Shown here piece after piece: positions 1 through 38,909 of a stretch of DNA of 38,909 bases. The position numbers and the translations under genes were made by a program. This DNA comes from a virus, in the IMG/VR virus record IMGVR_UViG_3300020562_000001, positions 1 through 38,909 of that record; one strand, given 5' to 3'. Below the pieces are notes generated by a model. It ran no database searches and was not told the origin of the DNA. It saw nothing but the letters and a program-made list of their open reading frames with translations. Each line of letters begins with the position of its first letter. Within the stretch, counting starts at the first letter, position 1.

Positions 1-99
1 AACAATAATGATTATGGCGCTTTGTTTTGGCGTTCTGTTGTTCGTGGCGTTGGTGAGGTTGGTGCTGCGCCAGCTGGTATTAAGGCAATTATTGGCGCT
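1..99. repeat. Direct terminal repeat, left copy (circular-genome overlap)
   Basis: The first 99 bases match the last 99 bases of the window (38811-38909) exactly, and identity stops at base 100. The repeat lies inside one continuous reading frame. An overlap of exactly 99 bases is typical of a k-mer overlap left when a circular contig is written out linearly. It is therefore more likely an assembly sign of a complete or permuted genome than a biological terminal repeat. Confidence 0.95.
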
Positions 100-3000
100 T
101 CTGCTTCTGCGCTTGGTGGTGACATTTCAGAGGCTGAGCAGGTTTTTGAGGCTGCGGTTAGTCCGTATGTTGCGTCGAATGAGACGTATAAGAAGCGTGG
201 TTTCTGGGTTGCTGCGCAAGAGTTTATTCGCGATCAGCCTGTTGACGCTGCGTTGTTGTTTGTGACGGCGGCGAAGGGTGCGAGTACGGCTGGTGGTGTT
301 GCGGCAAGGGCTGGAGCGTTTGGGCCGCGTGCTAGCACGTTTGCTTCTCGGGGTCGAGCCATTACAGTAAAGGGTGATTTTGCTGAGCAGGCTCCTGTTG
401 CGCCGGACGCTGTGCCGCTTCCTAGTATTCCTGAGAGTGTTGGGCCTGGGCTTGCGCGGCAGCGCGAGTGGGTTGCGGCTAGTCAGCGTGCGGCTGCGGC
501 TAGGGCTGCGACTGATGCTGAGAATCGCGCTAATCAGCGTGTGTTTGAGGAGCAGCAGAAGGCGTTTGAAGAGACGGGTCAGATGGTTGATGTGACGCCT
601 GATGTTGTTATTGGGCGTGCTGGTCGTGGTATTGGTGGCACGTTGTTCAAGGAGTTCGTTAAGGCTCCTACGGCTAAGCGCGTCAAGCTTTATCGTAATT
701 ATTTGCAGCGCAAATCGGGTGAGCGTCGGCAACGGTTTGATGTGAATGTTGCTCAGGGTGAGGGTATCGAGTTGCGGTCTACGATCACTCGTCTTCTTGG
801 TGAGGGTAGTAGCGAGCTTGTGAAGGATCGCGCGGCGTTTAATCTGATTATGCCTAGTGCTGATTTTGATGGGACGCCGGTTACACCTGGGTATGTTGCC
901 AAGTTTTATGAGGCTGAGCTTGATGATCATCTTGGTGATGTGCAGGCTCGCTTGGAGGTTGAGGGTGGGAAGCCTGATGCTGATGAGTTGCAGAAGACGG
1001 CGCGGCTTGAGGCTGGTATTCTGCGGATGCGTCAGTTGGATGAGGTGGATATTGATGCTGAGACGATGACTCGTTTGCGTGAGGGCGTGAAGCCGATTGC
1101 GGATGTTATTGAGGAGCATATGGCTCGCGCTATGAATATGCCTATTGAGGAGGCGCGTCGAGCGAACTATATTCGTCTTGTTGCTATGGATCGTATGGCT
1201 AAGGATGGGTTGGAGGTTCGCGCCCAGCGGTTGTATGCGGAGCGTAATGAGCCGATTGGCCCTCTTGTTGCTACGCAGCGGCGGTTGCAGCGTCAGGCTC
1301 AGAGGATTCTTGATAAGGCTAGTGAGACTGGTTGGGGTAAGTATGGCCCGAAGAAGAGTCGTGAGCGGTTTACGCGCGAGTACAATAAGCTTCTTATCAA
1401 TCTTGAGCTTGGTGAGAAGCTTGCTCGGCAGAATGATAATTCTGATTTGGCGGATGTGTTTGCTGAGGCGAAGCGTGATCTTGTTGGTGCGCGTATGCGT
1501 GCTACTAGTGGGCCTGGGGCGCGCGTCGATGTTGTCCCAGAGCAAGGCGTTTCTGATGTTCGCATTCCTGTTGAGCCTATGGCCGGAAGGCTTTGGAGTG
1601 ATCAGTTTGGCGACCGAGGCCCGATCCAGTCTGCCGTATCCTCGGTTCCCGGCGCTACTGTAGAAATGGTTCGAGCCAGCGAATTGCGGGGCATGGAAGG
1701 CAACCCGACTAGGGCCGAGAAGGTTGCCGATTTGCGCGGCCAAGAATACGAGAACCCGATTATTGTTGACTATGATCCTCGCACCGGGTTTGCGTATGTT
1801 TCAGAAGGCAATCATAGGCTTGCCGCCGCTACCGATGATCAGTTTATTCCGGTTCAAGTTATGACTGGTAAAGTTGATCCCAAGATTCGGCGCAACGCTA
1901 AGCGCATTACTGATCCTAACGTGTTGTTTGACGATGACAACTATGTCCCGTCTAACCTTTATCCGCACGAAATAGGGATAGCGGTTCGTGGTTCTATGAA
2001 GCCCGTTGCGCCTTCTCGCAGGACTCCCCTTGTTGATGCTATCGCTGGCCTTAGGCTTACTCCTGATCAGATTGAGCGCCTTAGTCCGTCTGCTCGTTTG
2101 GAGTATGAGGCTGCTCAGCGAGCTGCGGATAGGGCTACTGGTGAGCGCGCTACTGAGGCTGGTGCGCTTGAGCGTGCCGGCGTGAAGAGGACTGATGTTG
2201 GCAAGGTTGCGTACGCGGAGGATCGTGTGAATCAGGCGCGTGCCGCGTTGAGCGCGCATCTTGCTTTGCCGATCCCTGATGAAAAGACTGTGGCGAAACT
2301 CCAAGCTAAGGTTGATAAGGCCGAAGCTCAGCGTGATGCGCGTTCGGTTGCGCTTCTTGCGGGTCAGCGTGCGCGTAAGGCTGAGAAGCAGCGTGATAAG
2401 CGGATCAATAAGGCGATTATTGCGTCGGGTCGTCAGGTTCTTGATACGAATGAGATTCGTGTTGCGCTTGATGTGTCTAATCGTTTTGCTGTGATGGAGA
2501 TTAAGACTGCTCGGGATCTGTTGTTTAGGATTGATCGGGCTAGGCTTGAAACTCTTGATGCGTTTATTGCTCGTCAGCTTGCGTCTGATGAGAATCCGTT
2601 GTTGCATCTTGTGCAGTCTCCTGATATGGAGAATGTTGGTCGGGCTATGGTTATTGAGACTGATCGGGCGATTAGTCGAGCGCCGACGGCGTTTATTCGT
2701 AAGGGGCGTTTCAAGGCTAGTAAGGGCGATACGTTCATTAATGCTGCTGAGAGTGCGAACTTGTGGAAGAACTTGTTGCGTGACACGATTGAGGTGAAGA
2801 CTGCTGCTGTTCTTCAGGAGCGTCTTAGTGATCTTGTTGCTGCTACGAGTATTCGGTATCGCTTCTCGCCTGGTTCTCTTGAGCGTGCTAATCGCATGGT
2901 CGTTGACGATCCAGAGTTTGCAAGTATTGCTGCCAAGGATGGCTTTAATGCTGCACAGCGCGCGGCTTTGAATCGGGTGCTTGGTGATGGTGGCGTTGCT

Positions 3001-4746
3001 GGGCGCGTTGATCTTGCTGACATTAATGATTGGGTTGTGCTAAACATTGATGATCCGAAGGCGCGGACTCCGAGCGGCAGGATTTCGTATGGCGCTACTC
3101 GTAAGGCTGATCCTGATGCGGATCTTGGCGCGTTTGTTATGCGTACGCTTAACGAGCGGAGCATTGACCCGTCCGCTCCTGGTGATTACTACATTATGCC
3201 GCGTAGTGTTTACAATGGTATTCAGAAGGCGATTCGCGACGAGTCGTTCCGTTTCCAGCAGAAAACTTTCCGTAGTGGCGCTGATCGGATTACTCGATTG
3301 TGGCGCACCATCACGTTGAACGTGTTGCCGCGTACGGCTATCAACAATACGATTGGTTCAACGATCTTGGCGATCCAAGCTGGTGCTGGGCCACGCTCGT
3401 TCTATTACGCTTGGAAGGCGATTACTGGTAAGCCTGCTCGTCTTGGTGGTGGGCAGCGGTCTACCCTTCCGGTGCCGCTTGAACTTCGGCAGCGTTACTA
3501 TGAGCAGTTGACTGATCCGCTTGCTGAAGCGCGTGGAGCGTTCGCTCCGATTGCTCATTGGATGAACGCGATGCGTTACGTCAATGGCATGAGTGAGGAC
3601 TTTGGGCGTTTGGCTGTGTGGTATCACCGAGCGTATCCCGAGGCGATGCGTAGCGAGCAGGGCATCAAGTTCTTTAGGTCGGCGCGTCGCATTGATGATA
3701 AGGGTATCGAGATGCTTGAGGCGATGGCTCGGCGCGATCCTAACTATGCGACGCTGATGGACGAGTTCGTGGAGCAGTCGTTTGACTTTCTTGGCGACTT
3801 GCATAAGGGCGGCTCGTTCGCCGCAACTATGCGTATTTTTATTCCGTTCTGGCAGTGGTACGCGCATATGTTGAAGTTGACGTTTGTGACGATGCCGTTG
3901 AAGTATCCGAAGCGCGCGTTGTTTATTCAGATGCTTGGTCAGATTGGTCGTGATTATCAGGAGCGGATGGGTGTGACGGTTCCGTATGGCGAATCGTTTG
4001 TTCCGTTTATGTATGACATTGTTGATTTGCCTGGTGGTGAGCAGCAGATTGTTGCTGGCGTTAACCTTGGTAACTGGTGGCCGCAAGCTACTACGAGTGC
4101 GCTTGGCGGCTTTGAGGGCGACCAGGGGCTTGTCGAGTTTGGTCAGGGCGCGGTTGCCCCGTTCTGGACTAACTCTGCACTTATCCTCGGTAGCCTTGCT
4201 GCTGCTGCTGGTGAGGGAGGCGCGGCGCTAGAGCTTGACGAGCGGAAGATCCTTACTGCCGCTAAGGATGAGTATGGTTTGCCTATTGAGGAAGTTGGAA
4301 GTAAGGCTTTTGGGTCGTACGTGGCAAATCATTTCTTCCGCATGGTTCCCCTTAGCCCGACGATGATGGGACTTGGTGGGCGCGCTTCTAACGCTATGCC
4401 TCTCCCTGGATTGATGGAGCCGCGAGCTTACTCGTCGGATCAGATCCCTGAGGAGTACAAGCAGAGTCAGCGTGGCGACGTTGCTTCGGTTATCGAGGAG
4501 GTTTCGTCTGATCCGGCTAAGATCCTTGGGCCTAATTGGTGGCAGGCAAACGTCTTCAACTTTATTTTGAAGTCTGTTCTGGGTACGCCGATGCAGTATA
4601 TGCCGGGGTATGGAAGCCTTACCTCGCAGCGTATCCTGCGAGACTACCAATACCAAATTGAGGATGCGAATCGTACGCAAGAGACGATGCTGCGTGTGCT
4701 GATGGAGCGTCACGGGTACGACATGGGCGAAGGTAAGAATCGTTAG
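1..4746 (+). CDS. Giant virion/ejection protein with internal ParB/Srx-like domain (3' part; 5' part is at 37638-38909)
   Basis: This is the main part of a ~1972-residue protein that starts at 37638 and crosses the circular junction in frame; 1581 residues are encoded here. Much of it is charged, helical and low in recognisable domains. At about residues 915-1050 of the full protein (bases ~1560-1990) there is a compact segment with NPIIVDYD and EGNHRLAAA, resembling the ParB/sulfiredoxin-fold nuclease or kinase domains. That segment uses more C-ending codons than its T-rich surroundings, which suggests an acquired insertion. Near residue 1670 the motif FIPFWQWYAHMLKL, followed by hydrophobic helices, resembles C-terminal regions of large phage internal virion proteins. 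By position it is the last of three ejection-type proteins after the fibre gene, comparable in place to T7 gp16. Its role in genome delivery and its co-injected enzymatic function are inferred. Confidence 0.8.
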   Translation, partial: NNNDYGALFWRSVVRGVGEVGAAPAGIKAIIGASASALGGDISEAEQVFEAAVSPYVASNETYKKRGFWVAAQEFIRDQPVDAALLFVTAAKGASTAGGVAARAGAFGPRASTFASRGRAITVKGDFAEQAPVAPDAVPLPSIPESVGPGLARQREWVAASQRAAAARAATDAENRANQRVFEEQQKAFEETGQMVDVTPDVVIGRAGRGIGGTLFKEFVKAPTAKRVKLYRNYLQRKSGERRQRFDVNVAQGEGIELRSTITRLLGEGSSELVKDRAAFNLIMPSADFDGTPVTPGYVAKFYEAELDDHLGDVQARLEVEGGKPDADELQKTARLEAGILRMRQLDEVDIDAETMTRLREGVKPIADVIEEHMARAMNMPIEEARRANYIRLVAMDRMAKDGLEVRAQRLYAERNEPIGPLVATQRRLQRQAQRILDKASETGWGKYGPKKSRERFTREYNKLLINLELGEKLARQNDNSDLADVFAEAKRDLVGARMRATSGPGARVDVVPEQGVSDVRIPVEPMAGRLWSDQFGDRGPIQSAVSSVPGATVEMVRASELRGMEGNPTRAEKVADLRGQEYENPIIVDYDPRTGFAYVSEGNHRLAAATDDQFIPVQVMTGKVDPKIRRNAKRITDPNVLFDDDNYVPSNLYPHEIGIAVRGSMKPVAPSRRTPLVDAIAGLRLTPDQIERLSPSARLEYEAAQRAADRATGERATEAGALERAGVKRTDVGKVAYAEDRVNQARAALSAHLALPIPDEKTVAKLQAKVDKAEAQRDARSVALLAGQRARKAEKQRDKRINKAIIASGRQVLDTNEIRVALDVSNRFAVMEIKTARDLLFRIDRARLETLDAFIARQLASDENPLLHLVQSPDMENVGRAMVIETDRAISRAPTAFIRKGRFKASKGDTFINAAESANLWKNLLRDTIEVKTAAVLQERLSDLVAATSIRYRFSPGSLERANRMVVDDPEFASIAAKDGFNAAQRAALNRVLGDGGVAGRVDLADINDWVVLNIDDPKARTPSGRISYGATRKADPDADLGAFVMRTLNERSIDPSAPGDYYIMPRSVYNGIQKAIRDESFRFQQKTFRSGADRITRLWRTITLNVLPRTAINNTIGSTILAIQAGAGPRSFYYAWKAITGKPARLGGGQRSTLPVPLELRQRYYEQLTDPLAEARGAFAPIAHWMNAMRYVNGMSEDFGRLAVWYHRAYPEAMRSEQGIKFFRSARRIDDKGIEMLEAMARRDPNYATLMDEFVEQSFDFLGDLHKGGSFAATMRIFIPFWQWYAHMLKLTFVTMPLKYPKRALFIQMLGQIGRDYQERMGVTVPYGESFVPFMYDIVDLPGGEQQIVAGVNLGNWWPQATTSALGGFEGDQGLVEFGQGAVAPFWTNSALILGSLAAAAGEGGAALELDERKILTAAKDEYGLPIEEVGSKAFGSYVANHFFRMVPLSPTMMGLGGRASNAMPLPGLMEPRAYSSDQIPEEYKQSQRGDVASVIEEVSSDPAKILGPNWWQANVFNFILKSVLGTPMQYMPGYGSLTSQRILRDYQYQIEDANRTQETMLRVLMERHGYDMGEGKNR

Positions 4747-4782
4747 CGAGCTTTCGCACCTTTATGTAGGTGGTACTTACTA

Positions 4783-4852
4783 CCGATAGGCTTGCTTCTT
4801 ATAGTCTTGATGCTTGTCTTGTAGACTTACAGCAACATCATCAAGCCATCGG
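4783..4852 (+). other. Long bulged stem-loop in the gap after the giant gene
   Basis: CCGAT-a-GGCTT (4783-4793) pairs with AAGCCATCGG (4843-4852), giving a ten-pair stem with one bulged A. Inside it, TGAT/ATCA, GCT/AGC and GTCT/AGAC (4816-4819 with 4823-4826) continue the arm. No T-run follows, so it is not a classic Rho-independent terminator. It may be an RNA processing site, an attenuator or a small structured RNA; the function is unknown. Confidence 0.5.
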
Positions 4853-4864
4853 TGTAACTACAGA

Positions 4865-4900
4865 TTGGTTTGAGTCCCCCCCCAAACCCCCCCCTACACT
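4865..4900 (+). promoter_or_regulatory. C8-AAA-C8 element upstream of the lysis block
   Basis: Eight Cs (4876-4883), AAA and eight Cs (4887-4894) follow TTGGTTTGAGT and precede TACACT, a good -10 hexamer, at 4895-4900. The same layout, with TTT as the middle, occurs at 18343-18361. The opposite strand reads as four GGG runs with 2-3 base loops, so a G-quadruplex is possible. A promoter, origin or packaging role is inference. Confidence 0.5.
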
Positions 4901-4902
4901 AA

Positions 4903-5514
4903 TTGAACATTCCCAACTTGTCAATCCAAGAGGACGAGGCGCTTCGCTCTAACTTGCAGATCATGCAGAAGCAGACTCGTTTCAAGGTGCCGAACATTAG
5001 TGTGCCTGTTGAGATTGACTTGCCCGAGGTGGAGGCTCCGACGGGTAGCGTTGCGCGTAGCACTGTCACGGGTGCGAACATGGTGAATGCGAACATTCCT
5101 ATTCCGCCAACGTCGCGGATCGGTAAGAGCGTTGTGCGCGCAGCGTTGCAGATGCAAGGCATCCCGTACTCTTGGGGTGGTGGTGGTGCTGGCGGCGCGT
5201 CGAAAGGAATCGAGCAGGGCGCTAACACTGTTGGCTTTGACTGTAGTGGCTTGGTGCAGTACGCGCTTGGCAAGTTTGGCGTAAAGACTCCGCGCGTAAC
5301 GTACGAGCAGTTCCGAGCTGGCAAGCCTGTCCCAACTAAGGCGATGCGTCCAGGCGACTTGGTGTTCTTTAATCCGTCTAGTCGAGGGCCGGGGCATGTT
5401 GGGATCTTCATTGGTGGTGGCAAGTTTATTCACGCGCCACAGACGGGTGACGTTGTGAAGGTGAGCGACTTGTCGAGTCGGTCTGATCTTGTGGGAGTGC
5501 GGAGATACGGATGA
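4903..5514 (+). CDS. NlpC/P60-family cell-wall peptidase
   Basis: Predicted cysteine peptidase that cuts peptide stems of peptidoglycan. The C-terminal half has the NlpC/P60 pattern: PYSWGGG before FDCSGLV (catalytic Cys about residue 114), GHVGIFIG (His about 165) and IHAP (about 177). The N-terminal ~75 residues are non-globular and may attach to the virion. The start is uncertain. TTG at 4903 is the most upstream in-frame choice, TTG 4918 and ATG 4963 are alternatives, and none has a Shine-Dalgarno site. A -10-like TACACT ends at 4900. It lies directly after the giant ejection protein and overlaps the next gene by four bases, so it could be either a virion-associated penetration enzyme or a lysis enzyme. 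Confidence 0.85.
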   Translation: MNIPNLSIQEDEALRSNLQIMQKQTRFKVPNISVPVEIDLPEVEAPTGSVARSTVTGANMVNANIPIPPTSRIGKSVVRAALQMQGIPYSWGGGGAGGASKGIEQGANTVGFDCSGLVQYALGKFGVKTPRVTYEQFRAGKPVPTKAMRPGDLVFFNPSSRGPGHVGIFIGGGKFIHAPQTGDVVKVSDLSSRSDLVGVRRYG

Positions 5515-5747
5515 GCGAAGATTCGGTTCAAGTTATTCTGCTTAGGCTTCAGCACATGGAACGAATGTTGGAGCAGATTCATGCTGAGGTGAAGCGGACG
5601 AATGGTCGCGTCACTAGCTTGGAGATGGAGAACGCGGAGTACAGTGGGGAGCAGCGTGCGAGGCGTATGCAGACTGTGGTGGTTACAACTGTCGTTAGCG
5701 GCTCGCTTCTGGCTGCGGTGGTTTGGTTCGTCCAAGCAGCAATCTAA
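5511..5747 (+). CDS. XhlA-like coiled-coil membrane protein (lysis accessory)
   Basis: This 78-residue protein has an N-terminal heptad-rich region (residues ~7-40, LLRLQHMERMLEQI and following), a basic patch, and one C-terminal membrane segment (residues ~55-77, TVVVTTVVSGSLLAAVVWFV). This coiled coil plus C-terminal anchor is the layout of XhlA-type holin/hemolysin accessory proteins. Its ATG overlaps the stop of the NlpC/P60 gene (ATGA), so the two are probably translationally coupled. The lysis role rests on layout and context; no catalytic motif is expected. Confidence 0.6.
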   Translation: MSEDSVQVILLRLQHMERMLEQIHAEVKRTNGRVTSLEMENAEYSGEQRARRMQTVVVTTVVSGSLLAAVVWFVQAAI

Positions 5748-5803
5748 GCAGGACTTCTAGTGCGCGCGTGGTATCCTTGTCGCGTAAGCAACAAGGAGGC
5801 ACC

Positions 5804-6538
5804 ATGCGTACCCTTACCCTGACAACGCCGCTGACTCGCGGCTCTGATGTTGATCGCGCCCAGCGCATCCTTTCTGTTCGCGGCTACTTCGTTGGCAAGG
5901 TTGATGGCGTGTTTGGCGAGATCACTGGCCGAGCTTGCACTGACGCGAAGTACGCGCTCGGCTATGCGGCTAAGAACATTAAGCCGTCGTATGGTAGTGA
6001 TCTTGAAGCATTCTTGACTGGGAAGAAGCCGACGCCGGCGATGCGTATCCGCGCGAACCAGCGTAAGAAGAAGACGAGCATTGGCGAGGCCGCGTTGAAG
6101 GTTGCGCGCGAGTACGTCGGCGTGAAGGAGAATCCTGCGGGATCAAACCGCGTCGTCTTCTCTGAGTGGTATGGCGTTACTGGGCCGTGGTGCGCAATGT
6201 TCGTGACGTACTGCATGGTGAAGGCGGGTAGTAAGACGTTCGAGCGTGCGCGTCGCTACGCTTATTGTCCGTACATCCTGTCGGACGCTAAGCAGAATCG
6301 CGGCATGAGCGTCGTGTCTGCTGATGATGCCGAGTCGGGCGACGTTGTTCTCTACTCTTGGAGGCAGAACGGAGTAGCTGATCACGTTGGCCTTGTCGTC
6401 ACCCCTCCGAATGGTGGCGTCTCGTTCGTCGCGATAGAAGGCAACACTGCTATTGGTGCTGACAGTGATGGTGGAGAAGTGATGGTGCGGCAGCGCCAGG
6501 TACGTGATGTGATCGCATTCGTCCGATGCGTCAAGTAA
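5804..6538 (+). CDS. Endolysin: peptidoglycan-binding domain plus CHAP-like peptidase/amidase
   Basis: 244-residue protein. Residues ~1-60 look like a PG_binding_1 domain (SDVDRAQRIL, YFVGKVDGVFGEITGRA). A basic linker (~75-85) leads to a CHAP/NlpC-like catalytic domain. Its likely catalytic residues are Cys 130 in GPWCAMFVTY and His 194 in ADHVGLVV, followed by AIEGNT. The ATG at 5804 was chosen because AAGGAGG sits six bases upstream. A -10-like TATCCT at 5772-5777 may give a separate transcript. It probably degrades the host wall at the end of infection together with the holin at 7479. The NlpC/P60 gene at 4903 is a second, different wall hydrolase. Confidence 0.85.
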   Translation: MRTLTLTTPLTRGSDVDRAQRILSVRGYFVGKVDGVFGEITGRACTDAKYALGYAAKNIKPSYGSDLEAFLTGKKPTPAMRIRANQRKKKTSIGEAALKVAREYVGVKENPAGSNRVVFSEWYGVTGPWCAMFVTYCMVKAGSKTFERARRYAYCPYILSDAKQNRGMSVVSADDAESGDVVLYSWRQNGVADHVGLVVTPPNGGVSFVAIEGNTAIGADSDGGEVMVRQRQVRDVIAFVRCVK

Positions 6539-6566
6539 CTTCCACCAGACTCTAAGAGGAGGCATT

Positions 6567-7460
6567 ATGCGAGTAGCCCGAATCACAGAAACACTCAACG
6601 CCAACGACACGTATCGCATCTGGCCCATCAGCGACACGCACCTAGGGGCGGCTGACGTAGACGAGGATCTTCTCCGCGAACACGTAGAGATGATTCGTCA
6701 AGACAAGAACGCGCGCGTCATCTTCCTTGGTGACGTAGGCGACCTGATTGATTGGCGAGACAAACGATTCCAAGCAGGCATGTGGCCCGAGCGGTACGCC
6801 GAAGCGATGCACGCCGAAGGAGGCATCCCATCCGAAACGGTCGCTCACGCGCTCGAGATTTTCAAGCCGATCAGTAAGCAGATTTGGTGTTGGCTTAGCG
6901 GCAACCACGAGTTCACGATTCGTAATCGGTTTGATCGAGAGATCGGCAGCGAGATCGCCGGCGCACTAGGCGTCGAGTACCTAGGGTATGGTGGCTTCCT
7001 TCGCGTACAGTGGAAGAACAAGACAAGCAAAGCACTAGGCGGCGAACACGTAACCGTCTTTGATTTGCATCACGGCTGGCAGGGTGGCCGCACTAGCGGC
7101 GCGAAGATCAACCAGCTTGAGAAGCACCTTGGCGAGTCTGATGCGGACATGGTGCTACGCGGCCATAGCCATGATCGAGTCGCACAAGTCTTCCCTAGCC
7201 TTCGCATCATGCCGAACCAAGTGCGTGATTGGGAACGAGTCGTCGCTCACTGCGGCACGTATAAGCTTGGTCGTATCGACACGAAGCGCAACGAAGAAGC
7301 GCACGATACGTGGGAAGCACGCAAGGGCTTTCGTCGCAAGACACAAGCCGTCGTCGGCCCCCCGATTATTGAGATGACGTTCAAGCGGCACGAACGCCCG
7401 TCGGAGAAGAAGAACAATATGTCTTCGCGCGCTGGTGTGCAGTATCGTGTAATCCTATGA
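6567..7460 (+). CDS. Calcineurin-like metallophosphoesterase
   Basis: 297 residues with the full metal-binding series of calcineurin-like phosphoesterases: SDTHLG (Asp 23, His 25), GDVGDLID (Asp 56, Asp 59), GNHE (about 112-115), an HHG motif near 168 and GHSH near 200. This predicts a dinuclear-metal phosphodiesterase or phosphatase. The substrate cannot be read from sequence; cyclic nucleotides, nucleic acid ends or phospho-glycans are all possible. A GAGGAGG Shine-Dalgarno site lies six bases before the ATG. It sits between the endolysin and the holin, an unexpected place for such an enzyme. Degradation of a host signalling nucleotide is one speculative role. Confidence 0.85.
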   Translation: MRVARITETLNANDTYRIWPISDTHLGAADVDEDLLREHVEMIRQDKNARVIFLGDVGDLIDWRDKRFQAGMWPERYAEAMHAEGGIPSETVAHALEIFKPISKQIWCWLSGNHEFTIRNRFDREIGSEIAGALGVEYLGYGGFLRVQWKNKTSKALGGEHVTVFDLHHGWQGGRTSGAKINQLEKHLGESDADMVLRGHSHDRVAQVFPSLRIMPNQVRDWERVVAHCGTYKLGRIDTKRNEEAHDTWEARKGFRRKTQAVVGPPIIEMTFKRHERPSEKKNNMSSRAGVQYRVIL

Positions 7461-7478
7461 TAAGTGAGGGGGTGAATA

Positions 7479-7658
7479 ATGAATCTGAATCCGAAGCTGA
7501 AAGCGAGCGCGGCAGCTGCTGCGGTGACCCTGGTGATTGTGTTTGTGCTGGGCGAGCTGGGTGTGGATGTTCCGGCGGATGTTGCGACTGCGGTGACTCT
7601 CATTCTGAGTGTTGTTGCGGGGTATGTGAAGAGTGCTGATGACTGGTCTGCACGCTGA
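7479..7658 (+). CDS. Small holin-like membrane protein
   Basis: 59-residue protein: a short basic N-terminus (MNLNPKLKAS), a hydrophobic stretch at ~11-25 (AAAAAVTLVIVFVLG), a short polar turn (ELGVDVPAD), a second hydrophobic stretch at ~34-50 (VATAVTLILSVVAGYV) and a charged tail. Two short membrane segments, small size and position after the endolysin fit the small holins of Gram-positive phages. An AGGGGG Shine-Dalgarno site lies six to twelve bases upstream. A cysteine-rich frame in another phase covers the same DNA and is considered a shadow. Confidence 0.7.
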   Translation: MNLNPKLKASAAAAAVTLVIVFVLGELGVDVPADVATAVTLILSVVAGYVKSADDWSAR

Positions 7659-7821
7659 CCTATTGGCGAGCATGGCTCGCGACGTTCGATGGGCGCTGGA
7701 TGCGCTCCGCGCGGGGGAACCCGAAACTGCGGAGCGCATCCTGTCTCGCTCGTTCGAAACGTATGTCCTTGTTCGCGAGGGCGAATATGATCGACTTGCG
7801 GAACGCGCAAAGAGAGTGTAG
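7639..7821 (+). CDS. Small helical protein of unknown function
   Basis: 60 residues from the ATG at 7639, overlapping the holin by 20 bases. A GTG two codons upstream is an alternative start. It is rich in Ala, Arg and Glu and predicted to be helical (MARDVRWALDALRAGEPETAERIL), with no membrane segment. Its stop lies within the -10 box of the promoter for the recombination genes. No family was recognised. It may be a lysis regulator or simply the last gene of this operon. Confidence 0.5.
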   Translation: MTGLHADLLASMARDVRWALDALRAGEPETAERILSRSFETYVLVREGEYDRLAERAKRV

Positions 7822-7824
7822 AGT
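7796..7824 (+). promoter_or_regulatory. Promoter for the recombination block (TTGCGG-17-TAGAGT)
   Basis: -35-like TTGCGG (7796-7801) and -10-like TAGAGT (7819-7824) are separated by 17 bases. It lies just before the RecT-like gene and partly inside the end of the preceding gene. Spacing and position support a sigma-70-type promoter. Confidence 0.55.
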
Positions 7825-7853
7825 TCGCCTAATCAATCGGCTTGGAGGCCATG

Positions 7854-8756
7854 ATGAGTAGAGAAGTAATCGTTCATAGCGATAGCATTGATGATGACAT
7901 TCGTCTTGCTAACGCGCTTGCACAGTCCGGGTTCTACAAGGACATCAAGGACGCAGCAGCCGGCGTAGTCAAGCTTCGTATCGCTCGCGAGTTCGGACTC
8001 GGCCTGAAAGGAATCAGCGATGTTCATATCGTTGAGGGCAAGCCGACGCTCGCATACCAAGCTATCCTTGGCATGGTCAGGCGTTACGTTGGCCCGTTCG
8101 GATCGGATCGCTACTCGTTCAAGTATCTCCGCCGGGACGAGGAGTGCGTTGAGATTGAGTGGACGATCAACGGCGAGGCCATTGGCACTAGCAAGTGCGA
8201 CACTGATGATGCGAAGCGCATGGGCCTTGCTGGTCGAGGTACGTGGCAGAAGTATCCGCGTCAGATGCGCACCGCTCGCGCCGTAACCGAAGGCGTGAAT
8301 GCTTTCATGCCGGAGGTAATCGGTGGTAGCATCTACACCCCGGAGGAGTTGGGCGACGACTCCGGTTTCAATGGCGGGGAGGGTGGTGCATCCTCCTCTA
8401 AGGTGGCCTCCTCAGGCACCATCCTCCCCTCCTCCACTCTCACTCTGAAGCCTGCCGAAACGGAGGACGCGGTTGTTGAGGCGATGGTCGTTGAGGCAAT
8501 CAAGACGATGGACGCTGCGGAGGAAACAGTAGAGGGCGAAGTGATTGACCCGACTCCGGGCTGGGTCGATGCGGCCAAGGCGTTCTTCGCATCCTTGTCT
8601 AAGGAGGAGAAGGTTGAGGCTGGCAAGCTGTTGAGGATTCACGGCTACTTGCCCGATGGGAAACTAACGCAGGCTCAGGTGTACGAGTCGCTGGCGGAAA
8701 CGCTTGGCGTTCGCTGCGTCGAGCTTGACATTGTGATCAAGGAGTTGGCAGCATGA
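7854..8756 (+). CDS. RecT-like single-strand annealing recombinase
   Basis: 300 residues from ATG 7854; ATG 7851 is also possible, but TTGGAGG at 7842-7848 is better spaced for 7854. The N-terminal ~170 residues fit a phage RecT-like annealase family: helices, LRIAREFGLGLKGISDVHIV, GKPTLAYQAI, then SKCDTDDAKRMGL, WQKYPRQMRTARAVTEGV and GGSIYTPEEL. The rest is an acidic, low-complexity linker (Ser/Thr/Glu-rich) and a small helical tail. It should pair complementary single strands made by the exonuclease encoded next, with which it overlaps by four bases. Together with SSB it likely supports recombination-dependent replication or repair. Confidence 0.75.
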   Translation: MSREVIVHSDSIDDDIRLANALAQSGFYKDIKDAAAGVVKLRIAREFGLGLKGISDVHIVEGKPTLAYQAILGMVRRYVGPFGSDRYSFKYLRRDEECVEIEWTINGEAIGTSKCDTDDAKRMGLAGRGTWQKYPRQMRTARAVTEGVNAFMPEVIGGSIYTPEELGDDSGFNGGEGGASSSKVASSGTILPSSTLTLKPAETEDAVVEAMVVEAIKTMDAAEETVEGEVIDPTPGWVDAAKAFFASLSKEEKVEAGKLLRIHGYLPDGKLTQAQVYESLAETLGVRCVELDIVIKELAA

Positions 8757-9598
8757 CGAGCATTCCCGGCGGACAAGTATCCGCCAGCAAGTTCAGTACC
8801 GCATTCGGCAGGGCCGGGTGCGGCATGAAGTTCTACTACCGCTACATCGAAGGCATCAAAGGCGCAGTCAACGCAAGCCTGCTGACCGGCATCGCCTTTG
8901 ACGAAGCGACCAGGCAGTACCACGACAACCTGATCGCCGGCACCCTTATCGAAGATCCCGAGGTTGTCTTTACTGAGGCGTGGAACAATCCGCCGGAGAC
9001 AAACAAGGATGGAGAAGTCATCGAGTACGACTTGTCTGATCAGCCGGATGATCTTATCGGCAGCGCACTGCACGCTCTCGCTGTGTACGAGCAGACAACG
9101 AAGGACACGATCAAGCCGATTGCTACGCAGGTGTACGTGGAGCAGGGCTTTGAGGAGACTGACGCTAAGCTCATTGGCTACATTGATTTGATCGAGGCTG
9201 CTGATAATGGGATCTGCGTGTCGGATATTAAGACGAGTATCTCTCCGCGTAAGAAGTGGACGGAGGCTGACGCTGCGCGCGACGCACAGCTCGGCATCTA
9301 TAGTCTTCTTGCTGATGGTGATGTGACGACGGTTGGTTGGCGGCACGCGCGTATCGGTGGGAAGGTTGAGGTTGGTGCGACTCACGTTGCTGCGCCGAAG
9401 AAGGAAGTGGTGTTGGCGCGAGTCACGGGTTGGATGAACACGCTGGAGGCGTGGTGTCAGACGGGGAACTTTCCGCCGACTGGTCTTGACCGTGATGCGT
9501 GGGTTTGTTCGGAGAAGTATTGTGACTATTATCATCGCTGCGAGTTTGGCAGCAAGTCTCAGAGCGTTATCCCTGTCAACATTGGAGGAACCAAGTGA
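8753..9598 (+). CDS. PD-(D/E)XK exonuclease with probable Fe-S cluster (Cas4/AddB-like)
   Basis: 281 residues. Nuclease core features are GYIDLI, VSDIKTS (D-x-K active-site strand) and the QLGIYSLL helix (QxxxY motif), as in RecB/Cas4-type nucleases. One cysteine near the N-terminus (Cys 23 in RAGCG) and three near the C-terminus (CSEKYCDYYHRC) match the four-cysteine iron-sulfur staple of AddB/Cas4 enzymes. It overlaps the annealase upstream and SSB downstream by four bases each, forming an exonuclease-annealase-SSB set analogous to lambda Red. It would resect DNA ends to give single strands. Cas4 proper is unlikely, because no cas1/cas2 genes or CRISPR array are present. Confidence 0.8.
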   Translation: MTSIPGGQVSASKFSTAFGRAGCGMKFYYRYIEGIKGAVNASLLTGIAFDEATRQYHDNLIAGTLIEDPEVVFTEAWNNPPETNKDGEVIEYDLSDQPDDLIGSALHALAVYEQTTKDTIKPIATQVYVEQGFEETDAKLIGYIDLIEAADNGICVSDIKTSISPRKKWTEADAARDAQLGIYSLLADGDVTTVGWRHARIGGKVEVGATHVAAPKKEVVLARVTGWMNTLEAWCQTGNFPPTGLDRDAWVCSEKYCDYYHRCEFGSKSQSVIPVNIGGTK

Positions 9599-9960
9599 GC
9601 GCGTGTCATGTAAACATTATCGGCCGACTGACGGCTGACCCCGAAGCGAAAGTCCCAGCAAGCGGAGCGTCGTACACTCGGCTCCGCCTAGCGTGGAACG
9701 CACGCAAGGACGAACCAGGCTACATCGACGCCACCTTGTTCGGCAAGAGTGGCGAGATCGCAGCGAAGTACCTGACGAAAGGCAGCCAGCTCTCGATCAT
9801 GGGCGCTCGCCTAGAGTGGCGACAGTACGAGAAGGAAGGCGAGGCGACAAAGCGCACCGCTTACTCTCTCGTCGGCGGGGATTTGATCCTGCTCGGTAGC
9901 AAGAATGATGCTGAGCAGGCGAGTCCGAAGGTGTCCACCGATGATGACATTCCGTTCTGA
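9595..9960 (+). CDS. ssb: Single-stranded DNA-binding protein
   Basis: 121 residues with a GTG start overlapping the exonuclease stop. The OB-fold pattern is clear: HVNIIGRLTADPEAK, TRLRLAWNARK, YIDATLFGKSGEIAAKYLTKGSQLSIMG, RLEWRQYEK. The C-terminus ends in DDDIPF, the acidic tip that recruits partner proteins in bacterial SSBs. It protects and organises the single strands made during recombination and replication. The tip suggests that it can contact host partners normally bound by host SSB. Confidence 0.9.
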   Translation: MSACHVNIIGRLTADPEAKVPASGASYTRLRLAWNARKDEPGYIDATLFGKSGEIAAKYLTKGSQLSIMGARLEWRQYEKEGEATKRTAYSLVGGDLILLGSKNDAEQASPKVSTDDDIPF

Positions 9961-10385
9961 TGTGGCCGCGCATACTACTCGTCCTTCTCGTCATCGTCTG
10001 CTTTGTGCTGGCGATGCTCAGCCCCGAAGTGGGCTGGTCGAAGGCGAAGCTCCCGCCGCACTACGAGCAGTGGCTCAAGACTTGCCGAGTGGAACAGCCA
10101 AGTGGGAAACCCGGCAAGTGGGCGAGTATCAAGTGGAAGCACGACGGGGCTGGGATAACGTACCCGGGTGGGTGCGGCTTCACGATTCCGAACTGGCGGG
10201 ATCACAAGCCGAAGGGCGCACCCGAGCGCATGTCGGACGCAACGCCGGCGCAACAGTTGTGGGCGTGCGAGAACATCTACACGTTCTACTTAAGACTGAG
10301 CGGCAGTCACAGGTACGCATCGACAGTTTGGGACGCGAACCACAGCATCCTGGGATGGTACGGATTCACGGAGGAGACATGGTAA
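9960..10385 (+). CDS. Membrane-anchored Rpf/transglycosylase-like wall enzyme (tentative)
   Basis: 141 residues. An N-terminal hydrophobic segment (residues ~4-21, RILLVLLVIVCFVLAML) acts as signal or anchor. The rest resembles actinobacterial Rpf/lysozyme-like domains in spacing: W..C.VEQPSG (possible catalytic Glu), GGCGFTIPNW, then a conserved-looking ERMSDATPAQQLWACENIY helix and a Trp-rich end. It overlaps SSB (TGATG) and the oxidoreductase downstream by seven bases. Cleavage of glycan strands is a prediction from pattern only. Its place among DNA genes, away from the lysis block, is odd. It may act from the inner-membrane side early in infection. Confidence 0.5.
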   Translation: MWPRILLVLLVIVCFVLAMLSPEVGWSKAKLPPHYEQWLKTCRVEQPSGKPGKWASIKWKHDGAGITYPGGCGFTIPNWRDHKPKGAPERMSDATPAQQLWACENIYTFYLRLSGSHRYASTVWDANHSILGWYGFTEETW

Positions 10386-11311
10386 AAGTCATTCTCGTTG
10401 GTCACGGATACTTTGGTTCTCTCTATCGAGAGCGCATCCTGAAGCACAAGCAACTCAAACTTGTTGGCGTTGTTGATAAGGATCTTAGTCGGCTAGTCGA
10501 GTTTCGTGGCACGAACCTTGGCGAGTCGTACGAAGCGTGTGCTGACAGTATCGACCATGACGCAGTAGTCGTATGCACACCACCGCAGCATCACGCAAGC
10601 ATCAGCATCAGCGCACTAGAACGAGGGAAGAATGTTCTCTGCATGAAGCCGGGAGCTATGACTGAGGCCGAGGCCGAAGCTGTGACGAAGGCAGTGAACG
10701 TAGGCAATGGTCGTTTCTTCGTGGATTACACGATGCTGAACGCTCCCGAAATAGACTTCGTTACTGGGCTGATTGGAATGGTTGGCCTCTTAGGTAACTT
10801 CTCGTCGGCTCGGCACGTAGTTACTGGGCCAAAGCCAGAAGGTATCGTGCGGGATCTTCTCTGCCATGACGTAGCCATGCTGGAACATTTGGGCCTTGCG
10901 AGTAATTATCTGAACGTGACATGCGTGATGACAAGTGGCGTGAGTGCGACGGCGATCATCACTCGTCCGAACGGCCAACGTCTCGCATACATGAACGCTA
11001 GTTACAACGCTACGTATCCTCGAAAGGACACGCGCTTCAAAGCTGAGGAGATGCGCGCCGTAACGAACCCTGGCCTTACCGTTACGTGGGATCAGAACCA
11101 GAAGTCAGTCAGCGTCGCGTCGCAAGGTAAGAGCATTGATGTTCAGTTCCGACACGATCCTGATCTGATCACGCGCTCGTTGGATACGTTCGCTGATCCG
11201 TGGTACTCGCTACTGGTCGAGGGGCAAACGTATCGTCGCATCATGCGTATCCTTCACGCAATGCAGCACTCTGCTGACAATGATGGCATTGTCGTCAGCG
11301 TCCCATCGTGA
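10379..11311 (+). CDS. Gfo/Idh/MocA-family NAD(P)-dependent oxidoreductase
   Basis: 310 residues, normal length for the family. The N-terminal Rossmann fold starts with VILVGHGYFGSLY (GxGxxG), with VGVVDKD as the second strand, AVVVCTPPQHHASISISAL, and NVLCMKPGAM at the place of the family EKP motif, whose lysine is kept. The C-terminal half is the alpha/beta substrate domain (VRDLLCHDVAMLEHLG). Members oxidise or reduce sugar alcohols and nucleotide sugars. The frame is open upstream to 9905, but the ATG at 10379 matches the conserved domain start. The substrate is unknown. A joint role with the glycosyltransferase at 28359 in making a modified sugar is inference. Confidence 0.85.
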   Translation: MVKVILVGHGYFGSLYRERILKHKQLKLVGVVDKDLSRLVEFRGTNLGESYEACADSIDHDAVVVCTPPQHHASISISALERGKNVLCMKPGAMTEAEAEAVTKAVNVGNGRFFVDYTMLNAPEIDFVTGLIGMVGLLGNFSSARHVVTGPKPEGIVRDLLCHDVAMLEHLGLASNYLNVTCVMTSGVSATAIITRPNGQRLAYMNASYNATYPRKDTRFKAEEMRAVTNPGLTVTWDQNQKSVSVASQGKSIDVQFRHDPDLITRSLDTFADPWYSLLVEGQTYRRIMRILHAMQHSADNDGIVVSVPS

Positions 11312-11430
11312 AGGTGTGGTGCAGCAAGTGTGCTGACTACACGCTATTGAATGCTCGTAAGGTTTGCTTGTTCTGTGACTCTAAGATCACAGAGAAGAAC
11401 ATCATCAAAGCACGGAAGGAGTCGAGATGA
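11308..11430 (+). CDS. 40-residue zinc-ribbon microprotein
   Basis: GTG start overlapping the oxidoreductase stop, and its own stop overlaps the next ATG (ATGA). The 40-residue product has WCSKC near the start and CLFCDSK near residues 20-25, i.e. two CxxC knuckles, followed by a basic helix. This is a minimal zinc ribbon, possibly binding nucleic acid or a protein partner. Exact coupling at both ends supports translation. Confidence 0.6.
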   Translation: MKVWCSKCADYTLLNARKVCLFCDSKITEKNIIKARKESR

Positions 11431-11729
11431 GTGAGTGGCAGAAGATTGAGAACCAGCTTGCCAATGGCGTCGAGGATTTGTATGAGGAGTGCCTGGTCTT
11501 GTGGGAAGATAAGATGAATCGCCAGACGGATGGTGCGTGGTCAAGGTTTGTTGCTGAGTGTAAGGCTCGGTACGAGGCGGGTCGTAAGGAGCATGAGGCT
11601 ACGTCGTCTACGTGGGAAGCGTGGAGTGACGAAGAGTTTGCTGCAAACATTCGCGAGGAGCTGATGGATTTTGTGATCTATTCTGCTGCTCGTACCAATC
11701 GTATGCTCACTCGTCATGCGCGTAGGTAG
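11427..11729 (+). CDS. Hypothetical helical protein
   Basis: 100 residues, charged and probably all helical (QKIENQLANGVEDLYEECL, EEFAANIREELMDFVIYSAA). The EELMDFVIY stretch faintly recalls all-alpha NTP pyrophosphohydrolases (MazG-like), but the full metal-binding set is not visible, so this is not assigned. It overlaps the zinc-ribbon gene upstream and the methyltransferase downstream by 14 bases, in one operon. Confidence 0.6.
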   Translation: MSEWQKIENQLANGVEDLYEECLVLWEDKMNRQTDGAWSRFVAECKARYEAGRKEHEATSSTWEAWSDEEFAANIREELMDFVIYSAARTNRMLTRHARR

Positions 11730-12750
11730 CACGTTCACTGGCGTTGGCGGCGCAGACATGGGCTTTGAGGCTGCTGGCATGACGGTTGCGTGGCAGTGCG
11801 AACTGGATGCGTGGAAGCGCAGCGTTCTTGCTGCTCACTATCCGAGCATCCCTATCTATGATGACATTACAACATTGTTTGATCCCGAACCAGTAGACCT
11901 TATGGTCGGCGGGTTCCCATGCCAAGACTTGTCCATTGCAGGCAAACGAAAAGGATTTACTGGTGAACGATCAGTCCTCGCTTTTGAGTTCCTCCGACTT
12001 GCAGAAACTCTCAAGCCACGATGGCTCGTACTTGAGAATGTTCCAGGCCTCCTCTCTTCCAACAAGGGACTTGACTTCCAACGACTCTTGCGAGAAGTGG
12101 CCGCTTGTGGGTACGGCGTGGGGTACCGCTGCTTGGACGCCAGATATTTCGGAGTACCGCAGCGGCGCCGGCGAATCTTCGTTGTCGCCCGTCGAGTTGA
12201 AGCTGGTGTCGATCCTAGAGCCGCTAGTGGATTCGCGTTACAATCTCTCTGCGAAAGCGGCGGCGGGGATCTTACGTCGTGCGTCCCGCCGTGGCAGGAC
12301 ACTGCCCGAACCGTTGGGGGCGGCGCTGAAGAGGGTCGCATCGTCGGAGCTCTAAGCGCGCGAGGTTATACGCAGTACACGGATCAAGAGTTTGTGCGTG
12401 GCGGCCAGCTCGTAACCGGGGACGACATGATTGCGTATCGTAAGAGTGCGCGTGTAAATGCTGATCCAGATTCGCCTGAGACTTGGGTTGATGATGGTCG
12501 GGCGAACACGCTGAACAGGTTTGATGTTGGTGATGTGCGCACTACGCACGCTGTGGTCGGTTCAGTGGTACGAAGACTTTGCCCAACGGAAACCGAGGCA
12601 CTGATGGGCTGGCCGCGCAACTGGACGGCACCCGAAGGCGTCAAGGCACCAGACTCTCGACGCTACGCAGCATGCGGCGACGGCATCGTTGCTAACGTGG
12701 CGTACTGGATTGGACAACGCATCATGCAGATTGACAAGGAGACACAGTGA
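11716..12750 (+). CDS. DNA (cytosine-5) methyltransferase
   Basis: 344 residues with the motif order of C5-cytosine methyltransferases. Motif I is TFTGVGGADMGFEAAG. Motif IV is GGFPCQDLSIAG, with catalytic Cys about residue 69. Motif VI is LENVPG near 107, motif VIII is PQRRRRIF near 148, a variable target-recognition region spans ~160-290, and motif X is YAACGDGIVANV. It transfers a methyl group from S-adenosylmethionine to cytosine in a specific site. No partner restriction enzyme is nearby, so it is an orphan that probably protects phage DNA from host restriction. It overlaps the RuvC-like gene by four bases. The target site cannot be predicted. Confidence 0.92.
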   Translation: MRVGSTFTGVGGADMGFEAAGMTVAWQCELDAWKRSVLAAHYPSIPIYDDITTLFDPEPVDLMVGGFPCQDLSIAGKRKGFTGERSVLAFEFLRLAETLKPRWLVLENVPGLLSSNKGLDFQRLLREVAACGYGVGYRCLDARYFGVPQRRRRIFVVARRVEAGVDPRAASGFALQSLCESGGGDLTSCVPPWQDTARTVGGGAEEGRIVGALSARGYTQYTDQEFVRGGQLVTGDDMIAYRKSARVNADPDSPETWVDDGRANTLNRFDVGDVRTTHAVVGSVVRRLCPTETEALMGWPRNWTAPEGVKAPDSRRYAACGDGIVANVAYWIGQRIMQIDKETQ

Positions 12751-13232
12751 GTAAGCATTATCTTGGACTAGACGTAAGCCCCCTCCGTATCGGATGGGCA
12801 GTAGTCGAAGGCCAAGGGGATGATGCTGAGATCACTGATCACGGAGTCATCATCTTCGACAGCAAAGCATGGGTCACGCCGGGGATGCGCAGCGACAGGC
12901 TTGAGGACTTGGCGGATAAGCACGCCAGCATTGACATGGTTGGCCTGGAGGCCGTGTTTGTCGGGCCGAACAAGCTTGGTTCTATTCGTGCTGCGATGGC
13001 GCTCGGTCAGGTCGAGAGCATTGTGGATTACTTGTGGCCCGAGGTGGATCAGAAGATCCTTGTCGCTACGCAGTGGCGAGCGGCGTGTGGCATTGCCCAG
13101 GGTGGTAAGGCCGGCGTGATGGATTGGTCGGTGAGTGCGTGTCGTGCTTACGGTGTGCATCCTCCTGAGAATCAGGATGCTGCTGATGCTACGGCGATTG
13201 CGTGGGCAACGATGGTGCGGGACGATGGATGA
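12747..13232 (+). CDS. RuvC-like Holliday junction resolvase
   Basis: 161 residues, the usual length of RuvC. RNase H-fold metal ligands are visible: Asp 9 in YLGLDVS, Glu 68 in VGLEAVFVG, and Asp 144 and Asp 147 in NQDAADATAIA. IRAAMALGQVE matches the RuvC helix. It should cut four-way junctions left by the recombination system and so help resolve branched DNA before packaging. GTG start overlapping the methyltransferase stop; it overlaps the next gene by eight bases. Confidence 0.88.
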   Translation: MSKHYLGLDVSPLRIGWAVVEGQGDDAEITDHGVIIFDSKAWVTPGMRSDRLEDLADKHASIDMVGLEAVFVGPNKLGSIRAAMALGQVESIVDYLWPEVDQKILVATQWRAACGIAQGGKAGVMDWSVSACRAYGVHPPENQDAADATAIAWATMVRDDG

Positions 13233-13752
13233 GCATTGGTTAGACAGAGCTATCGAGGATAAGCTTGGTGAGGTTATTGATAGGTACCGGGCGCAGGGCA
13301 AGGCAGTCAATAACGTTGGCGCGCTCAGAACTAGGGTTGCTGCTGACATCCAAGGGTTGCGTGGCACTGCTGCTTGGGTGTCGCTAAAGCAGAAGTATGA
13401 TCCTGCTCCGCGGGTTAGGGTTGGTCAGTGTACTGCGTGCAGCAAGCCTTTCCAGCGAGACTCTGTTAGTGCTTGGCTTGAGGATAAGAAGGGTTGGGAG
13501 TTCTGTTCGAAGGAGTGTATGGAGGATGAGAAGCATCATCCGATTAGTTGGGCAGAGTTCAAGGGTCGGGTGCGTGAGAAGGGTAGTGTGAGTACGCATC
13601 GGTTGGAGATTGTGGATGGAGAGCTGGTTCCTGGTGGGCAGATTACGATTACGTGGGACGAAATCAAAAACGTGGGAAAGCCTATCCCCGACTTGCCTTC
13701 GAGTGGTGTTGCTGCTGCTGTTGCTGTTGATGATGAGATAGAGTGGGACTAA
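13225..13752 (+). CDS. Zinc-binding hypothetical protein of the recombination operon
   Basis: 175 residues from ATG 13225, overlapping the RuvC-like gene. The N-terminal 55 residues are helical (DRAIEDKLGEVIDRYR). The centre has a treble-clef or zinc-ribbon pattern, CTAC at 69-72 and FCSKEC at 94-98. The C-terminus ends in an acidic tail (DDEIEWD) after an Ala/Val stretch, somewhat like the protein-recruiting tail of SSB. No family recognised. A DNA-binding or replication accessory role is plausible from neighbours only. Confidence 0.7.
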   Translation: MDEHWLDRAIEDKLGEVIDRYRAQGKAVNNVGALRTRVAADIQGLRGTAAWVSLKQKYDPAPRVRVGQCTACSKPFQRDSVSAWLEDKKGWEFCSKECMEDEKHHPISWAEFKGRVREKGSVSTHRLEIVDGELVPGGQITITWDEIKNVGKPIPDLPSSGVAAAVAVDDEIEWD

Positions 13753-13782
13753 TCGTGTAGCATTTGTTGCAAGGGAGATGTG

Positions 13783-13857
13783 ATGAGAGACTTGATTCCG
13801 TACGTGATCCTTGCTTTACTAGTCTTGTTCCTCACAACTAAGGCAGGGAGAACATGA
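13783..13857 (+). CDS. 24-residue single-pass membrane peptide
   Basis: ATG 13783 follows AAGGGAG (13771-13777) by five bases, and its stop overlaps the next ATG (ATGA). The product is nearly all one hydrophobic helix (YVILALLVLFL) with charged ends. Good initiation signals and exact coupling support translation. Function unknown. Confidence 0.5.
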   Translation: MRDLIPYVILALLVLFLTTKAGRT

Positions 13858-14036
13858 CTAACTGGTTGGAACAGGCATCCGTGTCGTTAGACAAAGCGAT
13901 GCATGAGTATCGCCACAACACTTACTTGCATCAAGTAACGGGCAACGAAGATAAGCGCGTCCGCTATGCGTGTCGTGTTGCGTACGAAGAAGGTCTGCGC
14001 AATGCGGAGCGAATGCGTAAGGAGGAGAAGGCATGA
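13854..14036 (+). CDS. Small hypothetical protein
   Basis: 60 residues, charged and helical, ending in a Lys/Glu-rich tail (RNAERMRKEEKA). It overlaps the membrane peptide upstream and the zinc-finger gene downstream by four bases each. No family recognised. The start is fixed by the ATGA overlap. Confidence 0.6.
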   Translation: MTNWLEQASVSLDKAMHEYRHNTYLHQVTGNEDKRVRYACRVAYEEGLRNAERMRKEEKA

Positions 14037-14320
14037 GCGTAATGGAACCACGACATAGCTCGGCGCTATACCGGACGATGTGGCGCAGCGCAATGCAAGC
14101 CCTCGGCAATGCTGAAGCAGCAGACCAGGTGATGCAGAGCCTTGTGGATTCGCACCCGCATCTTGCTGAAGTGTGGGAGGCGAACACTTGCCGCGCGTGC
14201 AAGGCGATCCTGTCGCAGCTAGACAAGGCTGAGGACTCTCCGTACTGCGAGTGCTGTCGGATGGATGCTGACCCGCCAGAGTATTATGATCGCAATCGTA
14301 AGATGTATGGGGGCGAGTGA
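14033..14320 (+). CDS. Small zinc-ribbon protein
   Basis: 95 residues. A helical N-terminal half is followed by a four-cysteine pattern, CRAC at 53-56 and YCECC at 72-75, consistent with one zinc ribbon. The tail is Asp/Tyr-rich. ATG overlaps the previous stop, and its stop overlaps the next ATG (TGATG). No family recognised. Nucleic-acid or protein binding is likely for such ribbons but not shown. Confidence 0.6.
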   Translation: MSVMEPRHSSALYRTMWRSAMQALGNAEAADQVMQSLVDSHPHLAEVWEANTCRACKAILSQLDKAEDSPYCECCRMDADPPEYYDRNRKMYGGE

Positions 14321-14430
14321 TGGTCAAGGGCAGGGTTGGCAGGGCGAAGGCTGCTGCTGCTATGCAGCGTAGGCTTGATCGAGGCGCGGCGAAGGCTGCG
14401 CGTAAAGCGTTGCGTGGCCAGGGGGCTTGA
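14320..14430 (+). CDS. 36-residue basic peptide
   Basis: The TGATG overlap fixes the start. The product is strongly basic and Ala-rich (Arg/Lys about one third; KAAAAMQRRLDRGAAKAARKAL), one amphipathic helix that could bind nucleic acid. It ends at 14430, inside the -35 box of the next promoter, so it closes this operon. Coding status rests on coupling and composition. Confidence 0.45.
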   Translation: MVKGRVGRAKAAAAMQRRLDRGAAKAARKALRGQGA

Positions 14431-14456
14431 CGCGCGTAGCTTTGTGTGTGTAGGAT
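14427..14456 (+). promoter_or_regulatory. Promoter TTGACG-18-TAGGAT
   Basis: -35 TTGACG (14427-14432) and -10 TAGGAT (14451-14456) are separated by 18 bases. It lies 32 bases before ATG 14489, which has a GAGGAGG site. It starts a small-gene transcription unit that ends at the terminator at 16000-16032. Confidence 0.65.
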
Positions 14457-14488
14457 GGGCAGACCCTAGACCTGAGGAGGTCAAAGTA

Positions 14489-14659
14489 ATGGACAAAGTA
14501 GGAACGCTTTTTATCTGGTTGGGCGGGAATCTTTCTGATGGGTTTACCGCCGTTGGCCCGTATCAGAGCTTTGATGATGTCTGCGAGGCGCATGATTGTG
14601 ACGAGGGCTGGCTCATGGTACTTGAGCCGCCGGTGCGTTCCGAGGAGGTGGCGGCATGA
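14489..14659 (+). CDS. Small acidic hypothetical protein
   Basis: 56 residues, first gene after the promoter at 14427, with GAGGAGG nine bases before the ATG. It is acidic and aromatic (LFIWLGGNLSDGF, DEGWLMVLEPP) and probably compact alpha/beta. Its stop overlaps the next start. The frame is open further upstream, but the promoter and ribosome site lie inside that extension, so the short form is right. Confidence 0.65.
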   Translation: MDKVGTLFIWLGGNLSDGFTAVGPYQSFDDVCEAHDCDEGWLMVLEPPVRSEEVAA

Positions 14660-14865
14660 GTAACTACAACTACGGTTGGACGGTGGTTGAGTGCAACCCA
14701 GACGAACGTGGGGCTGATGCGGTGCTCGGCGCGATGGAGTTTTTCCGTACTGAGGCAGAGGCGCTTGCGTTTCTTGCCAATGTTCGTGACGATGATCCGA
14801 TCACGGGCAATGGGTGGACGACTCTTTGTGTTCGCGTGTGGAATCCGAAAGAGGTGGCGGCATGA
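14656..14865 (+). CDS. Small hypothetical protein (GWTV family A)
   Basis: 69 residues beginning MSNYNYGWTV. The first ~12 codons and the preceding GAGGTGGCGGC ribosome region are nearly repeated at the next gene (14862), which begins MSDYEHGWTV. This indicates a local duplication. The body looks like a small alpha/beta protein, with TEAEALAFLANV as a helix. Function unknown. Confidence 0.6.
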   Translation: MSNYNYGWTVVECNPDERGADAVLGAMEFFRTEAEALAFLANVRDDDPITGNGWTTLCVRVWNPKEVAA

Positions 14866-15254
14866 GTGACTACGAACATGGATGGACGGTAGAGCGAGCC
14901 ATAGAGCACATGAACAAGGTACGGGTTACTCACTGGGATAATAGGTTTGATCCGCCGCTTCCATACTATAGAGAAAAAGGGGACAACAGCATGGGCAAGA
15001 TGGGCGAGAAGTTCACAGAGCAGCAAGCCAGCGAGCACGAGGATCGAGGGGAGAACCGATCCGAAGAGCTTGCCGACCTGCTTACCATCGCGGAGATGAC
15101 GGACATCATCGGCGCGCTTTCGTACGCTTGCAACAGTGTGCATTTCCGCACTGATGGAATGTTCGCGATCCGTAGTGTGATGTGGGAAGCAAAGGCCATT
15201 GCCGAGCGTAATGAGTACGCTGGCGACTACGACTACCCGGAGGAGGCATCGTGA
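14862..15254 (+). CDS. Hypothetical protein (GWTV family B)
   Basis: 130 residues from ATG 14862, overlapping the previous stop. The N-terminus repeats that of its neighbour (MSDYEHGWTV), then diverges into a charged linker (GEKFTEQQASEHEDRGENR) and a helical C-terminal half (ELADLLTIAEMTDIIGAL). An in-frame ATG at 14991, preceded by a GGGGACAA stretch, is a possible internal start. Function unknown. Confidence 0.6.
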   Translation: MSDYEHGWTVERAIEHMNKVRVTHWDNRFDPPLPYYREKGDNSMGKMGEKFTEQQASEHEDRGENRSEELADLLTIAEMTDIIGALSYACNSVHFRTDGMFAIRSVMWEAKAIAERNEYAGDYDYPEEAS

Positions 15255-15484
15255 GTAAGATCCTTAGAGCAGACGATATCGTCTGGTACAACTGCGCCGA
15301 CGGATCGTGGGGCGGATGCGAGTCCGACGATCTTGTGATCGTGCGCCTAGCGGACATGACCGAAGATGAACGCGCGCTACTTGACGAGGCCGACGAGTAT
15401 CATCGGAGTCCGCGCGAGGCTATCGTCGGGGCGTACGAGCGGATGGAATCGTACAAGCGTCATCACCCGGAGGTGACATTGTGA
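15251..15484 (+). CDS. Small acidic hypothetical protein
   Basis: 77 residues, GTG start overlapping the previous stop, with GGAGGAGG shortly upstream. It is acidic, with an N-terminal beta-like part (DDIVWYNCADGSWGG) and a helical C-terminus rich in Glu and Asp. No family recognised. Part of the 14427-16032 transcription unit. Confidence 0.6.
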   Translation: MSKILRADDIVWYNCADGSWGGCESDDLVIVRLADMTEDERALLDEADEYHRSPREAIVGAYERMESYKRHHPEVTL

Positions 15485-15747
15485 GTGCAACTGATTGGGA
15501 AGATGAGGTGATCGGCATGACCAACCGCTGTGATTGGATCTGCCCCGCCAACCACAAGCACCCAGGTATCTGCGATCACGTACGTACGCTGCTATCGGTG
15601 ATCGAGTCGCAACGCTACATGATGTGGGACAAAGAGCGGCAAGCTCTATTGCATTGCGCTGACGAGCTGATCGGCATGATGGAACGTGCATTAGAGGATG
15701 ATGCAGTGGCCGAGGCCGAAGCGTACGCGCGAGAGGCAGCATCGTGA
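15481..15747 (+). CDS. Small Cys/His-containing hypothetical protein
   Basis: 88 residues, GTG start with GGAGG upstream, overlapping the previous stop. Cys 17, Cys 21, Cys 31 and His 33 (CDWICPANHKHPGICDH) could bind a zinc ion. A long helix follows, with an acidic end. No family recognised. Confidence 0.6.
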   Translation: MSATDWEDEVIGMTNRCDWICPANHKHPGICDHVRTLLSVIESQRYMMWDKERQALLHCADELIGMMERALEDDAVAEAEAYAREAAS

Positions 15748-15968
15748 AGCGCCGCCTGCTCACAGTGACAGTCGAGGTGCCAGACTCTGCGCGAATGCTA
15801 GTCGCAGTCCGCCACCTACCCGGATGGGCTAGCGTGACGACGAATAACCTGCGGGATTACGCGCTTGCCTATCCTGACTGGGGGTACTTCGTGGCAGGCG
15901 AGCAGGCTAGCCGTTCGCTGCGGCCAGGGTCGAGGCTAATGCAGTCGGCGGCGCTTGACCGATGGTAG
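15744..15968 (+). CDS. Small hypothetical protein
   Basis: 74 residues, GTG start overlapping the previous stop. The N-terminus has a beta-strand pattern (RRLLTVTVEVPD) and the rest is mixed, rich in Ala and Arg. It is the last gene of its unit. A nine-fold TGC repeat and a strong terminator follow directly. Function unknown. Confidence 0.55.
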   Translation: MKRRLLTVTVEVPDSARMLVAVRHLPGWASVTTNNLRDYALAYPDWGYFVAGEQASRSLRPGSRLMQSAALDRW

Positions 15969-15995
15969 TGCTGCTGCTGCTGCTGCTGCTGCTGC
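15969..15995 (+). repeat. (TGC)9 trinucleotide repeat
   Basis: Nine perfect TGC units stand between the stop codon at 15968 and the terminator stem. No frame through it appears to be translated. Such a tract is prone to slippage. Confidence 0.9.
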
Positions 15996-15999
15996 ATTG

Positions 16000-16032
16000 G
16001 GGGAGTCGGACTAGCGCCGGCTCCCCTTTTTT
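16000..16032 (+). terminator. Rho-independent terminator
   Basis: GGGGAGTCGG (16000-16009) pairs with CCGGCTCCCC (16017-16026). This is ten pairs including one T-G wobble, with a seven-base loop, followed directly by six Ts. Confidence 0.92.
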
Positions 16033-16060
16033 ATTGGCGCAAGCTCGCAGCTCTGACCGC

Positions 16061-16089
16061 TTGTAATCCGCACGCGCTAGGTGTACGGT
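16061..16089 (+). promoter_or_regulatory. Promoter TTGTAA-17-TACGGT
   Basis: -35 TTGTAA (16061-16066), 17 bases, -10 TACGGT (16084-16089). It lies just after the terminator at 16000 and before the gene at 16124, which has a CGGAGGT site. Confidence 0.6.
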
Positions 16090-16123
16090 TCGCCGTGTTA
16101 GTCCAACTATCGGAGGTAATGAA

Positions 16124-16585
16124 ATGCCGGAATATCCCTACACATGGCGCGAAGCGGAAGCGGACGCGCAGACAGCGGCGGCGGAAGCGTTTGCCTACGC
16201 TGTCAAGCAGGGCGACGACTTGGACAATGGCGCGGAGCATGACGCGGCGCACGAGTGGGCGGACGGTAGCGAATGGGTCATCTATACCTATCGCGCACGC
16301 TGCCTATGGTTTGACAGCGCCGACGTACAGGATGCGGAGGGCCACATGTTCGATTGTGGCATCGACGCGAGCGCGGACATTGACCGGCGGATAACGTTGT
16401 GTGTGTTTCATGCGTTGTCCGATGCGTTCGCGGAGAAGTGGCGCGAACTAGCCGAGGCGCACGCAGACGAGGACGACGACGACGACGCAGACGACGACGC
16501 GGAAAGTGTCGCAAGCGAACCGCGCGGGTTTATGGAATGGCCGTTCACGATGGAAGTTGTCGCCCGTAAGGACGTGACGGCATGA
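16124..16585 (+). CDS. Highly acidic protein, candidate DNA mimic
   Basis: 153 residues with about 40 Asp/Glu against about 11 Lys/Arg, so net charge is near -29. A run rich in Asp (about residues 114-126) sits near the C-terminus. The ordered part has aromatic and hydrophobic residues (WVIYTYRARCLWF, LCVFHALSDAF), so it is not simply disordered. ATG chosen from CGGAGGT ten bases upstream and a promoter at 16061. First gene of an independent promoter-terminator cassette with C-ending codons unlike the structural genes. Acting as a DNA-mimic anti-defence protein is speculation from charge and context. Confidence 0.65.
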   Translation: MPEYPYTWREAEADAQTAAAEAFAYAVKQGDDLDNGAEHDAAHEWADGSEWVIYTYRARCLWFDSADVQDAEGHMFDCGIDASADIDRRITLCVFHALSDAFAEKWRELAEAHADEDDDDDADDDAESVASEPRGFMEWPFTMEVVARKDVTA

Positions 16586-16785
16586 CCTCGCAAGCGTTCA
16601 CCGATTGGCTAACCGTCATCGTCGTTACCGATGACCCCGCCAACGGCGGCGCGGGAATCCTTACGCTAGGCGATTGCCGCAAGTGTGACGGGACCGGCAT
16701 TGTCGAGCATGTCGGCACGCGCAACGGATCGCCACGCCTAGAATCGTGCGAGAAGTGCGACGGCACGGGAAGCGTGAAGGCATGA
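16582..16785 (+). CDS. DnaJ-type zinc-finger small protein
   Basis: 67 residues. Two CxxCDGTG units (Cys 32/35 and Cys 56/59) match the CxxCxGxG repeats of the DnaJ zinc-finger centre, so a single zinc site is likely. No J-domain is present. It overlaps both neighbours by four bases. Many phage and plasmid proteins carry such isolated modules. Function unknown, possibly chaperone-like or protein binding. Confidence 0.65.
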   Translation: MTSQAFTDWLTVIVVTDDPANGGAGILTLGDCRKCDGTGIVEHVGTRNGSPRLESCEKCDGTGSVKA

Positions 16786-17021
16786 TGCGCGACAACATCA
16801 CCGGACAAACATCCGCACCGGACACGCACTATCGCGACCACACCGGCGGCGTATCATCCGAAGTCGTCTACCCATCCGGGGCTATCCGCTGCTACGGCAC
16901 CGACGCGGACGGCTACCTAGTAACCATGCAATACATTGGCTACACGCGCCGCGAAGCTGTCGCCATGTTTCGCGCAGACATGGCAGGACATTGGGAACGG
17001 ATAGCGAACACGCTGGCATGA
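16782..17021 (+). CDS. Small hypothetical protein
   Basis: 79 residues from ATG 16782; a second ATG follows at once. It has a beta-rich look (SSEVVYPSGAIRCYG, YLVTMQYIGYT) and a C-terminal helix (REAVAMFRADMAGHW). It overlaps neighbours on both sides. No family recognised. Confidence 0.6.
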   Translation: MMRDNITGQTSAPDTHYRDHTGGVSSEVVYPSGAIRCYGTDADGYLVTMQYIGYTRREAVAMFRADMAGHWERIANTLA

Positions 17022-17113
17022 CTGACCTAATCGACACCCTGAAACTGACCGCGCTAATCGTAGGGCCGGCCGTTCCCCTGCTAGCCCTCCTGTACCTGCC
17101 GACTAAACGATAG
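17018..17113 (+). CDS. 31-residue single-pass membrane peptide
   Basis: ATG overlaps the preceding stop (ATGA). The product has one hydrophobic helix (LTALIVGPAVPLLALLYL) and a basic tail (PTKR). It is the last gene before the terminator at 17127. Similar in kind, but not in sequence, to the 24-residue peptide at 13783. Confidence 0.5.
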   Translation: MTDLIDTLKLTALIVGPAVPLLALLYLPTKR

Positions 17114-17126
17114 CGCCACCTCGACC

Positions 17127-17162
17127 GGCCCCGGCACGCTACTACAGGTGCCGGGGCCTTTT
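17127..17162 (+). terminator. Rho-independent terminator
   Basis: GGCCCCGGCAC (17127-17137) pairs perfectly with GTGCCGGGGCC (17148-17158). Loop GCTACTACAG, then TTTT. Stem and loop closely resemble the terminator at 18025. Confidence 0.92.
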
Positions 17163-17254
17163 GCTGCGCTAATGCTGCGCTGCTGCTGAACCGCACGCCA
17201 CGCCAGCACGCCGAACGCTACCGCCAGGCACCGCGTAGCTCCGGCACGCCACGT

Positions 17255-17283
17255 TTGCAATCCGCCACCGCGTCGCGCATTAT
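17255..17283 (+). promoter_or_regulatory. Promoter TTGCAA-17-CATTAT
   Basis: -35 TTGCAA (17255-17260), 17 bases, -10 CATTAT (17278-17283), 36 bases before ATG 17319, which has a CGGAGGT site. It starts a one-gene cassette. Confidence 0.65.
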
Positions 17284-17318
17284 TTGCGTGTAATCCCAAA
17301 TGACCCGGAGGTCAAATC

Positions 17319-18011
17319 ATGTCCGAAGCATTCGCATACCGCCTATCTTTCATTCCCACGGATGCCAACGTTTCGCCCGAAGAGTGTATGGCCGTCTACT
17401 GCTATGACACGCTTGTAGATGCGCAAATGGCCGCCGCCGACGACGCAAGCGCCACCGCGAAGATGCACGCCAACGCTAAAGAGCGCGAAGAGTGGGCCGC
17501 ATACGCGACGACAGCCGCCAACGTCTGCGCCCACGTACTAGACCGCATTGGCACCGCAGCATTCCCCGTACACGTCCGCCACGGCGACAACCCGCGCCAC
17601 GTCGGAACGTACCGCATCGTCCGCCTAACCGAAGGCGACGCGATGGACTGCAGCACATGCAAAAATCCCGGCACCGTCACCTATATCGGTGGACGCGGCA
17701 ACGTAATCGCCTGTTGCGACGACTGTCGCGAAGAGGACGATAAGAGCACAACGCCACACACCCCGTTCCACTCACTTCGCATCCGCGACCGCGTAGAGTT
17801 TGTGCAAGACGTAGAACGCTACCCACACTTCATCGCACACAAAGGATTTACCGGCTACGTCTCGCGCATCACTCACCAAACAGACGGAAGCGTCTGCATC
17901 CTCGAAGTGAAGTGTGACCAGCACCTCCCCGATTGCGAAGAGTGGGACAACAGCGTCGTGTGGGTCATGCCGGAAGATGACGCAGACGCGGAAGCACTAG
18001 CCCGCGTCTAG
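17319..18011 (+). CDS. Hypothetical protein with central zinc ribbon
   Basis: 230 residues. The N-terminal ~80 residues are Ala-rich helices. Cys 111/114 (CSTC) and Cys 132/133/136 (ACCDDC) form a likely zinc ribbon in the centre. The C-terminal ~80 residues look beta-rich (LRIRDRVEFVQDVERY, KGFTGYVSRITHQTDGSVCIL) and may form a small SH3-like barrel. It is acidic overall. It has its own promoter, ribosome site and terminator and uses C-ending codons. No family recognised. Its cassette arrangement suggests an accessory (moron-like) gene. Confidence 0.7.
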   Translation: MSEAFAYRLSFIPTDANVSPEECMAVYCYDTLVDAQMAAADDASATAKMHANAKEREEWAAYATTAANVCAHVLDRIGTAAFPVHVRHGDNPRHVGTYRIVRLTEGDAMDCSTCKNPGTVTYIGGRGNVIACCDDCREEDDKSTTPHTPFHSLRIRDRVEFVQDVERYPHFIAHKGFTGYVSRITHQTDGSVCILEVKCDQHLPDCEEWDNSVVWVMPEDDADAEALARV

Positions 18012-18024
18012 TCACGCACCACCC

Positions 18025-18061
18025 GGCCCCGTCGCGCTACGTCAGGCGGCGGGGCCTTTTT
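18025..18061 (+). terminator. Rho-independent terminator
   Basis: GGCCCCGTCGC (18025-18035) pairs with GCGGCGGGGCC (18046-18056), including one T-G wobble. Loop GCTACGTCAG, then TTTTT. It is a diverged copy of the terminator at 17127. Confidence 0.92.
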
Positions 18062-18331
18062 CATGCCCAAACACACACCACCACCGAATGCCCTACAGGT
18101 GCGTGCCGGTAGCAGGCTTCGCGCGTAGCGTCGCGGAGTCGACCCGGTGCCTGTCATCGCCGCGCATCGCCACAGCCAAGCAACACGAGCGTCAAGCAAC
18201 CAACCCCCCCGAAACGCGCGCGCGTGCTAGGTACGGAGGTCTGGTTTTGTTGTGGGTATGTTTGCTTATGAGGCTTGTTGATGGTTGTTTTTTGATGATT
18301 CTTTCAGCAGGACTCTTGGTGCGCGTGCCGT

Positions 18332-18366
18332 GTGGTTTTGCTCCCCCCCCTTTCCCCCCCCTCACT
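18332..18366 (+). promoter_or_regulatory. C8-TTT-C8 element (second copy)
   Basis: Eight Cs (18343-18350), TTT and eight Cs (18354-18361), preceded by TGGTTTTGCT and followed by TCACTT. It shares the TGGTTT lead, the exact C8-N3-C8 spacing and CACT with the element at 4865. CCCCC/GGGGG around TCACTT can also fold as a hairpin. Role unknown. Confidence 0.5.
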
Positions 18367-18487
18367 TGGGGGTGAACCGCGTGTGGTTCGGGGTTGTGCA
18401 GCTTGTCTGTTCGCTGCTGGCAGCCTGATCGTGTGTGAGGAGAGTCATGGCTGCGCCAATGCCCCTCTGACGGGCGAGTCTCCGCTG

Positions 18488-18515
18488 TTGAGGCGGATCA
18501 GTCTTAGTGTATCAT
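18488..18515 (+). promoter_or_regulatory. Candidate late promoter 1 (TTGAGG-16-TATCAT)
   Basis: -35-like TTGAGG (18488-18493) and -10-like TATCAT (18510-18515), 16 bases apart, upstream of the terminase operon. Confidence 0.4.
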
Positions 18516-18537
18516 GTTGGTGTTGGCGGGTTGGGGG

Positions 18538-18567
18538 TTGATTATCTTGTTGAACGATACGCATTAT
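18538..18567 (+). promoter_or_regulatory. Candidate late promoter 2 (TTGATT-18-CATTAT)
   Basis: -35-like TTGATT (18538-18543) and -10-like CATTAT (18562-18567), 18 bases apart. A start near 18574 would place the tandem hairpin repeat in the 5' leader of the terminase transcript. Confidence 0.45.
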
Positions 18568-18592
18568 TCGAGTTGGATTATTTGCTGGGGGG

Positions 18593-18632
18593 TGTCTCTT
18601 GTGGGGGACGCTTGTCTCCGAGTGGGGACACT
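18593..18632 (+). repeat. Tandem 20-base repeat with hairpins before the small terminase gene
   Basis: Two adjacent units, TGTCTCTTGTGGGGGACGCT and TGTCTCCGAGTGGGGACACT. Each can fold GTCTC against a GGGAC or GGGGAC arm. Position 52 bases before the small terminase gene fits a packaging recognition site or a translational control element. Confidence 0.5.
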
Positions 18633-18683
18633 TATTAGTTTTGGTTGGTGCGGCGAGTGGTGTGTTTGGGGTGGGGATTATCA

Positions 18684-19199
18684 GTGACTAAGCGTGTGGA
18701 TTTGCATGAGCAGCGTGAGCAGGCGGTGGAGCGTTTTGGCTTGTCGTCGGATGCTTTCCTTGTGAAGCAGTATCGGCCTAGTGTGACGATGGCGGAGTTG
18801 AGTGATGAGCATATGAGTGAGGCTATTGAGATGGCGGGTCTTGGCGCGTTCGAGTCGGCTATTGCGAGGGTGCTTGGTGTGCCGGAGAATGTGTTTATGA
18901 GTGCGCTTCGTAAGGGTAAGGTTGGTGAGGAGAAGCGGTTTATAGAGTTTTCTAAGGCGTTTTATGAGGCGCGTAAGAAGCATTTGAAGCGGAATCTTCG
19001 TGTGATGAATGAGGCGGTGGAGGAGGGTGATTGGAAGCCGGCGGCGTGGCAGTTGGAGAGGTCGTTTGGTTTTGCGAAGCAGGAGGTGGTCGAGCATGAT
19101 GTTGCGCCTGAGGCGTTCTCGTTGATGCAGCTTGCTCAGATTCCTGTGGCGGATGCTCGCGCGATTATCGAGGCCGAAGCTGTTGAAGTAGATGAGTAG
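18684..19199 (+). CDS. terS: Terminase small subunit
   Basis: 171 residues from GTG 18684. The N-terminal and central part contains a helix-turn-helix-like region (EAIEMAGLGAFESAIARVLGV). EARKKHLKRNLRVMNEAVEEG and WKPAAWQLERSFGF follow, and this last motif recurs in small terminases. It should bind the packaging site and load DNA on the large subunit. It overlaps the large-subunit gene by eight bases. The start has only a weak GGGG site 8-11 bases upstream. The tandem hairpin repeat just upstream is a candidate target. Confidence 0.8.
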   Translation: MTKRVDLHEQREQAVERFGLSSDAFLVKQYRPSVTMAELSDEHMSEAIEMAGLGAFESAIARVLGVPENVFMSALRKGKVGEEKRFIEFSKAFYEARKKHLKRNLRVMNEAVEEGDWKPAAWQLERSFGFAKQEVVEHDVAPEAFSLMQLAQIPVADARAIIEAEAVEVDE

Positions 19200-20778
19200 T
19201 ACCGAGGTTAGTGTTGATGCTGCTCGTATCCGAGCGAAGATGGCTGACCCAGTGTGGAAGGCTAAGAATCTTTTTGGTTTTGATCCGTGGAGTAAGCAGA
19301 CGGAGATCCTACGCGCGCTTCGTAAGCACAAGCGCGTAGCTGTTCGTTCTTGTCATGGCGTTGGTAAGACTGCGGTTGCTGCTACTGCTGTTCTAGATTT
19401 TATGACGGAAGGGCCGTGTCGCGTAATTACGACTGCGCCTACGTGGAGTCAGGTTGAGCAACTGTTGTGGCGCGAGATCGCTGTTCGGCATTCTAAGATT
19501 CCTGGTGGTAAGGATGCGTTTGGCAAGATGTTCAAGTCAAGCCTTGAAGTTAGGTCGGATTGGTTCGCGATGGGCCTCTCGACTGATAAGCCGGAGCGTT
19601 TCCAGGGTCATCACGCGCCGCGCATGATGCTTGTCGTTGATGAGGCTAGTGGTATTGACGAGGCTATCTACGAAGCTTCAGAAGGTTTCCTCACTGCGGA
19701 CGAAGCGCGTGTCCTTCTGATTGGTAATCCGACGCGCCCGACTGGGACGTTTTATAAAGCCTTCCAGAAGGACTCTGGTTGGTATCAAGTGCATATGAGT
19801 GCGTTTGATGCGCCAGCGTTCACGGGTGAGAAGGTGTCCGAAGCAGCGCAGAAGGCTCTGATTACTCAAGAATGGGTGCAGGACGCGAAGCAACAGTGGG
19901 GTGAGGAGTCTGCTGCGTACAAGATTCGCGTCATGGGCGAGTTTTGTGAGACTACTGGTCGCCAATTCTTCCAATTTTTAGACAAATTAGAGCCGGTTGC
20001 GCCTAAGAAACGTGGCTTTGTGCGGGGAATGCCTGTCCCTGGGGGTCGTATCGAGTTCTATGAGGACTCTAGAGGCGGAATGCGCTTGTGGGAGACGCCT
20101 AAGGCGGGCGAACGCTACATTATTTTTGCTGATGTTGCTGGATCGGTGAGTTTTGACGAGTATGAGCGTCGAGAATCCCGAATTGGCACTGGTGCCGGCT
20201 CGGATTACAGCGTCGCGCAAGTGTTGCGGCGTGATAATGGTCATCAGGTCGCTGAGATTCGTTATCGCGCTGATGTTGACGAGTTCGCAGACGACTTGGC
20301 GCGCCTTGGACGCTTGTATAACGATGCAATCATCGCTATCGAACGAAACGGGCCAGGAACAGCTGTCCTTACCCAGCTAAAGAACACGATGGGGTATCCG
20401 CATATCTGGCGACCACATAATCCGATTGGTGTGAAGGCGAAGTACGAGCAGACGCTTGGTTGGAACACGACGAGTGCGACTCGACCATTGATGCTGGCGG
20501 CTTTGCAAGCTGCGATTCGTGACGAGCCTGAGCGTTTGAAAAGTGATCTTCTCCGTGATGAGATTCGCACGTTTGTTTTTAGGGATCGGAATGGTAAGGA
20601 GCCGCGCCCCGAAGCAGACGAGGGTTGTCACGACGACTTGGTGATGGCTATGGGTGGTGCGCAAGCGGTGTGGCAGCAAGAGTGTACGACCCCTATTCGC
20701 CTTGCTGAGCGTAAGAAACCTGAGCCGCAACCGAATCTTCAGAAGCGTGCGCCACGATTTGTAGTTGGTCGCGGCTGA
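19192..20778 (+). CDS. terL: Terminase large subunit (ATPase and nuclease)
   Basis: 528 residues, normal length. Walker A is SCHGVGKT at 53-60 and Walker B is MMLVVDEA at about 145-152. A coupling-like region follows. The RNase H-type nuclease has IIFADVAGS near 310, IIAIERNGPG near 380 and CHDDLVMAMGG near 480. It pumps DNA into the prohead and cuts it. Because the assembled genome is circularly permuted, headful packaging is possible, but cohesive-end or direct-repeat phages can also assemble this way. An extended two-hairpin region follows its stop. Confidence 0.95.
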   Translation: MSSTEVSVDAARIRAKMADPVWKAKNLFGFDPWSKQTEILRALRKHKRVAVRSCHGVGKTAVAATAVLDFMTEGPCRVITTAPTWSQVEQLLWREIAVRHSKIPGGKDAFGKMFKSSLEVRSDWFAMGLSTDKPERFQGHHAPRMMLVVDEASGIDEAIYEASEGFLTADEARVLLIGNPTRPTGTFYKAFQKDSGWYQVHMSAFDAPAFTGEKVSEAAQKALITQEWVQDAKQQWGEESAAYKIRVMGEFCETTGRQFFQFLDKLEPVAPKKRGFVRGMPVPGGRIEFYEDSRGGMRLWETPKAGERYIIFADVAGSVSFDEYERRESRIGTGAGSDYSVAQVLRRDNGHQVAEIRYRADVDEFADDLARLGRLYNDAIIAIERNGPGTAVLTQLKNTMGYPHIWRPHNPIGVKAKYEQTLGWNTTSATRPLMLAALQAAIRDEPERLKSDLLRDEIRTFVFRDRNGKEPRPEADEGCHDDLVMAMGGAQAVWQQECTTPIRLAERKKPEPQPNLQKRAPRFVVGRG

Positions 20779-20780
20779 TC

Positions 20781-20828
20781 ACAAGTTGCGGCTTGTATTT
20801 TTTGCGCTAATTACAAGGCGCGACTTGT
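20781..20828 (+). other. Long imperfect hairpin after terL
   Basis: Arms 20781-20797 and 20812-20828 pair over 17 positions with one G-G mismatch and one T-G wobble. The loop carries six Ts. It starts two bases after the terL stop codon. Could be an attenuator or an RNA processing site. Confidence 0.6.
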
Positions 20829-20830
20829 TG

Positions 20831-20886
20831 GAGCGGCTAGGAGAATCCGCGAGTGAGCGGGATGGGTTGGCATCTCCTAGCCGCTC
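20831..20886 (+). other. Perfect 14-bp hairpin with nested stem
   Basis: GAGCGGCTAGGAGA (20831-20844) pairs perfectly with TCTCCTAGCCGCTC (20873-20886). The 28-base loop contains a nested CCGC/GCGG stem (20847-20860). No T-run follows, so a structured RNA or processing site is likelier than a terminator. Confidence 0.65.
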
Positions 20887-20901
20887 GCGAACCGTAGCAT
20901 G

Positions 20902-20907
20902 TATTAT
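20902..20907 (+). promoter_or_regulatory. -10 box TATTAT, leaderless-type promoter
   Basis: TATTAT ends six bases before ATG 20914. No Shine-Dalgarno site and no good -35 box at 17 bases. Transcription would begin at or next to the start codon. Confidence 0.65.
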
Positions 20908-20913
20908 TCTCGC

Positions 20914-21243
20914 ATGAGCGAGTATAAGCCCAGCTCTGGAATGCAATCAGCAGCGCGCCGAGGACTAGACCTTGTTAAAGGTGGGCGCGCCGGCGGAGGC
21001 TTCGAGCCTGCTACGGCTACTCGCGCGCGGAAGATCGCCAGTGGCGCACCATTGTCGCGTGATCATGTTATGCGGATGCACTCATTCTTTTCGCGTCACG
21101 CCGTTGACCGCAAGCCTAATTGGGGCGCGAAGGGTAAGGAGACTCCAGGGTATGTGGCGTGGCAGGCGTGGGGTGGGGATGCTGGTGCGGCGTGGGCTGC
21201 TCGGCAGGCTGCAAGCATTAAGCGTGTGGAGTCTGGTAAGTAG
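20914..21243 (+). CDS. Putative virion protein with conserved HxxRMxSFFxRH domain
   Basis: 109 residues, basic. The central and C-terminal part (about 43-101) has SRDHVMRMHSFFSRHAVD and VAWQAWGGDAGAAWA. This pattern recurs in phage structural or head-associated proteins, but its function is not known to me. Arg-rich stretches suggest nucleic-acid contact. It stands between the terminase and portal and is preceded by a leaderless-type -10 box, so the ATG at 20914 is probably the first transcribed codon. Confidence 0.7.
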   Translation: MSEYKPSSGMQSAARRGLDLVKGGRAGGGFEPATATRARKIASGAPLSRDHVMRMHSFFSRHAVDRKPNWGAKGKETPGYVAWQAWGGDAGAAWAARQAASIKRVESGK

Positions 21244-21245
21244 GG

Positions 21246-21251
21246 TATGAT
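21246..21251 (+). promoter_or_regulatory. -10 box TATGAT, leaderless-type promoter
   Basis: TATGAT ends six bases before ATG 21258. The spacer TCTCGT is almost the same as the TCTCGC spacer at 20908. No Shine-Dalgarno site. Confidence 0.65.
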
Positions 21252-21257
21252 TCTCGT

Positions 21258-21404
21258 ATGAGTGCAAAGTACGAGAAGCTTGTGAAGTCGTTGAGCGCGA
21301 AGGGTTCGCGTGATCCAAAAGCTTTGGCTGCGTATATTGGTCGTAAGAAGCTTGGTAAGGAAGAGTTTCAGCGTCGCGCTGCGGCGGGAAGGAGTGCGTC
21401 GTAA
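21258..21404 (+). CDS. 48-residue basic protein
   Basis: Strongly basic, helical protein (YEKLVKSLSAKGSRDPKALAA, RKKLGKEEFQRRAAAG). Preceded by a leaderless-type -10 box and overlapping the next start at TAATG. Similar small basic proteins near phage head genes may bind DNA or RNA, but no family is recognised here. Confidence 0.65.
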   Translation: MSAKYEKLVKSLSAKGSRDPKALAAYIGRKKLGKEEFQRRAAAGRSAS

Positions 21405-21562
21405 TGATGAGCAAAAAGCCAAAGGGCGTTGTAATGAGTCCCGACAGGCAGTACGCAACCGGTACGCTAGGCAAGCAGCCGATCCGCGTAGTCGGCTCTA
21501 AGGAAGATAAAAAGAATATGCTTAAGAATGCTTTCAAGAAAATTGCGTCCAAGAGTAAGTAA
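21404..21562 (+). CDS. 52-residue basic protein
   Basis: Start overlaps the previous stop, and the stop overlaps the next ATG (TAATG). It is Lys-rich at both ends (MSKKPKG, KEDKKNMLKNAFKKIASKSK) with a Gly/Pro-containing centre. Coupling on both sides supports translation. Function unknown; a small virion or DNA-binding protein is possible. Confidence 0.6.
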   Translation: MMSKKPKGVVMSPDRQYATGTLGKQPIRVVGSKEDKKNMLKNAFKKIASKSK

Positions 21563-21846
21563 TGGACGCTCTCGACAAACTCAAGAAGAAGAACGCTCCC
21601 CAAGTTAGCGTCGCCCTCATGCGCATGAAGCCCATGTCGCGCAAAGAAGCAGTAACCGATTCCATGTCGTATCGCGACGACGAAGGCAACATGGAAGAAA
21701 ACAAGGAAATGATGGAAGACAAGGAAGAGTATGGTTCCGAGTCTTGCCCGAAGTGCGCCGAGTATCAGATGCTAATCGGAGAAGCCATCACTATGTACAT
21801 GCGAAACAAGGATAAGGAGGAAGCGCCAGACTCCGAGATGGAGTAG
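21562..21846 (+). CDS. Small acidic protein with CxxC
   Basis: 94 residues. A basic N-terminus (MDALDKLKKKNAP) is followed by a very acidic, Met-rich middle (DDEGNMEENKEMMEDKEE) and one SCPKCAEYQ motif. One CxxC cannot hold zinc alone, but dimers could. It follows the 52-residue gene by a one-base overlap. A head assembly accessory role is a guess from position. Confidence 0.6.
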   Translation: MDALDKLKKKNAPQVSVALMRMKPMSRKEAVTDSMSYRDDEGNMEENKEMMEDKEEYGSESCPKCAEYQMLIGEAITMYMRNKDKEEAPDSEME

Positions 21847-21850
21847 GTGC

Positions 21851-21856
21851 TACAAT
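21851..21856 (+). promoter_or_regulatory. -10 box TACAAT, leaderless-type promoter
   Basis: TACAAT, preceded by TGC (an extended -10), ends six bases before ATG 21863. A GGAG is too far upstream to serve this start. Confidence 0.65.
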
Positions 21857-21862
21857 AATCGC

Positions 21863-22240
21863 ATGGCAGTAGATCCGAGCATGATGGGCGCACCTCCGAT
21901 GATGCCGCCCGTACCAATGAGCGCACCCCCCGCACCCGGCGGCCCGATCCCTCCCGCAGTCGCGGCCCTTCCCGGCATGAGCCAGCTCGCGCAGGCGCAG
22001 ACAATGCAGATGATGGATCAGCAGCGTCAGATGGCGATGATGCAGGAAGAGATGCAGAAGCAGATGATGATGCTTATCTCTAGTCTGCCGACGCCGAATC
22101 CGGCTGGTGAGGCTGCTGTCTCGACTCCGATGAGTCCGATGATGAGTGGCGTTGGCGCTCCGCTTGGTGGCGCTTCGGCTCCGATGGGCGGCTCGATGAT
22201 GGGGGGCGCACCGGACATGGGTGCGCCTGGTGCCTACTAA
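21863..22240 (+). CDS. Methionine/proline-rich low-complexity protein
   Basis: 125 residues, of which about 24 are Met, and Pro, Ala, Gly and Gln dominate the rest. Pro/Gly/Met-rich ends (MMGAPPMMPPVPM; APMGGSMMGGAPDMG) flank a Gln/Met coiled-coil-like centre (MDQQRQMAMMQEEMQKQ). It is likely disordered outside the centre. Similar low-complexity proteins lie near portals in some phages, but its job is unknown. Leaderless-type -10 box upstream. Confidence 0.65.
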   Translation: MAVDPSMMGAPPMMPPVPMSAPPAPGGPIPPAVAALPGMSQLAQAQTMQMMDQQRQMAMMQEEMQKQMMMLISSLPTPNPAGEAAVSTPMSPMMSGVGAPLGGASAPMGGSMMGGAPDMGAPGAY

Positions 22241-22508
22241 CAATTTTCAGCAAACCGATCCGGCGATCTTGTCGCCGTATACGCATGCTCATATTGTGAC
22301 TCCAAGCGATACGGCGGATCTTGATGAGGTCACTCGCGCGCTTTACGCTTCTAAGGGTGCGTCTTCGCATAGTGACGTAAGCGTGATCCTAATAGGCGAT
22401 ACTGATCCGGTTACGTTTGTGTTGGCGCGTGGCGAAATTGTTCCGATACGAGTAAAGCGCGTCCGCGTAACAAATACTGACGCGACAAACATCGTCGCCC
22501 TTTACTGA
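22221..22508 (+). CDS. Small beta-rich structural-type protein
   Basis: 95 residues from GTG 22221; GTG 22230 is an equally possible start. It looks beta-rich (DVSVILIGDTDPVTFVLARGEIVPIRVKRVRVT), like small phage decoration or fibre-base domains. It overlaps the Met-rich gene in another phase. A virion-surface role is inferred from fold look and position only. Confidence 0.55.
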   Translation: MRLVPTNNFQQTDPAILSPYTHAHIVTPSDTADLDEVTRALYASKGASSHSDVSVILIGDTDPVTFVLARGEIVPIRVKRVRVTNTDATNIVALY

Positions 22509-22514
22509 TAGACT
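22509..22514 (+). promoter_or_regulatory. -10 box TAGACT, leaderless-type promoter
   Basis: TAGACT, preceded by TGA (extended -10), ends six bases before ATG 22521. No Shine-Dalgarno site. Confidence 0.6.
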
Positions 22515-22520
22515 AGACAC

Positions 22521-23219
22521 ATGCCGTTTATTACGCCTGCGACTGTCTCGCCAGGAGACAAGTATAACGCTTCTGCGCATAACATTATTGTTGGCGACCT
22601 TACTGATCTTGACACGCGCCTGACGGCAGCAACAGCTTATATTGTTCCTGCTGGTTCTCTTACTTCGTATGTTGGGGCGGCTGCCCCTTCTGGCTGGCTA
22701 TTGTGTGACGGTAGTCAGGTTTCTCAGTCAACGTATAGTGCGCTTTATGCGATCATTGGGGCTAACAAGTTTGGCACTGATACGGGTGGAAACTTTTTTC
22801 TTCCTGATCTTCGCGGACGGGTTCCTGTTGGGCTTGGTACGAATGCTGATGTTGATGTTATTGGTGATAATGATGGTGCGGCTGTTGCGGATCGTCGAGT
22901 TAAGCATAAGCATACGGTTGCGGCGTCGGCTACTGCTTCGTCTACGGCTACTGTTAGCGAAACTTCTACTGGCTCGCAAAACTACCAGTACAGCATTAAC
23001 CAGTATTCTGCTGGGTCTGGTTCGGCCTTTTTGCTTAAAGCCGATTCGCAGGGAGGCGGATTTGGCGGCGGCACTCTTGGCACGGCTTTCGCGCACACGC
23101 ATAGCGTTGGTGTTACTGTTTCGACTACGGTTACGCCGACGGTTACCGCTGGGCCGCAAACTACATCCCCAACTGACGGCCCGTCGTTCCTGACTCTCAA
23201 CTTTATTATCAAGACTTAA
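22521..23219 (+). CDS. Phage tail collar-domain protein (short fibre)
   Basis: 232 residues. About residues 46-115 form a tail collar domain: SYVGAAAPSGWLLCDG, TYSALYAIIG and FFLPDLRGRVPVGLG. The rest is Ser/Thr/Gly-rich, with an HKHT metal-like site (HTVAAS follows) and a C-terminal SPTDGPSFLTLNFIIKT typical of collar fibres. It likely recognises the host surface as a trimer. Its position between terminase and portal, far from the main tail genes, is unusual. A second collar protein lies at 33027. Confidence 0.85.
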   Translation: MPFITPATVSPGDKYNASAHNIIVGDLTDLDTRLTAATAYIVPAGSLTSYVGAAAPSGWLLCDGSQVSQSTYSALYAIIGANKFGTDTGGNFFLPDLRGRVPVGLGTNADVDVIGDNDGAAVADRRVKHKHTVAASATASSTATVSETSTGSQNYQYSINQYSAGSGSAFLLKADSQGGGFGGGTLGTAFAHTHSVGVTVSTTVTPTVTAGPQTTSPTDGPSFLTLNFIIKT

Positions 23220-23729
23220 ATGCCATATACTCGACCTTACTCTGGTGGTTTTCAAGACTTTCCGAATACGGGAACACCTATTAATGCGCTTGCGCTAAAC
23301 ACGATTGATCTTGGTGTAAAAACAGTTAGCGACACCGTAGACGCTCTTGGTTCGTGGACAGCGTATGTCCCGACGCTGACTAATACAACTGCGCCTATTA
23401 CGGTTGCTCGTTACGTGAAGATTGGCAAGACGGTTCATTTTTATGTCCAGTTGACGCTGACTGGAGCGCAAGTGTCTGGACTCCCAGGAATTAGCCTCCC
23501 CCCGTTTGCAATGCTTAGCACAAGCTCTGGCACGTTTGAAGTAAAGCTAATTGACGCAGGCTTGGTATACCCTGGCGTTGGAGTTGCTGGTACAACTTCA
23601 AGAATTGATTGCTACGTTGCTAACGCTGGCGGATTATATGTTCAAGTTCTTGCCCCAACAAGCATTGTTCCATTTACGTGGGCAACTACAGACCAGATTG
23701 TTTTGAGCGGAACATACGAGTCCGTGTAA
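23220..23729 (+). CDS. Putative fibre or virion surface protein
   Basis: 169 residues. The N-terminal ~50 residues look like an attachment region (FQDFPNTGTPINALALNTIDLGV). The rest is a beta-sandwich-like segment (WTAYVPTLTNTTAPITVARYVKIGKTVHFYVQLTLTG is a pattern common in phage tail-fibre domains; positions ~46-85). It directly follows the collar protein (TAAATG) and overlaps the portal start at TAATG. Receptor binding or decoration is likely. Confidence 0.65.
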   Translation: MPYTRPYSGGFQDFPNTGTPINALALNTIDLGVKTVSDTVDALGSWTAYVPTLTNTTAPITVARYVKIGKTVHFYVQLTLTGAQVSGLPGISLPPFAMLSTSSGTFEVKLIDAGLVYPGVGVAGTTSRIDCYVANAGGLYVQVLAPTSIVPFTWATTDQIVLSGTYESV

Positions 23730-25432
23730 TGATCGAGTCTACCGACCAGAAAAAACTACTAGACCGATTCACAAAGTGCTGGGGCTACTCTGACCAGAAG
23801 CACCGCGCCAATCGAGAGTTCTACAAGAAGTGTGATGATGGTTACAACGCAATCATCAAGCCATCCAACAGCGAATGGCAGAGCGACCTGCACCCGCCAT
23901 ACGCGCTTCAGATCATTGACGTTATCGAGTCGAACATTGTTGATGATGAGCCTGACGTTCGCGTCATCCCTGCACAACCCGACTACTCCGAGGGCGCTGA
24001 CCTTCTCACAAACATTCTGAAGCAGCAGCGTTACAAGGATAACTTTGCTGAGAAGTACGCACTCTTCGTCAAGCAGTCCCTCATTCGGGGCATTAGCATT
24101 GCAAAGATTCCGTGGCTAGAAGAGTGGCGGAAAGTCCCCACTCCGAACTACAAGCCTGATCCGCTCGGGATGCGCGAGCCGTACCAGACCGTTCCGTACC
24201 GGCAGCAACCCGGCTTCGTCAACGTAGACGCCAACCATTTTCTCTGGGACGCAAACGCGACCAGTCTTGACGATGCCGAGTACGTCTTCTTCCGTACGTA
24301 CGAGTCGAAGCGCAGCCTAGAAGCCGCCGGCGTGTACGACAACCTAGAGAAGATCGTCGAGCTTACGACGACAACTACTGAAGATAAAGAGCGGCGTAAT
24401 CGTGTCGAGGTTGTTGAGTGGTGGTGGCGTGACGGCAACATGATGCGCCTGACCGTTGTTGCCAATCGGAACACGATTATTCGTGATTGTGCCTCTCCGT
24501 TCTGGCACGGCCAGTTCCCATTTGTCGTTGCAAACATTATGCCGACGCCATTCGCGTTCCGTGGCAAGAGCATTGTTGAGATTATCAGTGACCTTCAGAT
24601 TGCCCTCTGGGAACTCCAGAATCAGCGCATTGACAACTCGAAGTTTATGGCGAACGCGGCTATGTTTGTTGATCCGAACACTGAGCAGCAGGACATTCGC
24701 CTCTACCCTGGCGCTGTCATTCCGCTTCGTCCTGATCAGGTGCAGGCGTGGGTGCCGAACATCTCGATTCTTCAGCCGAGTGTGCAGGCTGAGGAGATGC
24801 TGAAGGGTGATCTTCAGAACATCACGGGCGCGGTTGGCTACTTGAGTGGCGCGTCTAATACTCAGATTGATCAGACGACAGCAACAGGCATTTCGGTCAT
24901 TAGTAATATGGCTGCTAAGCGCATCATTCGGATGAAGCAGCAGATTATGTATGCGATGCGCCGCTGCGGTGAGCAGCAGGTCGCGTTGAATCAGCAGCTC
25001 CTTCCCGGCCCTATTGCTGTCAGGATTGATCGTGATTCTGATGCTGAGTGGAAAGTCGTTACGCCTACTGATATTCAAGGCCAGTACGATTTCCGCGTCG
25101 AGGATGCGAATGAGAGCCTTATGCGGCAGGAGCGTCGCGCTGAGGCTCTTGCGTTTGCGAATTGGTTTGGACAGAATTATGCTCTCCTTACCCAGAGTGG
25201 CGTCACTCCTAATATGCGTCGAGTCGCTGAGGATGTTATTCAAGCGTTTGACGAAGATCCGAAAGAATATCTTGGAGACGCCGAACAGGTGCAGAACCCG
25301 CCTTTGGTCGGAGGGCCGGGTCAGTCACAGCCGGAACCGACAACCCCAATGGGCGCAGCGCCTGGAATGCCGAGCATTCCGCCGGAAATCCTTGCTGCGC
25401 TCGGGGCCGGTTCCGGCCTAAACAATCAGTAA
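23729..25432 (+). CDS. Portal protein
   Basis: 567 residues from ATG 23729, fixed by the TAATG overlap. The N-terminus and centre match large portal proteins: helical start, YALQIIDVIESNIVDDEPDVRV, FRGKSIVEIISDLQIALWELQNQRIDN, TGAVGYLSGASNT and a long helix at IRMKQQIMYAMRRCGEQQ. The tail is Pro/Gly-rich. It forms the ring through which DNA enters and leaves, contacting terminase, scaffold and the adaptor. Size and style fit podovirus-type portals with a head-tail connector role. Confidence 0.88.
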   Translation: MIESTDQKKLLDRFTKCWGYSDQKHRANREFYKKCDDGYNAIIKPSNSEWQSDLHPPYALQIIDVIESNIVDDEPDVRVIPAQPDYSEGADLLTNILKQQRYKDNFAEKYALFVKQSLIRGISIAKIPWLEEWRKVPTPNYKPDPLGMREPYQTVPYRQQPGFVNVDANHFLWDANATSLDDAEYVFFRTYESKRSLEAAGVYDNLEKIVELTTTTTEDKERRNRVEVVEWWWRDGNMMRLTVVANRNTIIRDCASPFWHGQFPFVVANIMPTPFAFRGKSIVEIISDLQIALWELQNQRIDNSKFMANAAMFVDPNTEQQDIRLYPGAVIPLRPDQVQAWVPNISILQPSVQAEEMLKGDLQNITGAVGYLSGASNTQIDQTTATGISVISNMAAKRIIRMKQQIMYAMRRCGEQQVALNQQLLPGPIAVRIDRDSDAEWKVVTPTDIQGQYDFRVEDANESLMRQERRAEALAFANWFGQNYALLTQSGVTPNMRRVAEDVIQAFDEDPKEYLGDAEQVQNPPLVGGPGQSQPEPTTPMGAAPGMPSIPPEILAALGAGSGLNNQ

Positions 25433-25458
25433 TTCTGACCATCCGACTGGAGGACTAG

Positions 25459-26370
25459 ATGAGTACGAACGATACGACCGAAATCGTTGACGAGATTGAT
25501 CCGATTGCGAACGCGATCATGCATGGCGGTTCTGGGCATGATGCGCCGGAAAGCGGTGCGGATTTTGCACCGGAAAGCGGTGCAGACGTTGAGGAGGCTC
25601 CCGAAGAGCTAATCCTTGGCAAGTTCAAGAGTCCCGATGATGTTCTTGAGGCGTATAAGAATCTTGAGGCGTACAACACGCAGCAGAATCAGCGCCTGTC
25701 CGAGCTAGAGGCTCTGTTGTCTGCGGATGATGAGGAAGAGTACGAGGCTCCGCGTCCGTGGGGTGTTCAGTTTAATGGCGAGCCGGATAATGAGGAGCAG
25801 CTTGTTGGTTGGGCTGAGCGTGACCCGGGTCAGGCTGCGCAGTGGGCGATTGCGAACGCTGATCGCGTTCCGAAGGAAACTGTTGATGGTCTTTGGGAGC
25901 ATTGGTTTGAGCGTAAGCCGACTGAGGCGATGGCGTGGTATACGCAGCAGCAGACGCAGCATGTTGCGCAGCAGTACGAGCAGGAACTCGCTTCGTTGCG
26001 TGAGCAGGTCGCTCCGTTGCGTGACGCGCAGACTCAGAACATGTTCGAGGGCGCGCTCGGGTCGCTAGAGGCTCAGATCCCTGATCTTGCCGAGTATTCG
26101 GAGAAGATCCAAGCGTACGTTGACAATATTCCTGTCGATCAGCTTCATCTTGCGTTCTTCCCGAATGGGATGGATACGCCGGAGAAGGTGCAGGAAGGCG
26201 TTCGTAGTTTGTATGCGATTGTGCGGATGCGTGAGCAGCCGCTGCAAGCGCAGCAGCAGGTTCAGCAGCAGATGCAGCAGAATGCGTTTACGCAGTCGCG
26301 GCAGGGCATTGTTGATACTAATGCAACCGATTATGATGCTAAGATCAATGACGCTATCTTGAACGCTTGA
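25459..26370 (+). CDS. Capsid scaffolding protein
   Basis: 303 residues, acidic, between portal and major capsid protein, the normal place for a scaffold. The N-terminus has a duplicated APESGAD unit, and EELILGKFKSPDDVLEAYKN is typical of phage scaffolds. The centre and C-terminus are helical and Gln-rich (QQQTQHVAQQYEQELASL, QAQQQVQQQMQQ). A GGAGG site precedes the ATG. It guides prohead assembly and is absent from the mature head. No protease domain is seen. Confidence 0.82.
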   Translation: MSTNDTTEIVDEIDPIANAIMHGGSGHDAPESGADFAPESGADVEEAPEELILGKFKSPDDVLEAYKNLEAYNTQQNQRLSELEALLSADDEEEYEAPRPWGVQFNGEPDNEEQLVGWAERDPGQAAQWAIANADRVPKETVDGLWEHWFERKPTEAMAWYTQQQTQHVAQQYEQELASLREQVAPLRDAQTQNMFEGALGSLEAQIPDLAEYSEKIQAYVDNIPVDQLHLAFFPNGMDTPEKVQEGVRSLYAIVRMREQPLQAQQQVQQQMQQNAFTQSRQGIVDTNATDYDAKINDAILNA

Positions 26371-26459
26371 TAGTGACCGACCAACCCGTGGCCCAACCCG
26401 ACCGTTGGACAACCGCAAATCATCTCACACCTACTAGTCAGAAAGGCTAGGACAACCAA

Positions 26460-27635
26460 ATGCCTACCCTCCTCTCTGGGGTCGTTGACGACGCGGATAT
26501 TCTGTCCAATCAGCGCGTTGTTGACATGTCCCCCACCATTGCCGAGCTTGAGCCTGATGAGGCTCCGCTCACGACCATGCTTCAGAAGGTCAGCAAGCGC
26601 GCTGCCTACTCGCAGAAGGTCGAGTGGCTTTCGGATGAACTGGTGCCGCGTCTGACGACGCTTTCCGCATCGGCTACTTCGGCTGCCACTTCTCTCTCCG
26701 TTCCCGCGACTACGGGCGCTTCGTCCGGTACGTACTTCCGTGCCGGCGACGTTATCCGCATCGCTTCGACGGGCGAGAACTGCTACGTCACTGGCGTGTC
26801 GGCTGACACGCTGTACGTCACGCGCGGTATCGGCGGAACGTCCGTTACGGCTGTTTCTGCTGCTAGCGGCGTTGACGTTATCAAGGTTGGCAACGCGGCT
26901 GCTGAAGGTGCCACTCTCGGTACCCTCATCCAGACGAAGAAGGTCGCTAACTTCAACTACGCGCAGATTCAGCGTGACCCGTGGGGCTTCACGAACACGC
27001 TGGTCGCGTCGAAGCTGTACGGCGGCCCGGAGCCTGCTAACGAGGCTAAGAAGAAGCTGATTGAGCATAAGCGTCAGCTTGAGAACACCCTGTTCTGGGG
27101 TGTGCGTGACCTCAACACCAGCGGCTCTGCGCCGATTGGTTATTGTGGTGGCGTGTTCCAGTACGCGACGACTAACCTCACGGCTAGCGTTGGCACCCTT
27201 ACGGAGAGCGTGTTCGAGTCGTTCCTCCGCAAGGCGTTCCGTTACGGCTCGCAGAACAAGGTGTTCTTCTGCTCGCCGCTCGTCGCGTCGGCTCTGTCCT
27301 CGTTCCCGCAGGGCAAGCTCGCTCCCCCGGCTCCTGGTATTACCGAGTACGGCGTTTCGCTGTCCTCGTACCAGAGCGCGTCGGGTGCGAAGGTTCAGAT
27401 CATGGTGAAGCGTGACTGGTATGACTTCCAGAACACGAGCAACCAGTACGGTGGTATCGGCGTCATGCTCGACATGGACGATATTACGATGCGTCCGCTG
27501 CGCGACACGGTGCTGAAGCCGGATCGTCAGGCCAACGATGAGGACTCCATTAAGCAGGAGTACCTGACCGAGTGGTCGTTCGAGATGGGCAACGAGAAGA
27601 AGCACGCTATCATCTCTGGCATCACCGGCTACTAA
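26460..27635 (+). CDS. Major capsid protein (SU10/DUF5309-like HK97 fold)
   Basis: 391 residues. The start, with MSPTIAELEPDEAPLTTML and QKVEWLSDELVPR, resembles the SU10-type major capsid family (DUF5309). Further features are YFRAGDVIRIAS, an EHKRQLENTLFWG helix, VFFCSPLVASAL and a C-terminal HAIISGITGY. It forms the head shell. The 89-base leader holds a GAAAGG site rather far (13 bases) from the ATG. A strong stem-loop follows at 27646, probably protecting or attenuating this transcript. C-ending codons are more frequent here than in neighbours, as expected for a highly expressed gene. Confidence 0.88.
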   Translation: MPTLLSGVVDDADILSNQRVVDMSPTIAELEPDEAPLTTMLQKVSKRAAYSQKVEWLSDELVPRLTTLSASATSAATSLSVPATTGASSGTYFRAGDVIRIASTGENCYVTGVSADTLYVTRGIGGTSVTAVSAASGVDVIKVGNAAAEGATLGTLIQTKKVANFNYAQIQRDPWGFTNTLVASKLYGGPEPANEAKKKLIEHKRQLENTLFWGVRDLNTSGSAPIGYCGGVFQYATTNLTASVGTLTESVFESFLRKAFRYGSQNKVFFCSPLVASALSSFPQGKLAPPAPGITEYGVSLSSYQSASGAKVQIMVKRDWYDFQNTSNQYGGIGVMLDMDDITMRPLRDTVLKPDRQANDEDSIKQEYLTEWSFEMGNEKKHAIISGITGY

Positions 27636-27645
27636 GCCAACAAGC

Positions 27646-27677
27646 GGGGGAGAGTCGCCATTGTGCGGCTCTCCCCC
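27646..27677 (+). terminator. Terminator-like hairpin after the capsid gene
   Basis: GGGGGAGAGTCGC (27646-27658) pairs with GCGGCTCTCCCCC (27665-27677): 13 pairs with one T-G wobble and a six-base loop. Only weak Ts follow, so partial termination or mRNA 3'-end protection is likely. Confidence 0.7.
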
Positions 27678-27711
27678 AGTTCTTCCTACTCCAACGACCA
27701 GGAGACAATCA

Positions 27712-28356
27712 ATGCGATTTGTCAGCAAGCACGGGAACTTTACTTTTATTGCTCGCCCGGATACGGTTCAGATGATCCTCGGGCCGGGTGGCTCGATGAT
27801 TCCGCACACGGTTCAGAGTGCAATTATCTGCGACTTTACTCACGGCATGGTTCGCCCGGACGAAGCGGTGATGGCTGCCGAGAAGTGGATGGGCATGGGC
27901 GCTCGTAGCGATGGTACGCCTATCGCGTTTGGCGCTATTCCTAGTGGTCAGAGTGGCGTTGTGAATGGTGTTGCTCACGATTCGTGGCAGCCAATGTTGA
28001 CGTTCAGCGTGTTTGACACGGAGTCGATTCCGAATCTTGAGGATCGCGAGTGCGCCGAGAAGCGCCTTGTTGAGGATTCTGGTAATGGTCTTCACTACAT
28101 CCAGGTTGGTCATCGTCCGCTTAGTCCGCCGTGGCCGACGTACGAGCAGATGAAGGGCATTAAGGGTAACTCGACGGCGCAGATGGTTTGTCGCATGATT
28201 GAGGATGGTGGTTATGATCCCGAGTATGTGATTGCGTACGAGCTTCAGCGTGAGCGTCCTCGTTATGAGATTACGAAGGCGATTGAAGAGTTGAAGTTGC
28301 GGCTTGCTGGTGAGGCAATTGAGGATGCTTCGCTGAGTCGCGAGATCCCCGCGTAG
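27712..28356 (+). CDS. Hypothetical protein after the capsid gene
   Basis: 214 residues from ATG 27712, with an AGGAG site. The N-terminal part looks beta-rich (NFTFIARPDTVQMILG), the middle includes WQPMLTFSVFDTESI, and the C-terminus is helical (EITKAIEELKLRLAGEAIEDA). Position suggests a head completion, decoration or minor capsid protein, but no family was recognised. Confidence 0.65.
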   Translation: MRFVSKHGNFTFIARPDTVQMILGPGGSMIPHTVQSAIICDFTHGMVRPDEAVMAAEKWMGMGARSDGTPIAFGAIPSGQSGVVNGVAHDSWQPMLTFSVFDTESIPNLEDRECAEKRLVEDSGNGLHYIQVGHRPLSPPWPTYEQMKGIKGNSTAQMVCRMIEDGGYDPEYVIAYELQRERPRYEITKAIEELKLRLAGEAIEDASLSREIPA

Positions 28357-28358
28357 CC

Positions 28359-29924
28359 GTGCATCACAACATTGCCGCGTATAAGGCGGCCGTGCGTCGC
28401 CACGTAACGGTCGTGATGCCTTGGCATGGGCAAGACGAAGGGTTACTACGCGAGGCTCTTAGATCGCTCCCTAGAGGCGTTAGAATCATCATCGCTCAGA
28501 ATGCGGGAAAGCATGAGATGGCTAGTGCTTTCAACGCTGCGTTGGCTAGCGTAAAAACTCGATACGTGTTCATCATGGGCGCTGATGATGTGGTTGACGA
28601 GGATACGTTGTGGCGCTTGTGGGAAGCAGCCATTGATCATGATGGTGCGTATCCGTGGATGCTTGGCTTTGGCGAGCGCAGGTTCCGCTTTCCCGCCGAG
28701 CCGTGGTCAAAGCTTCGTATCCAAGACTCGAATGTGTGTGGCGTAATGCTGATTAAAACGAGCGTGGCGCTTGCCGTTGGCGGGTATCAAGACAAGGTTA
28801 TCGAGGATTGGGATTTCTCGTATCGTCTTGCTAGTGCGGGGTATCGCCTTGCTCCCGCTCCGCTTGCTCGTTACGGGTATCGTCAGCGCGTCAAGGGTTT
28901 GAATCAGCAGACATTTCGTGGCGCGTCCGAGCTTGGCTTGTCTATCAGGGATCTTGCTCCGTATGAGGAGCGCGACGCGGTTAGTGGCGTGTTCTATCAG
29001 TGGAAGTACGATGGGACGGCGTATGTGCGGTGTGATCTTGCGTCGCGCACTGCTGGTGGCGTGGTGCGTTCGACGTGGGATGCAAAGGATGAGCATGAAG
29101 CGCCAGCGTGGGTGTATCAGTATCCGAATAGTGATGCGCAAGTGTATTGGGATCTTGGCGCTCGACTAGAGAAGAAGCGCGTTATTGATGTGGATGATAA
29201 TTACTTGTCGCCCGACTTGGCTAGCGTTGTTGGTCGGTACAACGATAAGAATGGCGCGGCGTGGGGCGAACGACAAGAGTCGCATAAGCGCATGGTCGAA
29301 GAGGCCGACTATGTTATTTGTGCGACGCCAGCGTTGGGAGAAGTGTACAAACTGGTCAATCCTAATACGATTGTTTGCGAGAATACGTGCGACCCGCTGG
29401 ATTGGCCCAAGGCAAGCAAGAAGCGCCGCATCGTTGGGTGCGTGTTGAGCGCGAATCATTATGATCACACGCACCTCGTAGAAGATGCGCTACGCAAAGC
29501 AAGCGCGTCTGGAGCTGACGTTCAAATCGTTGGCTTAGACCCTGGGTGGGACTTCGCTTATACACACTTTTCGTTTACTCCGAGTGTCGCAGCGTATCGG
29601 CGTATCCTTACGCGCTGGAGTATTGGCTTAGCGCCAGTGATTGATAATGATGTCACTCGATGCAAGAGTGATTTGAAGTGGCTTGAGTTCACGATGAGTG
29701 GTGCTGCTCTTGTTGCCAGCGGAGTGGAGGCGTACAAGCTTGTGCCAGACGACTCGATTATTCGCGCCGATAATGCCGATGGGTTTACTGACGCGGTACT
29801 TGGCCTTCTTCGTGACGAGTCGGAACGGAAGCGTATGATTCGTCGTAGTATGTTTCATGTGAAACAAAACCGCCTTGTTTGCAATGAGTCGTTGCAGAGG
29901 CGTTATACTACAGCACTAGCATGA
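28359..29924 (+). CDS. Two-domain glycosyltransferase (GT-A plus GT-B-like)
   Basis: 521 residues, GTG start. Residues ~14-190 form a GT2/GT-A domain: VTVVMPWHGQDEGLLREAL, the acidic metal site IMGADDVVDEDTLWRLWE, and VIEDWDFSYRLASAG. From ~260 a GT-B-like half follows: VYQYPNSDAQVYWDL, RVIDVDDNY, ADYVICATPALGEVY and DLKWLEFTMSGAALVASG near the end, where GT-B enzymes bind the sugar nucleotide. It probably adds two sugars in sequence, with donor and acceptor unknown. The place between head and tail genes suggests virion glycosylation. The alternative is alteration of host wall glycans to block superinfection. Confidence 0.85.
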   Translation: MHHNIAAYKAAVRRHVTVVMPWHGQDEGLLREALRSLPRGVRIIIAQNAGKHEMASAFNAALASVKTRYVFIMGADDVVDEDTLWRLWEAAIDHDGAYPWMLGFGERRFRFPAEPWSKLRIQDSNVCGVMLIKTSVALAVGGYQDKVIEDWDFSYRLASAGYRLAPAPLARYGYRQRVKGLNQQTFRGASELGLSIRDLAPYEERDAVSGVFYQWKYDGTAYVRCDLASRTAGGVVRSTWDAKDEHEAPAWVYQYPNSDAQVYWDLGARLEKKRVIDVDDNYLSPDLASVVGRYNDKNGAAWGERQESHKRMVEEADYVICATPALGEVYKLVNPNTIVCENTCDPLDWPKASKKRRIVGCVLSANHYDHTHLVEDALRKASASGADVQIVGLDPGWDFAYTHFSFTPSVAAYRRILTRWSIGLAPVIDNDVTRCKSDLKWLEFTMSGAALVASGVEAYKLVPDDSIIRADNADGFTDAVLGLLRDESERKRMIRRSMFHVKQNRLVCNESLQRRYTTALA

Positions 29925-30304
29925 GTACCGCACAGATCCAATCGTGGCGCACGCCAATTACGGCGCACGCCGAAGAGACTTACGACCTAGAATCGGGCGA
30001 GCCGAAGCGCAGCATTAACTGGCATTTGCATGGCGCTAATCAGTACGACGATGCTGAACGGCTTGCTAAGGGCATGGCGTGTGGCGTTTGCCTAAGCGTG
30101 TTCCCGGCGCGTCCGTGTATTGAGAACATGCGCGACTTCAAGCCGATTGCTCACGAATGGGAGCCGATGCGGACGAAGGATGATGTGATGCGGATGGTCG
30201 CTAATGGTCTTTGTCCTACGTGCGCTAGTGAGGTTAATGATCGGATGCATGAGATTATGCATCGTGGCCTTGACCCGCTTCGTCCGAAAGGCATGGACGA
30301 GTAG
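29921..30304 (+). CDS. Zinc-ribbon hypothetical protein
   Basis: 127 residues. CGVC (54-57) and CPTC (98-101) make a likely zinc ribbon around a helical insert. The N-terminus contains WHLHGANQY. ATG overlaps the glycosyltransferase stop by four bases. A TATACT at 29904 could also give a short-leader transcript. No family recognised. It may be a head-tail accessory protein. Confidence 0.65.
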   Translation: MSTAQIQSWRTPITAHAEETYDLESGEPKRSINWHLHGANQYDDAERLAKGMACGVCLSVFPARPCIENMRDFKPIAHEWEPMRTKDDVMRMVANGLCPTCASEVNDRMHEIMHRGLDPLRPKGMDE

Positions 30305-31005
30305 TGGCTACGTTTGCCCAGCTAAAGCAGCGCGCGCAGAACCTTGCACTGAATGATGATGATACTGAGGCTGGCCTGCACGTAAACGATGCGCTTGTAG
30401 ATATCGTCGTTGGCGCGCAGCTTCGCGTTGGACAGGTCGACGCGCCTCTGGTGATGGGCCAGTCGGTGTACGATATTTCGTCCGATTGGTCGATTTCTGA
30501 CTTTGGCGCGCTTCAGTATCTTGAGTATCTTGCGCTTGGCTCGACGTACTCGTACATCTTGCAGCCGACAAGTGCGGATGAGATTCTCGCGTTGAATGCG
30601 ACGAATCCGATTGGCGCTACTCGACAGTACGCTTTCTTGGGCCTTGATCAGATCCGGTTGTGGCCGACGCCGCAGCAGACGGGTGACATTCTGAAGGTCT
30701 ATTACTCGAAGGCTCCGGCTAGTCTTGTTGCGGATGGGGATATTCCTACGGACATTCCTTCGCAGTGGCATTGGCTGATTACGATTGCTGCTGCTTCTCG
30801 GCTTGCTGATGCGGTTGGCGAAGATCAGAATCTCAGCAGCGCGCTGGATACAAAGTTTATTCTCGGAATGGATCGCTTCCAGAAGTGGCTTGGTCGTCGC
30901 CAGGGCCGCACGGCGCGAACGATTCAGACGGGTTACTTGCGGAATCCGCGTCGCCCGTTCCACGATCCTTCGACGTATTACTCGTTTACTCAGCGGCAGG
31001 GCTAG
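30304..31005 (+). CDS. Head-tail adaptor (tail tubular protein A/gp4-like)
   Basis: 233 residues, GTG start overlapping the preceding stop as TAGTG. The pattern is that of podovirus adaptors: helical start (FAQLKQRAQNLALNDDDTEAG), RLWPTPQQTGDILKVYYSKAP, DIPTDIPSQWHWLITIAAASRLADA, and a C-terminal FQKWLGRRQGRTART. It likely attaches below the portal ring and carries the nozzle. Its position, just before the 672-residue tail protein, matches the T7 gp11-gp12 order. Confidence 0.75.
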   Translation: MATFAQLKQRAQNLALNDDDTEAGLHVNDALVDIVVGAQLRVGQVDAPLVMGQSVYDISSDWSISDFGALQYLEYLALGSTYSYILQPTSADEILALNATNPIGATRQYAFLGLDQIRLWPTPQQTGDILKVYYSKAPASLVADGDIPTDIPSQWHWLITIAAASRLADAVGEDQNLSSALDTKFILGMDRFQKWLGRRQGRTARTIQTGYLRNPRRPFHDPSTYYSFTQRQG

Positions 31006-31008
31006 CGC

Positions 31009-33027
31009 ATGGCCGGTACTGTTCAGTACGCAAGCCACGCTAACTTTTTTAGTGGCATTGTTAGTGACGTTCCGCGCCACCTGATTCCCGAGGGCGCTGT
31101 CTATGATGCTGAGAACATTGTCATTACGAACTCTGGTTCTCTCGCTCAGCGCGGCCCATCAATTAGCGCGCTAGACAAGCAGACAAGCCTTGCGCCTGTT
31201 GAGATTGGTGCGCAGAAAAGCGCCAGTCCTGATGGGCGCAGCCGCCTTTATACGGTTGGGCTTGCTGCTGGCGCTCTCCAGTTTGGGTCTATGGAGTTCT
31301 CGTCTGACCCTAAAACGATGTACCAGTACAACAGTACGATTTCTGGTTCAAACGTAGACTCGTACTCTATTTATGGTGACTCGATTGTTTTCCCCATTAC
31401 CGGGTCTGGCGTTATGGCTTGGTGCGGCGGCGCTGACTTTCAAGAGTCCTTTGAAACGTACGCAGCTAGCGGCGTGTCGATTACTACGTCTGCTGGCAAT
31501 AATCAGATTATTGTTGGGGCTGCTGCCGTAGCATCAATCAAGATTGGTGGTTTCGTATTCCTTTCAAATGGGGGGACTGACGAGTACACGGGTCGAGTCG
31601 TTGCGGCTGGCGGATCAACTATCACTGTTGACCCGGCCCCGATCAATCCACGCACGGGCGTAGCCGTAACGACGTACACAAGTATCAATTACTATCCCGT
31701 CCTCCCGCAGGTTGGAACGCGAAACGATGGACAGTATATTTCTAGTGCTGGTTGCGCCGGCGTGTTCTCTAGTGGTGGTGATTCGCGCATCCTTATGGGC
31801 AACGTGTCGATCACTGATGCGACAAGTGGCAACGTGCAGTCTCACCCGAACCGTATTGTTTGGAGTGTTCGCGAAGCTGGGGACACAACTGTTGCGAATT
31901 GTGATGGCTTAGTCCAGGCTACGCGCGCTGGTTTTCCGGCGCTTAATTATATTGATGTTCAAGATATTGAGCAGATCGTTGGTCTTGTCCCGATTGGTTC
32001 TGGCAACATGCTGGTTCTTGGATCGAAGAATTGTGTGATGCTAAGTGGTTATCTGCTTACGCAGTCGGGTGGCGCTACTAATGCGAGCTTGAGTCGTGGT
32101 GGTATTACGGCGAACATTCGAGCGTTCTCTCAGCAGGTTGGTTGTTTGTCGGCTAAGAGCATTCAGCGTACAAGCGCGGGTGTGATGTTCGCGTCTTCTG
32201 ATGGCGTGTATTTGACTGATGGTTCTGCTCTTGTGAATACGATGACTAAGAAGATTGCTAATTCTTGGGGTAATTTCGCGTCGGCATCTAACACGTTTAC
32301 GTTTGACGCTTCGACTTTTGATGGGGATGGCGTGTTTGGCGCTGGCGGATCGTTTGGGGTTGTGTATGGTTCGGCAAACATTAATGATTCGCATTACTAC
32401 ATTAGTTTGCCTACGGGCGGGTACTTGTGTGATCTTCGTAGCCAGTTTGGTTGGACAAGGGTTACTTCTGGACAGTTGGAAATTGCTTCGTCTACGAGTG
32501 ACGCTGATCAGACTACGAATCGTATTTACGCAATTAAGCAGGGAACGTCTACGGCTTCTGCTGGGTTTGATCGAGTAATTCGCATTGACCCTGTTGTGGT
32601 TCCGATTGAGGGTTCGACGGATGCGGATGGTCAGCGCATTAATTCTACGATCACTACTCGCGCGTATACTGATGGTGATCCTGCGCAGAAGCGTAGGTAT
32701 CGGCATACGCTATTGACGTACGATGTTTCTCCTGGGTTGTCTACGTATCCTAATGCGACGACGTATCCTTCTGCTTTCTTGTATCCGGGGGCGAGCAACG
32801 GAGCGTTTGTGGTTAACGTGACGAAGGGGCTTGACGCTACTGGTGGCTCGTCTACTATTGGTTCTATTACTCCTACGAGTACGTCTGCTGGCGTTAGCCG
32901 GTTTGATCATCAGAGCCTTAGTCAAGCTGTGACGTATACGATTTCTACTGCTGGTTTTCCAACGTCTTTTTCTATGTTTGAGGTTACGAACGGATTTAAT
33001 CAGTTGCGCCCGGGTCGAGTTGTCTAG
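31009..33027 (+). CDS. Tail nozzle-like protein (tubular protein B/gp12- or gp10-like)
   Basis: 672 residues, almost all beta, rich in Ser, Thr and Gly. The start has YDAENIVITNSGSLAQRGP, as in podovirus nozzle or DNA-stabilisation proteins. Strand-turn units follow, such as IVGLVPIGSGNMLVLGSKNCVML and FASSDGVYLTDGSALV, likely a beta-propeller, with a smaller C-terminal domain after ~550. ATG is three bases after the adaptor's stop. It forms the tail tube end and probably anchors the fibres. Confidence 0.75.
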   Translation: MAGTVQYASHANFFSGIVSDVPRHLIPEGAVYDAENIVITNSGSLAQRGPSISALDKQTSLAPVEIGAQKSASPDGRSRLYTVGLAAGALQFGSMEFSSDPKTMYQYNSTISGSNVDSYSIYGDSIVFPITGSGVMAWCGGADFQESFETYAASGVSITTSAGNNQIIVGAAAVASIKIGGFVFLSNGGTDEYTGRVVAAGGSTITVDPAPINPRTGVAVTTYTSINYYPVLPQVGTRNDGQYISSAGCAGVFSSGGDSRILMGNVSITDATSGNVQSHPNRIVWSVREAGDTTVANCDGLVQATRAGFPALNYIDVQDIEQIVGLVPIGSGNMLVLGSKNCVMLSGYLLTQSGGATNASLSRGGITANIRAFSQQVGCLSAKSIQRTSAGVMFASSDGVYLTDGSALVNTMTKKIANSWGNFASASNTFTFDASTFDGDGVFGAGGSFGVVYGSANINDSHYYISLPTGGYLCDLRSQFGWTRVTSGQLEIASSTSDADQTTNRIYAIKQGTSTASAGFDRVIRIDPVVVPIEGSTDADGQRINSTITTRAYTDGDPAQKRRYRHTLLTYDVSPGLSTYPNATTYPSAFLYPGASNGAFVVNVTKGLDATGGSSTIGSITPTSTSAGVSRFDHQSLSQAVTYTISTAGFPTSFSMFEVTNGFNQLRPGRVV

Positions 33028-34553
33028 TGGCTAAGGATTTTGATTCGCCGGCGATGCCTTCGATAAAGCCGATTGCTGAGCCTCCTGATCCGCGTGTCAT
33101 TCCGCTTGATCGTCAAGAGTCTTTGACGCATAACCAGGTTGAGCAGATTCGGTTCGGGTTGGGGGATACGGGGCCGTTGGCTCAGGCTGTGATGAACTCG
33201 AATATTTCTTCGCTTCAGAAGCAGTTGGCTACTGGTGCGATTTCGTGTTTGTCTACTCGTCGTCCTGCTGATCCTGTGCAGGGTCAGATGATTTTTGAGA
33301 CTGACACTAAGCTTACGTATTTTTGGGATGGGACGGCGTGGGTTACTGGTACGGGTAGTGGTGCGGTTCTTACTCCGGTGGGTACGATTGTTCCGTATGC
33401 TGGTACGGGTTTGTCTACGCCTGCTGGCTGGTTGTTTTGCGCTGGGCAGGCTCTTAATGCGGTGACTAGCCCAGAGTATGCGGCGTTGTATGGCGTGATT
33501 GGGAATCAGTATGGTGGTACGAATAATACGAACTTCCAAGTGCCTGATCTTCGTGGTCGAGTTGCTGCTGGTCGCGACGACATGGGCGGCACGGCGCAGA
33601 ACCGGCTAACTACCGCCGGCAGTGCGGTTAATGGTGTACTGCTTGGCGCTAATGGTGGTCTGCAGAATCGGACTTTAAGCCTTGACCATGTTCACTATGG
33701 ACAAGGCCAAGGCGGGAATATAGCGGCTGCCATTGGTGCCGTAAATAGTCGTGTTGACAGTATTGGTTATATCGCTGGAGGCGTTACCGGCCCCGGATCT
33801 GGAACGTCTACTTACGCTATTGCTGGCGGATATTTGGGAACAGGCAATGCTTTTAACCATTACACGCCTGTGTATGGACAGACGAGCGGAATGAGTGCTA
33901 ACGCTGCGCCTGTTGTTAATACCGTTCAGCCAACGATTATCACGAATTACATCATCAAGGCTATTGCGGATACCGTAACTGGTTATGCAGGCACGACTCT
34001 TACGGGAGCTGCTGGTGGAGATCTTACTGGAACCTATCCGAACCCAACGATCACGAACATCACGAACGCGCCTATTTATAACAGTAATACGACGGTAAGT
34101 TTCCGCACGTCCAGCACTGAGCGCATGAGCATTGACGCTAGTGGGCGCGTACGTAAACCGTTTCAGCCCGTAGCAACAGTTTATAGAACAAGTAGCCTTG
34201 GGGCCGGGGCCAACATTGGTTGGACTGGGTCGTACATAAATACTGGGAGTATGTTTCCCGGTGCTGGCGGCGTAAACTTTACGGTTCCCGTTGCTGGTAA
34301 TTATTTGTTTTGTGTACAGGCAATGTCTGACAATAATTCAAATAACATTTATATTGATCTTTACAAGAATGGTGTTAGGGTTGATTATTTGCGCACTTAC
34401 GGTTATTCGTCTACAAACGCCCACAAACAGATTTCGTTTCAAGTTGTTTTGCCTGCTGCGGCAAATGATTATTTCTATTTTCGCAACGAAGGCTCAACGC
34501 TTTATGGCGACAGTGCCGGATATTCTAATGCTCTAGTTATGCTTGTATCTTAG
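33027..34553 (+). CDS. Tail fibre/collar protein with C-terminal beta domain
   Basis: 508 residues, GTG start with a TAGTG overlap. An N-terminal virion-binding helix region (~1-75) leads to a collar domain at about 112-190: GTIVPYAGTGLSTPAGWLFCAG, TSPEYAALYGVIG and NFQVPDLRGRVAAGRD. Then comes GAAGGDLTGTYPNPTI, a repeat found in many phage fibres, and a C-terminal C1q/TNF-like jelly roll (~380-508; GVNFTVPVAGNYLFCVQAM, NDYFYFRNEGSTLYG). It likely binds the host receptor. Shares the collar module with the protein at 22521. Confidence 0.85.
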   Translation: MAKDFDSPAMPSIKPIAEPPDPRVIPLDRQESLTHNQVEQIRFGLGDTGPLAQAVMNSNISSLQKQLATGAISCLSTRRPADPVQGQMIFETDTKLTYFWDGTAWVTGTGSGAVLTPVGTIVPYAGTGLSTPAGWLFCAGQALNAVTSPEYAALYGVIGNQYGGTNNTNFQVPDLRGRVAAGRDDMGGTAQNRLTTAGSAVNGVLLGANGGLQNRTLSLDHVHYGQGQGGNIAAAIGAVNSRVDSIGYIAGGVTGPGSGTSTYAIAGGYLGTGNAFNHYTPVYGQTSGMSANAAPVVNTVQPTIITNYIIKAIADTVTGYAGTTLTGAAGGDLTGTYPNPTITNITNAPIYNSNTTVSFRTSSTERMSIDASGRVRKPFQPVATVYRTSSLGAGANIGWTGSYINTGSMFPGAGGVNFTVPVAGNYLFCVQAMSDNNSNNIYIDLYKNGVRVDYLRTYGYSSTNAHKQISFQVVLPAAANDYFYFRNEGSTLYGDSAGYSNALVMLVS

Positions 34554-34560
34554 GAGAATT

Positions 34561-34821
34561 ATGCCAAAGTTCACAATCACCATTACTGACGTAGAGGCGG
34601 CCGCCTTAGCTCATGTTATGGACGACCCGCAAGAATGGGCGCAGAACGCCATTACCCACCGCGCTTGTATTGCTACTGATGAGATCGTGGCGCGAGAAAC
34701 AGCACGCATGATTGCCGACCCGAACATCACACAAATCCCCGCCACCGCTGCCGAGATCGTCATGGCAGCAGAACTTCCAGCACCGCCCAGCATAGATCTT
34801 CCCGTGCTGCCCGAAGCATAG
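34561..34821 (+). CDS. Small protein following the fibre gene
   Basis: 86 residues with an AGGAG site before ATG 34561. Starts with a beta strand (KFTITITDVEAAAL), then a helix (HVMDDPQEWAQNAI), and ends with a Pro/Ala-rich tail. Small proteins of this kind often follow fibre genes and may aid fibre assembly, but no family is firmly recognised. Confidence 0.65.
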   Translation: MPKFTITITDVEAAALAHVMDDPQEWAQNAITHRACIATDEIVARETARMIADPNITQIPATAAEIVMAAELPAPPSIDLPVLPEA

Positions 34822-34822
34822 G

Positions 34823-34828
34823 TATACT
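34823..34828 (+). promoter_or_regulatory. -10 box TATACT, leaderless-type promoter
   Basis: TATACT ends seven bases before GTG 34836. No Shine-Dalgarno site. It starts the ejection-protein group. Confidence 0.6.
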
Positions 34829-34835
34829 ATTAGTC

Positions 34836-35093
34836 GTGGCCTCTACACTCTACTCCGCACAGCGCGTAAACTTCAAACCCTCCGCGCCACAGAATAGTGC
34901 AATGACCGATCCCAAGAAAGTCTTGATCGAGTCGTTGAAGAAGCTTGGCGAGAAGAGTACGCAGAAGATTATGGATCAGTCGCCTGCTGCTGTGATGGGT
35001 GCCATTACGAATCCTAAGGATGTTGCTGGTGGGATGAAGGGTAATCTTCTTGGTGGTGTTGAGACTCGCGCTCGGATGATGGGTGGGCGTTAG
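34836..35093 (+). CDS. Small virion-type protein
   Basis: 85 residues, GTG start after a leaderless-type -10 box. Basic and helical with Gly/Met turns (DPKKVLIESLKKLGEKSTQK, GGMKGNLLGGVETRARMMGG). It overlaps the next gene as TAGTG. By place it may be a small internal virion protein. Function unknown. Confidence 0.6.
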   Translation: MASTLYSAQRVNFKPSAPQNSAMTDPKKVLIESLKKLGEKSTQKIMDQSPAAVMGAITNPKDVAGGMKGNLLGGVETRARMMGGR

Positions 35094-36241
35094 TGGCTCC
35101 TGCTATTAAGATTCCTAAGCCGGGGAAGACGGGTACGCCGAAGGGAATGGAAGGCGTACGGCCTGGTTCTTCTCAGGCGATTAAGGCTGGGTATAAGCCG
35201 CCGAAGCCGCCGAAGCCGCCTGCGCGTCCTGGTGGGGCTAGGGTTCCGTTTGCCGTAACGCTTGACCCTAGTAAGGGATCGACGTTCACTCCCGCAGCAA
35301 AGGCTCCGGCCGCGCCGCCTGCCGCTGCCGCCACCCCTCCGCCCCCCGCCGCCCCAACAACGCCATTCAATTATGCGGACGCATTCCTTGCCGACCCGCG
35401 CTTCGCAACTGGCATGGCTGGCATCACACAAACACAACTCGGCATTGGATCCAATTACGGATTCACGCTGAATCGCGACACGACTGAAGGCTCGCCCACT
35501 AAGGGCATGGTGTTGTATCGAGTGCCGGGAACCGATCCGGGCAAAGGCAATATCACTGGTCGCGTTGATCCTGTTACTGGCGCGTTTACATACGTTGACC
35601 CTTCGGGGAAAGTCTATGACGTTACGAAGCTAGAGCTTGACGTTATTCCGATTAAGCGTGGCGAGGCTGGGTATCTTGAGGGATCGCTTGGTCAGGCGGC
35701 GGCTGGTAGTGAGAAGCAGCAGTTTGCGATTGGGGATGCTGCTGCTCGGGCTGGTGCGCGTCGTAGTGGTATGCGCGCGTCTTCTGCGGTCGCTGAGACG
35801 CAGGCGCTTCAAGATGCGCTTCGCAGGTTGAATGTTGGCGCGGCTGGCGAGCTTGCTGGGACGACTAATCGTTATGCGGATCTGTTGAATACGATTTTTC
35901 CTGATCTTGTGAAGAGGGCTGGCGAGTTTGTTGCGCCGCCTGTTGAAGCGCCGGCTGCTCCAGAAGCGCCTGCGGCTGAGGCTCCGGCTCCGGCTGCGCC
36001 AGAGTATCTTGGGTATAACCAGGCTCCGACTCCTCCGCCCGGTACGCTTGGTGCTGGGCCGGGTGGCGCGTTTATGACGCTTGTTGGTGATATTACGCTT
36101 GAGCGGAATACGACTGATAAGGCGATCCGTGAGGGTCTTCGAGCGTTCTTGAAGAATCCCGCTTACCAGTTGAGTCCTCAGCAGATTCGATACATTAATT
36201 CGCTGATTACTGGTCGGTACAAGGGCAATAAGAAGTATTAG
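35093..36241 (+). CDS. Putative internal virion (ejection) protein, Pro/Ala-rich
   Basis: 382 residues, GTG start. N-terminal ~100 residues are Pro, Lys and Ala-rich and probably disordered (KPPKPPKPPARPGG). A beta-rich centre follows (GMVLYRVPGTDPGKGN, VDPVTGAFTYVDPSG), then a helical segment (SAVAETQALQDALRRLNVG) and a second Pro/Ala linker. The end is a helix (IRYINSLITGRYKGN). First of three large proteins placed where ejection proteins sit. Function in DNA delivery is inferred. Confidence 0.65.
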   Translation: MAPAIKIPKPGKTGTPKGMEGVRPGSSQAIKAGYKPPKPPKPPARPGGARVPFAVTLDPSKGSTFTPAAKAPAAPPAAAATPPPPAAPTTPFNYADAFLADPRFATGMAGITQTQLGIGSNYGFTLNRDTTEGSPTKGMVLYRVPGTDPGKGNITGRVDPVTGAFTYVDPSGKVYDVTKLELDVIPIKRGEAGYLEGSLGQAAAGSEKQQFAIGDAAARAGARRSGMRASSAVAETQALQDALRRLNVGAAGELAGTTNRYADLLNTIFPDLVKRAGEFVAPPVEAPAAPEAPAAEAPAPAAPEYLGYNQAPTPPPGTLGAGPGGAFMTLVGDITLERNTTDKAIREGLRAFLKNPAYQLSPQQIRYINSLITGRYKGNKKY

Positions 36242-36246
36242 GTTGG

Positions 36247-36252
36247 TACACT
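36247..36252 (+). promoter_or_regulatory. -10 box TACACT, leaderless-type promoter
   Basis: TACACT, preceded by TGG (extended -10), ends six bases before ATG 36259. No Shine-Dalgarno site. Confidence 0.65.
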
Positions 36253-36258
36253 AGACTC

Positions 36259-37611
36259 ATGCCAAGTTTTAACATTGACAACCGCGCCCCCTCTCAGGTT
36301 CTTGGCGATCCCAATTCTGGAAAAACTACTACCTTTAAGATGGTTCAGGGAAAGCGTAGGCCGCAGGCGCAGGCTGCGTATAAGGCTCCAGGGGCAACGC
36401 CGGCTGCGACGACTACTGCTGCTGCTCCGGGCAAGACTGCTGCTCAAAAAGCCGCTGAGAAGAAGGCTGCCGCTAAGAAGGCTGCCGCTAAGAAGGCTGC
36501 TGAAAAGAAAGCTGCTGCTGCTGCGGCGGCGGCTGCCGAGCGGAATCCGCTTACCAGTTCGTTTAAAACTCCGAATGAGCTTCGCGCTGAGGCTGCTCGA
36601 TTGGCTGCTATGGGGTCAGCTAGCGAAGAGTCGCTTCGTACAGAGTCGGCCGCTCAGCAGCGCGACATTAGTGGCCTTAGTACAGCGTTGACTGGTCGCC
36701 TTGCGGGGCTTGGCAATGAGTATGCGGCGACGCTTGGTGGTCTTACGTCACAGTACGGCCAGCTTGCTGGGCAGGCGCAGAGTGCTGGCGAGTCGCAGGC
36801 CGCTGCTGCTGGCGCTCCGACGAGTATTGCTCCTGGTGCTTCTCCGACGGTTGCGACGACGATGGCTGCGCTTGGTGCGATTCCGGCTACGTATGCTCCG
36901 GCTGCTGCGATGCGTGGCGCGATGCTTGGTGGTGAGGCGCGTGCTGCTTTGACGAAGGCGCTTGCGGATCGAGCGACGAAGATTAGTGGGGATACTGCGA
37001 AATACTTGTATCAGTTGCAGCAGGATGAGATGAGTAAGGCTGTGGCTCAGGCTGCGTCTGCTCAGAACGCTGCGCGGCTTGCTCAGAGTGGTGCGGCTGA
37101 GAGTTGGAATCAGCAGGTTGATGTTGCGAATATTGGGATTCGGCAGCAGAATGCTAATACTTCTGCTCAGCGTGCTGCGGCTAGTGCTCTTGCTGCTAGT
37201 GGGAAGGGCGCGAAGGCTAAGCAGAAGGCTATTCGTGATATGCAGACGGATATTCTTTTGAAGCTTGATACGTGGACTGCGCCGGATGCGAAGCCTTCGG
37301 GCAATAAGGAGTATACGGTTTACTTTACTGGTGCTGACGGTACTCTTGAGGAAGTCCCTAAGAAGATTGTTGCTGCGTCTGAGAATGAAGCGCGCACAAA
37401 GGCGGCGGTTAATGTTCCGGCTGCTTACTCTGCGACTATTCAAGTTGAGGAAGGCAACGCTGTGGGGCGTGCGTATACTTCTGCCGAGTTGACGAATAAG
37501 CTTGTGACGCTTCTTGTGCAGCAGGGTATGAACAGGAAGAAGGCAATTAATTGGGTTCGCGCTAATGTTCTTTCTGGTACTGCGGCTGCGCCTGCTTATC
37601 CTACTACGTAG
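36259..37611 (+). CDS. Putative internal virion protein with histone H1-like Ala/Lys repeat
   Basis: 450 residues. Residues ~60-95 are KAAAKKAAAKKAAEKKAA-type repeats like the tails of histone H1 and bacterial HU extensions, a likely DNA-binding arm. The middle is Ala/Gln-rich helix (YQLQ... type; LYQLQQDEMSKAVAQAA at ~252-270), and the C-terminal ~110 residues contain a small beta domain (KEYTVYFTGADGTLEEVPKKI) and a final helix. Preceded by a leaderless-type -10 box. It may condense or guide DNA during ejection; this is inference from composition and position. Confidence 0.65.
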   Translation: MPSFNIDNRAPSQVLGDPNSGKTTTFKMVQGKRRPQAQAAYKAPGATPAATTTAAAPGKTAAQKAAEKKAAAKKAAAKKAAEKKAAAAAAAAAERNPLTSSFKTPNELRAEAARLAAMGSASEESLRTESAAQQRDISGLSTALTGRLAGLGNEYAATLGGLTSQYGQLAGQAQSAGESQAAAAGAPTSIAPGASPTVATTMAALGAIPATYAPAAAMRGAMLGGEARAALTKALADRATKISGDTAKYLYQLQQDEMSKAVAQAASAQNAARLAQSGAAESWNQQVDVANIGIRQQNANTSAQRAAASALAASGKGAKAKQKAIRDMQTDILLKLDTWTAPDAKPSGNKEYTVYFTGADGTLEEVPKKIVAASENEARTKAAVNVPAAYSATIQVEEGNAVGRAYTSAELTNKLVTLLVQQGMNRKKAINWVRANVLSGTAAAPAYPTT

Positions 37612-37625
37612 TGGCGCTTAGGCGC

Positions 37626-37631
37626 TAGAAT
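37626..37631 (+). promoter_or_regulatory. -10 box TAGAAT, leaderless-type promoter
   Basis: TAGAAT ends six bases before ATG 37638, the start of the giant gene. No Shine-Dalgarno site. Confidence 0.65.
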
Positions 37632-37637
37632 ACGAGC

Positions 37638-38909
37638 ATGGCAGCGCCCCCTAAAAAGAATCTTGCCTTTGAGCTTGCGAGTGGAGATAAGGCTTCTCTT
37701 AAAAAGGTCGCTCCGAAGAAGCCTGTTGTTGGCAAGAAGAAGCCTAAGCCGACGCTTCGGCCTGAGTATAATCTTGTTTTTGATCCGACGGGTCAGCAGT
37801 CCGAGGCTTTGCAGGGCGAGTTGGATGCTATTCGAGATTTGTATCTTTCGTCTGCTGGGCGGGATATTGAGGAGGAGCCTGATAAGCGTGTAGCTCTGGA
37901 GCAGGCTGGCTTGTTGAAGCCGACTGTTTCTAGGAAGAAGGCTTCGGAGTTGAAGCGTGGTGGGTCTGACGAGTTTGCGTCGGCTATGGATGCGCTTGAC
38001 GCTGTGAAGGGTGGCGCTAAGTCTTGGTTGACGCGAGGCGTTGATGCTGAGAAGGTTAAGGAGCGTGCGGTTCGGGGTACTGGGGATGCGCTTGGCGCGC
38101 TTGTTTTTGGTGATTATGAGAAGAATCCTGCTCTTTTGCAATCTAGTCCTTTGGCGCAGGCTCGTTTTGTTGCTGAGCAAGTGGCTCCGCGTGTTCGGGA
38201 TGCTCCGCTTCCGGTTCCGGGTGTTCCTGGTGTTGTCCCAGGTGTGACTGTTGGCGAGGCGGTTGGGAAGGCGGCTAGTGTTATTCCCGCTATTGGTCGA
38301 ACGCCGTTGCCGGTTCCGGGCGTTCCGCTTCGGGTTCCGGGTTTGACGATTGGCGAGGCTGTTGGTGCTGCGGGTAAAGGCGCTGGTGCTGTTGTTAGTA
38401 AGACTGCTGAGGGTGCCGCTAAGTCTTTTTCTAATATTCCTACTGGTATTGGCGCGTTGCGGCCGGCTGTCAGTGGCACTGGTCAGGCGTACACGCCTAG
38501 TGTTCCACAGTTGGAGACGCTGGGTGGGCGTTCTGAGGTGTTTGAGCGGATTGCTGCTCGTCCGAATGATTACATTGATACGACTCGTAAGAAGCCAATT
38601 CGCATCGCTAATGCTAACGAGCAAACCGATGCTGTTATCGAGTCGGCTAAGGCTGGGCGTACTCCTTCTGATTTGAATGATCTTATCGGAAAGAGCAATC
38701 CGTTCTCTCCGATGGGCTTGTTGTCGATGAAGGGCATGGCTGCTGAGAATGGGTGGGACACTGCTGATTGGGACAAGCTAACTGTTGGTGATAAGGCGTT
38801 TCGCGCTGCAAACAATAATGATTATGGCGCTTTGTTTTGGCGTTCTGTTGTTCGTGGCGTTGGTGAGGTTGGTGCTGCGCCAGCTGGTATTAAGGCAATT
38901 ATTGGCGCT
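37638..38909 (+). CDS. Giant virion/ejection protein, N-terminal part (continues at base 1)
   Basis: The 5' part of the gene that ends at 4746: 391 codons up to 38810, then the 99-base overlap. The N-terminus is basic (KKVAPKKPVVGKKKPKP). Around residues 190-243 two copies of a Pro/Val/Gly unit occur (PLPVPGVP...TVGEAVG and PLPVPGVP...TIGEAVG), 33 codons apart. Hydrophobic Gly/Ala stretches follow each copy and could insert in membranes. Near residue 340 is FSPMGLLSMKGMAAENGW. The start is set by a leaderless-type -10 box and the absence of earlier in-frame coding. Function as an ejected protein is inferred. Confidence 0.8.
   Translation, partial: MAAPPKKNLAFELASGDKASLKKVAPKKPVVGKKKPKPTLRPEYNLVFDPTGQQSEALQGELDAIRDLYLSSAGRDIEEEPDKRVALEQAGLLKPTVSRKKASELKRGGSDEFASAMDALDAVKGGAKSWLTRGVDAEKVKERAVRGTGDALGALVFGDYEKNPALLQSSPLAQARFVAEQVAPRVRDAPLPVPGVPGVVPGVTVGEAVGKAASVIPAIGRTPLPVPGVPLRVPGLTIGEAVGAAGKGAGAVVSKTAEGAAKSFSNIPTGIGALRPAVSGTGQAYTPSVPQLETLGGRSEVFERIAARPNDYIDTTRKKPIRIANANEQTDAVIESAKAGRTPSDLNDLIGKSNPFSPMGLLSMKGMAAENGWDTADWDKLTVGDKAFRAANNNDYGALFWRSVVRGVGEVGAAPAGIKAIIGA
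38205..38366 (+). repeat. Two in-gene copies of a 63-base unit
   Basis: Bases 38205-38267 and 38304-38366 both encode PLPVPGVPxxVPGxTxGEAVG; 17 of 21 residues are identical. A recent internal duplication in the giant gene. Confidence 0.85.
38811..38909. repeat. Direct terminal repeat, right copy
   Basis: Exact copy of bases 1-99. It closes the circle; the unique genome length is 38,810 bases. Confidence 0.95.

Follow-up and report, generated by a model that had tools for sequence, protein, structure and literature searches.

Probable leaderless extended -10 promoters before the virion genes of a lineage of uncultured 39-kb phages

The stretch of DNA analysed here (the window) is a 38.9-kb virus record (IMGVR_UViG_3300020562_000001, positions 1 to 38,909), a linear contig in which all called genes lie on one strand and in which ARAGORN found no tRNA. 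Its virion block, taken as terminase to giant gene, is marked by the large terminase (19192), the portal (23729), the MCP (26460; phrog_1328) and tail-fibre-like genes, and closes with a giant gene that starts at 37638 and runs off the end of the window; its orthologues in other contigs measure ~1,700-1,840 aa. The lysis/replication block (~4903-17000) opens with a tail-like gene at 4903 and encodes a CHAP endolysin, a holin, a RecT-like protein, an SSB, a cytosine methylase and a RuvC-like protein. Because a megablast search of the public phage collection gave no nucleotide match to the window, the comparison was based on IMG/VR contigs. A terminase relative occurs in 46 IMG/VR loci, 14 of these contigs were analysed in full, and the related set comprises 45-odd contigs of uncultured 39-kb phages. 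Genes in the window and its relatives were called by coding score, blind to upstream signals, which yielded 650 distinct start contexts; the start codons come from this simple caller and from orthologue starts, and are hence predictions. Contexts from related contigs are non-independent, which family-level counts lessen but do not abolish, and in the counts "early" refers to any gene not in the virion block, even those for lysis.

An earlier note on this DNA had pointed to seven TANNNT hexamers six or seven bases before the start codons of late genes, and all seven lie on the + strand at exactly the positions and spacings it gave. The first (20902-20913) consists of TATTAT (20902-20907) and the spacer TCTCGC before ATG 20914 of a 109-aa gene, and is among the few boxes without a G at -14. 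An extended -10 sequence, GGTATGAT, contains the second (21246-21257), in which TATGAT (21246-21251) and TCTCGT lead to ATG 21258 of a 48-aa gene. TACAAT (21851-21856), with G at -14, is followed by AATCGC and ATG 21863 (feature 21851-21862). At 22509-22520, TAGACT (22509-22514), again with G at -14, forms part of a stop overlap, TGATAGACT, and is separated by AGACAC from ATG 22521 of a tail-fibre-like gene. The box at 34823-34835, TATACT (34823-34828), lies in GGTATACT, which is kept in most orthologues, and has a 7-nt spacer before GTG 34836. TACACT (36247-36252), in TGGTACACT, precedes AGACTC and ATG 36259 (feature 36247-36258), and a box is present in 11/11 contexts of this family. Finally, TAGAAT (37626-37631), with G at -14, and the spacer ACGAGC (37626-37637 together) lead to ATG 37638 of the giant virion gene, whose orthologous large-gene family (F23) has a box in 10/10 contexts. 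The absence of SD sites and -35 boxes from these seven starts, also claimed earlier, holds up: there is no SD core of 5+ nt at any of them, and none turns up in a sigma-70 -35/-10 consensus scan of 20000-38909.

Other starts in the window are arranged differently. The unit begun at 21258 continues through a pair of stop-start overlaps poor in SD (TAATG, at 21404 and at 21562; 21401-21564, +), and that begun at 34836 through a TAGTG overlap at 35093 (35090-35095, +). The exceptions within the virion block are the scaffold-position gene 25459, MCP 26460 and 27712 (25433-27714, +), which stand behind 26-89-nt gaps with conserved leaders; the MCP leader is long, and SDs are found at 25459 (GGAGG) and 27712 (AGGAG). 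Two starts outside the block serve as a contrast. In front of the CHAP endolysin (ATG 5804; 5772-5806, +), an extended -10, GTGGTATCCT, is separated from the start codon by a leader that contains AAGGAGG, and ATG 14489 (14430-14491, +) has an early-type promoter, TTGACG...TAGGAT, with an AGGAGG leader, which is kept in relatives.

The hexamers are far too frequent and too precisely placed for coincidence. At virion-block gaps of 10-19 nt, TANNNT occurs at spacer 6 or 7 in 64/68 contexts, as against a mean of 5.25 and a maximum of 13 boxes in 300 rounds of dinucleotide shuffling of the same 68 upstreams; by family the figure is 17/19. Gaps of the same length in the lysis/replication block have the box in 0/18 contexts. 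The earlier note held that an equal frequency of the motif before random in-frame ATG/GTG codons would count against the signal; among 5,717 internal codons of this kind it was found at spacer 6 in 36 and at spacer 7 in 56 (1.6%). The peak is sharp, with spacer 6 in 71/148 and spacer 7 in 16/148 starts with gaps of 10-40 nt. A further peak at spacer 11 was rejected as a signal, being an artefact of a TAG stop, GG and the first T of the box. TANNNT is short and the seven genes had been selected by a reader, so that matches chosen by eye had to be considered; the shuffles, the internal starts and the other block, together with the family statistics, refute this and leave it practically no probability. 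A scan of related phages had been proposed in the note, and boxes do recur before virion-block genes across the related IMG/VR contigs. Families absent from the window have the box in 6/7 cases at gaps of 10-19 nt, which makes this an independent test and not a recount of the reader's seven genes. Judged by these sequence comparisons, the boxes are real and under selection.

Boxes in families not found in the window might also suggest that they mark morons, accessory cassettes with their own promoters and unrelated to late expression, the more so as the stretch from terminase to portal holds many small box genes that differ among relatives. However, conserved large virion-block genes have boxes as well (the 36259 and giant-gene families, in every context), and a box is traded for stop-start coupling when gene order differs. 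The moron reading, unlikely as a whole, may thus be a partial account of how boxes spread, but not of their mechanism.

Alignment on the hexamer (n=105) gives TANA(C/G)T-like boxes: the fourth base is A in 81%, and in 88% a G stands two bases 5' of the hexamer. If the hexamer is numbered -12 to -7, this G falls at -14, the position that matters most in an extended -10 element. In 20/21 families at spacer 6 most sequences have G there, a feature that had escaped the earlier note. T at -15 is not conserved (27/81 at spacer 6 and 14/23 at spacer 7), and the motif is therefore better written G-N-TANNNT than as a strict TGn element. Nothing is conserved in the -35 region, where the TTGACA match scores 2.30 versus 2.36 in offset controls, and sequence information is confined to G-14, the hexamer and the start. 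Position -1 is C or T in 69/81 spacer-6 cases, and the start codon itself supplies A/G at +1 and T at +2; a pyrimidine -1/purine +1 (YR) initiator has been reported for mapped M. tuberculosis starts (PMC3898074). Among box starts of the window and relatives, an SD core of 5+ nt was found in 0 cases, so that box and SD never coincide.

The virion block has a bimodal distribution of gap lengths, with most at either -1 (TAATG/TAGTG stop-start overlaps) or 12-18 nt, the latter leaving barely room for G-N-box-N6. Where a virion-block gene has no box, its start in most cases shares 1 nt with the upstream stop in this way, also without an SD; this partner rule was not part of the earlier note. An SD accompanies coupled genes in 10/147 contexts of the virion block versus 33/73 of the other block (family-level p = 0.004), and in the lysis/replication block -4 overlaps predominate. 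Eight families have a box in some contexts and are coupled in others, the box being swapped for stop-start coupling upon a change of gene order, which indicates that the signal tracks the position of a gene in the transcription unit.

The same observations could be taken to mean that the box acts at the RNA level, as an A+T-rich, weakly structured spacer aiding reinitiation after the upstream stop, with no promoter involved: boxes sit in 12-18 nt gaps just after a stop, and the very same families may be stop-start coupled instead. Base-specific conservation of T1, A2, A4 and T6, G-14 and a fixed spacing of 6-7 nt are, however, promoter traits that would be pointless in a reinitiation spacer. 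Moreover, stop-start coupled genes of the virion block are without the motif (2/147), and 20914 is preceded by a 120-135-nt gap with a hairpin and by no nearby stop. We regard a purely RNA-level role as quite improbable.

The best explanation, to which we assign a probability of roughly 0.85, is that the boxes are leaderless extended -10 promoters. Each box would belong, as the extended -10 element (G-N-TANNNT, ~-14 to -7), to a promoter of its own that has no -35 and is recognized by host RNA polymerase carrying the primary sigma factor. Transcription would begin 6-7 nt past the hexamer, on the first base (A or G) of the start codon, so that ribosomes would load directly at the 5' end of a leaderless mRNA, and the later cistrons of each short unit would be translated through reinitiation at the TAATG/TAGTG overlaps. 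The virion block would in this manner be mostly expressed without SDs, in at least seven small units; leadered messages, mostly with an SD, would serve 25459, the MCP, 27712 and the lysis/replication block. The leaderless reading had been offered in the earlier note, and the position of the boxes, their conservation, G-14, the missing -35, the mutual exclusion with SDs and the YR initiator at the start codon all favor it; the actual start sites, the sigma identity, the translation mode and the timing are what we infer from these features.

Promoters could be real and the messages still have ordinary leaders if the true start codons lay further downstream, as the starts are predicted and short genes are difficult to call. 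Orthologous N-termini nevertheless align from the proposed codons, for example MSE/MSK at 20914 and V-S-T-L at 34836, and orthologous starts lead us to prefer 20914 over 20899 and 34836 over 34902. In addition, no SD was found at the expected distance after the box in the window genes. Downstream starts are accordingly a highly improbable explanation.

The earlier note had further proposed that initiation differs between early and late genes. The four early units that it named (7796, 14427, 16061 and 17255) do have -35/-10-like pairs ~17 nt apart and SDs, and some of the pairs are kept in relatives, such as TTGACG...TAGGAT before 14489 and CTTGC/CTTGA...TAGAGT before 7851. A TTGAC-type pair occurs at most 110 nt upstream of 7/26 SD genes (lysis/replication) versus 2/97 box genes and 1.4% of random stretches. 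Boxes are also nearly confined to the virion block; the leaders of 25459, MCP 26460 and 27712 do not conform to the proposed split, nor do the SDs or leaders of the holin and endolysin, which are functionally late. Similarly, the seven box genes have no SD, but SDs do occur at other late genes, namely 25459, 27712 and 34561. The leader exceptions and the TTGAC-pair counts together indicate a division by gene module and promoter type, with the timing of expression as an inference; the early/late reading is partly supported, and for the strict claim the odds are about even.

The near restriction of boxes to the virion block would also suit promoters read by an RNA polymerase or sigma factor that the phage itself encodes, forming a true late class. 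Yet the motif is an ordinary primary-sigma -10 plus G-14 and not a long phage promoter, and no polymerase or sigma match was obtained among the scanned window proteins, which cover the small ORFs in part. Furthermore, a conserved extended -10 (GCGTGGTATYCT in most relatives) precedes the AAGGAGG leader of the endolysin (5804), which thus bears the same promoter type as the boxes, with a leader added. A dedicated phage polymerase or sigma factor is therefore very unlikely, and host-read leaderless promoters remain our preferred reading. It is conceivable, if doubtful, that the arrangement works as a double switch: the first genes required would rely on -35 contacts and an SD and most virion genes on neither, so that an early phage protein blocking sigma region 4 (AsiA-like) or altering ribosomes could shut off the genes of the host and the early phage genes, leaving the virion units active.

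The trait appears in only some of the phages compared. Boxes are present in a relative with ~63% MCP identity (L141/L142); one with ~55% MCP identity has one box at spacer 8 and otherwise none (L143-L145). A further phage, whose terminase is only 36% identical over part of its length, repeats the box geometry ahead of small ORFs that are encoded on the other strand from the structural genes. None of 20 comparable gaps in five reference phages, four of them actinophages (phiC31, PA6, BFK20, Molivia and EBPR podovirus 3), has a box. This variation among relatives and absence from the reference phages point to a lineage-specific rather than a general trait. The exact stop-box-start pattern AGTAGGGTATASTN6ATG matched 20 contigs versus 18 for an N9 control, which indicates that this exact cassette is not widespread, and a stricter stop-box-start string matched no contigs.

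The host is likely to be actinobacterial. The hints are that 235/264 records matching the GP88 protein of one relative are mycobacteriophages, and that the best PDB matches of the beta clamp of another include clamps that we take to be mycobacterial. No TerL relative was found in genome contigs, and the cytosine methylase has only distant matches across many phyla, indicating no host. The leaderless reading assumes that the ribosomes of the host translate leaderless mRNA.

The earlier note's remark that leaderless TANNNT genes are common in Actinobacteria agrees with the literature (PMC3160421, PMC3898074), and such TA-led genes are well established in Actinobacteria and Deinococcus-Thermus hosts (PMC3160421, PMC3898074, PMC12340547). 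In Deinococcus, mutational work has identified the -10-at-ORF arrangement as a promoter rather than an RBS (PMC12340547). Like the boxes, TA-led host genes have TANNNT ~12 nt before the start, no SD or conserved -35, a purine at +1, a pyrimidine at -1 and ATG or GTG; unlike them, the phage boxes crowd one functional block and serially punctuate an operon-like array. G-14 is also far more constant in the phage boxes than in M. tuberculosis, where 49% of TANNNT promoters are preceded by [G/C][A/G]N and 7% by TGN (PMC3898074). The extended -10 promoters (TGnTATAAT) of C. glutamicum and mycobacteria share G-14 and a weak or missing -35 (PMC3890552), whereas the phage boxes are without a conserved T-15 and have +1 tied to the start codon.

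In phages, a close parallel is that of the cluster O mycobacteriophages, with three predicted leaderless SigA-like promoters, PL1, PR2 and PL2 (PMC4351075). The predicted +1 is likewise on the first base of the start codon (compared through the paper); these promoters, however, number three per genome, derive from a sigma-70 (-35/-10) search and form no serial -35-less virion-block array. T7-like phage RNA polymerases have a long conserved promoter and a polymerase gene, neither of which was found with the boxes (scanned proteins). Cluster K mycobacteriophages have start-associated sequences, a repeated short element just 5' of start codons. In a broad comparison, the boxes differ in having only the -10 bases in common with one another and no SD; SAS/ESAS are mentioned in PMC11373665. 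The transcriptome paper on Rhodococcus phage WC1 makes no mention of leaderless RNA or promoters, and no report of a module-wide leaderless array in a phage was found in the literature searched, most subscription journals being outside its coverage. Single leaderless promoters have been predicted in phages before, and a module-wide array across virion genes would be unusual.

These comparisons suggest that -35 dependence and SD dependence can vary by gene module within a single genome of 39 kb, so that a host-takeover switch becomes a testable question. If RNA mapping confirms the proposed starts, this would be a phage group running most of its virion genes without ribosome-binding sites, its virion block split into small leaderless units linked by stop-start coupling. 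It would then offer a compact, testable model of leaderless translation in phage infection, a start-site rule for amending the gene calls of this uncultured group, and a sequence signature by which to recognize phages of hosts that translate leaderless RNA.

The interval between the large terminase gene (19192) and the first TANNNT box contains a strong hairpin, GAGCGGCTAGGAGA...TCTCCTAGCCGCTC (window 20831-20886), whose left arm includes the terminase stop codon in several relatives (IMG/VR contigs with a related terminase). Another hairpin (window 27646-27677) lies between the MCP gene (26460) and the virion-block gene at 27712; by informal comparison, both sides of its stem are altered in relatives, with pairing preserved. 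Within the MCP leader (window 26371-26459), the block TGTGGCCCAACCCGACCGTTGGACAACCGCA, with TGGCCCAACCCGACCGTTGG as its core, is nearly invariant across relatives, and this block is possibly an RNA element.

The lysis/replication block starts with a tail-like gene (4903), directly upstream of which is a C8-AAA-C8 tract (window 4876-4894), conserved in relatives as C8-NN(N)-C8. The same block carries a Gfo/Idh/MocA-type oxidoreductase gene (window 10259-11311), for which matches in known phages are weak and partial only.

In the distant phage L188 (G018), CCCTCAGTATGGTATAATACAGGC-ATG and close variants precede at least 5 small ORFs on the minus strand (about 9180-14950, reverse-complement coordinates), and AGGGTATACTATAGAC-ATG and others also occur in this region. 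These are repeated elements of leaderless geometry, spaced such that the RNA would begin at the start codon.
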